Positions 1-64,000 of a stretch of 64,000 nt of DNA are shown one piece after another. Source of the DNA: Prorocentrum cordatum (Eukaryota; Sar; Dinophyceae; Prorocentrales; Prorocentraceae); contig CAUYUJ010015688.1 of NCBI GenBank assembly GCA_963575745.1, positions 1 through 64,000 of the forward strand, given 5' to 3'. Under the pieces are notes generated by a model, which worked only from the letters and a program-made list of their open reading frames with translations, was not told where the DNA came from and ran no database searches. The translations under genes and the position numbers were made by a program. Position 1 is the stretch's first letter. The number at the start of each line of letters is the position of its first letter.

Positions 1-24
1 AACCCTAAACCCTAAACCCTAAAC
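1..24. repeat. terminal-type telomere repeat CCCTAAA
   Basis: Three and a half copies of CCCTAAA open the window in the orientation expected for the left end of a chromosome (C-rich strand 5' to 3'). TTTAGGG-type telomeres are known in dinoflagellates, plants and some algae. The run is short and the same junction into 'ctcgcccagg' occurs at 6384 and 12654, so it may be an interstitial copy or only the inner edge of a telomere. Confidence 0.85.
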
Positions 25-370
25 TCGCCCAGGGCCGCTTGGCCCGTATCCACCCACCCATTTAGGCGGCAAGCGCCCCAACTGGCACCTCGCAGTCAGA
101 CAACCTCACGGCCGTACGTGAATTCACAGACCAGCTCAGCAGGGTCTCGGTTGCCGTCAGGCAGGGCCCGCGAGGGCCTTATCTCATTATCAATGATGCG
201 GCTTGCGCGCAAGCGATTATCCTGTGCCCGCCTGGGCGATCGCCAAAGAGACTTATAACCCCAAAACATCAGCCCTAAACCCTGATTGAGCATAAAAAAA
301 GCTAAAAATGAAAAACTCCATCTATAAAGCGAAAATCGCGAAAAAGTTATCAAACATGCTAGTTTTCACA
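25..370. repeat. subtelomeric module Y, copy 1
   Basis: Non-coding block directly after CCCTAAA repeats, repeated with a few differences at 6385-6700 and 12655-12960. It contains a perfect 14-bp palindrome GCTTGCGCGCAAGC at 201-214 that has one or two changes in the other copies. Short reading frames across it are not conserved between copies, so I do not call a gene. Confidence 0.8.
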
Positions 371-429
371 TCAGCATGAGCCAACATAAAAACGGTAAAC
401 GGTCACGAATCACCACTAGCATTTTTTCT

Positions 430-1118
430 TCGACCTCGTATCTTAAAGTTTTTCAGGGTGGACCACCCGATCGGCTGGCTGGCAAAAGACGTTTCCTGGC
501 AAAGCGGGCCCCAGCGGGGAGCCCCTGGGACCTCCCAGAGGGTTTAGGGCTGACCGCCCTGGCTAGCAAAAGACGCTTCCTGGCGACACGGGCCCCCGCG
601 GGAACCCCCTGGGAGCTCACAAAGCGTCCTGGGGCCCACCGCCCAGGAGCCAGGGTTTCCCCGTGGGGCAAAACACGTTTCCTGGCGAAGCGAGCGCCCG
701 CGGAAGCCCTGGGAGCTCCCAGAGGGTTTAGGGCTGAGCGCTCCGGCTGGAAAAACACGTTCCGTGGCGAATCGGGCCCCCGCGGGGGGGCCCCGGAAGC
801 TCCCAGAAGGTTTAGGGCTGAGCGCTCCGGCTAGAAAATACGTGTCCGGCCCCCCCCTGGCCCCCCTCCCGGAACCCTCTGGGACCTCCCTGGAACCGTC
901 CGGGACCCCCCCGGATCCTCCCCGGGACCCCCCCGAGACCCCCCCGGGATCCCCTCGGGACCCCTCCCGGTACCCCCCGGGACACCCCCCGGGGACCTCT
1001 GGGGCGCTCCAGAAACGTTCCGTGGCGATTCTGACCCCCCCGGCGAGCCCCTGGGAGCTCCCGGAGGGTTTAGGGCTGAGCGCTCCGGCTGAAAAATACG
1101 TGTCTGGACCCCCCAGGG
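430..1118. repeat. satellite of about 90 bp with AAAGACGTTTCCTGGCGA-like core
   Basis: Tandem degenerate units with the core at about 483, 570, 670 and 754, followed by CCC/GGG-rich spacers and a 'gggtttagggctgagcgctc' tail. The same core returns at 2775, 6780, 7970-8700 and 13045, always just inside a subtelomeric module. Long open frames on both strands are by-products of the absence of AT-rich stops. Confidence 0.7.
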
Positions 1119-2100
1119 CGCGCGCCACGGTGAATTAGCTTCCGCCCGAGGCTCTCCAGGAGCCCCCCAGGAGCTCCCCAGGAGCCCCCCAGGAGCATCC
1201 CAGGACCCCCCGAGGGCGCGCGCCACGGTGAATTAGCTCCCGCCCGAGGCTCTCCAGGAGCCCCCCCAGGAGCTCCCCAGGAGCCCACCAGGAGCACCCC
1301 AGGAGCCCCCCAGGGCACCCCCAGGGCGCGCGCCGGTTGAAGTAGCTCCCCCAGCCCGAGGCAACTCCAGAGCCCACCCAGGGCTCCCATAGCCCCCAGG
1401 AGCCCCCCAGGGCACCCCCAGGGCGCGCGCCACGGTGAATTAGCTCCCGCCCGAGGCCCTCCAGGAGCCCACCCAGGAGCTCACCAGGAGCCCACTAGGA
1501 GCTCCCCAGGAGCCCTCCAGGGCACCCCCAGGGCGCGCGCCACGGTGAATTAGCTCCCGCCCGAGGGCCTCCAGGAGCCCTCCTAGGAGCTCCCCCAGAC
1601 CCCAGGAACCCCCCAAGAGCCCCCCAGGAGCCCCCCAGGGCAACCTCCAGGGCCCAGCGTCACGGTGAGATAGCTCCCGCCCGAACCTCCATGGAGGCAA
1701 ACCCACCAGGACTCCCCAGGATCTCCCAGGAGCTCCCCAGGACCCCAGGCTACCAGGGCGCGCGCCACGGTGAATTAGCTCCCACCCCGAGCCCTCCATA
1801 GCCCCCCCCAAAGAAGAGAAGTCCACCAAGCCCCCAGGAGCCCCCCAGAGCTCCCCCAGGGCGCGCGCCACGGTGAATAGCTCCCGCCCGAGACCCTCCA
1901 GGAGCCTCCCCAGGAGCTTCCCAGGAGCTCCCCATGAGCACCCCAGGAGCCCCCCAGGGCCCACCCAGGGCGCGCGCCACTGTGAATTAGCTCCGCCCCA
2001 AGCCCTCCAGGAGCCCCCCAGGACCTCCAGAACCCTTCAGGAGCTCTTCAGGAGCCACCCAGGAGCTCCCCAGGAGCCCTCCTGAGGGCCCTCCAAGGCC
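1119..2100. repeat. subtelomeric satellite A, array 1 (about 105 bp unit)
   Basis: About nine units, each with GCGCGCGCCACGGTGAATTA followed by a CCAGGAGCCCC-rich spacer; unit starts near 1119, 1216, 1326, 1422, 1529, 1657, 1759, 1861 and 1972. Spacers vary in length through gain or loss of CCCAGGAGC sub-repeats. The array is non-coding in appearance. Confidence 0.9.
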
Positions 2101-2680
2101 CTCTCAACGCCTTCCAGGGCACCCCAAGCGCCATTCACAGTGACTCAGCTGCCGCCCAGCGCCCAGGGCCCTCCCCGCCGCGCCAATTGGATTTCATAGT
2201 TCAAGAGGAGCGGTCTCGGCGGAGCGAGCGAAGCGAGCGGAGCCGGCGCCACAAGCGCACAATCAAACGCCCGCGCTGCGTTTCACCCCAAACTCTTTCC
2301 CCCGACGCAAAGCGTCAACCCTAAACCCAGGATTGCGCATATCTTAAGACCTAGGAGGGTATCTGTGTACGTGTGATACACAAAGCATTGTATGTCGAAG
2401 CCATGAGCAAGATCGCCAAACCGATTGGAATCGTGGAGCCCTAAGAGAAAGAGAACCGCGATTACCGAATGAACCCTAAACCTCAATAGAGAAAGCCGTG
2501 GGTGGTTCGCCGCCCTAACGGGCGCGGGGTGGGAATGTGAAAAGGGGAGCTGGCCCCGTAGCCGAAACATGATTCCGCTCAACATGATATCACCACAACA
2601 CGACTACCCCACCCCCACTCCATTTTATGGGTGGGGGAGGTCGTACACGATTGATGATCAGCAAGCGCTGACAGAGGACA
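2101..2680. repeat. subtelomeric module X, copy 1
   Basis: Block found again at 4736-5333 and 9121-9684, closely similar, and always ending in CCCTAAA repeats. It includes the short self-similar run GGAGCGAGCGAAGCGAGCGG. A minus-strand frame of about 100 residues (2585-2283) is open here and in copy 2 but is disrupted in copy 3, which argues against a gene. Confidence 0.85.
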
Positions 2681-2706
2681 CCCTAAACCCTAAACCCTAA
2701 ACCCTA
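2681..2706. repeat. interstitial telomeric repeat
   Basis: Nearly four CCCTAAA copies, same orientation as at position 1, joining the end of module X copy 1 to the next satellite-bearing module. Confidence 0.95.
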
Positions 2707-4735
2707 GCATTTTTTTTCGACCTCGAATCCTAAAGTTTTCCAGAGTGGACCTCCCCGATCGGCTGGCTTGCAGAAGACGTTTCCTGGCGACTCGGGCCCC
2801 CGCGGGAAGCACTTGGGCCCAGCCCCTGGCGCGCTCCACGGTGAATTAAGTAGCGCCCAAGGGCACAGGGCTCTCCTGGGCGCACAGAAACGCTCCGTGG
2901 CGATGCCGGCGCTCCTGAGAAGCCCGTGGACCCCCCTGGCGCGCGCCGCGGTGAATTAGCTCCCGCCTGGGGCCGCCAGGAGCACCCCAGGAGCATCCCA
3001 GGAGCCTCTCCCAGGATCCCCCAAGGCCCCCCTCCCAGGGCGCGCGCCACGGTGAATTAGCTCCCGCCCGAGGCACCCAAGAGCCTTCCAGGAGCACCCC
3101 AGGAGCCTCCCCCAGGAGCCCCCCAGGCCCCCCCCCAGGGCGCGCGCCACGGTGAATTAGCTCCCGCCCGAAGCCCGCAGGAGCACCCCAGGAGCTCCCC
3201 AGGAGCCCCCCAGGAGCTCCCAGGAGCACCCCAGGGCCCCCCCCAGGGCGCGCGCCACGGTGAATTACTTCCGCCCGAGGCCCTCCAAGCACCCCCAGGA
3301 GCTCACCTGAGCCCCCCAGGAGCCCCCCATGGCCCCCCCAGGGCCGCGCCACGTGAATTACTCCCCCCGAGGCCCTCCAGAGCCCCCCCATGACTCCTCA
3401 GGAGCCCCCAGAGCGCCCCAGGAACCCCCAAGGCTTTCCCCAGGGCGCGGCGCCAAACGGTGAATTAGCTTCCCGGCCCAGCCCTCCAGGAGCCCCCCCA
3501 GGAGCTCCCAGGAACCCTTCAAAGCCCCCCAGGAGCCCCCCGGGCACCCCCAGGCGCTGCGCCACCCCGGTGAATTACTCCCACCCGAGCCCGCCAGGAG
3601 CCCCCCCAGGAGCTCCCCAGGAGCCCCCCAGGAGCCCCCCAGGAGCCCTCCAGGGCACCCGCAGGGCGCGCGCCACGGTGAATTAGCTCCCGCCCGAGGC
3701 CCTCCAGGGGCCCCCCCAGGAGCTCCCCGGGAGCCCTCAGGAGCTTCCCAGGAGCACCCCAGGGCCCCCCCAGGGCGCGCGCCACGGTGAATTAGCTCCC
3801 GCCCGAGGCCCTCCAAGAGCCCCCCCAGGAGCTCCCCAGGAGCACACCCAGGGCCCCCCCAGGGGCACCCCAGGGCACCCCCGAGGGCGCGCGCCACGGT
3901 GAATCAGCTCCCGCCCGAGGCCCTCCAGGAGCTCACCAGGAGCCCCCCAGGAGCACCCCAGGGACCACCCAGGGCCCCTCCCAGGGCGCGCACCACGGTG
4001 AATTAGCTCCCGCCCGAGGCCCTCCAGGAGCCCCCCCAGGAGCTCCCCAGGAGCCCACCAGGAGCCCCCCAGGGCCCCCGCCAGGGCCCGCCGCCACGGT
4101 GAATTAGCACCCCCGAGCCCGCCAAGAGCACCCCCAGAGCCCACCAGGAAGCCCCAGGCCCTCCCCCCCAGGCACCCCCCAGGGCGCGCGCCACGGTGAA
4201 AGAGCTCCCGCCCGAAGCCCTCCAGGAACCCACCCAGGAGCTCACCAGGAGCCCACCAGGAGCCCCCCAGGGCGCACCCAGGGCCCCCACCCGGGCGCGC
4301 GCCACGGTGAATTAGCTCCCGCCCGAGGCCCTCCAGGAGCCCCCCCAGGAGCTCCCCGGGAGCACCCCGGGAGCCCCGCAGGGCCCCCCCAGGGCCCCCC
4401 CGAGGGCGCGCGCCACGGTGAATTAGCTCCCGCCCGAGGCCCTCCAGGAGCACCCCCAGGAGCTCCCCAGGAGCCCACCAAGAGCCACCCAGGAGCTTTC
4501 CCAGGGCGCGCGCCACGGTGAATTAGCTCCCGCCCGAGGCCTCCAGGAGCCCCCCCAGGAGCTTCCAGGAGCCCCCCAGGAGCCCCCCAGGAGCCCCCCA
4601 GGGCGCGCGCCACGGTGAATTAGCTCCGCCCCAAGCCCTCCAGGAGCCCCCCAGGACACCCAGAACCCTTCAGGAGCTCTTCAGGAGCCACCCAGGAGCT
4701 CCCCAGGAGCCCTCCTGAGGGCCTTCCAAGGCTCT
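2707..4735. repeat. subtelomeric satellite A, array 2
   Basis: Starts with a poly-T and AAAGACGTTTCCTGGCGA leader also seen near 415, 6715 and 12980, then about 18 units with the core CACGGTGAATTA (near 2833, 2946, 3047, 3148, 3255 and so on to 4613). Same family as 1119-2100 but roughly twice as long. Many frames of 60-260 residues read through the array only because the repeat lacks stops. Confidence 0.9.
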
Positions 4736-5333
4736 CTCAACGCCTTCCAGGGCACCCCAGGCGCCATTCACGGTGACTCAGCTGCCGCCCAGCGCCCAGG
4801 GCGCTCCTCGGCGCGCCAATTGGATTTCATAGTTCAAGAGGAGCGGTCTCGGCGGAGCGAGCGAAGCGAGCGGAGCCGGCGCCACAAGCGCACAATCAAA
4901 CGCCCGCGCGGCGTTCCACCCCAAACTCTTTCCCCCGACGCAAAGCGTCAACCCTAAACCCAGGATTGCGCATCTCTTAAGACCTAGGAGGGTATCTGTG
5001 TACGTGTGATACACAAAGCATTGTATGTCGAACCCATGAGCAAGATCGCCGAACCGATTGGAATCGTGGAGCCCTAAGAGAAAGAGAACCCCGAGTACCG
5101 AATGAACCCTAAACCCTAATAGAGAAAGCCGTGGGTGGTTCGCCGCCCTAACGGGCGCGGGGTGGGAATGTGAAAAGGAGAGCTGGCCCCGTAGCCGAAA
5201 CAGGATTCTGCTCAACATGATATCACCTTAACACGATTACCCCACCCCCAATAAAAATAAATCTAGTAGCCTCCATATTTATGGTGGGGTGGGTCTTACA
5301 CGACTGATGATCAGCAAGCGCTGACAGAGGACA
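4736..5333. repeat. subtelomeric module X, copy 2
   Basis: Closely matches 2101-2680, including the AGGGTATCTGTGTACGTGTG stretch, and again ends in telomeric repeats. A 40-bp AT-rich insert near 5251-5280 is absent from copies 1 and 3. Confidence 0.85.
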
Positions 5334-5350
5334 CCCTAAACCCTAAACCT
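5334..5350. repeat. interstitial telomeric repeat
   Basis: Two and a half CCCTAAA copies decaying into 'aaccttaag', with another isolated copy at 5380. Joins module X to module Z. Confidence 0.9.
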
Positions 5351-5424
5351 TAAGAACTAAGAACCTATAAATATTTAAACCCTAAAACCCCTTGGGCGGC
5401 CCTTGAAGCGCCCTAATTCCTAAA

Positions 5425-5890
5425 CCCTCATTCCATGCGTGCAGGCACACGGATCGTGCCCCTCCCGCCTGGCGGCTAATTCCTAAACCCCTATCGCATG
5501 CGTGCAGGCACACAGATCGTGCCCTTCCCGCATGGCGGCTAATTCCTAAACCCCCATCGCATGCGTGCAGGCACACGGATCGTGCTCCTCCCGCATGGCG
5601 GCTAATTCCTAAACCCGCATTAGTCCAGGCGTGCAGGCACGCGGATCGTGCCCCTCCCGCGCGGCGGCTAATTCCTAAACCCTCACCCATGCGTGCAGGC
5701 ACGCGGATCGTTCCCCATCGCATGGCGGCTAATTCCTAAACCCCAGCCCATGCGTGCAGGCACTCGGATCGTGCCCCCCCCGCAGGCGGCTAATTCCTAA
5801 GCCCGCACTCCATGCGTGCAGGCACACGGATCGTGCCCCTCTCGCATGGCGGCCCATTCCTAAACTCCCATCCCATGGGCGCCCTCGCAC
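5425..5890. repeat. 63-bp satellite of module Z, copy 1
   Basis: About seven units of roughly 62-63 bp starting with CATGCGTGCAGGCACACGGA (near 5434, 5497, 5560, 5626, 5688, 5749 and 5811) and containing GGCGGCTAATTCCTAAACCC. The related array at 11605-12070 has more damage. Confidence 0.9.
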
Positions 5891-5919
5891 GGATTCTGCT
5901 TCTCCCGCGGATCCCGAGT

Positions 5920-6356
5920 TCCTAAAAATCGAGGCGCGGAGGCGCAAGAGGGCGAAACAATTTCAAACATGCCCCAGGGCGTCGGTTCTCGCTTACGTCC
6001 TGGCGCTGCACTCGGAGCCCGAATTTCCGTCCCCAAAAATGGACGGGGTGCAACAGGGCGAAATAATATTCAAACGAGCTCCAGGGAATCGGTTCTCGCT
6101 TACGTCCTGGCGCTGCACACGGAGCCCGAGTTTCCGTCCCCAAAAATGGACGGGGCGCAAGAGGGCGAACCAATACCCAAACGGGCTCCAGGGAATCGGT
6201 TTTCGCCTACTTCCTGGCGCGGGCCGGCGCGCGTCGCCGTCATCCTGATCGCATGATTGCGCATCGACTCCGCGTCGCCGATGAATTGAGTTCTGTATGT
6301 ATTGGGTCATGGGTGGGTGGGATACATCCAGAAGGCTTCGAGTTGAGCTAGTGGAC
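5920..6356. repeat. module Z tail with 109-bp tandem repeat, copy 1
   Basis: Three tandem units of about 108-109 bp beginning TCGGTTCTCGCTTACGTCC (near 5980, 6089 and 6197), then a unique tail ending in four telomeric repeats. Copy 2 is at 12115-12626. A minus-strand frame of 105 residues is open here and partly in copy 2; it is tandem-repeat-derived and I do not call it a gene. Confidence 0.8.
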
Positions 6357-6384
6357 CCTAAACCCTAAACCCTAAACCCTAAAC
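6357..6384. repeat. interstitial telomeric repeat
   Basis: Four perfect CCCTAAA copies, same orientation as the left end. They are followed by the same sequence that follows position 24. Confidence 0.95.
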
Positions 6385-6700
6385 TCGCCCAGGGCCGCTT
6401 GGCCCGTATCCACCCACCCATTTAGGCGGCAAGCGCCCTAACTGGCACCTCGCAGTCAGACTACCTCACGGCCGAACGTGAATCACAGGCCCTGTCCAGG
6501 TTGAGTCTCGGTTGCCGTCAGGCATGGCCCGCGAGGGCCTTATCTCATTATCAATGATGCGGCTTACGCGCGAGCGATTATCCTGTGCCCGCCTGGGCGA
6601 TCGTCAAAGAGACTTATAACCCCAAAACATCAGACTAATTCACCGTGACGCTGGTCGGGCCCCTCCTGGATCGCCAACATAAAATCGCTAAAAGACACGG
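6385..6700. repeat. subtelomeric module Y, copy 2
   Basis: Near-identical to 25-300 at its start, diverging after about 6630 where a CACCGTGACGCTGG segment replaces the copy-1 sequence. Non-coding in appearance. Confidence 0.85.
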
Positions 6701-6759
6701 ATTGCGACTGGCAATTTTTTTTTTCAACCTCGAATCCTAGAGTTTTCCAGAGTGGACCT

Positions 6760-7890
6760 CTGCGATCGGCTGGCTGGCAAAAGACGTTCTCTGGCGAACC
6801 GGGCGCCGCAGGAACGTTTCCTGGCGACTCGGGCGCCCTTCGGGGCCCTCAGACCAGCGTCACGGTGCATTGGACGGCGCCCAGTGGATCGGAGCCCCCT
6901 GAGGGCCCAAAGAGGTTTCCTGGCGACTCGGGCCACCTGGGACCCCCCAGACCAGCGTCACGGTGAATTGGCCACCGCCCAGGAACCCCTCCAGGAACCC
7001 GCCAGGAGCGCCCTGGGAGCTCCCCAGGAGCACCCCAGGAGTTCCCTAGGAGCCCTCCAGGAGCCCCCCCAGACCAGCGCCACGGTGAATTGGGCACCGC
7101 CTAGGAACCCCCTCAGGAACCCGCCAGGAGCGCCCTGGGAGCTCCCCAGGAGCCCTCCAGGAGCCGCCTAGGAGCCGCCCAGGAGCCCCCCCAGACCAGC
7201 GTCACGGTGAATTGGGCACCGCCTAGGAACCCCGCTAGGAACCCGCTAGGAGCGCCCTGGGACCTCCCCAGGAGCCCCCCAGGAGCCCTCTAGGAGCCCC
7301 CCAGGAGCCCACCCCCAGACCAGCGTCACGGTGAATTGGGCGCTGCCCAGGAACCCCCTCAGGAACCCGCCTGGAGTGCCCTGGGAGCTCCCCAGGAGCT
7401 CCTCAGGAGCTCCCTAGGAGCCCACCAGCAGCTCCCCCAGACCAGCGTCACGGTGAATTGGGCACCGCCCAGGAACCCTCTCAGGAACCCGCCAGAAGCG
7501 CTCTGCCTTCAGGAACCCGCCAGGAGCGCCCCAGGAGCCCCCCAGGAGCCTCCCAGGAGTTCCCCAGGAGCCACCTAGGAGCCCCCCAGGAGCCCACCCC
7601 CAGACCAGCGTCACGGTGAATTGGGCACCGCCCAAGAACCCCCTCAGGAACCCGCTAGGAGCGCACTGGGACCTCACCAGGAGCTCCCCAGGAGCCCTCT
7701 AGGAGCCCCCCCCAGACCAGCGTCACGGTGAATCGGGCACTGCCCAGCAACTTCTCAGAAACCCGCCAGGAGCGCACTGGGAGCTCCCCAGCAGCCCCCT
7801 GGGAGCCCACCAGGAGCCCCCCCAGACCAGCGTCACGGTGAATTGGGCACCGCCCAGGAACCCCCTCAGGAACCCGCCAGGAGCGCTCAG
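6760..7890. repeat. subtelomeric satellite B (about 122 bp unit)
   Basis: About eight units built on AGACCAGCGTCACGGTGAAT, with starts near 6950, 7072, 7194, 7318, 7439, 7601, 7712 and 7824, and spacers of AGGAACCCCCTCAGGAACCC type. It shares CACGGTGAATT with satellites A, C and D but has different flanks. Confidence 0.88.
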
Positions 7891-7891
7891 G

Positions 7892-7911
7892 TTAGGGTTT
7901 AGCGGTTTAGG
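7892..7911. repeat. degenerate telomeric repeat in reverse orientation
   Basis: TTAGGGTTTAGCGGTTTAGG is the only clear G-strand telomere-like run on the plus strand within the first 18 kb. It sits exactly at the switch from satellite B to satellite C, suggesting an inversion or fusion point. Confidence 0.6.
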
Positions 7912-9120
7912 ACCAACCCCACGGTGAATTGCCGATCGCCGAAAGGCTCAGGGCCCCCCTGGAGGCCAAAAGACGTCTCCTGGCGACTCGGGCCTCCCTG
8001 GGGGTCTCCCAGGGCTTCCCAGACCAACCCCGCGGTGAATTGCAGGTGCCCAGGGGCCCATGGCCCCCCTAGAGACCAAAACGCGTTTCCTGGCGACTCG
8101 GGCCCCCCTGGAGAGCTCCCAAGGCCCCCAGACCAACCCCACGGTGAATTGCCGATCGCCCAGGGGGCTCAAGCCCCCCCTAAAGGCCCAAAAACGTCTC
8201 CTGGCGACTCCGGTCTCCCTGGGGGTCTCCCAGGACCCCCCAGACCAACCCCACGGTGAATTACCAATCGCGCCAGGGCGGGGCCAAAAGACGTTTCCTA
8301 GCGATTCGGGGCTCCCTGGGGGAGCTCCCAGGGCACCCCAGACCAACCCCGCGGTGAATTGCAGATCGCCCATGGGCCCAGGGCCCCCCTAGGAGCCAAA
8401 AGACGATCGCCCAGGGGCCCAGGCCCACCCTAGGGGCCAAGAGATGTTTCCTGGCGACTCGGGCTTCCCTGGGGGAGCTCCCAGGGCCCCCAGACCAACC
8501 CCACGGTGAATTACCAATCGCGCCAGGGCGGGGCCAAAAGACGTTTCCTAGCGATTCGGGGCTCCCTGGGGGAGCTCCCAGGGCACCCCAGACCAACCCC
8601 GCGGTGAATTGCAGATCGCCCAAGGGCCCAGGGCCCCCCTAGGAGCCAAAAGACGATCGCCCAGGGGCCCAGGCCCACCCTAGGGGCCAAGAGATGTTTC
8701 CTGGCGACTCGGGCTTCCCTGGGGGAGCTCCCAGGGCCCCCAGACCAACCCCGCGGTGAATTGCCGATCGCCCATGGCAGGCTTCCTGTCGATTCGGGTT
8801 TCCCTGGGGAGCTCCCAAGCGCCCCCCAGGAGCCCGCCAGGAGCGCCCAGGGGCACCCCAGGAGCGCTCCCGGAGCCTCCCAGGAGCACTCCAGGAACCC
8901 GCCAGGAGCCCCAGGAGCACCCCAGCCCCAGGAGCCCCCCAGGAGCCCCCCAGGAGCCCGCGAGGATCCCTCCAGGAGCACCCCGGGAGCCTCCAGGAGC
9001 TTCCCATGAGCCCCCCAGGAGATCCCCAGGGCCCCCCCGGCCCAGGAGCTCCCCAGGAGCCGTCCAGGAGCACCCGAGGAGCCCCCCTGAGAGCCCTCCA
9101 GGGCTCTCCCAACGCCTTCC
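7912..9120. repeat. subtelomeric satellite C with a 250-bp tandem duplication
   Basis: Units begin GACCAACCCCACGGTGAATT and carry AAAAGACGTTTCCTGGCGAC. Positions 8251-8500 and 8501-8750 are an almost exact tandem copy (offset 250 bp), the youngest duplication I can see here. From about 8820 the array changes to CCAGGAGCCCC sub-repeats. Confidence 0.88.
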
Positions 9121-9684
9121 AAGTCACCCCAGGCGCCCTTCACAGTGAATCAGCTGCCGCCCAGGGCCCAGGGCGCTCCTGGGCGCGCCAGCTGGATGTC
9201 GCAGTTCAAGAGGAGCGGTATCGGCGGAGCGAGCGAAGCGAGCGGAGCCGGCGCCACGAGCGCACAATCAAAGGCCCGCACGGCGTTTCACCCCAAACTA
9301 CTTCCCCCGACGTGAAGCGTCAACCCTAAACCCTGGATTGCGCATATCTTAAGACCCAAGAGGGTATCTGTGTACGTGTGGTACACAAAGCACTGTATGT
9401 CGTACACAGGAGAAAGATCGCCAAACCGACTGGAGTCGTGGAGCCCTAAGAGAAAGAGAATCTCGATTACAAATGAACCCTAAACCCTAATAGAGAAAGC
9501 AGTGGGTGGTTCGCCGCCCTAACGGGCGCGGGGTGGGAGTGTGAAGAGGGGAGCTGGCCCCGTAGCCGAAACATGATTCCGCTCAACATGAGATCACCTC
9601 AACACGACTACCCCACCCCCACTCCATTTTATGGGTGGGGGTGGTCTTACACGACTGATGATCAGCAGGCGCTGACAGAGGACA
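9121..9684. repeat. subtelomeric module X, copy 3
   Basis: Third copy of 2101-2680, slightly more diverged, and again ending in telomeric repeats. The reading frame open in copies 1 and 2 is broken. Confidence 0.85.
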
Positions 9685-9713
9685 CCCTAAACCCTAAACC
9701 CTAAACCCTAAAC
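9685..9713. repeat. interstitial telomeric repeat
   Basis: Four CCCTAAA copies joining module X copy 3 to module W. Confidence 0.95.
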
Positions 9714-9985
9714 TGCAAGCCGCGGGCGGTGCAACGTCAGTAGCCCGTGGCGCCTGGCCGAGCGCTCAGCGAGCCTGCCCATACAGCGTGCGCCGCACCG
9801 ACGAAGCGGCGATAGCCGCTGAAGAGGAATTCGCACGCCGCGCGGTGCATCCCCGTGGTGTTCTCTTAAGAAAAGGAACCCCTAACCCTCAGCCGCAGCC
9901 TGCGGGTTCGCCGCGGTCCGCTACATCCCCTGGGGCTCCAAACCTATGAAAATACAGCATGCGGCGCTCCCTGGGTGCTCCAAAC
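9714..9985. repeat. subtelomeric module W, copy 1
   Basis: Matches 15310-15570: begins TGCAAGCCGCGGGCGGTGCA and ends in short tandem copies of CCTATGAAAATACAGCATG. Both copies lead into a GGCGCTCCCA decamer array. No gene is seen. Confidence 0.8.
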
Positions 9986-9989
9986 CTAT

Positions 9990-10242
9990 GAAATTACAGC
10001 ATGCGGCGCTCCAGGCGCTCCCAAGGACTTTCCAAGCCTTCCACGCTCCCAAGCGCGTTCCCAAGCGTTCCCAGGCGCTCCCAGGCGCACCCAGGCGCCC
10101 CCAAGCGCTCCCAGGCGCTCCCAAGCGTTCCCAGGCGCTTCCAAGCTTCCCCAGGCGCTCCCGGCACGCTCCCAAGCGCTCCACGGCGCTTCAGGCGCTC
10201 CCGGCACGCTCCCAGGCGCTCTCGGCATTGGGAACGCGCTGG

Positions 10243-10273
<31 letters not shown>

Positions 10274-10600
10274 AGCGCTCCCAGCACGCCCCAAGGCGCT
10301 ACCAAGCGCTCGCAGGCGCTCAAGCGCTCCCGGCACGCTCCTGGCGCGCTCCCAGGCGCTCGCAGGCGCTCCCCAGCGTTCCCAGCGCTGCCACAAGTCC
10401 GAAGCGCTTCTAAGCGCTCCCCGGCGCTCCCAGGTGCTTCCAGGCGCCCAAGCATCCCCACGCGCTCTTAAGCACCCACAAGCGCTCCAAGGCGCCACGC
10501 GGCGCTCCCATGCTCCCGCGCGCTCCCAAGCGCGCCCAGGCGGTTCCAGGCGGTCCCAGGGCTCTTGGGGGAAGCTCCAGGCGCTCTCCCAGCGCTGCCA
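9990..10600. repeat. decamer-like array, GGCGCTCCCA type
   Basis: About 600 bp of degenerate 9-12 bp units (GGCGCTCCCA, AAGCGCTCCC, GGCACGCTCC). Because the sequence lacks stops, frames of 150-520 residues read through on both strands. Their protein would be a monotonous R/S/Q/A/L repeat, so they are not called. The same family recurs at 15640-16265 and, on the opposite strand, at 19655-19920. Confidence 0.88.
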
Positions 10601-10649
10601 GAGGGTCCCCCCAAGGCATCCCACGGGCTCTGCCATGGAGGTGCTGCCA

Positions 10650-11376
10650 CAGCCATGCGCGCGCATCGTAGCGAGGGGGTGCCAGACCCACCCCCTCGCG
10701 CTCCCCCTCCAGCCGTCCGAAGCTCGCGCCGAAGGCGGCTGCGTCGATGATTGCAATCGCTTCAGCGGGGGGGCGACCCCAAAGGCGAAACCCAAAGCCG
10801 CGGGCGAATGTAACTGCCGTGCGCGTCGCCGTCAGCGAGGAGCCCGAGGGCGCAGCCACTCGCTCCAGGCCCACGGGAAATCATGGGATTGCCGCGCCAG
10901 CGCCTTCGCAATGCTGCTTTCCAATGCCGAAGGCAAATGCCGGACCCGTGTGGAACTGCTGCGCCATCGGCAGCCCACCGGCGAACCTCCGCGCCGAAGG
11001 TGCAAACGGCTGCCTCCTCGACGAGGCGACCTGACGCGCCAGCGCCATGCACCATGCGCGCGTGCTCGCATCGGCGCGCGTTGCTACGGCCGCGGCCGCG
11101 CGCGCGCATCCCTGCATTTACAGCCCAGTGTCACAACCCAGTGCCGAAGGCAAAGGCGGCAACGCATGGACATGCTGCGCCAGCGGCAGCCCAACGGCGA
11201 AGCTCAACGCCGAAATCGCCAAAGGCTGCCTCTTCCACGGGGCAACGAGCCGACGCGCCTACGTCACGCGCCCTGCGCGCATGCTCAAGTGGATACGCAA
11301 TGCCACGGCCGCGTCGGCGATCGCCTGCGCGCAACACTTCGACAGCCCCCCGTGATAGGGGGGTTGGGGGGAGAAG
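10650..11376. repeat. subtelomeric module U, copy 1
   Basis: Begins CATGCGCGCGCATCGTAGCG and ends in a C6/G6 hairpin (CCCCCCGTGATAGGGGGG) followed by GGGGGG and telomeric repeats. Full or partial copies occur at 14409-15142, 16287-16440, 16589-16735 and 17534-17973. Open frames on both strands differ between copies. Confidence 0.8.
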
Positions 11377-11530
11377 CCCTAAACCCTAAAAGGCTTCACT
11401 CTGGGTGGTCTGGGGCGGGAGTGCGACTAACCGTGGCGCGCGCGGCCTGGGCAGCGATCCCCCCCAACAACCTTGATGTGGGGGGATCGCAGCCAGCGCG
11501 CGCTTTCTCTAAAATGCGGCCCCTGGAACC
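11377..11530. repeat. interstitial telomeric repeat and module V, copy 1
   Basis: Two CCCTAAA copies (11377-11390) followed by a 140-bp block with AACCTTGATGTGGGGGGATC. Related blocks are at 15157-15283, 17988-18116, 19955-20121 and a worn one at 30048-30240. Confidence 0.8.
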
Positions 11531-11559
11531 TAAGAACCTAAGAGCCCTAAGAATTTAAA

Positions 11560-12626
11560 CCCTAAACCCTTGAGCGGGCCCTTTGAAGCGCCCCTAAATT
11601 GTCCTAAACCCTCATTCCATTGGGGTGCAGGCACACGATCGTGCCCCTCCGCCTGCGGCCATCCTAACCACCATCGCTGCGTGCAGGCCACACAGATCGT
11701 GCCCTTCCGCATGGCGGCTAATTCTAAAACCAAGACGGTACTCACCAGCGTTGAGTTGTAAAAGGAAATCGGTCTCCTCCGCATCGCGGCTAATTCCTAA
11801 ACCGCAATTCCATGCCGTGCATGGCACACGGATCGTCCCTCCGCAAAGGCGCTAATTCCTAAACCCCACGCATGCGTGTCAGGCACACAGATAATGCCCC
11901 TCCCGCATTGCGGCTAATTCCTAAATCCCCATCGCATGCGTGCAGGCACACGGATCGTGCCCCTCCCGCATGGCGGCTCATTCCTAAGCCCGCACTCCAT
12001 GCGTGCAGGCACACGGATCGTGCCCCTCTCGCATGGCGGCCCATTCCTAAACTCCCATCCCATGGGCGCCCTCGCACGGATCCTGCTTCTCCCGCGGATC
12101 CCGAATCTCCGTTTCTAAAAATCGAGGCGCGGAGGCGCAAGAGGGCGAAACAATTTTCAAGCTGAATGCCCCATGACGTCGTTCTTTCTCGCTTACGTCC
12201 TGGCGCTGCCACTCGGAGCCCGAATTGGCGTCCCCAAAAATGGACCGGGGTGCAACAGGGCGAAATAGTATTCAAACGCGCTCCAACCAATAAATAAAAA
12301 AAGAGAAACCAAAACAAAGAACTCCAACCCAACCACACACCACAAAAACAAAAGGGGAATCGGTTCTCGCTTACGTCCTGGCGCTGCACACGGAGCCCGA
12401 GTTTCCGTCCCCAAAAATGGACGGGGCGCAAGAGGGCGAACCAATACCCAAACGGGCTCCAGGGAATCGGTTTTCGCCTACGTCCTGGCGCGGGCCGGCG
12501 CGCGTCGCTGTCATCCTGATCGCATGATTGCGCATCGACTCCGCGTCGCCGATGAATTGAGTTCTGTATGTATTGGGTCATGGGTGGGTGGGATACATCC
12601 AGAAGGCTTCGAGTTGAGCTAGTGGA
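11560..12626. repeat. subtelomeric module Z, copy 2
   Basis: Copy of 5350-6356: 63-bp satellite part (11605-12070, with several small deletions), then the 109-bp tandem part and the tail ending in telomeric repeats. It differs from copy 1 by a 68-bp A-rich insertion at about 12286-12353. Confidence 0.85.
12286..12353. other. A-rich insertion within module Z copy 2
   Basis: Compared with the matching place in copy 1 (6083-6086), about 68 bp with roughly 55-60 percent A has been added between 'ctcca' and 'gggaatcgg'. It contains two CTCCAACC-like sub-repeats. No terminal repeats or clear target duplication are seen. Origin unknown. Confidence 0.6.
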
Positions 12627-12654
12627 CCCTAAACCCTAAACCCTAAACCCTAAA
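12627..12654. repeat. interstitial telomeric repeat
   Basis: Four perfect CCCTAAA copies in the same context as 6357-6384. Confidence 0.95.
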
Positions 12655-12975
12655 CTCGCCCAGGGCCGCTTGGCCCGTATCCACCCACCCATTTAGGCGG
12701 CAAGCGCCCTAACTGGCACCTCGCAGTCAGACTACCTCCCGGCCGAACGTGACTGACAGGCCCTGTCCAGGTTGCGTCTCGGTTGCCGTCAGGCAGGGCC
12801 CGCGAGGGCCTTATCTCATTATCAATGATGCGGCTTACGCGCAAGCGATTATCCTGTGCCCGCCTGGGCGATCGTCAAAGAGACTTATAACCCCAAAACT
12901 ACAAGCCTATTCACCCTGGTGTGCACCCTGCCCCCCTGGAGCGTCAACGTAAAATCGCTAAAAGACACGGATTGC
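12655..12975. repeat. subtelomeric module Y, copy 3
   Basis: Third copy of the block at 25-300, about equally similar to copies 1 and 2. Confidence 0.85.
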
Positions 12976-13089
12976 CACTGGCATTTTTTTTTCTACCTCG
13001 AATCCTAGAGTTTTCCAAACTTGACCCCCCTGGTCGGCTCGCTGGCAAAAGACGTTTCCTCGCGATTCGGGCCCTCCCAAGGTTTTCCC

Positions 13090-14290
13090 AGGGCGCCCCA
13101 GGCGCGCGCCACGGTGAATTAGCAGCCGCCCAAGGCCCAGGGCGCTCCTGGGCGCGCCAGGGACGCTCCGTGGCGATTCCAAGGCTCCGAGGGCCTTCCC
13201 AGGGCCCTCCCAGGGCCCCCCCAGGGCATCCCAGGCGCACGCCACGGTGAATTAGCAGCCGCCCGGGGCCCTCCCGGGGCCCTCCCAGGGCTTTCCCGGG
13301 GCCCTCCCAAGGCTTCCCCAGGGCACCCCAAGCGCACGCCACGGTGAATTAGCAGCCGCCCAGGGCCCAGGGCGCTCCTGGGCGCGCCAGGGGCGCTCTG
13401 TGGCGATTCCAGACCCCAGGGCTCGGCGCGCGCCACGGTGAATTAGCAGCCGCCCAGGGCCATCCCGGGACCTCCCTGGGCTTCCCCAAGGCACCCCAGG
13501 CGCACGCCACGGTGAATTAGCAGCCGCCCAGGGCCCAGGGCGCTCCTGGGCGCGCCAGGAGTGCTCTGTGGTGATTCCAAACGCCCCAGGGCCCTCCCAG
13601 GGCCCTCCCAGGGCATCCCAAGCGCACGCCACGGTGAATTAGCAGCCGCTCAGGGCCCTCCCGGGGCTCTCCCAGGGCCCTCCCGCGCCGCGGTGAATTA
13701 GCAGCCGCCCAGGGCCCAGGGCGCTCCTTGGCGCGGCAGGGGCGCTCTGTTGCGACTCCAGAGCTCGTAGGGCCCTCCCAGGGCCCTCCCAGGGGTCTCC
13801 CAGGGAACCACAAGCGCACGCCACGGTGAATTAGCAGCCGCCCAGGGCCCAGGGTGCTCCTGAGCGCGCCAGGAGCGCTCTGTGGCGATTCCAGAGCTCC
13901 CAGGGCCCTCCCAGGGCCCTCCCAGGGCATCCCAAGCGCACGCCACGGCGAATTAGCAGCCGCCCAGGGCCCTCCCGGGGCTCTCTCAGAGCCTTCCCAA
14001 GGCCCTCCCAAGGCTTCCCCAGGGCACCCCAAGCGCACGCCACGGTGAATTAGCAGCCGCCCAAGGCCCAGGGCGCTCCTGGGCGCGCCAGGAGCGCTTT
14101 GTGGCGATTCCAGAGCTCCCAGAGCCATCCCAGGGCCCTCCCAGGGCATCCCAGGCGCACGCCACGGTTTCACTCCCAGGGCTTCCCCAGGGCACCCCAG
14201 GCGCACGCCACGGTGAATTAGCAGCCGCCCAGGGCCCAGGGCGCTCCTGGGCGCGCCAGGAGCGCTCTGTGGCGATTCCAGAGCTTCCAG
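13090..14290. repeat. subtelomeric satellite D
   Basis: Units begin GCGCACGCCACGGTGAATTA followed by GCAGCCGCCCAGGGC and alternate with a GCGCTCCTGGGCGCGCCAGG sub-unit, near 13103, 13246, 13339, 13434, 13508, 13629, 13690, 13821, 13941, 14040 and 14206. It is the fourth satellite family that keeps CACGGTGAATT. It ends in a few tandem GCCTGGGAGC decamers. Confidence 0.88.
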
Positions 14291-14408
14291 GGGCCAGGCC
14301 AAGCCAGGCACGCTCGTGACACCCCTACCCGCTCAGCCCGGGGTGAACGCTGGGCAGGGCCTGGGAGCGCCTGGGAGTGCCTGGGAGCGCCTGGGAGCGC
14401 CTGCGCAG

Positions 14409-15142
14409 CCATGCGCGCGCATCGTAGCGAGGGGGTGCCAGACCCACCCCCTCGCGCTCCTCCTCCCGCCTTCCGAAGCTCGCGTCGACAGCGTCTGCGT
14501 CGATGCTTGCAATCGCTTCAGCGGGGGCGACCTCAAAGCAAAACCCAAAGCCGCGGGCGAATGCACCTGCCGTGCGCGTCGGCGTCAGCGAGGAGCCCGA
14601 CGGCGCGGCTACTCGCTCGAGGCCCACGGGGGCCCATGGGATTGCCGCGCCAGCGCCCTCGCAGTGCTGCTTTCCAACGCCGAAGGCAAATTCGGACCCT
14701 GTGGATGTGCTGCGCCAGCGGCAGCCGTCTACGACGGCGGCTGCAAGGGCAGCCAGGCCAACGGCAAAAGCCAATGCAGGAGGCCTACTGGAACCAGGGG
14801 CAATGCTGCGTCTGCGACAGGCCAACGCCGCAATTCAAAACCTCATGCGGCGACGCCTGGCCTTGAGGCCTCTCCTGTGCCTTCTGATTGCAATGAACAC
14901 CCGCAGGAGAAGAAGCCGTTCTTCGGCAAAGCCATGCGCCAACTGGGAGCCAGCCGAATGCAGCTAAACCCACGGCCGATATTGTTGGCCATGCGACGAC
15001 GCTGGCTCTTGCGCCCGCGCAAAGCGCTTTGCGCGCGTACCAAGAACGCAATGCCAAAACCGCGTCGTCGTGCTCCCCGCGGAATATTCGCATTCGCACA
15101 CAACACGAAAGCCCCCCTTGATAGGGGGGTTGGGGGGAGAAA
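14409..15142. repeat. subtelomeric module U, copy 2
   Basis: Its first 250 bp match module U copy 1. The middle (14720-15080) is diverged or replaced, and the end has the same C6/G6 hairpin followed by telomeric repeats. The 279-residue plus frame here does not match the frames of other copies. Confidence 0.75.
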
Positions 15143-15309
15143 CCCTAAACCCTAAAGGGCTTTACTGTGGGTGGTCTGGGGCGGGAGTGCAAGTTCATAG
15201 CGCGCGCGGCTTGGGCAGCGATCCCCCCCAACAACCTTGATGCGGGGGGGGTCGCAGCCAGCGCGCGCATGCGCCAATGCAGGCCCTAAACCCTAAACCC
15301 TAAACCCTA
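15143..15309. repeat. module V, copy 2, bracketed by telomeric repeats
   Basis: Two CCCTAAA copies at 15143-15156, module V, then three and a half copies at 15284-15309. The module is thus flanked on both sides by telomeric repeats in the same orientation. Confidence 0.85.
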
Positions 15310-15570
15310 CACTGCAAGCCGCGGGCGGTGCATCGTCAGAAGCCCGTGGCGCCTGGCCGAGCGATCAGCGAGTCCGCCCATGCGCGCACGCTGCACCGAC
15401 GAAGCGGCGATAGCCGCTGAGGAGGATTCGCATCCCGCGGGTATGCATCCCCGCGGGTGTGCATCTGAGAACAGAAAGAACCCTTAACCCAAAGCCCAGC
15501 CGTAGGGTTCGCCACGGTTGGTGCCATCCCCTGGGGCTCCAAACCTATGAAAATACAGCATGCAGCGCCC
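15310..15570. repeat. subtelomeric module W, copy 2
   Basis: Copy of 9714-9985 with small indels, again running into CCTATGAAAATACAGCATG repeats and a GGCGCTCCCA array. Confidence 0.8.
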
Positions 15571-15639
15571 TTTCGGCCGTCCATGGGGCCGCAAACCATA
15601 TGAAAATACAGCATGTGGCGTCCTTTCGGGTGGCGCACG

Positions 15640-16265
15640 TCTCAAGCGCTCCCAAGCGCTCTCAGGCGCTCCCAGGCGCTCCCAAGTGCTCCCAAGCGCC
15701 CCCAGGCGCTCCCAAGCGCTCCCAGGCGCTCCCAGGCGCTCCCAAGCGCTCCCAAGCGTTCCCAGACGCTCCAGGCGCTCCCAGGGCGTTCCCAGGCGTT
15801 CGCAAGCGCTCCCGGGCGCTCCAAGCGCTCCCAAGCGCTCCTAGGCGCTCCCAAGCGCTCCCAGGCGCTCCTAGGCGCTCCCAGGGGCTCCCAAGCGCTC
15901 CCGGCACGCTCCCAGGCGCATCCTGGCGCTCCCAGCATGCTCCCAGGCGCTCCCAAGCGCTCCCAAGCGCCTCCCGGCACGCTCCCAGGCGCTCGAGCAT
16001 GCTCAGGCGCTCCCTGCGCGCTCCCAAGCGCTCCCTGGCGCCTCCGAGCGCTCCGGGGCGTTCCCAAGCACTCCGAGGCGCTCCGGCACGCTCCCAGGCG
16101 CTCCCGGCACGCTCCCAGCACGCTCTCAGCACGCTCCCACTGCTCCCAAGCGCTCCCAAGCTCCCACAGGTGCTCCCAAGCGTTCCCTGGCGCTCCCAAG
16201 CGTTTGCATGCATTCGCAAGCACTCGGCAGCGCTCCCTGGCGGCGCTTCCTGGCGCTCCCCCGCA
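15640..16265. repeat. decamer-like array, GGCGCTCCCA type, second array
   Basis: About 60 degenerate copies of AAGCGCTCCC/AGGCGCTCCC. Frames of 225-555 residues read across it on both strands and are repeat artefacts. Confidence 0.88.
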
Positions 16266-16274
16266 ATGCAGGTG

Positions 16275-16988
16275 CTGCCGCAGCAATGCGCGCGCATCGT
16301 AGCGAGGGGGTGCCAGACCCACCCCCTCGCGCCCCCCCTCCAGCCATGCGAAATTCGCGCCGAAGGCGGCTGCGTCGACACTGCAATCGCTTCAGCGGGG
16401 GCGACGCCAACGGTCGAACCCAACGGACAATTCACGGCTCGCACTCGCGGTGCGCTCTGCGTGTCCTGTCACGCTCCCAGACGCCCCCACGTGCTTCCAT
16501 CCTGGGGAAAGGTCGAGGCGCTCCCCCAGCGCTCCCAGAGAGCTCCCAAGGCATTCCAAGGGGTCTGCCATGGACGTGCTGCCGCAGCCATGCGCGCGCA
16601 TCGTAGCGAGGGGGGTGCCAGACCCACCTCCTCGCGCTCCTCCCCCCGCCTTCCGAAGCTCGCGTCGACAGCGTCTGCGGATGATTGCAATCGCTTCAGC
16701 GGGGGCGACCTCAAACTACAAGCTCTGCTGCCCTCAGAGGCCTTCCAAGCGATTCAAAGCCGCAGCATGGCAAGCCTGCGTCGTCTGCGATGCGCCCAAA
16801 GCCATCTTCAGCACCACCCACCGCCAATGCCCTTCAGGAATTACGCTGGCCCGGGACATGCCAAAAAAAACGCCCCAAATAAGCCGCGGCCTCACGCTGC
16901 GAACCTTTCCAAGGATCCTGGGGATAGTTTGGCAGGCCCTGCAGGGCCGACGTCGCTCCGAACGCTAACGCTGCCGCTGTGCGAGGGG
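16275..16988. repeat. partial module U copies 3 and 4 plus single-copy DNA
   Basis: The start of module U appears twice (16287-16440 and 16589-16735). It is followed by about 250 bp (16736-16988) not seen elsewhere in the window. I see no gene in it. Confidence 0.65.
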
Positions 16989-17533
16989 GCGCCGACTGTG
17001 GCGTCCTTCAAAGATAGCTCGGAGATAGCGCTCAGCAGCGTCCGAGGCACGCCTGGCGTGGGTTGCGGCCGCAGCGGGCGCAAAGGCTACAGCGAAGGCG
17101 CCGACTGTGGCGTCCTTCAAAGATAGCTCGGAGATAGCGCTCACGAGCGCCCGCGGCACGCCCGGCGTGGGCGGCGGCCGCAGAGGGCGCAGAGGCTACA
17201 GCGAAGGCGCCGACTGTGGCGTCCTTCAAAGATAGCTCGGGGATAGCGCTCACGAGCGCCCGGGGCGCGCCTGGCGTGGGCGGCGGCCGCAGCGGGCGCA
17301 AAGGCTACAGCGAAGGCGCCGACTGTGGCGCCCTTCAAAGATAGCTCGGAGATAGCGCTCACGAGCGCCCGAGGCGCGCCTGGCGTGGGCCGCGGCCGCA
17401 GCGGCCGCAAAGGCTACAGCGAAGGCGCCTTCTGTGGCGCCCTTCAAAGATAGCTCGGAGATAGCGCCCAGAGTGCGCCAGGCGCCGCGCCAGGCGTGGG
17501 CCGCGGCCGCAGCGGGCGCGGGGGCGAGGCCCA
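16989..17533. repeat. 109-bp satellite, five units
   Basis: Exact 109-bp spacing of GCGCCGACTGTGGCG at 16989, 17098, 17207 and 17316, with a variant at 17425. Each unit contains CAAAGATAGCTCGGAGATAG. The regular period and low divergence suggest recent tandem amplification. It is not seen elsewhere in the window. Confidence 0.92.
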
Positions 17534-18136
17534 AGCAGCGACCCCTGTGGAACTGCTGCGCCAGCGGCAGCCCACCGGCGAACCTCCACGCCGAAAGTGC
17601 AAACGGCTGCCTCATCGACGAGGCGACCTGACGCGCCAGCGCCATGCACCCTGCGCGCGCGCTCGCATCGGCGCGCATTGCTACGGCCGCGGCCGCGCGC
17701 GCGCATCCCAGCATTCACAGCCCAGTGTCGCAATCCAGCGCCGAAGGCAAAGGCGGCAACGCATGGACATGCTGCGCCAGCGGCAGCCCAACGGCGAAGC
17801 TCAACGCCGACATCGCCAAAGGCTGCCTCTTCGACGGGGCGACGAGCCGACGCGCCTACATCACGCGCCCTGCGCGCATGCTCAAGTGGATGCGCAATGC
17901 CACGGCCGCGTCGGCGATCGCCTGCGCGCGCCACTTCGACAGCCCCCCGTGATAGGGGGGTTGGGGGGAGAAACCCTAAACCCTAAAAGGCTTCACTCTG
18001 GGTGGTCTGGGGCGGGAGTGCGACTAACCGTGGCGCGCGCGGCCTGGGCAGCGATCCCCCCCGACAACCTTGATGTGGGGGGGGGTCGCAGCCAGCGCGC
18101 TTGCGCCAATGCAGGCCCTAAACCCTAAACCCTAAA
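17534..18136. repeat. 3' part of module U, telomeric repeats and module V copy 3
   Basis: 17534-17973 matches the end of module U copy 1 (10945-11376), including the C6/G6 hairpin. Telomeric repeats follow at 17974-17987, then module V and another telomeric run at 18117-18136. The order U, telomeric run, V is therefore kept in three places. Confidence 0.85.
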
Positions 18137-18189
18137 TCTCTAATCCTTATAATTATTAAACCCTAAATCCTTCCAAACCGGCCGCTATG

Positions 18190-18830
18190 CAAGCCGCCCT
18201 CCATCCCTTGCAAAACATATTATTTCCTGATCATGCGATCAGAGAACCTTATTTGTTACAGCACATTCTGCCCGGCCCTGGTCGCAACCGGGGCTCATCC
18301 ATTGCCAAAAAAACTATATCCTGATCATGCGATCAGAAAACCATATTTTTTACAATACAAAGTGCCCGACCCGGGCTGCGGCCGGGTATGTAAACCGGAG
18401 TTTTATATTGGAAAAATATTATAAAATCAACATCCTGCTCTTGCAAGATGCGTCCTTGCTCATATTCCGTTGCAAAAAATACGACAAAGTGCACGCGCGC
18501 GCGGCGGCCCCGCATGCGCACTGGAGTTGTGTATTGTAAAACATATTTTAAACTGAAGATTCTGCTCTTGCAAGATGTGTGCATGGTAATATTCCATTGC
18601 AAAAAAACAAAACAAAGTGCACAAGCGCGCGGCGGCCGCGCGATCATGGCCAACTCCTTTGGAAATTTCAAAATGTTGTTCAGCACTGGTGCTATGCGAC
18701 AGCCACGCTAGAGGCTGCGGTTATCCAGATGTTGTGGAACTCGCCTTTGTGCTAATCTATGTTATGCTGGCATGACATACGACAGGCGTTGCATAGCAAA
18801 GCGCGTTGAGGTCGGGCGAACCCTAGAGTC
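18190..18830. repeat. left arm of a large inverted repeat
   Basis: 18686-18830 is the reverse complement of 22249-22395 with only a few differences. The outer part (about 18200-18400) matches 22760-22845 less strictly. The arm also holds diverged about 100-bp units containing CCTGATCATGCGATCAG and TGCTCTTGCAAGATG. The AT-rich composition contrasts with its neighbours. Confidence 0.85.
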
Positions 18831-19165
18831 CGCCCGACCCGAACCGACCCGCTTGTTAGGGTTCACGCGTGTCAAGTGCACACGCACCATACTTTAATGT
18901 CCCGCCCGCCCGACCCGACCCGCCCGTTAGGGCCCGCCCGACCCGACCCGACCCGCCCGTCAGGGTTCACGCGTGTCAAGGGCACACGCACCATACTTTA
19001 ATGTCCCGCCCGCCCGACCCGACCCGCCCGCTAGGGTCCGCCCGACCCGACCCGACCCGCCTGTTAGGGTCCGCCCGCCCGACCCGACCCGACCCGCCCG
19101 GTAGGGCACCGCCCACCCGACCCGCCCGTTAGGGCCCCGCCCGCCCGACCCGCCCGCTAGGGTAT
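18831..19165. repeat. CCCGACCCGACC-rich tandem repeat with TTAGGG fragments
   Basis: Repeated CCCGA pentamers with spacers such as GTTAGGGTTCACGCGTGTCA, present three times here and again at 20560-20690. The TTAGGG pieces may be worn telomeric motifs or coincidence. Confidence 0.8.
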
Positions 19166-19275
19166 AACATGAGAGGAGAGATGATCTTTATGTGGGGGTG
19201 GAGATGCGGGAGGATTGATAGCCGCCGCAGGTGGGTGCCTATGCGGGTAGGTATTCTTGGCCTTGCCCTGTTAGA
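19166..19275. repeat. module T, copy 1
   Basis: A 110-bp block beginning GGTATAACATGAGAGGAGAG and ending just before telomeric repeats. It is repeated at 20773-20887 in the same relation to telomeric repeats. Confidence 0.85.
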
Positions 19276-19381
19276 CCCTAAACCCTAAACCCTAAACCCT
19301 AAAACCCTAAAGCCCTAAAGCCCTAAAACCCTAAAGCCCTAAAACCCTAAAGCCCTAAAACGCTAAAGCCCTTAAGCCCTA
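19276..19381. repeat. degenerate interstitial telomeric array
   Basis: About 14 units alternating CCCTAAA, CCCTAAAA and CCCTAAAG, the longest such array in the window. The regular G-variant suggests local tandem spread rather than fresh telomerase addition. Confidence 0.92.
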
Positions 19382-19654
19382 AACCCAAGCACCTCGTTGT
19401 GCTTCCGCCCACCCACTGCGCATCGCCGTCGCCGTCTACGAGAGACAGGGCATCTCTGAGAAGCGTCGGCTGGTTGCCAGACTGGGTCGCCCATGCAGCC
19501 GTAGGCTGCCCCCTGGGAGTCGCGATTCAAAGATAAACTTTCCCTTGATCCTCGAAGAATATAACACCCTAAACCCAAAGACTTTTGACATGGAATCCCC
19601 CCCTATGCTTCTCCGACGCAAAAACACGTGTGGAGCGCTCCGACCGCCTCTGGG

Positions 19655-19862
19655 CGCATGTGGGAGCGCCTGGGAGCGCCTGGGAGCGTCTGGGAGCGCG
19701 GGGGGGCGCGCCTGGGAGCGCCTGGGAGCGCCTGCCTGGGAGCGTGCGGGAAGCGCCTGGGAGCGCCTGGGAACGCCTGGGAGCGTGCCGGGAGCGCCTG
19801 GGAGTGTGCCAAGAGCGCCCAGGAGCGCCTGGAAGCGTTTGGGAGCGCCTGGGAGCGCCGGG

Positions 19863-19908
<46 letters not shown>

Positions 19909-19920
19909 TTGGAGCGCATT
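19655..19920. repeat. decamer-like array, opposite strand (TGGGAGCGCC)
   Basis: Same family as 9990-10600 and 15640-16265 but reverse-complemented. Frames on both strands are repeat artefacts. Confidence 0.88.
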
Positions 19921-19940
19921 GGGAATTTAAGGGCCAGCGG

Positions 19941-20134
19941 CCCTAAACCCTAAAAGGCTTTAGTTTGGGAGGTTGCCGGCCCTGCGGCCGGGGGTGGGAA
20001 GTGGTTGCAGCCCTGGCGCCCTTCGCCAAGCTTGATCGGGTCGGCTAAACGCCCCCCCAATCAAGCTTGCCTAAGGGGGGGCTGCCTTGCCTTGACTCTC
20101 GGCCGCTGCGCGCCCGAGAAGCCCTAAACCCTAA
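19941..20134. repeat. module V, copy 4, bracketed by telomeric repeats
   Basis: Telomeric runs at 19941-19955 and 20122-20134 flank a diverged module V carrying CGCCCCCCCAATCAAGCTTG. Confidence 0.8.
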
Positions 20135-20214
20135 ATCTCTAATCATATTACTATTAAACCCTAAACCCTACAGAGGCGGCTTCATGCGCTTCGCCCTGCG
20201 CTTCGCCATGTAAA

Positions 20215-20540
20215 CCCCCCACAATCCTATGCAAAACATACTATTTCCAGATCGTGCGTGCTCCCAGGCGCGGTCCTGGATCGAGCCTGCTATGGGGATC
20301 TTTACGACCCGCTATGTAAACCACACAATCCTATGCAAAACATATTATTGCCTGATCATGCGTGCTCCCAGGCGCGCTCCTGGATCGAGCCTGCCATGGG
20401 GATCTTTACGACCCGCTATGTAAACCACCCACAATCCTATGCACAAAATATTATAAACTGATCATGCGTGCTCCCAGGCGCACCCCTGGATCGAGCCTGT
20501 TATGTGGATCTTTACGTCCCGCTATGTAAACCACCACAAT
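20215..20540. repeat. about 103-bp tandem repeat, three units
   Basis: Units start CCTATGCAAAACATA near 20226, 20329 and 20432 and contain CTGATCATGCGTGCTCCC and TTTACGACCCGCTATGTAAA. They are related to the AT-rich units of the inverted-repeat arms. Confidence 0.88.
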
Positions 20541-20559
20541 CCTATGCAAAGCACGCTGA

Positions 20560-20946
20560 GGTCGGGCGAACCCTCGAGTGCGCCCGACCCGACCCGACCC
20601 GCTTGTTAGGGTTCGCACGTTGAGGTCGGGCGAATCCTCGAGTGCGCCCGACCCGACCCGACCCGCTTGTTAGGGTTCACGCGTGTCAAGTGTACGCGCG
20701 CGCGGCCGCCGCCTCTTTGCTAAGCGCTTGCTCCCAGGCTTGCTAGTGTATGCTATGCTATGCTACAGCCACGGTATAGCATGAGAGGAGAGATGATCTT
20801 TATGTGGGGGTGGAGATGCGGGGGGGATTGATAGCCACCGCAGGTGGGTGCCAATGCAGGTCGGTATTCTTGGCCTTGCCCTGTTAGACCCTAAACCCTA
20901 AACCCTAAACCCTAAAACCCTAAACCCTAAACCCTAAACCCTAAAA
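20560..20946. repeat. CCCGA repeats, module T copy 2 and telomeric array
   Basis: 20560-20690 holds two GAGGTCGGGCGAA...CCCGACCCGACC units. 20773-20887 is module T copy 2, and 20888-20946 has about eight CCCTAAA copies. The order mirrors 18831-19381. Confidence 0.85.
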
Positions 20947-21155
20947 CGTCTAATCCCTGGAACGTTTAATCCCTGGTCTGACTGGATCGCTTCAGTCATG
21001 CAGCAAGCGGTTCGGTAATCCCTGATTGTAAAGGAATAGGCAGGCGCCACAGGAATGCTACGATTGCGGCCGCACTAATCCCTGGCACGTTTAATCCCTG
21101 GTCTGACTGGATCGCCTCAGTCATGCAGCAATCGGTTCGGTAATCCCTGATTGTC
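20947..21155. repeat. 125-bp direct duplication
   Basis: CGTTTAATCCCTGGTCTGAC occurs at 20963 and again at 21088, with matching flanks including GGTTCGGTAATCCCTGATTG. No gene. Confidence 0.8.
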
Positions 21156-21189
21156 TGGGAGCGCCTGGGGACGCCTGGGGACGCCTGGG

Positions 21190-22090
21190 AGCACTTGGGG
21201 AACGCTGGAGAGCGCTTCTAGAGCGCCACGCCTCTCAGAAGCCTCTCCGACGCCTCCCCGACGCTTCTCAGACGCTTATCAGAAGCCTCTCAGAAGCCTC
21301 TCAGGGAGCCTCTCAGGGAGCCTCTCAGACGCCTCTCAGGGAGCGTCTGAGAGGCTCCCTGAGAAGCGTTTGAGAGGCTTCTGAGATGCTCCCTGAGACG
21401 CGTCTGAGGGGCATCTGAGAGGCGTCCGAGAGGCTCATTGAGAGGCGTCTGAGAGGCCACATGAGAGCGCCTGAGAGGCTTCCTGAGAGGCGTCTAAGAG
21501 GCTTCTGAGAGGCTCCCTGAGGCGTTTGAGGGGCTTCTGAGAGGCGTCTGAAAGGCTTCTGGGATGCGTATGAGAGGCGTTTGAGAGGCTCCCTGAGAGG
21601 CGTCTGAGAGGCTCCCTGAGAGGCTCCCTGTGAGGCGTCTGAGAGGCTTCCGAGACGCGTCCGAAAGGCTTCTGAGATGCGTCTGCGAGGAGTCTGAGAG
21701 GCGTCTGAGAAGCCCCCTGAGAGGCTTCTGAGAGGCGTCTGAGAGGCGTCTGAAATGCTAAGAGAGGCGTCTGGGATGCTCCCTGAGAGGCGCCTGAGAA
21801 GCGTCTGAGAGGCTTCTGAGAAGCGTCTGGGGGGCGTCCGAGAGGCGTCTGAGAGACTCCCTGAGAGGCTCCCTGGGAGGCGTCTGAGAAGCTTCTGAGA
21901 CGCGTCCGAAAGGCTTCTGGGAGGCGTCTGAGGTGCGTCTGAGAGATGTCTGAGAGGCTCACTGGGAGGCGTCTGAGAAGCTCCCTGAGAGGCTCCCTGA
22001 GAGGCTCCCTGAGAGGCGTGTGAGAGGCTCCCTGGGAGGCTTCTGAGAGGCTTCTGAGAGGCGTCTGAGAGGCGTCTGGGATGCTGGGCC
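21190..22090. repeat. GAGAGGCGTCT / GAGAGGCTTCT array
   Basis: About 900 bp of 11-12 bp units, beginning in one orientation (to about 21340) and then reversed (from about 21345), so the array is itself an inverted repeat. The 300-residue minus frame is a Ser/Leu/Arg-rich artefact. Confidence 0.88.
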
Positions 22091-22248
22091 CCGACGGGGC
22101 TGCGATGGGCCGGCCCGCGGCTCGAGGTCGCGGGAGAGGAAGGGGACGGGGGCGAGGGCGATGCGGATGAAGGCAAGGAGGGGGGGGGGGGGGGAGAGGA
22201 GGAGGAGTCCGACCTATTCTGAACCAAATTTAAAATAAGTCACTGCAC

Positions 22249-22850
22249 GACTCTAGGGTTCGCCCGACCTCAACGCGCTTTGCTGCGCAACGCCTCTCGT
22301 ATGCTATGCCAGCATAACATAGATTAGCACAAAGGCGAGTTCCACAGCATCTGGGTAACCGCAGCCTCTGGCGTGGCTGTCGCATAGCACCAGAGCGTGC
22401 CGAAACAACGCGATGCATGAAGATGGAGACAAATGTAGAACTGTGAATCGTATGCACTTCCTAGCTCCCCTCAGAAAATTGAAACCTATACTTATATTGT
22501 TTTTACAATGGAAAGTGCACATCAGAAACGAAGAATGACCATGCTATACTTTTTTTGCAATGGATTATTGCCATGGACACATCTTGCAAGAGCAGAATGT
22601 TAAGTGTATAATATTTTTCCAATGGAAAGTGCACATCGGAAACGAGGAATGATCAGGATTTTTTTTTTTTTTTTTTTTTTTGCAAAGGATGAAGCATGTT
22701 GAAAGGCAGAATGTTAAGGTTTTACTTTTTTGCTATATAAAATCGCTGGTTACATACGGGGTCGCGAACCGGGGCCGGGCACTTTGTATTGTAAAAATAG
22801 GGCTTTCTGATCGCATGATCAGGATATAGTATTTTTTGCAAGGGATGGAG
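22249..22850. repeat. right arm of the large inverted repeat
   Basis: Reverse complement of 18190-18830 (best match 22249-22395). It contains a T22 run near 22660, and ends with CTGATCGCATGATCAGG and 'tgcaagggatgg', which meet the 3' end of a broken gene. Frames from that gene run on into the arm. Confidence 0.82.
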
Positions 22851-24725
22851 GGGGTTGGTCGCGGAGGGGGAAACCGCAGGGTCCGCCCCCGCCGGCGCTG
22901 CCGCCGCGAACCCGCGCGGCTCGGCTGCCGCCCGCGCGTGGGCCCCGCGGCCCACCGTGGAGACGTCCACGTGGACTGGGTAGCGCGGGAACAGCGCCGC
23001 GTTTGCGGCAACCTTCGCCTCGCCCGGCCTGGGGTCAAGGTTCGGGGCCGCGATGGCGCAGTCCAGGGTGGGGCCCTCGACCGCGCGCCAGCAGGTCGGC
23101 TCCGGCGGCGCAGCGGGGGCGCCCCGCGCCATGGGCTCTTGAGCTCGTCGATGTCCATATTCAAATTCCCCGAGACCGCCCAGTCCAGCCCGCGCGCATT
23201 GACCGCGCGGAGGTCGGACCTCAGCTGGTGGACGGCGTCGCCGTCGTCGTCGTCCATGCCGACGGCGCGACCCAGGTGCACCGCGACGCCGATCAGGCCC
23301 CCTTCGCACCCCAGTGGGCACGAATGGCGGCCCTGTGACCGCGATGGCGTTGCGCGTGAGGAGCGCCGCCCCACCAGACACCTCCAGCGCCCCCGCAGCG
23401 AACTCAACTTGTCCCCGAGGGCCATGTGTTCCTGCGCCGCGAACAAGTCCCCGACAGGAGTGTCGGCGAGGTATTCCGTCAGCCCTCGCCCGCGGGAGAT
23501 ATTGACCGTGGTCAGCACTCCTCTGACGGTTCTCGCTTCGCCCGCCGTACTTGCTGATGCTGTAGCTCGTGTCATCATTGCTACAAAGAAGTAACCAAAC
23601 ATTAACCTGCCTTTTCCTGCCTTTGTGCGCCACTGGCTAGAAACTGCTGTCATCTTGCGCGCCAGTGTCCTGATGGCACGTTCGCCTTCAAGGGCCTCCA
23701 CCCCCGCTTCGCCGAGGCTGGTCCGCAACGTCTCGACGGGCGCCTCGTCCGCGGCGGACTTGAGACGCTTGGGGCCGGGTGCCTGCCCGCCAGCTTCGCC
23801 AGGGACAGCGCCGGGAGCAGGCCGAGTGCGCTCCTCAGCAGGGCCGGGCCAACGCCTTCTCGGCGAGCTTCGGGTGGCCCAGGACGCGCTCCGTGACCTC
23901 GCCCGTGGCGCCGAGCTCCTTGAGCAGTGCCGCCAGGCCCTCCAAGTTGAGGCCAGGGCCCTTCTCCACGGTGGTGTCCTTCTCGTCTGGCGGTTTGGGG
24001 ACCACGGCGTTGAGGTCCTGCATCTTCGCCTTCAGCTCCAGCTCCTCGACGCGCAGCGCCTTGCCCCGCTCGCGCTCGTCCTCGAGCTTCGGTGGCCGCC
24101 TCTTCGGCTTCGGCAGCCACCTCCTCCTGCTTGACGATCGCATCTTGCTTCGTCCTGAGCTTCCTCTGCAGCGCCGCCAGCTGGGTGAGGACAGGCTTCT
24201 TCGAACGGGCCTCCTCCAGCAGTTTGGGCCCCTGCTCGTCCAGCCTGCCAATGGTGTCCTTGACGTACTGCGAATGCGTCTGGATGCCCCGCAAGCTGCG
24301 CAGCTCCTCGTCGAACTGCGCCAGGGCTTTTCGTTGGCCTTCATCAGCGTCGTCCTCCTCAGTGGCCTTCGCCGCCTCGGAGAGCTGCCCCTTGCCTTTG
24401 TTGGCAACCCGCAACACTTTGATCTACCCCCGCGGCCTTGTTATCTCCTTTTGCATGGATCCTTGGGCGACCTGCAGGTAGCTCGGCCGAGCCCCGCCTC
24501 CCGTCCCACCAGCGGCACCTGGGCCGTTCGGCGGGCGGCGACGAAGGGCCTCTTCATCTCCACAAGCCCTCCCAAGCAAGGCTACGGACTTGCGACCCCG
24601 AAGACTGGCACTGCTTCTTCGCCCCGAACGTGGCTCACGGCATCCCGAACTTGGGCCCTCGCTCGTACTTGCAGAACTTGCAGTGCCAGTCGGGCGTCGG
24701 CTCGGTGCGGCCTCCACGCGCCATG
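22850..24725 (-). pseudogene. EEP-fold (endonuclease/exonuclease/phosphatase-like) protein, broken
   Basis: Reading on the minus strand from an ATG near 24724, the frame first shows a W-x-C-x2-C zinc-finger-like start (24640-24720). A coiled-coil-like charged stretch follows (24417-23835), then an EEP-like half: AQEHMALGDKL, GGAALLTRNAIAVTG, a VNARGLDWAVSGNLNMD stretch where the family has its GDxN motif (about 23145-23200), and a CWRAVEGPTLDCAI segment (about 23030-23095). These parts lie in different frames, with at least four frame changes, and the family Asp of GDxN is altered. Many dinoflagellate repetitive genes of this type exist; the role in retroelements would be DNA nicking. I infer a dead copy. 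The motif recognition is moderately sure; exact breakpoints are not. Confidence 0.55.
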
Positions 24726-25547
24726 ATCCCCCGCCCGTACCCACGAGGTATAGCGAAGCCAGCAACAAAGCCACAAACCACGTCGCGCGCGTGCTCACCT
24801 GCGGGCAGCAAGAGGCACCCATGGACCTGAGGCGGATCAGGCCCTGGCGATAAAAAGGTCGGAACTGGCCGCGGACTAGCGGTATCCGTTGTGCTCCAAG
24901 AAGGGAAAAACATGTTGAACCAAATTGGCTACGGAGGAGGAGGAAGAGGAGGAAGATAAGGAACGGCGAGGAGGGGGAGGGGGGAATCCGAGGAGGCGGG
25001 GGGGGCGAGGACAATGGCGGACCGCCTACAACAAGTCGGGGGTGCCTTCAAGCGGCGCCCGCTGCCATCCTGTCGCCCGCAACCTCGCTCCTCATCCTCC
25101 TCGCATTTCCTCTGCCTCCGCGCGGTCGTCTTCCCCTAGCAACCCTCGAGCGGCAAACCTCGCACGCCCCAAGTGCGGTCCAACACGAACCTTTGCCTCC
25201 GCCAGGTGCGCCTGCCCTAAACCGTTGGGACGTTTGATACCTCCGCGAGCCGCCGCAGGGGTGTCGACTTCACACGGCCGCCCAAGGACGGGCGTCCCCG
25301 ACGGTGGGAAACAACCTTTACTCCACGCCGCGCTTCTCCCGCCGATCCCCCCGTGTCCTCCCTCATTTGTCTTCCTTCTTCCCTCTTCCTCGTTCCTCGT
25401 GTCTCCTCCCCTTCCTCCCTCACTCCTCCAAGATGCAGCTTCCGGCTATAACTGATTTATCCGCCCTCTCGGTTGCACGAGCAAGCCTGAAATAATGAGA
25501 TGCGTATCGGGCAAGACCCGCATGCTGTGCTTTCTGCGTATATATAG
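24726..25547. other. GC-rich DNA without a recognisable gene
   Basis: Upstream of the broken EEP gene. Purine-rich GAGGAGGAAGAGG (24930-25010) reads as a polypyrimidine tract on the gene strand. 25330-25435 is CCTCCTC/TTCCTC-rich. Frames present are short and compositionally biased. Confidence 0.6.
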
Positions 25548-25880
25548 ATACAGAGAGATAAATGTACATATATGTATGTATGTATACATGTGTATGTATG
25601 TATACAGATATGTATGGATGTATGTAGGTAGGTAGGCAGGTTGGTACGTATGTGCACATATATATGTGTATAGGTGTATGTATGTATGTATGTATGTATG
25701 TAGGTAGGAAGGTAGGTAGGTAGGTAGGTAGGTAGGTAGGTAGGTATGTATGCATGTATATGTGTATACATACATACATACATACATACATACATACATA
25801 CATACATACATACATACATACATACATACATACATACATACATACACACATACATATATACATACATACATGTAGGTATC
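25548..25880. repeat. tetranucleotide microsatellite in inverted halves
   Basis: GTAT/GTAG repeats (about 25570-25765) are followed directly by CATA repeats (25766-25875), the reverse complement of GTAT-type repeats, so the two halves can pair. A short TA run follows. Confidence 0.92.
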
Positions 25881-26074
25881 CATGGCCATATATATATATA
25901 TATATACATGTGAGAGAGCGTGACCCACCGCCGCTTTACTGTGGAAAATGGCCGCACTTTTCCTCCAGAGCCCGGGGTTCCCCCCCCCTGCTGGAACCCC
26001 TCCCCTGCCCCGCCCCCTCCTCCCGGGCAACCCCCCCCCCCTTCCCTAACCCCCCCCTCTCTCCCCCCCCTCCC

Positions 26075-27035
26075 CCTCGAAAGCCGGGGGGGGTCACTAC
26101 CGGTTCGAACCCCCCCCCCCCCTACAACCCCCCCCCTCCTCGAAAACAGGAGGGGGGGTCACTACCGGTTCGAGCCCCTCCCCACCCTCCCCCACTCACC
26201 GCCAGCAAACGACTCCCGGTCCCTACTACCGTCCGCACCACATCCCCCGCTGTTGTTCCCAGCGCCACTGTCCTCACCACCACTGTCCCCGCTGCCTCCA
26301 CCACCGTCCCTACTCTCCCCACCAGTGACCCCCACCACTGTCGCACTGTCCCCACTGTCCCCACCACTGTTCCCACCAGGGCTCCACTCTCCCCACTTTC
26401 TCCACGGCCCCAACCACTGCCCGACTATCCCCACTGTCCCCACTGTCCCACTGACTCCTCTGCTGTCCCACTAAGCTGTCCCACTGTTCCCACCACTGTC
26501 CCCACTGTTCGCACCACTGTCCCCACTGTACCTCTGTCCCATTGTCCCACCGCCGTCCTCGCCACCGCCTTCACCACTGTCCCCACCACTGTACCCTCTA
26601 CTTTCCCACTGTTTCCACCTCATTCCCACTGTCCCCACACCACTGTCCCCACCACCACCGTCCCCACCACTGTCCACTGTCCCTACTGTTCCCGCCATTG
26701 TCCTCACCACTGTCCCCACCACTACCGTCCCCACCACTGTCCCACTGTCCCCACCACTGTCCCGCTGTCCCCTCACCACTGTCCCCATCCCCACCGTCCC
26801 CACCATTGTCCGCACCCCCCCCATCGGTTTTCGAGGGGGGGGGGGGGTTCAAACCGGTAGTGACCCTCCCCCCGGTTTTCGAGGGGGAGGGGGGGGGGGG
26901 TTCGAACCGGTGGTGACCCCCCCCCTTTTCATGATGAACGGGGGGGGGGGTCGAACCGGTAGTGACCCCCCCTCTGTTTTCTGGAGGGGGGGGGAGGGGT
27001 TCGAACCGGTAGTGACCCCCCCTCGGTTTTCCGCC
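26075..27035. repeat. minisatellite flanked by inverted monomers
   Basis: GGGTCACTACCGGTTCGAAC occurs at 26091 and 26156. Its reverse complement occurs at 26847, 26899, 26949 and 26999, each next to long C or G runs and a TTTTCGAGGGGG piece. Between them (26230-26815) is a CCCCACCACTGTCC minisatellite with roughly 40 degenerate copies. Repeat frames on either strand are not genes. Confidence 0.88.
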
Positions 27036-27119
27036 AGCAGCGGTAGAACACGCTCTTTCATACATGTGTATGTATGTATGTATATAAATATATACATATA
27101 TATGTACTAGAACCATCGC

Positions 27120-29265
27120 GCGCGCTTCGCGCGCGCTCAGGTTCCAGCCCAGGCCGGGGGGGCGCTGGACGATCTTGGACGTCGCTATCAAGCACAGGCG
27201 CGCGACGGCATCTGAGGAGCTTCTGGGGTGTTCCGCATGCTGCGTCAACTGGCTGTTGGAGGCACCTCTTGGGTGCTTCTTGGGGGGGCGTCTGAGGGTC
27301 CCTTGGGGGCATCGGTTCTGGAATCTGAAGCCGTCATTGGCCGTCTTGGCTGCGTGGAAGCCCGACTTGAGGCCACCTGCGGCCAGATTGAGGCAATCCG
27401 GAAGCCTCCCGGGGGCCTCCTGGAAGCAGTTTTGACGCATCGAGGGCACTCTTGGGCTATTTTAAAACCTCTTGGACGTCTCCTAGGGGCCTTTTGGGCC
27501 CTCGGGAAGCTTTTGGCGTCCTCGTCGGACCACTTGAGGGCCTCTTGCGGCCTCCTGTGGGTCTTTTGGAGGGAACGCTCTGCTGTTGGGTCGCGTTCCT
27601 CTTCTTGGGCCTCTCTTGAGGCTCTTGGGGCCCTCTCGGGCCGTCTTGGGCGCCTCAAGCACCGTCTTGGGGCCCTCGCGGGCCGTCTTGGGGCCCTCTT
27701 GGAGGCCTCTTCCTCTATATTGGAGCGGTATTGGAAGCCTCTTGGGCCGTCTTGGAGCATCGGGATGCCAAAAGGCCGAAAAAATTAAAACCCGTCAAAG
27801 CCCAATCGTAAAACAATGAGTTGTGCCTCTTGGGGCCACCTTGGGAGATCTCTTGGAACCTCGTCGGCCCTCTTGGGAGCTTCTTGGGGGCCTCTTGGAT
27901 CCGATTGGGGCTCTCTTGGGACTTCCCGAGAACCTCTCGGGGTAGAAAGCTCGGATTCTCGGTTCGTGCTTCCCTTCTTGGGCCTCTCTTGGGGCCGTCT
28001 TGGGGCCCTCTCGGGCCGTCTTGGGCGCCTCAGGCACCGCCTCGGGGCCCTCGTGGGCCGCCCAGGGCCCTCTTGGAAGCCTCTTCGGCTATCTTGGAGC
28101 TGTCTTGGAGGCCTCTTCCTCCTCCTCGTCCCCCTCCTCCTCCTCCTCCTCCCACTCCAGCTATCTCTCCTCCTGATCTTCCTCCTCCTCCTGCAGCGTG
28201 TTCCGGAAGGCTCCCGCCGGAACATGCTGTGCACAAGTGCTGTCACTGCTCCCGCCACCGTGCCTTGGGTGGTGGGTCGGAGGCCTCGTGGGTGTTGGTT
28301 TGGATCTCGTGGTTGGCCTGTCGGGGACGTCGTAAAGGCAATTTCGCAGCTTCTCGGTAGCCGTTTTGGGACCGTTGTGGGGCCTCCTCGGAGCTGTTTT
28401 GTGGCCTCTTTAGGCTTCGTTTGGGCCTCCTGGGTGCCTCTTGGGGGCCTTCTGGGGCCTCGAGGGCCGTCTTGGGCCTATCTTGGGCGTCCCGGAGCGG
28501 TTTTTCGGCGACTCGGGGCCCGCTTGGGCCGTCTTGGGAGCCTCTGGAGGCCCTCCTGGACTATTTTGGTCCTCCCCGGCCGCCCCGTCCTCCCAGCGGC
28601 GGCCTCCGAGGCCCAGGACGCGGAAACCCTGTAAAAACAAATGGAAAATGAGCTCCGGTACTCCCATGGAGGGTCGGGGCAGCTGTTTTCGGGCACCGGG
28701 CCTCCTGGGTGCCTCTTGGGCTGGGGCCTCTTGGGGCCACTTTGGGGCCTCCCGGGGCCCTGTGGAGGCGGGAGGCTCGAATTTCCGGTTCGCGGTTCCC
28801 CTCTTGGGGCCCTCTTGGGGCCGTCTTGAGCCTCTCTTCGCCCGTCTTGGGCGCGTCTTGGGCCGTCTTGGGGCCCTCCAGAGCCGTCTTGAGCCCCTCT
28901 TGGAGGCCTCTTGGGCTGTCTTGGGGCGTCCGCGGGGGGCCTTTGAGCCGTCGTGGAGCGTCGGAAAGCTGAAAAGGCGGGAAAGGCAAAATGTGTCCAA
29001 AACCTTCGTAAAATGAACGAGTTGGGCCTCTTGGGGCCCTTTGGGGGGGCCTCTTGGAGCGTCTTGGGGGCCTCTTTGGCCGTCTTGGGCTTATCTTGGG
29101 CCTCTTGGGGCCCTCTTGGCCCTCTTGGAGCCTGCTGGGCCTGCCGTGGAGCGCTCTTGGGGCACTCTTGGGCCGCCTGGGCTGCTCCAGGGAGGCTCCA
29201 GGCCCCCCCCGTCCCGCCATGGGGGGTCGAGGCACCTGTCCTGGAGCCCTGGCCTCGCCCCCCGG
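27120..29265. repeat. GGCCTCTTGG decamer field
   Basis: Over 2 kb of degenerate ten-base units (GGCCTCTTGG, GCCGTCTTGG, GGGCCCTCTT). It is divided into three sub-blocks by an A-rich joint of type GGCCGAAAAAATTAAAACCC (about 27770, 28620 and 28970). Translation in three frames gives monotonous L/G/P/S/W or R/P/K/A/Q repeats, so no gene is called. The same field, with the same joints, interrupts the retroelement at 59215-60045. Confidence 0.85.
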
Positions 29266-29276
29266 GATATGGTGTG

Positions 29277-29297
29277 ATATATATATAGATATATATC

Positions 29298-29330
<33 letters not shown>

Positions 29331-29340
29331 TATATAATAG

Positions 29341-29382
<42 letters not shown>

Positions 29383-29505
29383 TATATAAAATACTACAAT
29401 ATAATAATAATATAATAGAAATATAATAATAAATAAATACAAAATATATATATAATATATATATATATTATATATATATAATATATATATATATATCTAT
29501 GTGTG
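29277..29505. repeat. TA-rich dinucleotide repeat
   Basis: About 230 bp of (AT)n with a few A-rich interruptions, the most AT-rich stretch in the window. Confidence 0.95.
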
Positions 29506-29564
29506 TATCGAATGCCCTTCGGCCCATCCCGCCACCGTGCCTGGATTGTCGGTCATAGGCTCGT

Positions 29565-29808
29565 AGGTTGTTCGTTGGAATGTTTGCCTCTTGGGGCCCT
29601 CTTCAGAGGCCTCTTGGAGGACGCTTGGGGGTCTCCTGGGGCCTCTTGGGGACCTCTATGGGGACCTCCTGGGTCCCCATAGGGTCTTCCTGGGGCCGCC
29701 GGCTCAAAATGTCCATTAGGGGACCGAGAGACAGAGAGGGAGAGAGAGAGAAAGAGAGAGAGGGAGAGAGAATAATAGAGAGAGAGAGAGAGAGAAACAA
29801 AAAAAAGG

Positions 29809-29846
<38 letters not shown>

Positions 29847-30047
29847 GGCAACAAGAGAGAAACACAGAGGACACATGATAGATGCGCCTGGGAACACCTG
29901 GGAACGCTTGCGTTTTCCTTGCGCCTGGGAACGCCTGGAAACGCCTGGGAACGCTTGAGGAGCGCCGGGGAGCGGTTTGGGCGTCACAACGTTTCTGCTG
30001 TGGCCTCGGCAACGTTCGGTCTGTGGGAATTTAGGGGCTCTCCGAAA
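29565..30047. repeat. decamer remnants and GA microsatellite
   Basis: 29580-29690 is GGCCTCTTGG type, 29730-29870 is mostly (GA)n, and 29885-29960 is GCCTGGGAAC type. The latter is a variant of the CCTGGGAGCG family, and it leads into a worn module V. Confidence 0.85.
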
Positions 30048-30240
30048 CCCTAGCCGGCTTTAGTTTGGGAGGTCGCCTTCCTGTCGGCCGGGGTCGGGAA
30101 GATGGTGGAACTCTTGCGCTGTCGCCAGACTTGACCGGGTCGGCGAGACGCCCCCCCAATCAAGACTGCCGAAGGGGGGCCCATTAACTTGGACTGTCGG
30201 CCGCTGCGGGCGGAGAAACCCCAAACCCGAAACCCCACAT
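30048..30240. repeat. worn module V with decayed telomeric repeats
   Basis: Aligns with 19941-20134 (GGCTTTAGTTTGGGAGG, then CGCCCCCCCAATCAAG, then GCCGCTGCG). The flanking telomeric runs have become 'gaaaccctag' and 'aaccccaaacccgaaacccc'. It appears to be an older copy, 10 kb further from the end. Confidence 0.75.
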
Positions 30241-31204
30241 GCGCCCTTTTGGGAAACAGCGTCAGCTGCGCGCTGGAAGCCACACCTTGCACGAACTATG
30301 CCCCACATCTTGCACGAACTCTGCTCCGATCTTTCGCGCTCCAAGGTCAAGCCCGCCTTTAAAACCCGACGGAAACATCATGTGCGCGCCTGCTCTAACA
30401 GACGTTCGAAACCCGACGTTTCGCATGCCGCACAATGGCTCACCAATGCGCGTTCTGGGGCTTGGGGATAACAAAATGCAGCGGCCCGTGATCTAATGCA
30501 AACACATCTGATCTTCGCTAGAACAAAACAATTCTGCGCGCCGGTTTAGCGCACCCCACGGTGGACCAAAGACGTGCGCCAATCCATTCGAACAACGTCG
30601 TCAGAATGCACAGTGTCAATTGCTCGTCATGCCAGGACACCAATTTACAGTATGAAGGCTAACTCTTGCGGAAGGATCTAAGGCCAAGCAAGGATGATGG
30701 TAATAGGCGCGGCCGATGCTAACGAAAAAAATGGCGAGCTTCACGGCAATCGCGACACAAGTACATCCCACCCGTCGAGAGCAGGACTCTTGCTATTTTC
30801 AGCGCGGCATCCTGACACGCCGTTGCGGCGTGCATGGAGTAATCAAGTATCCACGTGCAGATCAGCACGGCGGCAGCAGTGAGGATGAGGAGGAACAGAG
30901 GAACATTCGAGGCCTGCCTCCCTCCGCGTCACTCCTCGGGGGGAAAAAGGAAGAGGGAAATTCCGGACCTTTCCCTGGAACAGGCGTCTCATCTTGAACT
31001 GTTTTTTGGCCCCGGGTCCCGGCGATAACCCCCAAAGGCCGAAAACTATGATGATTATTCGCTGCGTGGAGCTCCCCATATGTGCATATGTTCGCATGGA
31101 CCTGTCCGCCGTGAATGTCTAGGCGCCAGAGCGTTCGAATATAAACGGGTTTCAGTTGTGACGGTCTGGACATGAATCTAACTGCGAATGAATTGGAGTG
31201 CGTC
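30241..31204. other. about 960 bp without a recognisable gene
   Basis: Near-balanced base composition, a small CTTGCACGAACT duplication (30287 and 30309) and no long frame. Nothing in it resembles a known family to me. Confidence 0.6.
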
Positions 31205-31745
31205 TCTGCGCATGAGCCTGGGGCCTCCTGGGGCCTGCTGAAACCTACTGGGGCTTCCTGGGGTCTCCAGGAGCCTCTTGGGGCCTTCTGGGACCTCCTA
31301 GGGAGAATTCGTGCCCCAGGAGAGGCCCAATCTATAGCAACAGGGGTACATACAACACTGCGGATGAGAGCCACAGGAGAAGGGCAATGTATAGGAACGC
31401 GCGCAAAACACCAAAGAGTCGTGCCCCATAAGACGCCCAAGATATAGGAACATACGTAAAACATGTAGGATCGCTGTGTACACAGGAGAAGGACAATCTA
31501 TATAAACATACGTATAACATCAATGAATCGTGCTCCAAGTGAGGCCCAATCGATGGGACAATACGTAAAACACATAGGATTGGAGCCACTCCTGTTGCCT
31601 TCTGAGGCCTCCTGCTCCTGGGGCCTCTCGGGGCCTCCTGTTGCCTTCCGAAGCCTCCTGGCGCTTCACCTGGGGCCTCCCGTTGCTTCCTGAGGCCTTC
31701 ACGAGCTTCCTGGGGCCTCCTGGAGCCTCTTGGGACATCCTGTGA
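31205..31745. repeat. GGGGCCTCCT decamers around an approx. 110-bp repeat
   Basis: Decamer runs at 31215-31305 and 31595-31740 enclose two and a half units of about 110 bp starting CGTGCCCCA (31310, 31420, 31529) with inner half-units containing CACAGGAGAAGG. Confidence 0.8.
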
Positions 31746-32710
31746 CCTCTGGAGTTGCAGTCTTTATTTCCTCAGAGGACTAGTTACGTCTGACGAAATT
31801 CGTTCTGGTCGCAAGATGCCCGACATGGACGAAACATGAAAGTGCAAAAAGGTGTAACATCAATGTAATAAATTTGCAACATTTCCGCATGCGGAAATAT
31901 ACGCAAGGTTGCTATTCCGGAAAGGCCTTCAATGCTCGGCTTAGAGCGCTGCTGCCTCCTGCCAAACAACTCCTGGAGTGCGTTGCTGCCCGGGGGTGCT
32001 AGCCGCGCGGGCTCGAGGAAATGAACCCATCAATCATAATATATTGTGTCACTGTTTATAAGGGAGGAGGAAGCAGGAAAATAAATTGAATGTATAAATT
32101 GAGCACAGGGGTCAGAAGAAGAATTTGAATGTATGAATTGAGCACAGGGGTCTTCCCTCACAGAAGGGCGGAGAGGCATGCGTCATAGGTTTCGCCGCGT
32201 AGGGTCGATAAGCCATTGGGCCTCGCGGGTCTGCCCGTCACAAGAGTCCGCTTGTCAGAATCTAGAGTCCGCCTATAAGAGTCCGCCCGTGGCCGCCACC
32301 CCGCTTTTTACTTTTTGAGGGACGTGCTCCCCCCCCCCCCCCCCCCCCTCACCAGGGCACCGGGAAGGGGGGTGCTGGGCTGCTGGCCCCGAAGATATAA
32401 CCCATGTGGCAGGCTCGCGGAAAGGCAAAGCCGTCGCGTGTCATCTGCGCGGCCTCTGTTCCCCCGCGTCCTCGCCCTCCTCTTCCTCCTCCTCCTCCTC
32501 CTCCTCCTCCTCCTCCTCCTCCTCCTCCTCCTCCTAATCCATTTCCCCAAATTAAACTGAAACTTTATATTGTCTGAAACAGGCCATCTTGGGTGACATC
32601 ACATGCCCTGCCCTGTGTTGTCGCCGCCACTCGCCGCCACTCCTGGGTGACATCACATGCCCTGCCCTGTGTTGTCGCCGCGTCCTGGGTGACATCAGAT
32701 ACCCTCGATG
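31746..32710. other. gene-free spacer with simple repeats
   Basis: Contains a C25 run at about 32330-32348, (CCT)n at 32478-32536, and three copies of GGTGACATCACATGCCCTGC-type sequence (32594, 32646 and a shorter one at 32687). No gene recognised. Confidence 0.7.
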
Positions 32711-32825
32711 CATTTTCTCTCACCGCAAAGGGATCGCTGCGTCTTATAAGAAGCGAATCACCGTCGCCGCACCTCGCCCTAGCGCCCCCTACTCCCCGCC
32801 ACCGCGGGTCACCAAGGGATGATTT

Positions 32826-34536
32826 TCACGACCACAAGCCTGTCCAGGGAGCTTGCTGACCCTGACCTCGCGCACCCCATTTCCCTCCCTTGCCGCGATT
32901 GTCGCGCGGCTCGCCGCCGCCGCGGCCTTGGGCGCCCGCGCCTTTCTGCTGCCCATGCTCTTTCCCCTTTCCTTTTGCGCCCTGCGTGGACTGCCTCCTT
33001 TCCCAGGTCCAACCGCGCCTGTCCGCGTTAGCCGCCCGCTTCGCCTGCGCTTGCGCAGTCCGCCGCACGTCAGCAGGCCCGCCCACGTAGATCATCAAGG
33101 GCATGTGTGCTCCACGTTTGAACATCTCTCGCTGGGGGTCGAACTTCTCGAACTGGACTGGCTTCTGTTTCGACGGCGGGGTTCCAGACCAGCTCCGCGA
33201 AGCGGACCCCGTGTCGGAGTTCACTCTGAACGGGAACATCGCCTTGTCATTCTTCGCGCTGTCCAAGACCTCCGCCACCGCGGGTGAGACCTCGTCGAAG
33301 ACAGGCGTGAAAGACCACTGAACGCACTTGCCCCTGCGTGCGGCACCTGCGGGTGGTAGCTGGTGTACGGGAACCCCTGGCCTAGAAAAGGGATGTTCGT
33401 GATGGGGTAGGGGCGTTTACCCGTCTCTCTGCCGTCCTGGTCGCGAAGGGTCTCCATAACCATGGGGCAATTCGCAGGCAGGTCGGGCCCCTCGATCCCG
33501 AACGCAGAGAGACCGCGGCACATCCGAATCCCTTCGCACGGCCCTACGCGGAAGATGCCACACGAGTCGGCTCGGACAAACCTTTCGCGCTGCTGTTGCC
33601 AAGGATACCACGCTGCCAGATTGATCTGGAAGCCGCGCGCCCGCAGTTCCGGCACAACAAGGAAGAGCGCCATGTTGAAGTCCCCGCAGAGAATGCGGGG
33701 GCGGAGCTCGGCCAAGTACCTCGCCAGCATGCAACTCTTTCTTCGCCGTCTTGTAGTTCAAGTGCACGTTGGCGAACCTGAGCTCATCGAAGTCCTGGTC
33801 ATCAGAATCGGCTTCTCCGCTACCGCGGATTCTCCAAAATCGCATCTTTGCAGATGCAATCATGATCCTGCTAACCGCGGTCTTCGTGACCTTGGTCTTC
33901 GCTTTGTCCTTCTTCGTGTGCGTGCATGTTCCATCCTTTGTCCGATGGAACACTAGCAGCCGCATCCCCGACACCAGGGACTCCCTGCCGCATATCATAG
34001 TGCTGTCGCCCTCCTCTGGGCCTCGCACACCTATGAACTTGGCTGCAGGCCGCTGCGCGCCCTTGGCGCTGTCTCCGCCCTTCCCTGGGTCTTGTCTCAC
34101 GTAGTCCAGCAGGTCGCTAGAAGCTTCCTGGATGACTAGGAACTGGCAGGAAGAGCTTTTTCAGATCTTGTTGCATGTGCGCATGCAGTTCTGGAACGGT
34201 CCACTTCCCGCCCCAGTTGGCGGTCAAGACGCCAGAGGTGCCTCCATGGCTACTGCCTTTGCCACCCTTTCCCTTCGCACCCTCCCCACCACCGCGGGTG
34301 TCAACCGTCCAAACATCAGCAGAGCACTCCGTCCCGTCATCCCACAGGGGCTTCAGCAGGAGGTCTGCGCCCGGTGGGATGTCATCCAGATCTCCTGGCA
34401 TGCCAGATGCGTCCGTCGGCGCATAAGTGGGCAAGCTTCTGGGGGTTGCGCGGTCATCGTCATCTGCATCGCGGCCAGCGGAGCCCCCTGAGGAAGCTCC
34501 ATGACCATGGAGGCGAGCGAGCTCTAAGGCGGGCAT
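32826..34536 (-). CDS. EEP-type nuclease-like protein, frameshifted
   Basis: Starts at ATG 34536. The N-terminal part (34536-34117) is acidic and Gly-rich. Frame changes near 34120, 33730 and 33290 join four stretches. Seen in order: an ELRFANVHLNYKTAKKEL-like segment (about 33730-33790 minus), then LCGDFNMALF with the family Asp codon at 33680-33682, and AWYPW just after. Endonuclease/exonuclease/phosphatase proteins use the GDFN motif for metal-dependent phosphodiester cleavage, as in AP endonucleases and LINE endonucleases. The C-terminal part (33278-32826) is Lys/Gly/Arg-rich, suggesting nucleic-acid binding. It is last in a one-directional minus-strand block. Whether the frame changes are lesions or sequence errors cannot be told. 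Confidence 0.6.
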
Positions 34537-34943
34537 GCTTGAGCCGCGACAGCAACTGTAATGACGATAGTTAGGGTCTCTGCATGTCGCTGCTGGAATA
34601 ATTACATGAATGAGGCGAGGGCGAGGGCGCGCAGGAGGGTGGCGGGGAGGAAAGGAGGGGGGGAGGAAGGGATGTAACCTAATTGGGGTCTTCTATTGTT
34701 GCGGGGACCGGGGTCCCCAATGGTTCGGGAAGGCAGGGGGGGTCGAGAGCAGCGAGGAGTCCCGGGGGGGGCCCTCGCGGAGCAGATTTTTTTCGGTGAC
34801 GCTCCAGAGGCCAGCAGCACTCGGCAGCACCAGCGCGCTCCGCCACCGCGGAGACGCCTCGCCGGTCACAGCGGCATCGCCGCCGCCGCGGAGGAATGTC
34901 TAAGCGCGGGTAATGCCCGGCAAAATCAGGGCAGGCGCATCGC
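34537..34943. other. intergenic spacer with polypyrimidine tract on the minus strand
   Basis: 34620-34680 reads as a C/T-rich tract on the coding strand just upstream of the EEP-like gene start. It also holds a perfect NACC stem-loop at 34838-34853. No gene seen. Confidence 0.6.
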
Positions 34944-35375
34944 CTAACACGCGTCTGGTCTCATTGTGCATGAACTGAGACAGCGCATCTTTTCGACCCT
35001 CCTGCAGGTCTGCGCCCAGTCCTCGCCGTGGGTCGCAGCCATCCGACTGTCCCATTCCGTCTTGAAGAACTCCCATTGGCTCGTTTGCTCAGGTGACAGT
35101 TCGGCAGCTTTCCGAAGAGCTTGTAATACCTGGAAGCGCGCTTTTTGGTGCTCCTTATTACCGCCTTTTTTGTTCCCTTGCCCCAGCTGCTCCAAGGAGT
35201 AAACTCTCATCTGCTCCATCGCCGTCACCACGGCTTCGGCCTCTCTGTTCCTTGCGGATCTTCTTGGGCTTCTCCGTCGCCTCGCGCAACTCACGCTTGA
35301 CGCGCGCCTTTTCTTTCTCCGCCGACATCTGCTCTTTAAACGCAAGCCTGGCGCGGCGAGCCTCAGCCTCCTCAT
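34944..35375 (-). CDS. C-terminal part of the transposase-like protein
   Basis: Frame continuing the DDE-like protein after a frame change near 35250: the charged coiled-coil-like tail ends with a conserved-looking QALRKAAELSPEQTSQWEF stretch and stops at 34944. The part of this frame above 35260 is a shadow. No catalytic motif of its own. Confidence 0.5.
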   Translation of the reverse strand: MRRLRLAAPGLRLKSRCRRRKKRRASSVSCARRRRSPRRSARNREAEAVVTAMEQMRVYSLEQLGQGNKKGGNKEHQKARFQVLQALRKAAELSPEQTSQWEFFKTEWDSRMAATHGEDWAQTCRRVEKMRCLSSCTMRPDAC

Positions 35376-36714
35376 CTTGCAATGCTGCCTGCAATTTGTC
35401 GTGAACCATCGGGTCCTCCTGGGAGAGCGCCTTGTGCCGCTTGGTTTCCCTGTGCAGAACTGACGTCACAGTGAGAGCAAGAGACGCACCCACCTGAGTG
35501 TTCATGTTGCGAAATATATGTAGGGCCTCCTGTAAAGATCTCATCCTGGACGACTCCTGACTCATACGTTCCGCCTGCTGGTCGTCCAAGGACATACCAT
35601 GCGCTGCCCTCTCCTCTTTGTCGCCATCACCATGGCTGTTCGGAGCACCTCCGGTCTTCGCAAAATCGATCGCAACTTCACCTGGATCCACCCAGTCTGC
35701 CGCGTCGAAATCCAGCACCTCCTCGGTGTCCTCATCGTCGGCGCCGTCGTCCTGATCGTCGGCGTCGTCGTCCGCTTTCGCGGCGCGCTCGTCCTCCTCC
35801 TCCTCCTCCTTTCGGGCCTCGTCCGTTTCCCAAGGGACTCTATCTGGGTCCGCGGTGGCTTCGTCTTCCTGGCCAATTTTCACCTCATCTAGGTGGCCCC
35901 TGCGAGGGTACGGCGTGATGAGCGACTGCGCAGTCTTGTAGTTCCAAAGCAAAAGGCCAGCAGCGTGCTTCTCCGCAACTTCCGCCACCGCGGAGTCAAT
36001 GCGGCTTCGCATGCCCATTTCATCCCAGAAGTCTTTGGCCTCTCTGCATATTTGATCATCTTCAGAACCGTCCAATGCGACCGTTGTGCCCGTGAGTTTG
36101 TATCCCTTACATGCTTGCACATGGAGAGTCCTATTGGAAATGACCTGTGCCATGATATCGATGTTCTCCTCTTTCGTCAGGTCCACCATGCCGCCGCCAC
36201 TGATTCGCGCTTTCTCGACAATCCTGGCCGTTTGCAGTTCAATGAACCTCTTGCGAATGTGCAAATGCAGGTCGGTATCATTTGTTTGGCAGACCATAGA
36301 AGCCCCACCACCGTGGGTCACGCAGATGTAGCCGCGGGCCCAGCACAAGCGTTGCGCATTATCAGTGAGACCAGGGGCGTACGCATCTAATAGAAACAAC
36401 TCCCACCGTCTGCCAGGGCCCCACGGTAACAACCACTTCTCTAGGCAATCCGACAGCCCCTCGCGGGGGCACTTGGCGGCGCAGGTGGGCACGGGTTGAG
36501 GGGGGCTGGTTCGTTTCAATGAGGTGGAGGGCATGTGGGAAGGGGGGGGGAGGAGGGAGGTGGGCAGATTGGAGGGGGGAGGGGGGAGACAGGGCGGGGG
36601 GGGGGCAGAAGGGAGGGCCCACTGCGGCACACGGCGGAGCCAAATGATCGAGGACGTCGTGCACTCGGTACGACCCGCTCGGCCCCGTCGCCACGGAGAA
36701 CTTGAAGGGCACAT
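35158..36714 (-). CDS. DDE-type transposase/integrase-like protein, second half
   Basis: Real homology-like sequence starts near 36490 after a C/T-rich stretch. WELFLLDAYAP carries a candidate second catalytic Asp (36385-36387). THGGGASMV and QTNDTDLHLHIRK follow, with candidate third acidic residues at 36277-36279 and 36271-36273. The layout matches the DDE superfamily of pogo/CENP-B-like transposases (PF03184-type), which cut and join DNA with three acidic residues. Downstream is a long acidic, coiled-coil-rich tail (35900-35250) with DDADDQDDG. Assigned from motif order only; the family match is moderate. Confidence 0.55.
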   Translation of the reverse strand: MCPSSSPWRRGRAGRTECTTSSIIWLRRVPQWALPSAPPPPCLPPPPSNLPTSLLPPPSHMPSTSLKRTSPPQPVPTCAAKCPREGLSDCLEKWLLPWGPGRRWELFLLDAYAPGLTDNAQRLCWARGYICVTHGGGASMVCQTNDTDLHLHIRKRFIELQTARIVEKARISGGGMVDLTKEENIDIMAQVISNRTLHVQACKGYKLTGTTVALDGSEDDQICREAKDFWDEMGMRSRIDSAVAEVAEKHAAGLLLWNYKTAQSLITPYPRRGHLDEVKIGQEDEATADPDRVPWETDEARKEEEEEDERAAKADDDADDQDDGADDEDTEEVLDFDAADWVDPGEVAIDFAKTGGAPNSHGDGDKEERAAHGMSLDDQQAERMSQESSRMRSLQEALHIFRNMNTQVGASLALTVTSVLHRETKRHKALSQEDPMVHDKLQAALQDEEAEARRARLAFKEQMSAEKEKARVKRELREATEKPKKIRKEQRGRSRGDGDGADESLLLGAAGAREQKRR

Positions 36715-37888
36715 GTCTGGATTCCGCGAATGTTTTCAATTTGCCCTCCAGCTGTTTACCCTCTGCCTTGAACATCAATTCGCACCCTGGCACTTCTCGC
36801 ATAACCCTTTCTCGGCAAGAATCCGTGACCGAATTCAAGCTCCAGCGCTGCCTCGTCGCCGCATGGTTTTCGATCAAGGGTGCTGTGACCGCGCTCGTCA
36901 GTGAAAGCGTGTTCCCCTCGCAGCTTCCCGCCTCGTTCATGTGGAATGGAGATTGGTCGACGTTCCGCATTTCTGGGTCGTACCCATGATGCAGCATGAC
37001 CATCTTCCGTAGTCTCGACACGATGACCCAGGAAAGAGACAGGCGTTCCGCCAAGACCACGCGCGGCACTTTGAATTTACGATTCGGCTTCCGCGAGGAA
37101 ATCCGGCACTCCCTCATGAAGCCAGCCAACCATCTACCGTTGATCTGCACGGTCTGAGGTGCCGTCTTCTTGTTTAGGTGGACCACATAATACTCTTCCT
37201 GTAGTTGCAGCGCTTTCGCCAACAGGACTTTCTTTGGGAAGCGGCACGTGACCTTCACGTCCACGCTGTGCCGCATGATGCTGTACGGCTCGGCCAATTG
37301 TTCCCGCAACGTTGCGCACGCCTTGTGTCTGCCAGCGCCCCAACATCTACGTCGCTTGAAGTCCCGAACTGTACAATTCGTCCCTTTTCTGTACTGCCAA
37401 CCCTTCTGGTCCGGACGGACGGGGCGCTCCGCCACCGCGGATGTCAGGAACTGTTGCACTGCGTGCTGGTATATTCTGAATACTCGCCTGTAATCGACCC
37501 AAGCCTTTTTTTTGTCTTTCAGAGCAAGGGGGATTTCTTTTCCCTGGGGCACGGCTAGACCGGTGACCTGGGCGACGGCGGGGTGCTCTGTGGCAAACGC
37601 CTTGAACAGACCGCGCGGGAATCTGCCGCGCTGCAATTGAGAAGAGGTCTTTCCGTCCAAGGGCCCTTTGTGCTCCTCCATCCATGCTAGGAAGTATTCC
37701 GCGGCCTTTCGCTTCTTAGGGAGGGGTGCGTCGCGGCCCAACAAGAACGTCGGCGCAAGTTTTTTTGTGCGTCTTCGCCTCCCCGTCATCTCGGGTCGCG
37801 TGCTCGCGAACCATGGCATTCGCGCACTCATCGGGCAGGCGCTTGAGCATGCCGACAATGATCTCCCGCGCCGCCGTGCGCAGGTCAC
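36362..37888 (-). CDS. DDE-type transposase/integrase-like protein, first half
   Basis: Useful sequence runs from about 37765 to 36640. A Lys/Arg-rich N-terminal half (possible DNA-binding region) is followed by YDPEMRNVDQSPFHMNE, where the Asp at 36956-36958 fits the first catalytic acid (N-x-D-Q-x-P is typical of pogo/Tc1-like DDE enzymes). Then come RQRWSLNSVTDSC and FSVATGPSGSYRVHDVLDHL. It joins the preceding OTU-like frame at an A7 run (about 37760-37766) by a one-base shift. It loses coherence in a G/C-homopolymer, pyrimidine-rich stretch (36520-36640), which could be an intron or an insertion. Confidence 0.58.
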   Translation of the reverse strand: MTCARRRGRSLSACSSACPMSARMPWFASTRPEMTGRRRRTKKLAPTFLLGRDAPLPKKRKAAEYFLAWMEEHKGPLDGKTSSQLQRGRFPRGLFKAFATEHPAVAQVTGLAVPQGKEIPLALKDKKKAWVDYRRVFRIYQHAVQQFLTSAVAERPVRPDQKGWQYRKGTNCTVRDFKRRRCWGAGRHKACATLREQLAEPYSIMRHSVDVKVTCRFPKKVLLAKALQLQEEYYVVHLNKKTAPQTVQINGRWLAGFMRECRISSRKPNRKFKVPRVVLAERLSLSWVIVSRLRKMVMLHHGYDPEMRNVDQSPFHMNEAGSCEGNTLSLTSAVTAPLIENHAATRQRWSLNSVTDSCRERVMREVPGCELMFKAEGKQLEGKLKTFAESRHVPFKFSVATGPSGSYRVHDVLDHLAPPCAAVGPPFCPPPALSPPSPLQSAHLPPPPPFPHALHLIETNQPPSTRAHLRRQVPPRGAVGLPREVVVTVGPWQTVGVVSIRCVRPWSH

Positions 37889-39572
37889 ATTTCCACCTCA
37901 AGGCCCGCGCCTCCTCTTCGCTGTAGTGCCTCTCTGCTTGCTGCGGCACCTCTAACAGGGCGCCCTCTGCGCCGCCATCACCATGGCGATGCTCCGTGGG
38001 GCGCGCAGCGACCAACGCCGCGCCCGCGGCATCTAACTCGTAGAGCCCCAAATGGTTATCGATCTCTCCCGTGTGCCGCAACATCGCCACGAAAGCTCGA
38101 TTGCCCGCGTGCTCGAGAATGTAGGCGCACAACTCGCAACGCAGAGCGTCCCGGTTCACGCTGCTGCGGTTCCAGCCGAGCATGAAACACATCACGTCGA
38201 GGCCACAATCTCCATCCGTAACTGTTGCAACGAGCTGCACGGAGTGCGACAAGTACTGCGCATAGAAAAAACGGGTCTCCTCGCACATGCTCTCGGCCAG
38301 GCTGGCGCCAGCAGGGGCGCCGCCACCATCGAGCGGGAAACCCGCCACCCAATGGTTGGTTCGCAGGGCCTCGTCATCCAACCCGCGGACTGAGCCATCA
38401 TCTCGGAACGCACAGGAGACAGCATGGCATTTTGCAACCACACTCACAGCATCATTGGCCCACGGAGCATACTTGACCAATGCATCTTCACATGTGTCCC
38501 CGTACCAAAGAAAGACGCGCGCGCGATACCGCAACGCAGAAATCACGAACATGGCGATTCCGATGTATCCGCGGGGCTCTTCCATAGCAATTGCGACCCT
38601 ATTCAACTCTGCTGCCGCCCTCTCGTTGTGCACCCCGCTGGCTGCGACAAGATTCTCGACGGGGTCCACGTCTTCCACGTTTGTGACATCGATGTCGCAC
38701 CCCGCAACCGCGGGTAGCTGCAGTGGAGGGACCTTCGCTGGCGCGACCGCTGCCGCCGCTTCTGGTGGCCTAGGCGCGGCACAGGGAATGAACAACAACG
38801 CGGCCCTTTCAGGCGGCGCGACGACTTCTGCGGATGAGGACGTGACAGCAGGCGGCGGCGCGGGAGCCACCGCTGCTAAGTCCGCCACTGGGGGTTGCAG
38901 AGATGGCTGCGGTTGTGGCGGAGGTGGCGCCTCCTCCGCCACTGAGGGTGGCAGAGGTGCCGCCACTGGGGGTGGCAGAGGTGGCTCCGGTTCTTGCGGA
39001 GGTGCCGCCACTGGCGGTTGTGGCGGAGGTGCCGCCACTGGGGGTGGCAGAAGTGGCTTCGGTTCTGGCGGAGGCGCCGCCGCTGGCGCTGGCTGCTGCG
39101 CTGCTGGCGTTGGCGCTTCGGGCGCCACTGGGGGTGCCAGAGGTGCCGCCACTGGGGGTGGCGGAGCCGCTGCTGCTTCGGGCGGAGGCGCTGCTGCTTC
39201 GGGCGCCAACTCCGCTACCGCGGAGGCCGGTGGCGCCGTGCCCGCCCCAGGTGCCGACCCCGCCACAGGTGGTGCATCGAGTAGTCGCACGTGGTTCGGA
39301 GGGGACAGGCGACGCCCATATTTAGATGCGGGGTATTTGGCCGAGCACGGAGCAGCGGCGCACACGTGCAAACGGAGACCAGGCGTCCACCCTTTTGAGT
39401 CACAAAAGCAACAGGAAGCCCAGCCGTGTACCCCAGCTGGGCGCTTCGTCGGGAGCGAAGGTTTCTGCTCCCATTTGGCCTTGAAGATTTTCCCAGATTC
39501 GTCAATCACGCGGAATTCCCCAAGATACTTTGCTACCGTTTCAACGGTGGGCTGGTCAGCCTGCGCGGACAT
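37716..39572 (-). CDS. OTU-type cysteine protease-like protein, likely fused to the DDE protein
   Basis: 618-residue frame. N-terminus: a Cys/His-rich patch (CCFCDSKGW ... LHVC ... C), about residues 50-85. Residues 110-260 are a Pro/Ala-rich PPPVAAP repeat. Residues 440-500 contain TDGDCGLDVMCFMLGW followed by ALRCELCAYI, the arrangement of OTU proteases (D-G-x-C with nucleophile Cys, codon 38205-38207, followed by an R-x2-L-R-x2-V/C-type helix). OTU enzymes cleave ubiquitin-like tags. The catalytic His is not certain; HLGLYEL is a candidate. The end of the frame runs into the DDE-like frame through an A7 run, so both may be one protein. OTU call moderate. Confidence 0.55.
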   Translation of the reverse strand: MSAQADQPTVETVAKYLGEFRVIDESGKIFKAKWEQKPSLPTKRPAGVHGWASCCFCDSKGWTPGLRLHVCAAAPCSAKYPASKYGRRLSPPNHVRLLDAPPVAGSAPGAGTAPPASAVAELAPEAAAPPPEAAAAPPPPVAAPLAPPVAPEAPTPAAQQPAPAAAPPPEPKPLLPPPVAAPPPQPPVAAPPQEPEPPLPPPVAAPLPPSVAEEAPPPPQPQPSLQPPVADLAAVAPAPPPAVTSSSAEVVAPPERAALLFIPCAAPRPPEAAAAVAPAKVPPLQLPAVAGCDIDVTNVEDVDPVENLVAASGVHNERAAAELNRVAIAMEEPRGYIGIAMFVISALRYRARVFLWYGDTCEDALVKYAPWANDAVSVVAKCHAVSCAFRDDGSVRGLDDEALRTNHWVAGFPLDGGGAPAGASLAESMCEETRFFYAQYLSHSVQLVATVTDGDCGLDVMCFMLGWNRSSVNRDALRCELCAYILEHAGNRAFVAMLRHTGEIDNHLGLYELDAAGAALVAARPTEHRHGDGGAEGALLEVPQQAERHYSEEEARALRWKCDLRTAAREIIVGMLKRLPDECANAMVREHATRDDGEAKTHKKTCADVLVGPRRTPP

Positions 39573-39723
39573 GCGCGCTCGCCGAGGCGCGCCTCGCCAC
39601 CGCGAGCTGCGCCGCCACCGCAGCGAAATCGCGCCCCGGTGGAAACTGTGACCCTACACAGCGCGCGGCTTTGAAGCATAAACGGCGTTGGAGTCGAGCA
39701 AGAGGAGCAAGAATAAGAACGCT

Positions 39724-40191
39724 CGCGGGTGACCCGGCCGCCGTCGGCCTCCTTAACGAGCCACAGAAAAGTTTCATTCAGTTTTTGGAATTACGGATCG
39801 GCTTTTCTATTGTGGACAATACAGGACTCCCCAACGCTTTCGCGGGTGACCCGGCCGCCGTCGGCCTCCTTAAAGAGCCGCAGAAAAGTTTCGTTCAGTT
39901 TTTGAACTTACAGGTCGGCTTTTATATTGTGGACAACACAGGACTCCCCAACGCTTTCGCGGGTGACCCGGCCGCCGTCGGCCTCCTTAAAGAGCAGCAG
40001 AAAATTTTCATTCAGTTTTTGGAATTACAAGTCGGCTTTTCTATTGTGGACAATACAGGACTCCCCAACGCTTTCGCGGGTGACCCGGCCGCCGTCGGCC
40101 TCCTTAAAGAGCCATGGAAAAGTTTCATTCAGTTTTTGGAATTACAGGTAGACTTTTCTATTGTGGGCAATGCAGGAGGCGGAGGAAGATG
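39724..40191. repeat. 117-bp satellite, four units, open in the plus frame
   Basis: Units start at 39724, 39841, 39958 and 40075 (exact 117-bp steps) with CGCGGGTGACCCGGCCGCCG. 117 is 39 codons, so one frame stays open and would give a 39-residue repeat with GDPAAVGLLKEPQKSFIQF. The opposite-strand neighbours and lack of flanking domains make real coding doubtful. Another one and two-thirds units lie at 46644-46835. Confidence 0.9.
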
Positions 40192-40483
40192 ATGCAAGGG
40201 AGGCGTCTTTTCATCGCGCGCGCTTCGGACGAGGCATTCGAGCTGCGTTTGTAACCGCGGGAACTACAAGGGGCAAGCCATGTGTCACTGCGTGCTAAAA
40301 CGTCCTGCTTGTGGCAACCCCAGCCCTCCATGACCATGGGGCCAAGTGCAGGAGTCTTGAAACCCTGAGTCACGCACTGACGTTTTCTAGGAATGACTTG
40401 CCGTCCTTGTTCGCCTGTTCGGAGACCCCCCTGATCTCCCGAGCCCCGTTGCGAGCGCAGGGAACACCATTACCATGGCGTCT

Positions 40484-41154
40484 CTACGCGCCGCCTGAAG
40501 CGCCGCTTGGCCCCGCCGAGTCTGGAGAAACCATCGGGGCGCCCTTCAGCATGTTCTGCACGTATAAGTACCTCACCGCCCAGTCCAGATCGTTCAAATG
40601 GAACCAAATCTGCTTGCGATCCTCGATGAAGAGCTTGATCTTGCGGACCTCCTGGCAGAGAGGATCCTGCTCGGGGCACCGCTCGGGCATGCTCACCGTG
40701 ACCACGGTGTTTTTTTCACGTGGTTCTTGTAGTAGCGGGTGCGCTTTGCACCCTGCACTCCTGCCACCTTGGTGCGGTCTGTGTCGGCCCCGCCGTTCTG
40801 GTCGATCTCGGCCATCGGGTCGTAGTCTTCCCCCTGCACCTCCGCCTCTTGGGCGTCTGGCGCCTCCGGCGCTTCGTCGCCGTCGCAGAGCTTCTCCACG
40901 TGGGTACGCAGGTCGGCGAGTAACGAGGTGCGCCCAAACGAACTCTGGGAGTACTTCGTCGAGCCCGTTGTAAGGCCGATCAGCCACTGGTCTGTGAAAG
41001 CCAACTTCACAAACCTCTCCTCCACCGAGGAGCTTGGAGAGCGAACGACCTTGGAGACGAGAGGCGCAAACTTGCCGCTGTGGCCCCCGCGCACGTGAAC
41101 CTGACCGAACTGAAACTCGAGGGGCTTGAACTTTGGGAGAGCGAACCCTGCCAT
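40484..41154 (-). CDS. unrecognised protein B, conserved-looking, one frameshift
   Basis: Starts at ATG 41154 (MAGFALPKFKPLEF). A compact N-terminal domain (41154-40900) is followed by an acidic linker. The frame changes at a T7 run (about 40710-40716), right beside a perfect 6-bp NACC stem-loop (40694-40709), and continues with RKIKLFIEDRKQIWFHLNDLDW to a stop at 40484. Length would be about 220 residues. I recognise no family. Its upstream side has a polypyrimidine tract and a cluster of palindromes. Confidence 0.55.
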
Positions 41155-41281
41155 TTTCGAGGCTGCTCCGCAACCGCGTAGACGCGGCCGGGGAAATCCG
41201 CAACCGCGAAAAGGTCGCGAGTCTCCGCCGCCGTGGATCCAGCTTGAGCCACTGCGGGGGGCCGACGGAACGACACCGTGT

Positions 41282-41392
41282 GACAACCATCGCCAGGCGA
41301 TGGTTGTCACCCGGCGATGGTTGTCACCCCAACACCCATGACAACCATCGCCAGGCGATGCTTGTCACCCCAAGACGTTGACAACCATCGCC
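41282..41392. repeat. cluster of GACAACCATCGCC palindromes
   Basis: A perfect 27-bp hairpin (GACAACCATCGCC, A, GGCGATGGTTGTC) at 41282-41308, a further right half at 41313-41325, a second hairpin with one mismatch at 41340-41366, and a left half at 41380-41392. They lie between protein genes B and C. Two partial copies sit upstream of another gene at 50038-50062. Confidence 0.93.
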
Positions 41393-41399
41393 AGGGGGG

Positions 41400-41600
41400 G
41401 ACTTCCGGAGCCCTTCCAGGATAATTCGGCGCCGTCCGGCGGGCAAGGGGGGCGCGGAGAGGAGAGGCGGGCGTCGAGGCAGAGGCGCGGAGGGGAGAGG
41501 CGGGCGTCGAGGCAGAGGGCGGCTGCATGCAAATCGCACGTCGAGAGAGAGGAACGTGAAGAGGAGGGGGAGAAAGTGATGCGCAGGAAGAGGAAACATA
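41400..41600. other. polypyrimidine tract on the minus strand between genes C and B
   Basis: About 200 bp strongly G/A-rich on the plus strand, hence C/T-rich in the direction of transcription, with a 59-bp tandem pair (GGCGGGCGTCGAGGCAGAGG at 41465 and 41498). It could serve as a splice-acceptor tract. Confidence 0.5.
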
Positions 41601-41721
41601 GCATTTTTCGCGCCGCGCTTGACGCCCTCGCACGGATGCTCGGACACGGCCCTCGCCACCGCGAGTGCTTCTACGACGCCGCCACCGCGGAGAATATGCT
41701 CCGCCACCACTTCAGACGCCC

Positions 41722-43080
41722 TCACTTCCAGTCCGAGCGCCACCCCCACTTCTTCCACTGCTCCTTCTCCTCCGCGGAAGGCTCGGCTGCCGAAGCTGCC
41801 CCGCCTGCGGCGGAACTGCTGGCGCCACCGCTGCTGGGCCACTCCCAGCCCTCCCAGTCTCCGCCGCTCTCCTCCCAGTCTCCGCCGCGGGACCAGGCGG
41901 GCTCTTGCTCCGCCGCTCTCTTCCACTCGCTGCTCCACCAGTCTGCGCCGCTCCACGCACCGTCCGCGCGCGAGGCGGGCTCCTGCTTCGCCTCCCACCA
42001 GGCCGCCTTCGCCTCCCACCAGGCCTCCCACGAGGCTGCCTGCTGAGCCCCCTCTCCTGCAGCGGCGCGCGACGGAGGTCCCGAAGCGTCGGCCTGCGGG
42101 GGGGCCTCTGGCTGGCCCAACTCCGCCACCGCGGATCCCTGAGGGGCTGGCCCAACTCCGCCACCGCGGATCCCTGAGCCAGTACCGCGGTAGGACTGCT
42201 CGTAGTTCCCTGTCGTCTTGTTCTTGTACGTGCCTTTGCCGTCCGTCTTGCCTTTCCCCGCCCTTGGCGGCCCAGGCAGGACGAGGCCACTGTCGACAGT
42301 GGCTACCTCCACTTTGTTGTTCGTGAGGCTGGTGTGGAACCTGGTGACGACGTTGTCCGTGCGGTGCACGTGGTAGTCCCAGATCGGAACGGGAGCTCCT
42401 TCGGCGAAAGGCCTTCCCATGGCACGCGCGGCGTGCCAGCGCTTGTGGTCGTGCCCGCCTATGGCCTCGCACGTGATGCGCGTGACGCCCACCGAGGGAT
42501 CAGGTCCCAGAACTCTGTCCTTCACCTCTGGTTTGAAGGCTGCCAACATTTGCCGCCATGACCATGGCTGCGTCTGTCCGACCTTGAAACTGTATGCCAT
42601 TCCCGAGGTGCGGTCGAGCACTCCTATGTCCATGGGGTCCACTTCGGTGATGTCGACCTGGTGCGTTGTTGGAAAGCCTGGGGGGTTCTCTGAGGTGTCC
42701 CTGATCCACTTCAGAGCGGTGTTGTTCCTGTTGAACGGCTGCGTCACGGGAAGCGCGTCCAGGTCTGCTCGCGTCGCCGCCACCGCGGCTTGAGCACCGC
42801 CTCCCGCCGCCACCGCGGCTGGAGCGCCACCTCCCGCCGCCGCCGCGGCTGGCTCCAGCCCTGGCGGGATACCAAGTCCTGCAGGCCGTGGCTCCGCCAT
42901 CGCGTCTTCTTGGGGGCTCTCGGCCCAGGTCGCCAAGCCGTCGGGCGGCGGAGCCCAGGGGCGGCGCCTTGCCGAGCGGGCCCTGGGGCCCCGGGTGTTG
43001 GTTCGTTTGTCGTGAGCTCTGGCGAGCTCCGCGCGGGCCTCGTTGGCGCCACCCGCGAAAAGTCGCTCTTGGGCCGACAT
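41722..43080 (-). CDS. unrecognised protein C (WD/Trp-rich C-terminus)
   Basis: Intact frame of about 450 residues from ATG 43080 (MSAQERLFAGG). The middle (about 42750-42240) looks like a folded domain with PFNRNNTALKWIRDTSENPP and HVHRTDNVVTRFHTSLTN. The C-terminal third is low complexity, rich in Trp, Glu, Gly and Ala (EWWEAKAAWWEAK style). Five NACC stem-loops lie inside it, read as SAVAE or GIRGGG depending on frame. A 35-bp tandem duplication (42122-42170 region) carries two of them. The function is unknown to me. Confidence 0.6.
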   Translation of the reverse strand: MSAQERLFAGGANEARAELARAHDKRTNTRGPRARSARRRPWAPPPDGLATWAESPQEDAMAEPRPAGLGIPPGLEPAAAAAGGGAPAAVAAGGGAQAAVAATRADLDALPVTQPFNRNNTALKWIRDTSENPPGFPTTHQVDITEVDPMDIGVLDRTSGMAYSFKVGQTQPWSWRQMLAAFKPEVKDRVLGPDPSVGVTRITCEAIGGHDHKRWHAARAMGRPFAEGAPVPIWDYHVHRTDNVVTRFHTSLTNNKVEVATVDSGLVLPGPPRAGKGKTDGKGTYKNKTTGNYEQSYRGTGSGIRGGGVGPAPQGSAVAELGQPEAPPQADASGPPSRAAAGEGAQQAASWEAWWEAKAAWWEAKQEPASRADGAWSGADWWSSEWKRAAEQEPAWSRGGDWEESGGDWEGWEWPSSGGASSSAAGGAASAAEPSAEEKEQWKKWGWRSDWK

Positions 43081-43496
43081 GGCTGCGTCGGAGGAGAACA
43101 GAATCGTTCGTCGCCGCCGCCGCCGTGTCGGTCGCCGCCGCCGCCGTGTCGTCGCCGCCGCCTCAGGGAGAGGCAACGTAATCCCCCCAGTCTGTGTCGG
43201 AATCGTCTTCTGGGTCCGTGATCGCCATTCTGCACCGCCGCAGAACTCGACCCCAATCGGGAATAACGAATCCTCCCGGGAATAGGGTTGAGAGAACGAG
43301 GCCGAACACGGTCCGATATCGCGGCGCCATCCGCCGAGCCCACGAACAAGTCCGAGCATCGACAGCAGCAACCCGAATGAAGGCCTCCCTATCTCGGGCG
43401 GCAAGCGTTTCCTCATCGTCGCAATGTGAGATTGTTGCTTCCCCTCGCGGGAACAAGCCCGCCATGTGCGATATGCAAGACTCGAGCTGAAAAGCG

Positions 43497-43930
43497 CTCT
43501 GGTAAGAGTACGAGTACGAGTACGAGTAAGAGTAAGAGAAAGAGTAAGAGTGAGACTCAGGGTGATTAAGAGTAATAGTACGCGTACGGGTAAGAGTCAG
43601 AGTCAGAGTAAGAGTAAGAGTAAGAGTACGTAAAGGTAAGAGTACAAGTAAGAGTAAGAGTACGAGTGAGAGTATAACGTAAAGGTAAGAGTACGAGTAC
43701 GAGTAAGAGCAATATTAAGAGTAAGAGTAAGAGTAAGAGTAAGAGTAGACCTCAGAGTTTAAGTAAGAGTAAGCGTACGAGTGAGAGTCAGAGTGAGAGT
43801 GAGAGTCAGCGTGAGAGCGGGAGCAACAGTAAGAGCACGAGTAAAAGACGAGTAGGAGTAGGAGTGGTGAGGAGGAGTAAGAGTAAGAGTAAGAGTGGGA
43901 GTACGGGTAAGAGTGGTGAGGAGGAGTAAG
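43497..43930. repeat. hexanucleotide repeat GAGTAA/GAGTAC
   Basis: About 430 bp of degenerate AGAGTA/ACGAGT hexamers between genes D and C. On the gene strand this is TACTCT/TACTCG, a pyrimidine-leaning tract just upstream of gene C. Confidence 0.93.
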
Positions 43931-44106
43931 ATTAGGACAATCCCTCCTAACTGTCCTGCTCCCCTTTTTTCTGCGCGCGCGTCCGCCGAAGCCCCGCGGC
44001 CGCGGGCGACTGCGCAGAGACTGCTACATACTTCACCGCGACCGCGGGTTATTAATTACCTAATCAGACTTCCCCCGCAACCGCGGGTGCGCCAGAGCCC
44101 TACCCG

Positions 44107-46383
44107 CTACCTGAGTTGCGCCACCCGGGCTGCTTGCCAGTTTTCTGGCACCACTTCTCCGCGCGCACCTCGCGATTGTCCTGGCGCATCTTGCCCTTCC
44201 CTTTCGCGCGGCGGGACGCAGTGGAGCCGAAAAAGATAAATCTTTTTCGTGTGGTCTGCGACATGGCGCGGCGGCTTCTCCTTCGACATCTGGATGGTGG
44301 GCCAGCCTCGCGATCTGTCCGCCCCCTCCCCGCCCAGGTACGCACGCTGGCCAACCGCACTCTGCGCGTGGTCGATCGCCTTTTCGACTGCAGCGGGCAA
44401 GGCCTCGACCCCGTCACCGCGGGTGATACTGTAGCCACCGCCCTCCAGCCGCTCCTTCACGCTGCCGACAGGCCCCACGATGAACATAGCGGTTGCCGAG
44501 TGGGTCTCGGCGTGAGCGTCGAAATGCAGAGTGGCGCACGCTCTCACCTGCACAAATGTGCGCGTCGCAACGAGGAACTCGTCGAGCTTGTCCGCGAAGT
44601 GGCCAGCCACGAATCGAACTGACTTCCGTCCAATGCAGTCGACGACCTTCGTCCAGTTGTCCGCCACCGCGGAGTCGATGGGCTGATCGCCACCTGGGGT
44701 CAGACTGACCACGGCCACCTTGATGGACACCATCTGCTGGATACTCACGGCCAAAGAAAACTCGCCGAACGTAATCTGGCCGACCCCAGGCAGGTTCAGA
44801 AACTGCTGCGCACCCACCTCTGACACGAACCCATCCCGCCCTGCCAGTAGGAACGGCCCTTGGTCAGAGCAGAGGAAGGGCACCTCTGCGCGCCCCTCGC
44901 CCTCTGCGCGCCCCTGGCCCTCTGCGAGGCCCTGCGTCAGCATGTCTTGGAGCTCTTTCCTCTGCTCTACTGTAGAGCACCGCACCAGTAGCATATGAGG
45001 ACCCTGGTTGCGCAGGTCGCTCGCGATCTCAGGGAGGTTGGCCCCTTCGGCAACGTCCACGTACACGCACTGAGCCTGTCCAAAGCCAAAGTCGTCGCGC
45101 GCAGCAGACCCCTCCGCGACCGCGGAGCTCTCCGCGACCGCGGAGCTCTGCTGTTCCGAACTCTGCGTGGCCTCCCACTGCCGCCAAGCGTGCCAGTGCT
45201 CCTGCGCCTGCTGCTGCTGCTGTTGGGCCCAAGCAGCCCAAGAGCTCCCAGTCCAGACCGCTGGGGGCTGTCCCCGCGCAGGCGAGGGGGGGGCGGGCAC
45301 TCCGAAAGCGGCGGCCTGTTCCGTTTGCGACCGTTGGCTCCCGGGTTGTGCACGTGGTGCTGCCGCGTCCGCTTCTTCGCTCGTGCTGCGCCTGCTGCGC
45401 CTGCTGCTGGTGGTGCTGGTGCTGCTGCTGCTGCTGCTCTTCCCCCGCTTCCCCGCCACCGCGGCTCCATCGCGTGGAGACGCCGCCGCAACCGCGGCTC
45501 CTTCTGAGGCTGGTGCGGCTGGCTTGCGCGGCTGACTGGCTGATGCGGCTGAGGCCGCTGCCTGCTGCAGTCCCCGCGCGCGCTCCTCGGCGCCGCTGGT
45601 GCCGCTGGCTGCTGCCACCATGGCGCTCCGCGGCGGAGGAACCCCACGCGGCCCGCGGCCCGGCTTCGCCGCTGCCGCCGGTGCTGCCGCGCCCGCTTCT
45701 TCGTCCGGGTGGGAGTGCGAGTCCGAGTCCGACGAGTACGAGTCCGACGAGTACGAGTCGGCCCCCTTGGTCGCGGGCTTCGGCGGACGCTCCTTCGGGG
45801 CCTGCTTCGGCGGACGCTTCTTCTCCGCTACCGCGGATTTCTCCGTGGCCCCCTTGGGCGCGAGCTTCGGCAGACGCTCCTTCGGTGCCTGCTTCGGCGC
45901 CTCCTCCAGTCTCTTCTTCCGCTCCCTGTCCTTCTTGGGCAGACGCCTCCTCTTTGCCGCCTGCTGCTGCGCCTCCTGCGGCGCCTGCTTCTTGTCCTTG
46001 TCCTTCCTGTCGTTGCTGCCCTTCTCCGCTACCGCGGATGTCTCCTTCTCCTTTTCCTTCCTCTCCTTCTTCTCCTTCTTGCCGTCCTTGTTCTTCTCCT
46101 TGTGGTCCTTGTCCTTGTGGTCCTTGTCCTTCTCCGCTACCGCGGATTTCCCCTCCTCCTCCTTGTCCTTCTGGTCCTTGTCCTTGTCCTGGCGCCGAAC
46201 GAGCTGCGCCCTCGGCCGCTTTGGCTCGGCTGGCCCGGCTTTCGCTCGTGCCGCGAGTTGCGCTTTCGGGCGGCTGCTCGGCGGGCTGCGTCGCCTGTGG
46301 CGGCGGGCCGACGAACTGTCGAGCGAGCTCGGCTCAACGCTGGTCAGTTTTGGGCGTTTCGAACGCGGGGATGCGCTGCTCAT
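44107..46383 (-). CDS. unrecognised protein D, Lys-rich with a C-terminal domain
   Basis: Long intact frame of about 758 residues from ATG 46383 (MSSASPRSKRPKL, a nuclear-signal-like basic start). Residues about 40-200 are KDK/KEKEKK-rich, a likely disordered nucleic-acid-binding region, with an S-D-S-Y-S repeat. Residues 350-450 are Gln/Ala-rich. The last 300 residues look globular (GPHMLLVRCSTVEQRKEL, GRKSVRFVAGHFADKL, HFDAHAETHSATAMFIVGP). Ten stem-loops with NACC loops sit inside, six encoding SAVAE in frame. Expected partners unknown; it lies second in the one-directional block. No family recognised. Confidence 0.62.
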   Translation of the reverse strand: MSSASPRSKRPKLTSVEPSSLDSSSARRHRRRSPPSSRPKAQLAARAKAGPAEPKRPRAQLVRRQDKDKDQKDKEEEGKSAVAEKDKDHKDKDHKEKNKDGKKEKKERKEKEKETSAVAEKGSNDRKDKDKKQAPQEAQQQAAKRRRLPKKDRERKKRLEEAPKQAPKERLPKLAPKGATEKSAVAEKKRPPKQAPKERPPKPATKGADSYSSDSYSSDSDSHSHPDEEAGAAAPAAAAKPGRGPRGVPPPRSAMVAAASGTSGAEERARGLQQAAASAASASQPRKPAAPASEGAAVAAASPRDGAAVAGKRGKSSSSSSTSTTSSRRSRRSTSEEADAAAPRAQPGSQRSQTEQAAAFGVPAPPSPARGQPPAVWTGSSWAAWAQQQQQQAQEHWHAWRQWEATQSSEQQSSAVAESSAVAEGSAARDDFGFGQAQCVYVDVAEGANLPEIASDLRNQGPHMLLVRCSTVEQRKELQDMLTQGLAEGQGRAEGEGRAEVPFLCSDQGPFLLAGRDGFVSEVGAQQFLNLPGVGQITFGEFSLAVSIQQMVSIKVAVVSLTPGGDQPIDSAVADNWTKVVDCIGRKSVRFVAGHFADKLDEFLVATRTFVQVRACATLHFDAHAETHSATAMFIVGPVGSVKERLEGGGYSITRGDGVEALPAAVEKAIDHAQSAVGQRAYLGGEGADRSRGWPTIQMSKEKPPRHVADHTKKIYLFRLHCVPPREREGQDAPGQSRGARGEVVPENWQAARVAQLR

Positions 46384-46439
46384 GCCCCCCCTCCCCCACA
46401 CTCCGTCACCGCGAAGATGGGGCAGAGGGGCTCGAGGCT

Positions 46440-46640
46440 GCACGGCTGCGGAAGGAGGAGCGAGGAGGGGCAGGAGGACGCCAGAAAGGAGAAAGGAGGA
46501 GGGCGGAGGACATGGGACAGGGAAAAGGCAGGAGGAGGAGAGCGGAACGCAGGAGCAGGAGAGCGGAGGGCAGAAAGGAGGAAGGAGGAGGGCGGAAAAG
46601 GCAGGAGGAGGAGAGCGGAGAAGGCAGGAACGAAGGGCGG
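46440..46640. other. polypyrimidine tract on the minus strand upstream of gene D
   Basis: About 200 bp of GGAGGAGAGCGGA-type purine repeats on the plus strand, giving a C/T-rich tract before gene D when read in its direction. It is directly followed by the second copy of the 117-bp satellite. Confidence 0.55.
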
Positions 46641-46643
46641 AGG

Positions 46644-46835
46644 CCGCCGTCGGCCTCCTTGAAGAGCCACAGAAAAATTGAATTCAGTTTTTGGAATTAC
46701 AAGTCGACTTTTCCATTGTTGGCTCTACAGAACTCCCCAACGCTTTCGCGGGTGACCCGGCCGCCGTCGGCCTCCTTATAGAGCCACAGAAAAGTTTCAT
46801 TCAGTTTTTGGATTTACAGGTCGACTTTTCTGCGC
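46644..46835. repeat. 117-bp satellite, second site
   Basis: Two partial units offset by exactly 117 bp (CCGCCGTCGGCCTCCTT at 46644 and 46761), same strand as the array at 39724-40191. The two sites bracket genes B, C and D. Confidence 0.88.
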
Positions 46836-46907
46836 GCGGCGCTCTCTGCCTCGGAGCGCTGGTATGTGGTGAATCGCTCCGCCACCGCGGATCGAGACCC
46901 GACCTAC

Positions 46908-47937
46908 TCACTTCTTTTTCGGCTTCTTCTTCTGGGGCGCCGCGATCTGGTCGAAGGCGGTCTGCTGCGTCGTGGCTTTTCGTTTCTTCGTCGTGGGGGC
47001 GCCGTCAAATTGTGCGACAACCTCTTGCCCCGCCTTGATTGGGGCCTTGCTGACGATGCACGGCAGCTTCACTGAATACGTGGACACCATAGGAGCCACC
47101 TCGGCCTCGGCAGTCTTCAGATGAACGTAATCACTCGCCCAAACTTGTTTCGCCGTCTCCATCGCCGCGGAGGCGTTCGCCTCGCAGTGGTGGTCTGTGA
47201 CGGCGTTCCCCTTGTGGTCACTGCGCTTGATGAACCAGAACGGGTGGACTGAGTCCCTCGGGTCCCATACGAACCCTGCGTCACCCTCCTTCGGGAGTCT
47301 GAGCTCAGGCTGCACGTGAATCCTCACGACCACCTCTTCCCCGCTTTCGACGCCAGCTTCTTCTTCTGCCTCGGCAATGGTTTTTACCCACGACACCTCT
47401 GCGCAAGCGGCTTTCGGGTGGATGAAGGCGCCCGGCCCCTCCATGACCATGGGCGCGTCCTTCTTGAACCACAATGGCACCTTCAAGTGCCCCACGGGAA
47501 TGTCTCGTGGCCACGGCCTTGACCACGCTGCCGCTCTTGATCATCGCGATAGGGATTTCGCATGTCATGTGGTCGTGGTTAGCGGACATGGCTAACGCCA
47601 GTACCTGCTCGGCAATCTGCTTGTCGTCCGAGGCGCAGGCAGAGCGCGCCCACTCGCGCCATGGAATGGTATCCACTTTGTCCCCGCTCGCTACTCCTAC
47701 TGCGGCAGACACTGTCTCGTGCGCGGTCGAAGCCCTCCCTTCTGCGTCCTGCTTGATTACCTTGGGCGTCAGAGTCTCCGTGACCACGGAGCTCTTGCCC
47801 TTCGGCCCGGGGGAAGGCGACTGCCCCTTATCATTCGGGTCGTCCCACAATTTCCCTACTTCCTGCGTCAGGTCCGTCTCCCGCGGAAACTGAGGCATGT
47901 CCGCCTTTGTCAACCCAGCCTTTCCCAATGACATCAA
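46908..47937 (-). CDS. unrecognised protein E, possibly the C-terminal half of F
   Basis: Two overlapping frames: 47937-47540 (KADMPQFPRETDLTQEVGKL, then IPWREWARSACASDDKQIAE) and, after a shift near 47510, 47495-46908 (HLKVPLWFKKDAPMVMEGPG through SVKLPCIVSKAPIKAGQEVV to a Lys-rich end). The closing part, with S-V-K-L-P-C and I-K-A-G-Q-E-V-V, faintly recalls the end of SET-domain methyltransferases, but I see no other SET motif and do not claim it. Sequence before 47937 continues toward the next frame upstream, so E and F may be one gene with an intron at about 48060-48290. Confidence 0.5.
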
Positions 47938-48054
47938 CTCCCGTAGCTTGGTCGCGATGAATGAGCTGCAATCCTTTGCGATCGCGCCCTCCTGCTCCCT
48001 GACAGACTTGCCGTCGCTGGGATTCTTCGGGGCCGCGAAAATCAGACAGCCCCA

Positions 48055-48295
48055 CTATGGGGGCGGAGGGGTCTCGAACTGCTTCCGACGGAAATGGGGG
48101 GAGGGGAACAACATGCAAGAGCAGGAAGAACGAACGACGAGGGGAGGTGAGGGAGGTGAGGGACAGAACCACTCTTGGGGAGAGGTGGAGGAAACGGACG
48201 TTGAGGGGAGGGGAGGAGTACAATTGCGAGGGGAAGAAGGGGAGAGGACGATGCTGACGAGCAGGGGGGCAGCGGTAGATAGCGCAGCTCTGCGG
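48055..48295. other. possible intron or polypyrimidine spacer between F and E
   Basis: About 240 bp that are C/T-rich in the gene direction and have no protein-like frame, while protein-like sequence is found on both sides. This fits an intron or intergenic splice-acceptor region, but I cannot fix borders by eye. Confidence 0.4.
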
Positions 48296-48329
48296 ATTTT
48301 TGCCATGACATTGACCTCCACCTCCGCAA

Positions 48330-49504
48330 TCCACTTGCACCGCAACTTCTCGGAAGTCGGCCCCTCCACTACCGCGGATGCCATTTTTCCCAGCTGCAGG
48401 AATGCACCCTCTACTTCCTTCAAGAAATCATACATCTGGAACCTCGATTGCTTCTGGAATCTGTGCGCAATGCTGGGGGAGGGGGGGGGGGGGGGGGGAT
48501 CTGGCAAAACCCTCTGGTGGGCGGCTGCTTCCAAGCCCGCTTGAGGCAGGCGTTCTTGAGTTTGGGGAACTCCTCAGGGTAGGGCGCAATCACGCCATAG
48601 GCCTCCATGCGCGTTTTGCGCACCGTCGGGTTCACGAACACACCCGTGAACGAGAACATGTCTTTCATGTGAATACTGCCCTCCCCTCCTGCATCACACA
48701 CCAATTTGAATAGGTGCAGGAAGTCAGGATGGCCGATGTCCGCCCCATGCAAATCGATGAGCTTGTCCCTCACTGGCTCGAAAGGCACGCATCCGTGGGG
48801 GTCTGTTTTGCACAAACCCACCAGGGTCGACAGGATCTCCAGGTGGCCCGTTTTCATGGCAGTTTCGTTCTTCTTGTTGAGTGCGATGCTGATTACTAGA
48901 GCTGCTTCGGGCCCCTCTTCGTCCATCCTCCAAGACAGAATCTCCCACTCCAAGCCGCCTTCGCACTGAGAACCCCACTCACCATCGTGAGCTCGCACTT
49001 TCTCCAAATTGTAGTTTCCCTTTTCGTCCAAAAGTGTCGAAAACTTGCAATCGCACTTGGCCTGCTCGGCCCCGCCACCGCGGGTCCCCGAGCACTCGCA
49101 TCCTTTTTTGTTGCCCAAGATGTTGCGGAAAGAACAATTCAGACGGCTGTGCGACAAACTACCATACTTCGCTGGCTGGCGGGATTTGCCATGCAGGGCC
49201 ATGTCCGGACCTGCCAAGATCTTCTTCGCAAAGTTGTCTTGTATGACTGTGTCGCTGCCCCCCGCCAACGCGGTTTTTCTCCCACGAGCACACCGTTGCT
49301 GTTTGCATCTATGGGGTCGTGCCCATCCTTCATGATGCTATATATAATTTGGTTCGTACGCAACGATTTCACTGGATCGCCGCCGCGGTTCTGAGGGCGA
49401 GGCGCAATCTGAAACGGCGCCGCGACCTTCTTCGACTCAACCCTGAATCGAGCTCGGTACGCGATGCTTCTTTTGATGATTTGGGCGAACGATTCGTCTG
49501 CCAT
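48330..49504 (-). CDS. unrecognised protein F with Cys-rich patch
   Basis: ATG at 49504 (MADESFAQIIKRS). The frame shifts by one at a G-run (about 49258-49265) and continues to 48420 with a Cys-rich CECSGTRGGGAEQAKCDCKF patch (about 49110-49050) and a globular-looking second half. A G18 homopolymer at 48480-48499 breaks the frame, after which KQSRFQMYDFLKEVEGAFLQL (48440-48380) and KLRCKWIAEVEVNVMAKIR (to 48300) continue it. No family recognised. It is upstream-most in the minus block, preceded by a 300-bp polypyrimidine tract. Confidence 0.5.
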
Positions 49505-50330
49505 GGCAGCTGGCCAAAGCGACCCCCGCTGCCGCGGCCCCCCCCCCCCCCCAACCCGCCACCAAAGCAGCAGACGTCGTTGCCACGGAGATGCGATCTC
49601 CGATCTTGCTCGGACCGACAAAAACGGCGATGATGTAATAGGGTGACGATTGCGACGACGGTATAATGAGTCCCTGACAATGATTTCGCTTGGTCTTCTC
49701 AACCTCTGCAGAGGAGAGAGATGAGGGAGACGGTAATGACACGAGAGGGGAGGGGAGGCAGGCAAGACGTCGGGGGGGACGAACATGGAGCGAGAGGAGA
49801 AGAATGATGAACGAATAAGAAAGGAGGAAGAGGATGTGAGGAGGACGAGGATGGACGACGAGGACAAGAAGAGGAGGGGAGGAACGATGGACGAGGAGAT
49901 ATGACTAGGAAAAAGACGAAGACTAGGAGAGGAGGCGGGAAGAGGAGGACGACGAGAAGAGGACGGAAAGACGAGGACTGGAGAGCGAAGACGAGGAAAG
50001 CAGGAGCACAAGGTCGTCGACGCCCCAGACCTCAGAACGACAACCATCGGCGACAACCATGGGCAGGGCATGTGATGTCAAAACTGCTTGTTGTCGGTCG
50101 TTCGAAAGGGGGTGTTTCACTTTATTTGGAGAATCGGATTGCGCTTTGTCCTCCTCGTGCTCCTCCACCTCTCTTCAATTCCTCTTCGTCCGCCTCGTCC
50201 TCTTCCACGCTCACATCCTCCTCCACCTTCAATCTTAAAAGGAATTGAGGGCGCCGCGAAGCAAGGCGGTCGAACGACGACGACGTTGGCGCCGATGACG
50301 ACGACGACGACGACGACGCTGACGGCATGG
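49505..50330. other. spacer at the switch between the minus and plus gene blocks
   Basis: 49690-50000 is purine-rich (GAGGAGGACGA type), hence a polypyrimidine tract upstream of gene F on the minus strand. 50038-50062 has two partial GACAACCATCG palindrome arms. 50272-50325 is a (GAC)n run. No gene recognised. Confidence 0.65.
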
Positions 50331-51116
50331 CGCGCGGCCGTGGCGCGCCAAGAAGGCGAGGGCCGCCGCGGAAGAACAGAGCAGGCGACAACCGTGACAT
50401 GTGGCGTTTTGCGCCGCCAAATCGTGGTCGGACTCGGGGCAATGGCCCCTCCTTCGGACTGACCCCTTGTCGGGCGCTCACAGGCTGGGCTTTCGTCGGC
50501 ACCTCGGGGCCTAGGATGTTTGGTAAAACTGATGGATCTCCCCGTTCCCAGGACTGGCGCGGGCTTTCTCCCTTGGTCCCCTCGCTCCTGCCCGCGCCTC
50601 TTGCTCGCCCTCTCTCCCCCTCCTTTCCCGCCGCCATTCGGCGGCTCAAGCCTTTTGAGGCCAAGCTGGGGGTCGGCCTCAGGTGGCCTAAGGCCGGGCC
50701 CCGGGACCGGGGCCGGAAGACCTTCGGGGCCGGGGCCGGGGCCGAAGGGGGGCGCCCGCGGCCGCATGGGGCCGCGCCTGGCGCCGCGCGGCTGGGGGGC
50801 GGCGGCGCTGCTGCCCGAGGGCGCGCAGCTGCGCAGCGGCGGAGAGCCCCGGTGCCGAGCGGCGCCGGCTCACGCTAGCCGCGGAGCACCCGGGGGCGGA
50901 GGGGCGGCCGCCGTGACATGGCCGCTGCCCGCCGCCGCCGAGCGGGCGGCCGGGCGCACATCAGCGCCGGCGCCCGCTCAGGACCAGGCGAGGGCGGCGA
51001 AGCGCGCACGCGCGCTGGGGCCCGCCTGGAGGAGCTGCCCCGGGGCCCCGGCGCCGCCGCCGCTCGCCGGCAGGCGCCTTGGTTGGGCCGCAGCTCCACT
51101 CATCATCCTCGCGGGG
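50331..51116. other. very GC-rich leader of the retroelement
   Basis: Open frames on both strands are Pro/Arg/Gly/Ala-rich and look compositional. It may be 5' untranslated or regulatory DNA of the element that starts downstream. No terminal repeat could be recognised because the right end lies outside the window. Confidence 0.45.
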
Positions 51117-53658
51117 ATGGTGGAGGTGGCCAGCGCCGAGCTCGTGCACGGGCAGGCGGCCCCCGACCTCGAGGTCTACTATGACGACGAGGCGAGCGTG
51201 GACATGAAGGGGTTCTGGCTCGACGGGCCCATGGACTCCTCCGCGCGCGTGGACGCGCTGCCGGTCGGGGTTCACTCCGCCAGCGGGCGTGCCGCTCCAG
51301 CAGCGAGCGGTGGAGGGGGGCCGCCGCGCGCGCGCTCTGCGCCGCCGGCTGACCCACCCCCCCAAAGCCCGGCCCACAACCCCCCGACCCCTCCGACGGG
51401 GACCCATCGTCCTGGATCAGGGGTTGGGGTCTCTTCGGCATCCGCTGGAGGGACATCGGCAACCGCGCGCATTGGTTCGCCGAGGGGATGGGAGGGGGCA
51501 CCATTCGGGCCGTGGGGAGTTCCAGGTCAGCCTTCTCGACTCGCGAGGCAGGAGGTTGGCTGAGCTCCGACGGCGGCTGGGTGCTGTACATGGCCGACCA
51601 GGTGGGCCTCTACTTGTTCGGCTCCGCGTGGCCGCTGATCGCCGGGCTTGCGGCGATCCTCTCCGGCACTGGCGTGGTCGCACTCCTGGCCCACAGCCTG
51701 AGGACGCTCTTCGCACCCTGCAGCTGGGCAGCCTGGACATGCGGCCTGGTGCTGGCGTGCTGCCCCTGCCCGAGGCGCAAGGCGCCTCGCGAGGCTAAGC
51801 TTGATAAGCTGGTCCCGCCGGCGGCGCCGCCCCTCGCCGACGCGGTGCGGCACGGCCCAGCTGTCGGGGCCGATCCGACGACCGACTGGTGCCGCAAGAG
51901 CATCAAGGAGGGCAGGGGCTCCAAGCGCGGCCAGAACGACCTCATGATCAGGGTCGACTACCGTGTCGCGCGGCTCAAGCTCAACATGAAGTCCCCAGAG
52001 CGCATCAATCGTCAAGGGTTGTGGGTTGAGTATGACTCTGTGAAGGGTGCTAGCGACAAGGGCTTCAGGCGCGAGCTGGAGCAGCGAGATCCGCGCTGGC
52101 TTCACCTGTGCCGTTCCACCAGCTGTGCCGGGTGCAAGGGGCGCGAGAACGAGCTGCACTGCAAGGAGTACGCCGCCCTTGACAACGAAGCCATCGTGGA
52201 TCTCGGCGACTATTCGAAGTTCACGCCCTGTCGGATTTTCGTCTGGCTCTGGAGGTGGTTGGGCCTCGTCTACAAGCTGCTGCTGTACGTCCTCTCGTGG
52301 CTCTCGTGTTGCGGGGCGTCCCTCTGCCGCCGGCGACGCCGCCGTCGCAGGACTGGCGACGCGGAGCCTGGCGTGCAGGGGTCGGTGGCAAGGTTGCTTG
52401 ACCAGGAGTCCGAGTCCGAGGTAGACGCCGAGGACAACCCCTGCGAGGCGGTGAGGGTGGGGCTCATGATCAAGGGCAAGATGCGCCCACTAGCGCCCGA
52501 GGGCTGTCGAGACGCCGCGCGCGGCGATCCGACCGTGCTGTTGGTGGGGGATGGCCGAGCTTCGGACCTTCCGCTTCCTAGTGAAGGGAGTGCGACGGCC
52601 TGCCTTTGCGAGCATCACAGGCAGATCTACATGGTCCTGCGCTACGGCGAGAAGTGCTCCCAGGTGACGTGCTTCCGCGAGGCGGTGGGCATGGCTTCAG
52701 GGGTCCCACTCTGCCTGCGGCACCTTGGAGGCGACGCCGCCCGGGCGCTCCACGACAACCCCACGGGAGTCGGGTTCCTCGCGGGTCTGCGGCGCCGAGC
52801 TCGGCGGAGCCCCGCTCCGCGGAGCCGCGCGCCGGAGCGCGCAGCTGCTGCCCCAGCCCGGAGTCGCACGCCAGAGCGCTCCGCCCCGACGACCTCTGCT
52901 CCAAAGGCGCCCACCAGCCCTGGCGACCCCGTCCCTGCGCCGGCTGGACCACCGAGCGCGCGCTTCGAAGCGCCGCCGGTTCCAGAGTTCCCCAAGCCGC
53001 CTACTCCGCCACCCCTGCCTCTCGGGCGATACTTCATCGTTCGGGCGAAGGTACATTGGCCAGAAGGAGCGCAGTGGGTGATTTTCAGAGGGAGGGCGGC
53101 TGACGCCGCCGCGGCCAGCGCAGTGGCTGAGTACCTCGACGGCGCGTTGGCCCTCGAGGTGGAAGACCCGACCGGCACCGCCATCCGCTTTCTCGTGAAG
53201 CCTGACGGCGTCATCCGTGCACCGTCCCCGGGGGACCCTCCGGGCGTCTGCCAGCGGGGTTCATCGAGGAGATGCTCCACCACGCGCCCCTGGGCTGCGA
53301 GGAGCTCGGCATCAGCGTCTCGGCGACCAACGTGCCCGAGAAGGTCTGGCACAAACTGGCGGCGTGGCACGGGCTCCCCGTAGGCGGGCGAGCTGGGCCG
53401 CTCAGCGAGGCTCGCTGGCAGCTGCTCCGCGAGAAGGTGGCCAACCTAGTCAGGTGGCACCCCGAGGGAGGCGTGGCGCCCAGCCCGAGCTTCGAAGCGA
53501 GAGCTACGGAGGCGGATGCCAAGCTGCGCAGCCACTGGCAGCGGCTCGATCGCAGCAGATCGCCCAAGCCACCCTCTGGGTCCACGCGTCGCGGCTCACG
53601 CTCCCCGTCAGCCGAGGGCGGGCGGGCAGCGAGCTCCGAAGCACCCGTATCAGGATAA
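51117..53658 (+). CDS. retroelement ORF1: membrane-segment and Cys/His-rich protein
   Basis: Pieces in three frames: 51117-51380 (VEVASAELVHGQ, DLEVYYDDEASVDMKGFWLD), 51375-53240 (main frame) and 53240-53658 (LPAGFIEEMLHHAPLGC to a TAA stop). In the main frame there are two hydrophobic stretches that could span a membrane (51600-51700 and 52237-52330). There are also two Cys/His clusters (about 52100-52175 with LCRSTSCAGCKGRENELHC, and 52600-52730 with CLCEHHRQIYM ... CSQVTCF ... LCLRH). The latter may bind zinc. The C-terminus is Arg/Ser/Pro-rich. I know no defined function; the position before a Gag-like frame suggests an accessory or structural protein of the element. Confidence 0.5.
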
Positions 53659-53685
53659 AGCCATCAAGGAGACGATGGTGGGGAC

Positions 53686-56655
53686 ATGATGGCCTGCTAC
53701 TTGGAGGAGAAGTCCCGCGGGTCGAGTGACGCAGCGGCAGTGCAGAGCGTGGCCGCCGGCTTCGACGAGGAGGCCCAGCAGGTGCTCGCTAGCCTCATCC
53801 GCTACGCCCAGTACCTCAAGCAGCAGACGGCCGAGCCAGAGGAGCTCGCGCGGCTCGATGGGCACATCGGCAGTTGGGAGGCGCTCCAGCAGGTGCCCTC
53901 ACGACCGCAGACCCCCGAGGCGGCGCCTAATAGCCTTCAGGGGCTCCTCCGACTCCCGCCCGAGCGCCGCCGCTCGCAGGGGCCGCCGGCCACCCAGGCC
54001 GATAGCGCGCCCCTGTTCGAAGCGCGGCCGCCCCTCTCGCCAGCCGCCGCCTCGCCAGCCCTCACTCTCGGGCCACGGGACGCCGGCCTCCCAGCTGCCA
54101 CGGCTGGGCTGGCCCCAGTCGTCCGCCCACAGGCTCCGAACATCGGGGCCCTGTTCCGCTACGACCAGCACATCAGTGACTCGGGCCTACCCCCAGGTCT
54201 GACCACAGCTCCAGCGCGCTACGCTGCAGGAGCCCCGGAGGATGGCAGGGGCAGCGACCCATTCGGCCTCTCGCACTCCGGAGCGACCCTGGACGCGAAC
54301 ACCGCGAGGATGCTCCACGCCTTGGAAGGGGTCGCCAGTGCCCGTCAGGGTGACAAGGCAGCCCAGCGAGGGACAGTGGCCGCACTGGGGAGAGCCGAGG
54401 AGTTGGACGTCTACCTGGCACGCGGTTGTGGCCAACTGACAGTGGAGGTCTGCGACGAGGTCCTTGGACGCGAGCTGCTCTATGCTCTGCGCCGGATCTG
54501 TGAGCAGAATAAGGCCCTGATGCTCGCCGTCGAGACGCCCACGACAGTGTCCAACCGGATCGCGATGGCCTGTGCCTCGCTCAGCTTCGGCGGCAGCAGC
54601 TTGGACAATTTGGCCCCGTGGTCGGCCTCCGTGGCGGACTTCCCGACGTGCAAGACGGTCGCGTTCGACAAGTACAGCGCGCCGCGCGACGCGAAGCTGG
54701 GGCCCGGGCCCAGGGCCCCCGTGGTCTTCGACCAGTGGAAGCGGCAGGCCCAGAACATGACCAGGTTCTTTGGGCTCGTTTTCGGACGAGAGCACGTCAA
54801 AGAGCGTCTGGATTGCTTGGAGACCCTCGCGCGGGAGTGCGAGAAGGACGACCACGCCACCACGCCTTCCCGCCCAAGTTCGTCTACGAGCTGTGGGAGG
54901 AGCTGTGGGCGACCTGGTGTGAGCGACTTCGAGAGAAGAAGCGAGGCCTCCTGCGTGTGTTGCAGACAGACAATCCTCGGAAGGAGGATCTCAAGATGGT
55001 GGCCTTCGCTCCCAGGTCGGACGGACGCCCGGCGTTCGTCTTCCCCAACGTCTTCGATCTCGAGTCCCCCGCGGGCTACTGCCAGGAGGTCGTGCGTCCG
55101 CGACAGCAGCGCTACCTCCAGACCGTTCTCAACGACTCAATGCACGGGGTTCGCGGCGCCCTGGGCAAGGCCGGAGAGATCAGAGGAGAAGGAGACGAAC
55201 CAGCTGCGGAGCCACAGGAACAACGAGCAGGAGCCACCCCCAAGAAGAAGCCCAAGGCCAAGGCCCAGCCGAAAGCCAGCTGCGCACGAGCCGCATACCC
55301 TGCGGGCAAGCGGCTGAACGCTCAGGAGATCAAACTTTCTGTCCGGCACGCGCCCTGCGACAAGCAGGGCAAGCCGCTCTGCTGGGACAACTCGACCTGG
55401 ATAGGCTGCAAGAAGGGTGTCCACGGGTGCTCGCATTCGCACGAGCTCATCAAGGGCCTGAAGGACGTGCACTGGACCGTGCAGTGCCAACTCCTCAGGC
55501 GAGGTGGGCTCCGCAACGCCGCCAAGATCGACCCAGCTTCGGTCAACGGGAGGATCGCGCAGCTGAGAGCCCAAGCTAAGACCGAGGCGGACGGCAAACG
55601 GGCTGCAGGCGCGGGGGCGGCGGAAAGCCAACCTACCAGGACAGGCTGGGCGCCGCCCGACGAGTGCGCCGAGGTTCAGTGCACCGAGCTCGAGTCGGAG
55701 CTTCGCGAGGCCGCCCAGGGGCCCGACGCTGCCTGGCTGGAGGACCCGCGCGCCGACAGCCCGGCCCTGGTCGGGGCGAGTGTCTGCGCGGACGAAGGAG
55801 CCTTGGCCCAGCGAAAGCTGCTCGAGGCCGTCCAAGAGAGCGGGGTGCTCGACTCCGTGAGCCACGCCAGCGACTACATGCGGTCGCATGTCTTGGCACG
55901 TCTTGCCTGCGCCCGCGGGCGCGAGGAGGAGCTCTCAGTCGAACAGGTGCTTCTTGAGGCGACGCGCCACGGCGGGCCCACCCTGGCTGCCGAGGCGAGC
56001 GAGCTTCTAGACCGCTTCGGGGCGAAGGCTGGCAACCTGGGGGCTGACCCGGACGTCATCATAACGCCAGTGCGGTGGAATGCTGAGAAGTCGGTGGGGC
56101 AGGGCTCCGTCACGGTGCAAGGCCAGACTTGGCACTACCTCGACTGCCAGGACCAGCTGCCCCTCGACGAGTGCGTCGAAGCGCTTGCACGTGCCCGCCG
56201 GTGTTTCGGAGGAACGGCAGCGCCTCCCACTCCACCTGGCGGCAGCCAAGCTCTGGGTGTAGCTCGAAGCACCACCCGACGCCCAGCAAGTCAAGGACCT
56301 AGCCCTTGAGATCCGCAGAGACCTCCTGGAGAAGGCTACCGACGCAGCTGCGGGCCTTGCCGACGCCCCGCCCTGGATATCCTCCAGGGAAGCCGAGGTC
56401 CGGATGCGCATCCATGACGCGGTGCATCGCGACCGCGACAAGGACTTCAGGTGCGTCGCCCTCTTCCCGTGTGAAGCTTTGGAGGAGGTGGTACTCAGAG
56501 TATGGCGAGCGGATCATTGGGGCCACCTGGATATTGATACGGTTCTCCCAGCGGGGGAACCCAAGCAGGAGTGCCACGTGATCATCCATCACGGGCATAT
56601 GCGCGTCCTCCATCCCCCGCCCGAGCTGAGGGCAGACGAGTGGCAGACGAGTTGA
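53686..56655 (+). CDS. Gag-like protein with CCCH zinc finger, frameshifted
   Basis: Begins MMACYLEEKSRGSS at 53686 and runs in one frame to about 54860, where a shift leads to FVYELWEELWATWCERLREK. It ends in a third frame from about 56205 (VSEERQRLPLHLAAAKLW, then an in-frame TAG at 56260, then VKDLALEIRRDLLEKATDAA). The middle domain (54290-55120) is alpha-helical-looking, as in capsid proteins. A basic linker (KKKPKAKAQPK) leads to a C-x8-C-x6-C-x3-H finger at 55380-55443, the CCCH type that binds RNA. The role would be packaging of element RNA. The last frame change, at 56631-56652, is caused by an 11-bp tandem duplication (GGCAGACGAGT twice). Confidence 0.6.
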
Positions 56656-59138
56656 TCCGCACCTGGGCCACGAGCGGGAAGGACCTCAAGGAGCTCCCCA
56701 CCATGGGCTGGAAGACATACCTCGCCTCGGAAGAGGATGGCAGCCCAGTGGTGGCCAGCAAGCCTCCACCGTGCCAGCACTGCAGGGCCCTCGCCGCGCA
56801 GCGGCAGCAACGTGGGAGAGCCGCCGGCGGTGCACCCGCCGTGGTCGAGCTCCCCACCGAGGTGGCTTGCCCAGACCACGGGGACCTGGAGCCTTTGCGA
56901 TCGAGACCCACGTTCGCGTGGGGACTCAGGACTCGGGAGATTTTCGCTGGCACAGGGCGCTGGACGCAGGCTATGAAGAACGCGGGCATCGCCGCCAGCG
57001 TGTCCGTCGAATACTTTGGGCAGCCTCTGCTTGGCAAGGATCCCAGGCCGCAGTTCGACATCCGCGACCCGCTGGTACGCGAGCGCCTATACCAAGAGTT
57101 CAGTGCGCCCCCAGGTCCCGACGAGGCCAACGTGCTGCAGTTCGCCCCACCCTGCGTGAGCCATTGCCCCTGGCAGTTAGCAGCAGGAGGGACGAGGACC
57201 TTCGAGTGCCCAGATGGAACTGGGGAGCGCCAAATCGAGATCGATGGCAACGTGTTCGGGGAGTTCGCGCGCATAGGGGCGAGGCGGGGCTACGAGGCAG
57301 GACGGGAGTTCCTCATCGAGTCGTCAGCACGGGGCGGCCGGTACCCCAAGCTTTGGCATCGCCCCTGCGTGCGAGCTCTGATGCACACGACTGGAGCCCG
57401 AGTCCTCGCCATAGACATGTGTGAGTGGGGACTTGCGCCACCAGGCGAGCCACAACATCGGTATCAGAAGCGGACCTGGTGGTTAGCATCGCTCGGGCTC
57501 TACCCCTACGCCCTGATCCTGGCCAGGAGGTGCACAGGCAAGCAAACGCATCGCACGTTGGAGGGCGGCCTACCGTGCGATCTGACGGACGCCCAGGTGG
57601 AAGCCTACAACCTCGACGCGCGCATGCGGCTCAGCAAGACCGAGGCCAGCGAGTTGATCAACCTCAGCACCAAGTTGGGCGAGGCCGGCGGGTGCCACGG
57701 CCTCGACGAGGACGGCGTCGCCGAGACGCTGCCCCCGGGCGACAAGCTGGTCCGCGTGAACCAGCTCATCGCGCGGGCCGCCGCGGGCAATTTCCACTGG
57801 GCGAGGATCGACTTCCGCACCAAGCGGCACTACTCAGCTCTGCCTGAGAACCAGTGGGCCCTCTACTTCGGGAGGGCCCCCGAGGGCGAGCTCCGCTTCA
57901 CCATCAGCGCGCAAGCACCACCCAACCTGGAAGGTGGAGGACGCGTCCCCAGCGGCACCCCCCAGCTCAGCGCTGCGGTGAAGGGGGAACTGGGGAGCGC
58001 CGGCTTCGGACTGGGACTGCGGGGCATGCGGAGGGCCCAGCACGCGGGGCAGTATGCGCCGCGGCTGTGCGCTGCCTGGGCAGCCGTGCTGAAGGCAGCG
58101 GCTGCCGGCACCGCCCCCGAGAAGCTGGAACAACAGATTGCGGCGATGGACGCCGAGGCGCGGGCATTGGAGGAGAGGTTGGAAAGCAAGGTGGGGCGGG
58201 CCGGGCGTTCCGACGCCCTGGAACAAGAACCCCCCCCTTCTTTTCGGCCTCTGGCCTGTGCGGGGGAGGGCGCAGGTACCGAGGGCGGGGCCATCAGCAA
58301 GCATAGCGAGAGGCGCGGCAGCCTGAGGAGGAGCGCCATCACCTGCTGCCTACCCCACCCGAAATGGAGAAGCTCAATGGAGGTCGAGATTGACGAGGGC
58401 TCGAAGGGCCCCCGTGGAGGCAGTCGTTCAAAGGACGACTACCTGGAGAGAGACGCGGCGGAGGAGGATGGCGGGAGCTCAAAGGGCGAACGCCAAGGTG
58501 AGGACGAGTTGGAGGTGGAGACCGACGGCGAGCCGACCATGATCGCGCGTGGTGGCGACGAGAAGCGGGGCGGCAAGCGGGGCGGCAAACGAGGAGGCTG
58601 GAAGCGCAACAAAGCGCGCAAGCGTGAAGCACGCGAAGCTGCCGCTCGTGGAGGGGGCGGATCTGGCGGAGGTGGTGACGATGATGGCGATGGGGACGAG
58701 AGCCCCGAAGAGGAGGAGGAGGAGAACCGCCGCCAGAAGAAGGCGAGGGAAGCTGAGGACGAGGCGTCACGAGCAAGCCCAGTGCGGGTTTTTGTCCCGC
58801 AGCAGGGCGACCAGTGGGTGCTGCTCAAGGGGGGCCCGTTCGAGGCTGGAGAAGCCAAAGCAAGGCTGAAGGTCTCGGAGGCACTGTCCGGGGGCTTCTT
58901 CGACGCGGACCAGCTGTACCTCTTCGAGTATACGGAGGACGAGGACACAGCAGGCGCGCACGGGCCACCCCTCGACGACGAGGAGGCAGTGCGCCCCGGC
59001 GAGAAGTTGCTGCTGTGGGCCACACTGAAGCCGCCGAAAGAATGGACCAGCTGGAGCCCCAGATGGAATCGAAGACGCCTGCGGCGAATCACCGCCGCCC
59101 CCTGCCTTTGTGGAAGCGCCTATGTGGCCGAACGTTGA
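56571..59138 (+). CDS. DNA methyltransferase-like protein of the retroelement
   Basis: True sequence starts near 56642 (ADELIRTWATSGKDL). A C-x2-C/C pair (CQHC, 56780) precedes the key domain. REIFAGTGRWTQAMKNAG (56934-56985) resembles the SAM-binding motif I (F-x-G-x-G). VLQFAPPCVSHCPW (57132-57173) is in the place of the Pro-Cys motif IV of cytosine-5 methyltransferases. FLIESSARGGRYPKLW (about 57310) stands where E-N-P-x-S-x-L-W is usual, and CEWG...KRTWW plus C-T-G-x4-H follow. The ENP-to-ESS change makes activity doubtful. The C-terminal half is acidic and Lys/Arg-rich (58430-58780) with a small domain at 58785-59030. The frame ends in non-homologous sequence after about 59050. Confidence 0.58.
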   Translation: MPRDHPSRAYARPPSPARAEGRRVADELIRTWATSGKDLKELPTMGWKTYLASEEDGSPVVASKPPPCQHCRALAAQRQQRGRAAGGAPAVVELPTEVACPDHGDLEPLRSRPTFAWGLRTREIFAGTGRWTQAMKNAGIAASVSVEYFGQPLLGKDPRPQFDIRDPLVRERLYQEFSAPPGPDEANVLQFAPPCVSHCPWQLAAGGTRTFECPDGTGERQIEIDGNVFGEFARIGARRGYEAGREFLIESSARGGRYPKLWHRPCVRALMHTTGARVLAIDMCEWGLAPPGEPQHRYQKRTWWLASLGLYPYALILARRCTGKQTHRTLEGGLPCDLTDAQVEAYNLDARMRLSKTEASELINLSTKLGEAGGCHGLDEDGVAETLPPGDKLVRVNQLIARAAAGNFHWARIDFRTKRHYSALPENQWALYFGRAPEGELRFTISAQAPPNLEGGGRVPSGTPQLSAAVKGELGSAGFGLGLRGMRRAQHAGQYAPRLCAAWAAVLKAAAAGTAPEKLEQQIAAMDAEARALEERLESKVGRAGRSDALEQEPPPSFRPLACAGEGAGTEGGAISKHSERRGSLRRSAITCCLPHPKWRSSMEVEIDEGSKGPRGGSRSKDDYLERDAAEEDGGSSKGERQGEDELEVETDGEPTMIARGGDEKRGGKRGGKRGGWKRNKARKREAREAAARGGGGSGGGGDDDGDGDESPEEEEEENRRQKKAREAEDEASRASPVRVFVPQQGDQWVLLKGGPFEAGEAKARLKVSEALSGGFFDADQLYLFEYTEDEDTAGAHGPPLDDEEAVRPGEKLLLWATLKPPKEWTSWSPRWNRRRLRRITAAPCLCGSAYVAER

Positions 59139-59214
59139 GGCCAGACCTGCCAAGCCATCGGACCACGTGTTCCCCGAATCGGTTTGGAAAGCCTTCGGGG
59201 AACACGCGGGCGTC

Positions 59215-60045
59215 TTGATGGTCATCGTCGTCGTCTTGGAGGCCTCTTGGGCGATCTTTCGGCGATCTTTGGGGGCTCTTGGGCCGTCTCGGGCCGTCGG
59301 AAGGCCGAAAGAAGGGAAATGCCCAAATCCATCAAAAACCTTGGGAAAATCAGTGATTTTGGCATCTTTTGGCCTTCCTGGAGGCCCTCTTGGGGGCCTC
59401 TTGGGCCCTTTTGGGCCAGCTTCGAGCCAACTTCGGCCATCTTGGTGGGTTCCTGGCACGTCTGACGCCGTCGGGAGCCGTTTTGGGGGCCTGTCTGGGC
59501 CAACGGGGGACCCTCTTGGGGCGCTCCAGGGCCGTCTTGGAGGCCATCTTGGGCGTCTTGGAGGCCATCTTGGGCGTGTTGGAGGCCTCTTGGGCCGTCT
59601 TGGGGCCCTCTAGGGGCCATCTTGGAGGCCACTTGGGCCATCAGGGGGCTCTCTTGGGGGCCTCTTGGGCGATCTTGGGGGCTTCTTGGGCCGTCTTGAG
59701 CCGTCGGAGAGCCGAAAAGGCGCAAATGCCAAAATCCTTCAAAAACCAAAGGAAAATCAATGATTTTGCCCTCTTCGGACTCTCCTGGAGGACCTCTTGG
59801 AGGCCTCTTGGGCCGTCTGGGAGGCCTCTGGGGGGCCTCTTGGGCCGTCTTGGGCCGTCTTGGACTCTCTTGGGCCGTTTTGGAGGCCGTCTTGGACCAT
59901 CTCGGGCGGACTTGGAGGCCATCTTGGGCCATCTTCGCGATTTTTTGAGGATGTCCCGAGCGAAACGGCCGTTTTTGCGCACGGTGGCGGGTTCTGCCGG
60001 AGCCCACTGGGGAGTTCTTTTGGAAAAAGAACCAAAACCAAAACC
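59215..60045. repeat. GGCCTCTTGG decamer block inserted in the retroelement
   Basis: Same decamers and the same A-rich joints (GCCGAAAAGGCGCAAATGCC type, at 59300 and 59710) as at 27120-29265, here between two halves of the retroelement. Protein-like sequence stops at about 59210 and resumes at about 60050. Confidence 0.82.
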
Positions 60046-60049
60046 TAAC

Positions 60050-61298
60050 AGCTCGTCCAGCACGCCGTGCACCCCTGCAAGCAGGGGGCGGCGGACCGAG
60101 ACCAGCAACCGGCACCTGGCGCCATCGCCCAGGCAGGCCAGCGGAGGGTCACGGCCAGGATTGCCGACTGGGCCTCCGCCGCAGCAGCAGCGGCGGGGCC
60201 GAGCGGGGCTGCGGCGAGCTCAGCAGCCAGCAGCAGCCGCCTGCCAGCACCAACATTCAGTGAGGTGGCTGCAGCGGCGGGTGGCATGCGAGCAAGCTCC
60301 GTCCCCCCGTCCAGCGGGGGCACCTCGAGTAGCTCAGGCGCTCTGATACGGGTGGAGGAGCAGCTCGCCGAAGCCCAGGGACAACACGCCCGCGCGGCGA
60401 ACGAAGGCGGCGACCAAGAGCGGAGCGCTGCACGCGTAGTCGGGCAGCTGGAGGTCCAGGCCCGCCGCGCTGCCCGGCTCGAGCGCGAGGCGCGCCGGCG
60501 GGAGCGCGATGACCAGAGGGCCGCCAGTGCCCCCCCCCAGGGCCCCAGAGCCCGCAGGAGCCCCCGGAAGCCCCCCCTCCACCTGAGGTGGAGGAAGACC
60601 CGGGGGCCACCTCCGACGAGATGGGACGCAGGGCCGCCGAGGCACACCCGGGCGTAGCCTGCCGCGGGGGAGTCCACAAGTGCAACGGCGCTCGGCGCTT
60701 CGTCTGGAATTTCAACGACGCACGGAGGGGCGGCAAGAGCTACGACCTCCAGCATGCGGACATCCTGTATCTGAACGGGATCGGGCAGATCAGCGACGTA
60801 CTGATGCGAGAATACCCCGGGGCCGACCCGACGGACCCGTCCCTGGCGCCGGAGCCTCGCCAGCTCGGCGAGATCCTGGCGCGTTACGTGGAGGAACGCG
60901 AGACGTTGAAGGTCAAAATGAAGAGCCTCGGTATCCCGCGAGACGAGCAGGCCGGGGGGGGGGTCCTGGACCCCATCTACGTCGAGACCGAGGAGACCTA
61001 CATCGAGGAGTACGAGGGCCAGGGCGTTCCCAGCGCCCGCAGCCGCAGCCGCAGGAGAGGTGGGGGGGCGGACCCCCACGGGGGAGCGAGGCAATCCGGA
61101 GAAGCGCACGGTGGCTCGGAGTCGTCCGCATCTGAGACGATGGCCCCCGCCACCCGGGGCAGGCTGCGAGCGAGGTCGCCTCCGGACGAGAGCCGCGGGC
61201 GCAGCTCCGCCCCCGACCCGAGGGACCCCGGGCGCAGATGCGGAGGCCCCGAGATGCCGCCGGCGGATGCCCGCCAGGGCGTGCACCACGGGGGCTGA
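60050..61298 (+). CDS. retroelement pol, N-terminal region before RT
   Basis: 60067-60545 is Ala/Ser/Arg-rich with a coiled-coil-like stretch (VEEQLAEAQGQHARAANEGG). At a C8-9 run near 60540 the frame shifts by one and continues as EVEEDPGATSDEMGRRAAEA, FVWNFNDARRGGKSYDLQHA and YLNGIGQISDVLMREYPGAD, a compact domain of unknown role. An in-frame TGA at 61296 separates it from the RT frame, which continues in the same phase, so read-through, a lesion or an error are all possible. Confidence 0.5.
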
Positions 61299-62990
61299 GC
61301 GGAGGCATGCCAGAGCGGGCGCCAAGCAGCGCCGCCGGCAGCGTCCCACCCTGGAGCCCTGGAGGCCAAGGAGTACTTGTGCTGGTGCCTGGAGCACGCC
61401 GAGTTCGCCCCGGAGCTGGTGAAGGAGGTGACGAGCCTGGGGAACCGCCTGCTCCTCGCCGCGGGGAGCGTGGAGGCCGCCGCGGCGCGGCTCCGCGAAG
61501 AACGGGAGCGCGTCCTCGGGAATCCTCTCGGGGGGGTGCTCGATCCCGAGTTCGGCGAGGCTCTGGAGGAGGACCACCGGCAGTACCTCCAGGAGATGGC
61601 GAGCAAGGGTGTTCCTGTGCGGAGGCAGCAGCCCAGGCGGCGCACCATAGCCAAGCCCCACGCGTCAGCGAGGGACCACGCCCTGGAGATGTACGCCAAG
61701 GCCTGGAAGGATACGTCCTACGGTGCCGTGCTCTGGGCCACCCCGGAGGCCGAGGAGGCCTTGTCCGCCTCGGAGCTCATCGAGAGCCCGTCAGGGCGAG
61801 TGCCCAAGATGCTGCCCGACCGCACGGTGAGCAGCGAGGGGCGCCCCATACACGACGGGCGGGGCGTTTCGCGGGCCTTCAAGTGGCACTGGGTGCGCGA
61901 CGAGGACGTGGCCGAGTTCGGCACATCCCTCCCGGGCGACGCCGTGGGCCTGGCCACACGCGTGATCATGATCCACTGCGTGATGGTCTTCGGGTGGTCG
62001 GGGTCGCCCGGCGAGTACATGGCATTCGCCTGGAGTGCCAAGTGGGACCGCGAGCGGCGCCGCCCACCGAACCCCGAAGTCAACGACGCAGTACGCTGGT
62101 CATCCAAGTGGCTGATGGACGACGGCGTCTTGGTCGAGCCTCTGGTCGGTCTCAGGCCCTGGCTCAGCGCAGCCGACTGCGACATGAGCATGAGGCGCGT
62201 CTGGGGCGACGACGCAATCAACATCGACAAGATGGCGGAGGAGGGCGCCTTCCAGGCAGAACAGCTGGTCTGGGGCCTCTACCTGGACGTGGACAAGCAG
62301 CGCTCGAGGCTTCCAGAGCCCAAGTGCGTGAAAGCCGCCCGCCTCCTGGCGATCGACGAGCTCCGCTACGGGTGCCGTCGGGTCCCCATCAAGGTCGTCC
62401 AGGAGCTGAGGGGCTCCGCCCAGTTCTGGGTGGCCACGCAGCCGGCTATCAAGCCCGAGCTGCCGGTCATCGACCGCCTCCTCGGAGGCGGGCTCGGGGC
62501 GGCATGGGTAGGGAGCCCGCAAAGGACGTGCGCGCCCAGCTATGCACATGAACACGGTCCCTCGATTCGCGAGACCCGCCGCGTTATACGAACATTTGTG
62601 CAATGCGTGCTCTCGAAACCAGCGTGGATTCATGTGCATGTACGTCCTTCTTTCGCTCCTGAATGGGCGGAGCCCCGAGGGATCGCCGAGGAGATCGCCC
62701 TTGCCTGGGGCGAGTGGGACCAGACCCTCGAGCTGCTGCAGGTGCTCTTCGACGCGCCCGAGGCCTGGGCGCCCACCTTCGAAGCGAGCTTCATCTCCTG
62801 TCTAGGGCCGCGCGAGCGCCTGGCACTCCCAGGAGCCGCCGCCCGGACAAGATGGACTGGGGGCGACGCAACCACGACGACCATTGGCAGCATCGACTGG
62901 GGGCGCGCGGTGGCCGGCAGCAAAGCAGTGCCACCCCACTATATGGCCGTGGACGCCGCCCCGCTCTCCGCCAGCTGGAGGACGTGCTGA
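61299..62990 (+). CDS. reverse transcriptase
   Basis: Uninterrupted frame from just after the TGA to 62990. Seen in order: LEAKEYLCWCLEHAEFAPEL (linker), RVPKMLPDRTVSSEGRPIHD (fingers, K/R-x-R-P-I-x-D), VMVFGWSGSPGEYMAF (the L-P-F-G-x3-S-P/A-x-x-F/M palm motif), WLMDDGVLVEP with the catalytic Asp pair at 62118-62123 (the Y/F-x-D-D box as M-D-D), GLYLDVDKQRSRLP (thumb-side K-x-x-L-P motif) and a connection region. These are hallmark RT motifs; the G-S-P-G variant and M-D-D-G-V are typical of DIRS/Ngaro-like and dinoflagellate elements rather than copia. A 98-bp insertion with inverted ends sits at 62542-62639 without closing the frame. Fairly sure as RT; clade uncertain. Confidence 0.75.
   Translation, partial: AEACQSGRQAAPPAASHPGALEAKEYLCWCLEHAEFAPELVKEVTSLGNRLLLAAGSVEAAAARLREERERVLGNPLGGVLDPEFGEALEEDHRQYLQEMASKGVPVRRQQPRRRTIAKPHASARDHALEMYAKAWKDTSYGAVLWATPEAEEALSASELIESPSGRVPKMLPDRTVSSEGRPIHDGRGVSRAFKWHWVRDEDVAEFGTSLPGDAVGLATRVIMIHCVMVFGWSGSPGEYMAFAWSAKWDRERRRPPNPEVNDAVRWSSKWLMDDGVLVEPLVGLRPWLSAADCDMSMRRVWGDDAINIDKMAEEGAFQAEQLVWGLYLDVDKQRSRLPEPKCVKAARLLAIDELRYGCRRVPIKVVQELRGSAQFWVATQPAIKPELPVIDRLLGGGLGAAWVGSPQRTCAPSYAHEHGPSIRETRRVIRTFVQCVLSKPAWIHVHVRPSFAPEWAEPRGIAEEIALAWGEWDQTLELLQVLFDAPEAWAPTFEASFISCLGPRERLALPGAAARTRWTGGDATTTTIGSIDWGRAVAGSKAVPPHYMAVDAAPLSASWRTC
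62542..62639. mobile_element. 98-bp miniature insertion with 11-bp terminal inverted repeats
   Basis: Perfect inverted ends ATGCACATGAA (62542-62552) and TTCATGTGCAT (62629-62639) enclose 76 bp of lower-GC sequence inside the GC-rich RT/connection region. The size and ends suggest a MITE or introner-like unit. The RT frame happens to stay open through it, although the inserted residues fit poorly with the surrounding domain. Confidence 0.6.
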
Positions 62991-64000
62991 GCCACCCGGG
63001 AGCCGAGAAGGACTGGGCGATAGCCATCGTGGAACTGCTTGCGTTTGTGGCCCTGGCCGCCGCGAGGGGTGGCGAGTGGCAAGGCGAACTGGTCTTCTAT
63101 GTTACCGATAACATGAATGTGCGGTCGTGGATTTCCAAGAGGCGGCCCAAGCACCCGCTCGCGCGGCATCTCATTCGCCTCGTTCAGCGCCTAGAGGCTT
63201 GCCACGGGTTCAGCACGACCGCACTGTACATCCGCACTTACCACAACGACATCGCGGACTGGCTGTCGCGGGAGGAGGCCAAGAAAGTCCACTCCGAGCT
63301 CCTGCGCAAGGGGTGGACCCGCATCGAGCCGCCCGAGGAGTGGGGGAAGATGTTGGCCGAGGCGAAGGAACACCTCTTGCGACTGCCTGGGGAGGATGGG
63401 CCTATTGCGGAGTCAGCGCTCCGTCATGGGGGGCTGAGGACGCCGGCAGCAGTGCCGCGCAGCCTCGCCCTCAAAGGGCGCCGGGGCCTTGAGCTAGGGA
63501 GCCCACTGGGGACTTACGGGCGCGCCTGGGAGCAGCTGGGCGGTGAACTGACGACAAGCAACCCAGCGGGGGTGGACTGGATCATGTGCACGCTGCCCCT
63601 GGACCCGAAGGGCTTCGAAGTCGAGAAACTGGTGTCCGCCTTCGCCCGGGCGAGGCCGCAGGTCGTCGTGGTCGACGCCCCTGGCAAGCTCGACCTGGCC
63701 CGCGTCGTCAAGGTGCTGCGCGAGCTGGGGTACCGCACGTGCGACCTGGAGGTCGTCTGCGCCCACTACGGCGACATGACAGCCCGAGCTCGGAGCCTGA
63801 TCGTGGCAGGTCGGGGATCAGCAGGCGCCGGCCTGGCGGGCGTGCGTATGCCGCCGGCGCGCCGCTGTCCCCACGGGGTGAAGCACGCGCTGAAGGATAA
63901 GCTCGGCGAAGGCGGTCACCGCTGGCTCGACGACGAGGGGGGCGTCACCTGGGGCCCGGCAGCTCGAGGGGGCTCCGACCCTATGCTGCCCAAGGGCATC
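62975..64000 (+). CDS. RNase H followed by a cytosine-methyltransferase-like domain, partial
   Basis: Open frame with no stop to the right edge; it takes over from the RT frame by a one-base shift between 62955 and 62975. RNase H acids: Asp of VDAA (62952-62954, still in the RT frame), Glu of VELLAFV (63032-63034), Asp of VTDNMNV (63107-63109) and Asp of HNDIADWLS (63248-63250), the usual D-E-D-D set. After a 70-residue linker comes GLELGSPLGTYGRAWEQLGG (63485-63548, motif I-like). Then follow RPQVVVVDAPGKL (63656-63694, in place of R-P-x-x-V-x-E-N-V) and GYRTCDLEVVCAHYGDMTARARSLIVAGR (63730-63814), close to the motif VIII region of Dcm/DNMT enzymes. The Pro-Cys nucleophile motif is not intact (IMCTLPLDP). 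RNase H strong; methyltransferase-like moderate. Confidence 0.65.
   Translation, partial: MEDVLSHPGAEKDWAIAIVELLAFVALAAARGGEWQGELVFYVTDNMNVRSWISKRRPKHPLARHLIRLVQRLEACHGFSTTALYIRTYHNDIADWLSREEAKKVHSELLRKGWTRIEPPEEWGKMLAEAKEHLLRLPGEDGPIAESALRHGGLRTPAAVPRSLALKGRRGLELGSPLGTYGRAWEQLGGELTTSNPAGVDWIMCTLPLDPKGFEVEKLVSAFARARPQVVVVDAPGKLDLARVVKVLRELGYRTCDLEVVCAHYGDMTARARSLIVAGRGSAGAGLAGVRMPPARRCPHGVKHALKDKLGEGGHRWLDDEGGVTWGPAARGGSDPMLPKGI

Follow-up and report, generated by a model that had tools for sequence, protein, structure and literature searches.

Forty covarying NACC-loop hairpins inside a 17.6-kb DNA transposon

In the usual view a DNA transposon requires hardly more than its ends and a transposase, and we know of no internal dispersed hairpins in any Tc1/mariner/pogo (ITm) element. 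In the titles and abstract openings returned by a literature search, neither ITm elements with such hairpins nor a comparable hairpin-studded transposon system was described. The element analysed here, which lies in a window of 64,000 nt (the whole stretch of DNA examined), has features of ITm membership, namely a predicted mariner-type DDE catalytic domain, a TA target site and terminal inverted repeats, together with traces of HTH_Tnp_Tc5 and DDE_1 and a Mos1-like DDE fold. It departs from that group in its length of 17.6 kb, a further gene and dispersed internal hairpins. The short inverted repeats of this mobile element, which may encode a ParB-fold protein, also recall KorB operators and parS sites; here, however, the arms covary, the orientation is fixed and the ParB match is weak.

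Repeated stem-loops occur in several other settings. Excerpts of two papers describe dispersed packaging signals in RNA viruses and hepatitis B virus, where numerous stem-loops along the genome have a short loop motif in common (PMC6281560, PMC7612645). The units described here are likewise repeated stem-loops that share their loop motif and face one way, but they belong to a DNA transposon, and their use as RNA is putative. Mobile mitochondrial GC clusters and hairpin elements, as presented in excerpts of PMC4478555 and PMC2800124, are likewise short repeated hairpins, and copies of our element differ by some unit-sized lengths; unlike those clusters, the units belong to one transposon family, keep one orientation and largely conserved positions, and include a hairpin in coding sequence that aligns gap-free. 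Introner elements of Prorocentrum cordatum, probably from the same genome, also place inverted repeats in genes, but according to an excerpt of PMC10666404 they are entire introns that carry inverted repeats of 8-20 nt close to each end, whereas a complete unit of ours measures 12-16 bp and persists within coding sequence. Identity with an introner or spliced intron was rejected, as coding blocks that relatives support run straight through the units.

A 17.6-kb transposon and its genes

The first-pass annotation had confined the hairpins to one gene block. They are indeed clustered, but the true boundary is that of a single copy of a DNA transposon at 32535-50140, of which the genome holds further copies. 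Contig C1474 aligns over 32535-50140 with 96.4% identity and C1753 over 32535-50143, split in three pieces; TA flanks both element ends in these two contigs, and the C1753 site has an uninterrupted relative at 31054-31755. The terminal inverted repeats are imperfect (27-29 bp).

32535..50140, minus: 17.6-kb DNA transposon with terminal inverted repeats (C1474 and C1753 matches, TA target site)
32535..32563, plus: left terminal inverted repeat (3' element end relative to its genes)
32595..32613, plus: subterminal repeat GACATCACATGCCCTGCCC (second copy 32649-32667)
34903..39572, minus: transposase gene, predicted mariner-type DDE domain (tblastn; weak Pfam; a relative's fold match to Mos1)
47022..49634, minus: second gene, N-terminal part weakly ParB/KorB-like (tblastn, 46 relatives, VIA-align; frame changes in this copy)
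50061..50079, minus: subterminal repeat GACATCACATGCCCTGCCC, inverted
50114..50140, minus: right terminal inverted repeat (this copy has a different final base in GGATTA)

Homology to the transposase (tblastn) extends over three blocks, 34903-36513, 36611-38843 and 39222-39572, with frame changes in this copy. Weak Pfam matches were obtained for HTH_Tnp_Tc5 in 7 of 23 transposase relatives (best E 0.0021) and for DDE_1 in 2 of 23 (best E 0.019), and one relative matched the Mos1 fold, so that a mariner-type DDE transposase is predicted. The ORFs of this copy had no convincing match in Pfam or NCBIfam, a PDB sequence search with one ORF as query returned no match, and the window had none in Rfam. 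Exons could not be drawn from codon-position periodicity between copies because just 1 of 118 comparison windows passed the coding cut. By eye, we noticed OTU-like (DGDCG) and endonuclease-like (CGDFN) motifs. A transposase search gave 41 matches. Short non-autonomous derivatives were looked for and discounted: queried with the left element end, the genome gave at least 22 matches in at least 12 contigs, 11 of these with a transposase match.

Form and covariation of the hairpin units

Some 41 plus-strand hairpins of stem-NACC-stem form had been reported, and our count agrees closely. Between 32795 and 49084 the plus strand carries 40 perfect units with stems of at least 4 (at least 5 in 32 of the 40, at least 6 in 9), against 3 NACC hairpins on the minus strand of the same interval. 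In 200 dinucleotide shuffles of 32601-49200, the mean was 1.11 (maximum 4) for stems of at least 4 and 0.33 (maximum 2) for stems of at least 5. Both recognised genes are on the minus strand, and the 40 to 3 bias in orientation holds relative to both.

NACC hairpins, all plus strand:
32795..32808, plus
33272..33283, plus, also in distant family L105
33454..33465, plus, also in distant family L105
33816..33829, plus
34497..34512, plus
34838..34853, plus
35221..35234, plus, in coding block
35623..35636, plus, in coding block, reads HGDG
35981..35994, plus, in coding block, reads SAVAE; also in distant family L107
36304..36317, plus, overlies conserved THGGG peptide, perhaps by coincidence
37428..37441, plus, in coding block, reads SAVAE
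37973..37988, plus, in coding block, reads HGDG
38701..38714, plus, in coding block, reads PAVAG
39210..39225, plus
39593..39606, plus
40328..40339, plus
40467..40478, plus
40694..40709, plus
41017..41032, plus
41652..41665, plus
41679..41690, plus
42122..42135, plus, first of 35-bp tandem pair
42157..42170, plus, second of 35-bp tandem pair
42555..42568, plus
42776..42789, plus
42806..42819, plus
44036..44047, plus
44074..44087, plus
44660..44673, plus
45112..45127, plus, first of 18-bp tandem pair that C6002 and C852 have as one unit
45130..45145, plus, second of 18-bp tandem pair
45453..45464, plus
45485..45498, plus
45824..45837, plus
46025..46038, plus
46133..46146, plus
46878..46891, plus
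47441..47452, plus, in coding block
47776..47791, plus, in coding block, reads SVVTE
49071..49084, plus, in coding block, reads RGGG

Among plus-strand hairpins of the element with a 4-nt loop and a stem of at least 5, 32 have ACC as the three loop bases that follow the first; the runner-up, CGT, has six, four of them inside a 117-bp tandem array and two in similar sequence at 46647 and 46764. As had been noted, any base may open the NACC loop (C in 21 units, G in 9, T in 6, A in 4). The refined motif, CNCCRYNACCRYGGNK, spans about 16 bp, with C at position -6 in 39 of 41 units and T or G at +9 in 38 of 41, a set that includes one unit at 32346, outside the transposon. The claim that stems vary and stay complementary held. 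CCnnNACCnnGG has 43 matches on the plus strand of 32601-49200; inner dinucleotides of the arms are complementary in 38 of these, against 18.7 expected, and the fifth stem pair in 33, against 14.8 expected (0 of 20,000 shuffles in each case). The arms therefore covary between units beyond independence. The CCAT form makes up 8 of the 43 left arms.

Copies, distant families and related proteins

Seven further copies or part-copies in the same 4.13-Gb genome carry 17-42 hairpins each, against 0-2 in the DNA retrieved around them. Every one of the 40 window units has a counterpart at the corresponding position of one or more further copies, and 31 are shared with the diverged copies C6002 or C852. 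Three families with a DNA identity of only 61-70% also bear hairpins, more sparsely but pointing the same way, and families differ in some hairpin positions. Between diverged copies whose flanks differ by 18-26%, stems differ by 0.09-0.14 and the ACC loop by 0.15-0.21, with sites located in a third copy and site sets that overlap and are not independent. This design replaced an earlier conservation test, which was biased in that its sites came from one member of the pair under comparison. Stems and loop are thus more conserved than flanks between diverged copies; close copies show near-neutral decay (stem 0.047 and 0.065, ACC 0.080 and 0.095, flank 0.070 and 0.069).

A genome-wide family was rejected by the genome scan that the first-pass annotation had named as a test: one arm form, TCCGCNACCGCGGA, gave 406 matches, below the 467 of a reversed control; among the matches listed, 63 of 100 fall in the seven contigs bearing transposon copies. 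Individual units have changed through base substitutions as well as through insertions of unit size, the latter mostly in repeats. When copies are compared, unit-sized gaps (13-18 bp) are seen at a few sites, which by eye are mostly tandem or low-complexity stretches.

An imprint of base pairing is visible in related proteins. More than 200 related proteins, two of them from Prorocentrum cordatum, contain xAVAy peptides (SAVAE, TAVAV, AAVAA, PAVAG), the commonest reading of the units. The outer residues of these peptides covary in the way expected if the encoding bases pair (246 of 586 sites against 149 expected; 0 of 2,000 shuffles; 1.04 for all other cores pooled as a control). For this reason the fold appears to be maintained at the nucleotide level. 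In the DNA behind the relatives, putative hairpins would be expected, the peptides being encoded as NCCGCGGTNGCGGN with complementary arms. MVM, the reading of the CCAT form, is nearly absent from the relatives (4 of 624 words). Tolerance of the units by several reading frames, remarked on earlier, was confirmed in homology-supported coding blocks, where they read in at least two frames, as AVA and as HGDG or RGGG. A constraint on a folded unit, also suggested then, is supported by the covariation of the arms, the lower divergence of stems and loop than flanks and this protein imprint. The interior of the transposon appears to be under nucleotide-level constraint, and xAVAy peptides with covarying flanks offer a simple diagnostic by which such elements could be found from protein data alone.

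Possible roles of the hairpins

We tentatively favour the reading that the 40 transposon-internal units are repeated recognition hairpins in the element's own sense transcript, in which a putative protein would read a GGUN loop on a short stem. We infer that the fold would be used as RNA rather than DNA because its orientation follows the genes and its arms vary yet stay paired. Many sites per transcript would permit cooperative coating of the element RNA by a protein from the element or the host, which would mark that RNA as the element's own, so that it could be exported, protected or used locally by the transposase. HIV-1 SL2-like GGUG loops are a target of nucleocapsid; the phrase 'GGUG tetraloop' had no match in our literature search. 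If true, the reading implies a reader protein and a step in the life of the element not previously described.

Strand-specific tests did not decide between RNA and DNA. Among DNA copies, the inner four pairs showed 20 distinct states that would be G-U when read on the sense strand, 20 that would be so on the opposite one and 32 mismatches of other kinds, and the fifth pair 5, 11 and 14, respectively; only 7 site-pairs had two Watson-Crick states among homologous copies. In the relatives, G-U-type words outnumbered C-A-type words (39 to 17), compared with 42 to 46 for control words centred on L, I or G (Fisher test, p 0.010). Control words centred on A (144 to 23), however, would remove this excess. 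Counted against the RNA reading were the fewer units in distant families, the near-neutral decay of close copies and the scarcity of MVM. The lone structural hint in the element, weak and ParB/KorB-like, is of DNA binding and was also counted against it. An alternative that we consider somewhat unlikely is that the units are DNA sites, dispersed inverted repeats bound in double-stranded or extruded form by a putative element-encoded protein of ParB/KorB-like fold and serving partition, spreading, silencing or transposition.

Spread of the units within the transposon as micro-mobile elements, in which a folded unit inserts or is copied, had been proposed by analogy with mitochondrial GC clusters, and it now seems improbable. 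It would account for the 13-18 bp gaps between copies, such as an 18-bp unit of C3669 that five other copies lack and 15-17 bp units of C852, for tandem multiplication (the 18-bp and 35-bp pairs of the window, a 30-bp triple in C6002, a 66-bp spacing in C852) and for the positions that differ between families. Against this stand the recurrence of all 40 units elsewhere, their scarcity outside the transposon, the repetitive setting of most gaps and a hairpin of L105 and L108 that falls inside the transposase and aligns gap-free with the transposase of the window (TVVTV for VIVSR). A mutational origin of functionless hairpins is less credible still: template switching at quasi-palindromes does perfect inverted repeats, but the motif has no genome-wide excess, the ACC loop and CC/GG ends are fixed and the units persist in diverged copies. 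We give least credence to selection on a peptide such as SAVAE with the hairpin as by-product, which would suit the abundance of xAVAy in relatives but is disfavoured because the units read in two frames, and also by the base-pair-like covariation of the outer residues.

Returning to the preferred RNA reading, a broader version of it is conceivable, if doubtful: an entire superfamily of such transposons, in the dinoflagellate and in the hosts of the relatives, might encode in its RNA a signal by which it recognises itself. Hairpins with covarying stems and GGUN tetraloops, numbering about 40 in each element of the window's family and located within genes and elsewhere, would then let a dedicated protein tell element from host RNA, much as packaging signals do, in a cut-and-paste transposon. 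In viral contigs, where no transposase relative was found, 68 stretches had one motif match apiece, on a background of 134 NACC hairpins over the two strands of 581 kb once the 68 were subtracted.

Hairpins in the element and its relatives

The first-pass annotation had described a plus-strand family of stem-NACC-stem hairpins with covarying arms between 32795 and 49084. In this interval the plus strand carried 40 perfect NACC hairpins with stems of at least 4 bp and the minus strand 3, against a chance level of 1.1 in dinucleotide shuffles, confirming the family; the consensus is CNCCRYNACCRYGGNK. The claimed covariation also held, with arm matching far above independence: the inner dinucleotide was complementary in 38 of 43 units (18.7 expected) and the fifth pair in 33 of 43 (14.8 expected), levels reached in none of 20,000 shuffles. 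Single units fold as RNA as expected (for example, unit 34838, minus strand, -11.7 kcal/mol). The units lie among the following parts.

32535–50140, 17.6-kb DNA transposon with terminal inverted repeats (the window element)
34903–39572, minus strand, transposase gene, mariner-type DDE
47022–49634, minus strand, second gene

The hairpins belong to the transposon. Seven other copies carried 17–42 units in the plus orientation and 1–3 in the opposite one, with 0–2 NACC units outside the element per copy; an eighth (contig C20610) had 21 in one orientation and 1 in the other within 10 kb. Each of the 40 window units had a counterpart at its alignment position in one or more of the other copies.

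Plus-oriented units per copy, and window units recurring among those covered
C1474: 42; 37 of 40
C1753: 39; 34 of 40
C3669: 33; 26 of 40
C6002: 37; 26 of 39
C852 (contains N stretches): 33; 20 of 38
C115 (partial, 10.5 kb matched): 25; 21 of 25
C3943 (partial, 7.2 kb matched): 17; 14 of 15

The Prorocentrum cordatum genome is 4.15 Gb with a mean G+C content of 59.7% (PMC10666404). A genome-wide scan, proposed as a check in the first-pass annotation, showed no enrichment of the commonest unit form, which had 406 matches versus 467 for the control in the 4.13-Gb, 21,875-contig genome. Three loci of distant related families, L105, L107 and L108, aligned to the window element at only 61–70% identity and had a lower hairpin density (8 in 10 kb, 6 in 10 kb and 2 in 7 kb, respectively, on the motif strand; 0 on the other). 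The core CCRYNACCRYGG fitted 8 of 8, 4 of 6 and 2 of 2 of these hairpins. Window positions 33277 and 33459 were also occupied in L105 and 35987 in L107, the other distant-family hairpins lying elsewhere.

Constraint on the units and its imprint in proteins

Divergence was scored at sites located in a third copy rather than in the pair compared. Between C6002 and C852 it was 0.102–0.135 in stems, 0.18–0.21 in ACC, 0.29–0.36 at the free loop base and 0.25–0.26 in flanks. In the close pair of the window element and C3669, stems (0.047 and 0.065) were nearly at flank level (0.070 and 0.069) and loops (0.080 and 0.095) no lower than flanks. Because close copies diverge in this way, we infer that dead copies decay and that constraint operates in active lineages.

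Homology searches covering the two genes placed 10 of 40 units in supported coding blocks, among them four in the AVA frame (35981, 37428, 38701 and 47776) and four in an HGDG or RGGG frame (35623, 37973, 36304 and 49071). Units are thus read in more than one frame, in line with the original proposal, and coding is not their cause. The hairpin at 36304–36317 sits on a conserved transposase THGGG peptide (HGGG in 134 of 226 relatives), an overlap that may be coincidental.

Searches with both genes retained 226 related proteins, for the most part ENA, JGI and other database entries, the best named relative being from Prorocentrum cordatum (93% identity over 48% of the query). AVAE occurred 227 times (10.4 expected; reversed word, 6) and SAVA 166 times (reversed, 8); AVAA (136) was rarer than its reverse AAVA (253), itself part of AAVAy. 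For the second gene alone, xAVAy occurred 26 times versus 2 reversed, and xTVVy 7 versus 0.

In the codon reading NCC GCG GTN GCG GNN, codon 1 begins with the pairing partner of the middle base of codon 5. The outer residues should therefore combine as S with E or D, T with V, A with A and P with G. These partners occupied 145 of 372 non-redundant xAVAy sites (94.5 expected; 0 of 20,000 shuffles) and, when redundancy was filtered less strictly, 246 of 586 (149 expected; 0 of 2,000). Of 12 control cores, the nine with more than 20 pairs gave ratios of 0.48 to 1.36, none significantly above its own shuffles; all other cores pooled gave 1.04, a slight excess that nevertheless none of 300 shuffles reached, and residue pairs at other distances gave 0.98. 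From the amino-acid composition of the same proteins 165 complementary sites would be predicted, against a raw count of 263. The inner pair was complementary in 547 of 624 words (457 expected): A-A 499, V-T 19, T-V 25 and M-M 4, versus V-V 5 and T-T 2. The ATG form was thus rare (MVM, 4 of 624).

Proposed transcript hairpins and competing explanations

The units keep one orientation with respect to the recognised genes, their arms vary yet stay paired, and GGU(N) is constant on the sense strand. These features favour hairpins in the element's sense transcript, their loop read by a putative protein; we hold this reading tentatively, at somewhat under even chances. Tens of sites per molecule would then most naturally let the protein coat the element's RNA cooperatively, or mark it. 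Somewhat less probable, but still plausible, is that the units are instead DNA sites for a putative ParB-like protein of the element. Mismatches in DNA copies favoured neither RNA nor DNA (20 to 20 for G-U types on the sense versus the other strand; 32 of other kinds). Relatives had 39 G-U-type versus 17 C-A-type words, central L, I and G controls giving 42 to 46 (p 0.010) and central-A controls, which partly overlap the motif itself, 144 to 23, enough to cancel the excess.

A hopping mini-element would account for the 13–18 bp, unit-sized gaps between copies at a few sites, such as an 18-bp C3669 unit missing in five other copies; by eye, these gaps fall mostly within tandem or low-complexity stretches, and units have multiplied in tandem (spacings 18, 30, 35 and 66 bp). 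It is less likely given the shared positions of all 40 window units, and L105 (position 5673) and L108 (4715) share a 7-bp hairpin, GGACCGT-AACC-ACGGTCC, in the transposase core that the window family lacks. There it reads TVVTV, the window VIVSR, and the alignment is gap-free, so the hairpin was gained there or lost in the window family without insertion. A peptide motif selected in proteins is also less likely, since units are read in both AVA and HGDG/RGGG frames, as is a neutral mutational origin. Viruses have packaging signals in which dispersed stem-loops share a loop motif, and mitochondria have short mobile hairpins; each would be at most a possible parallel here. Titles and abstract openings in the open-access PMC literature yielded no DNA transposon with a system of hairpins dispersed through it.

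Other features

The window starts with CCCTAAA telomere repeats. Five ORFs of 50520–64000 gave no convincing Pfam match, leaving the retroelement label unconfirmed, and the second-gene family (46 relatives) had no convincing Pfam family. The 117-bp tandem repeat and its like sequence account for six CCGT-loop hairpins.

19276–19383, interstitial CCCTAAA-like array, ~19 kb from the telomere end
31054–31755, repeat uninterrupted here; its counterpart in C1753 holds a transposon copy
50520–64000, plus strand, long ORFs, apparently the retroelement of the first-pass annotation
33224–33757, minus strand, downstream ORF with an endonuclease-like CGDFN motif (by eye only)
37719–39653, minus strand, OTU-like motif (DGDCGLDVMCFML) ahead of the DDE domain (by eye only)
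39723–40177, within the transposon, 3.9 tandem copies of a 117-bp repeat; similar sequence starts at 46647 and at 46764 (46647–46780)
43502–43914, inside the element, ~69 copies of a GTAAGA-like hexanucleotide
Near 46190, 15–18 bp insertions with a complete hairpin in a lysine-rich ORF in L093 (C3669) and L084 (C852), absent from other copies
47022–49634, minus strand, second gene: N-terminal part weakly ParB/KorB-like, Cys-rich segment (CEC...CDC), conserved helical part
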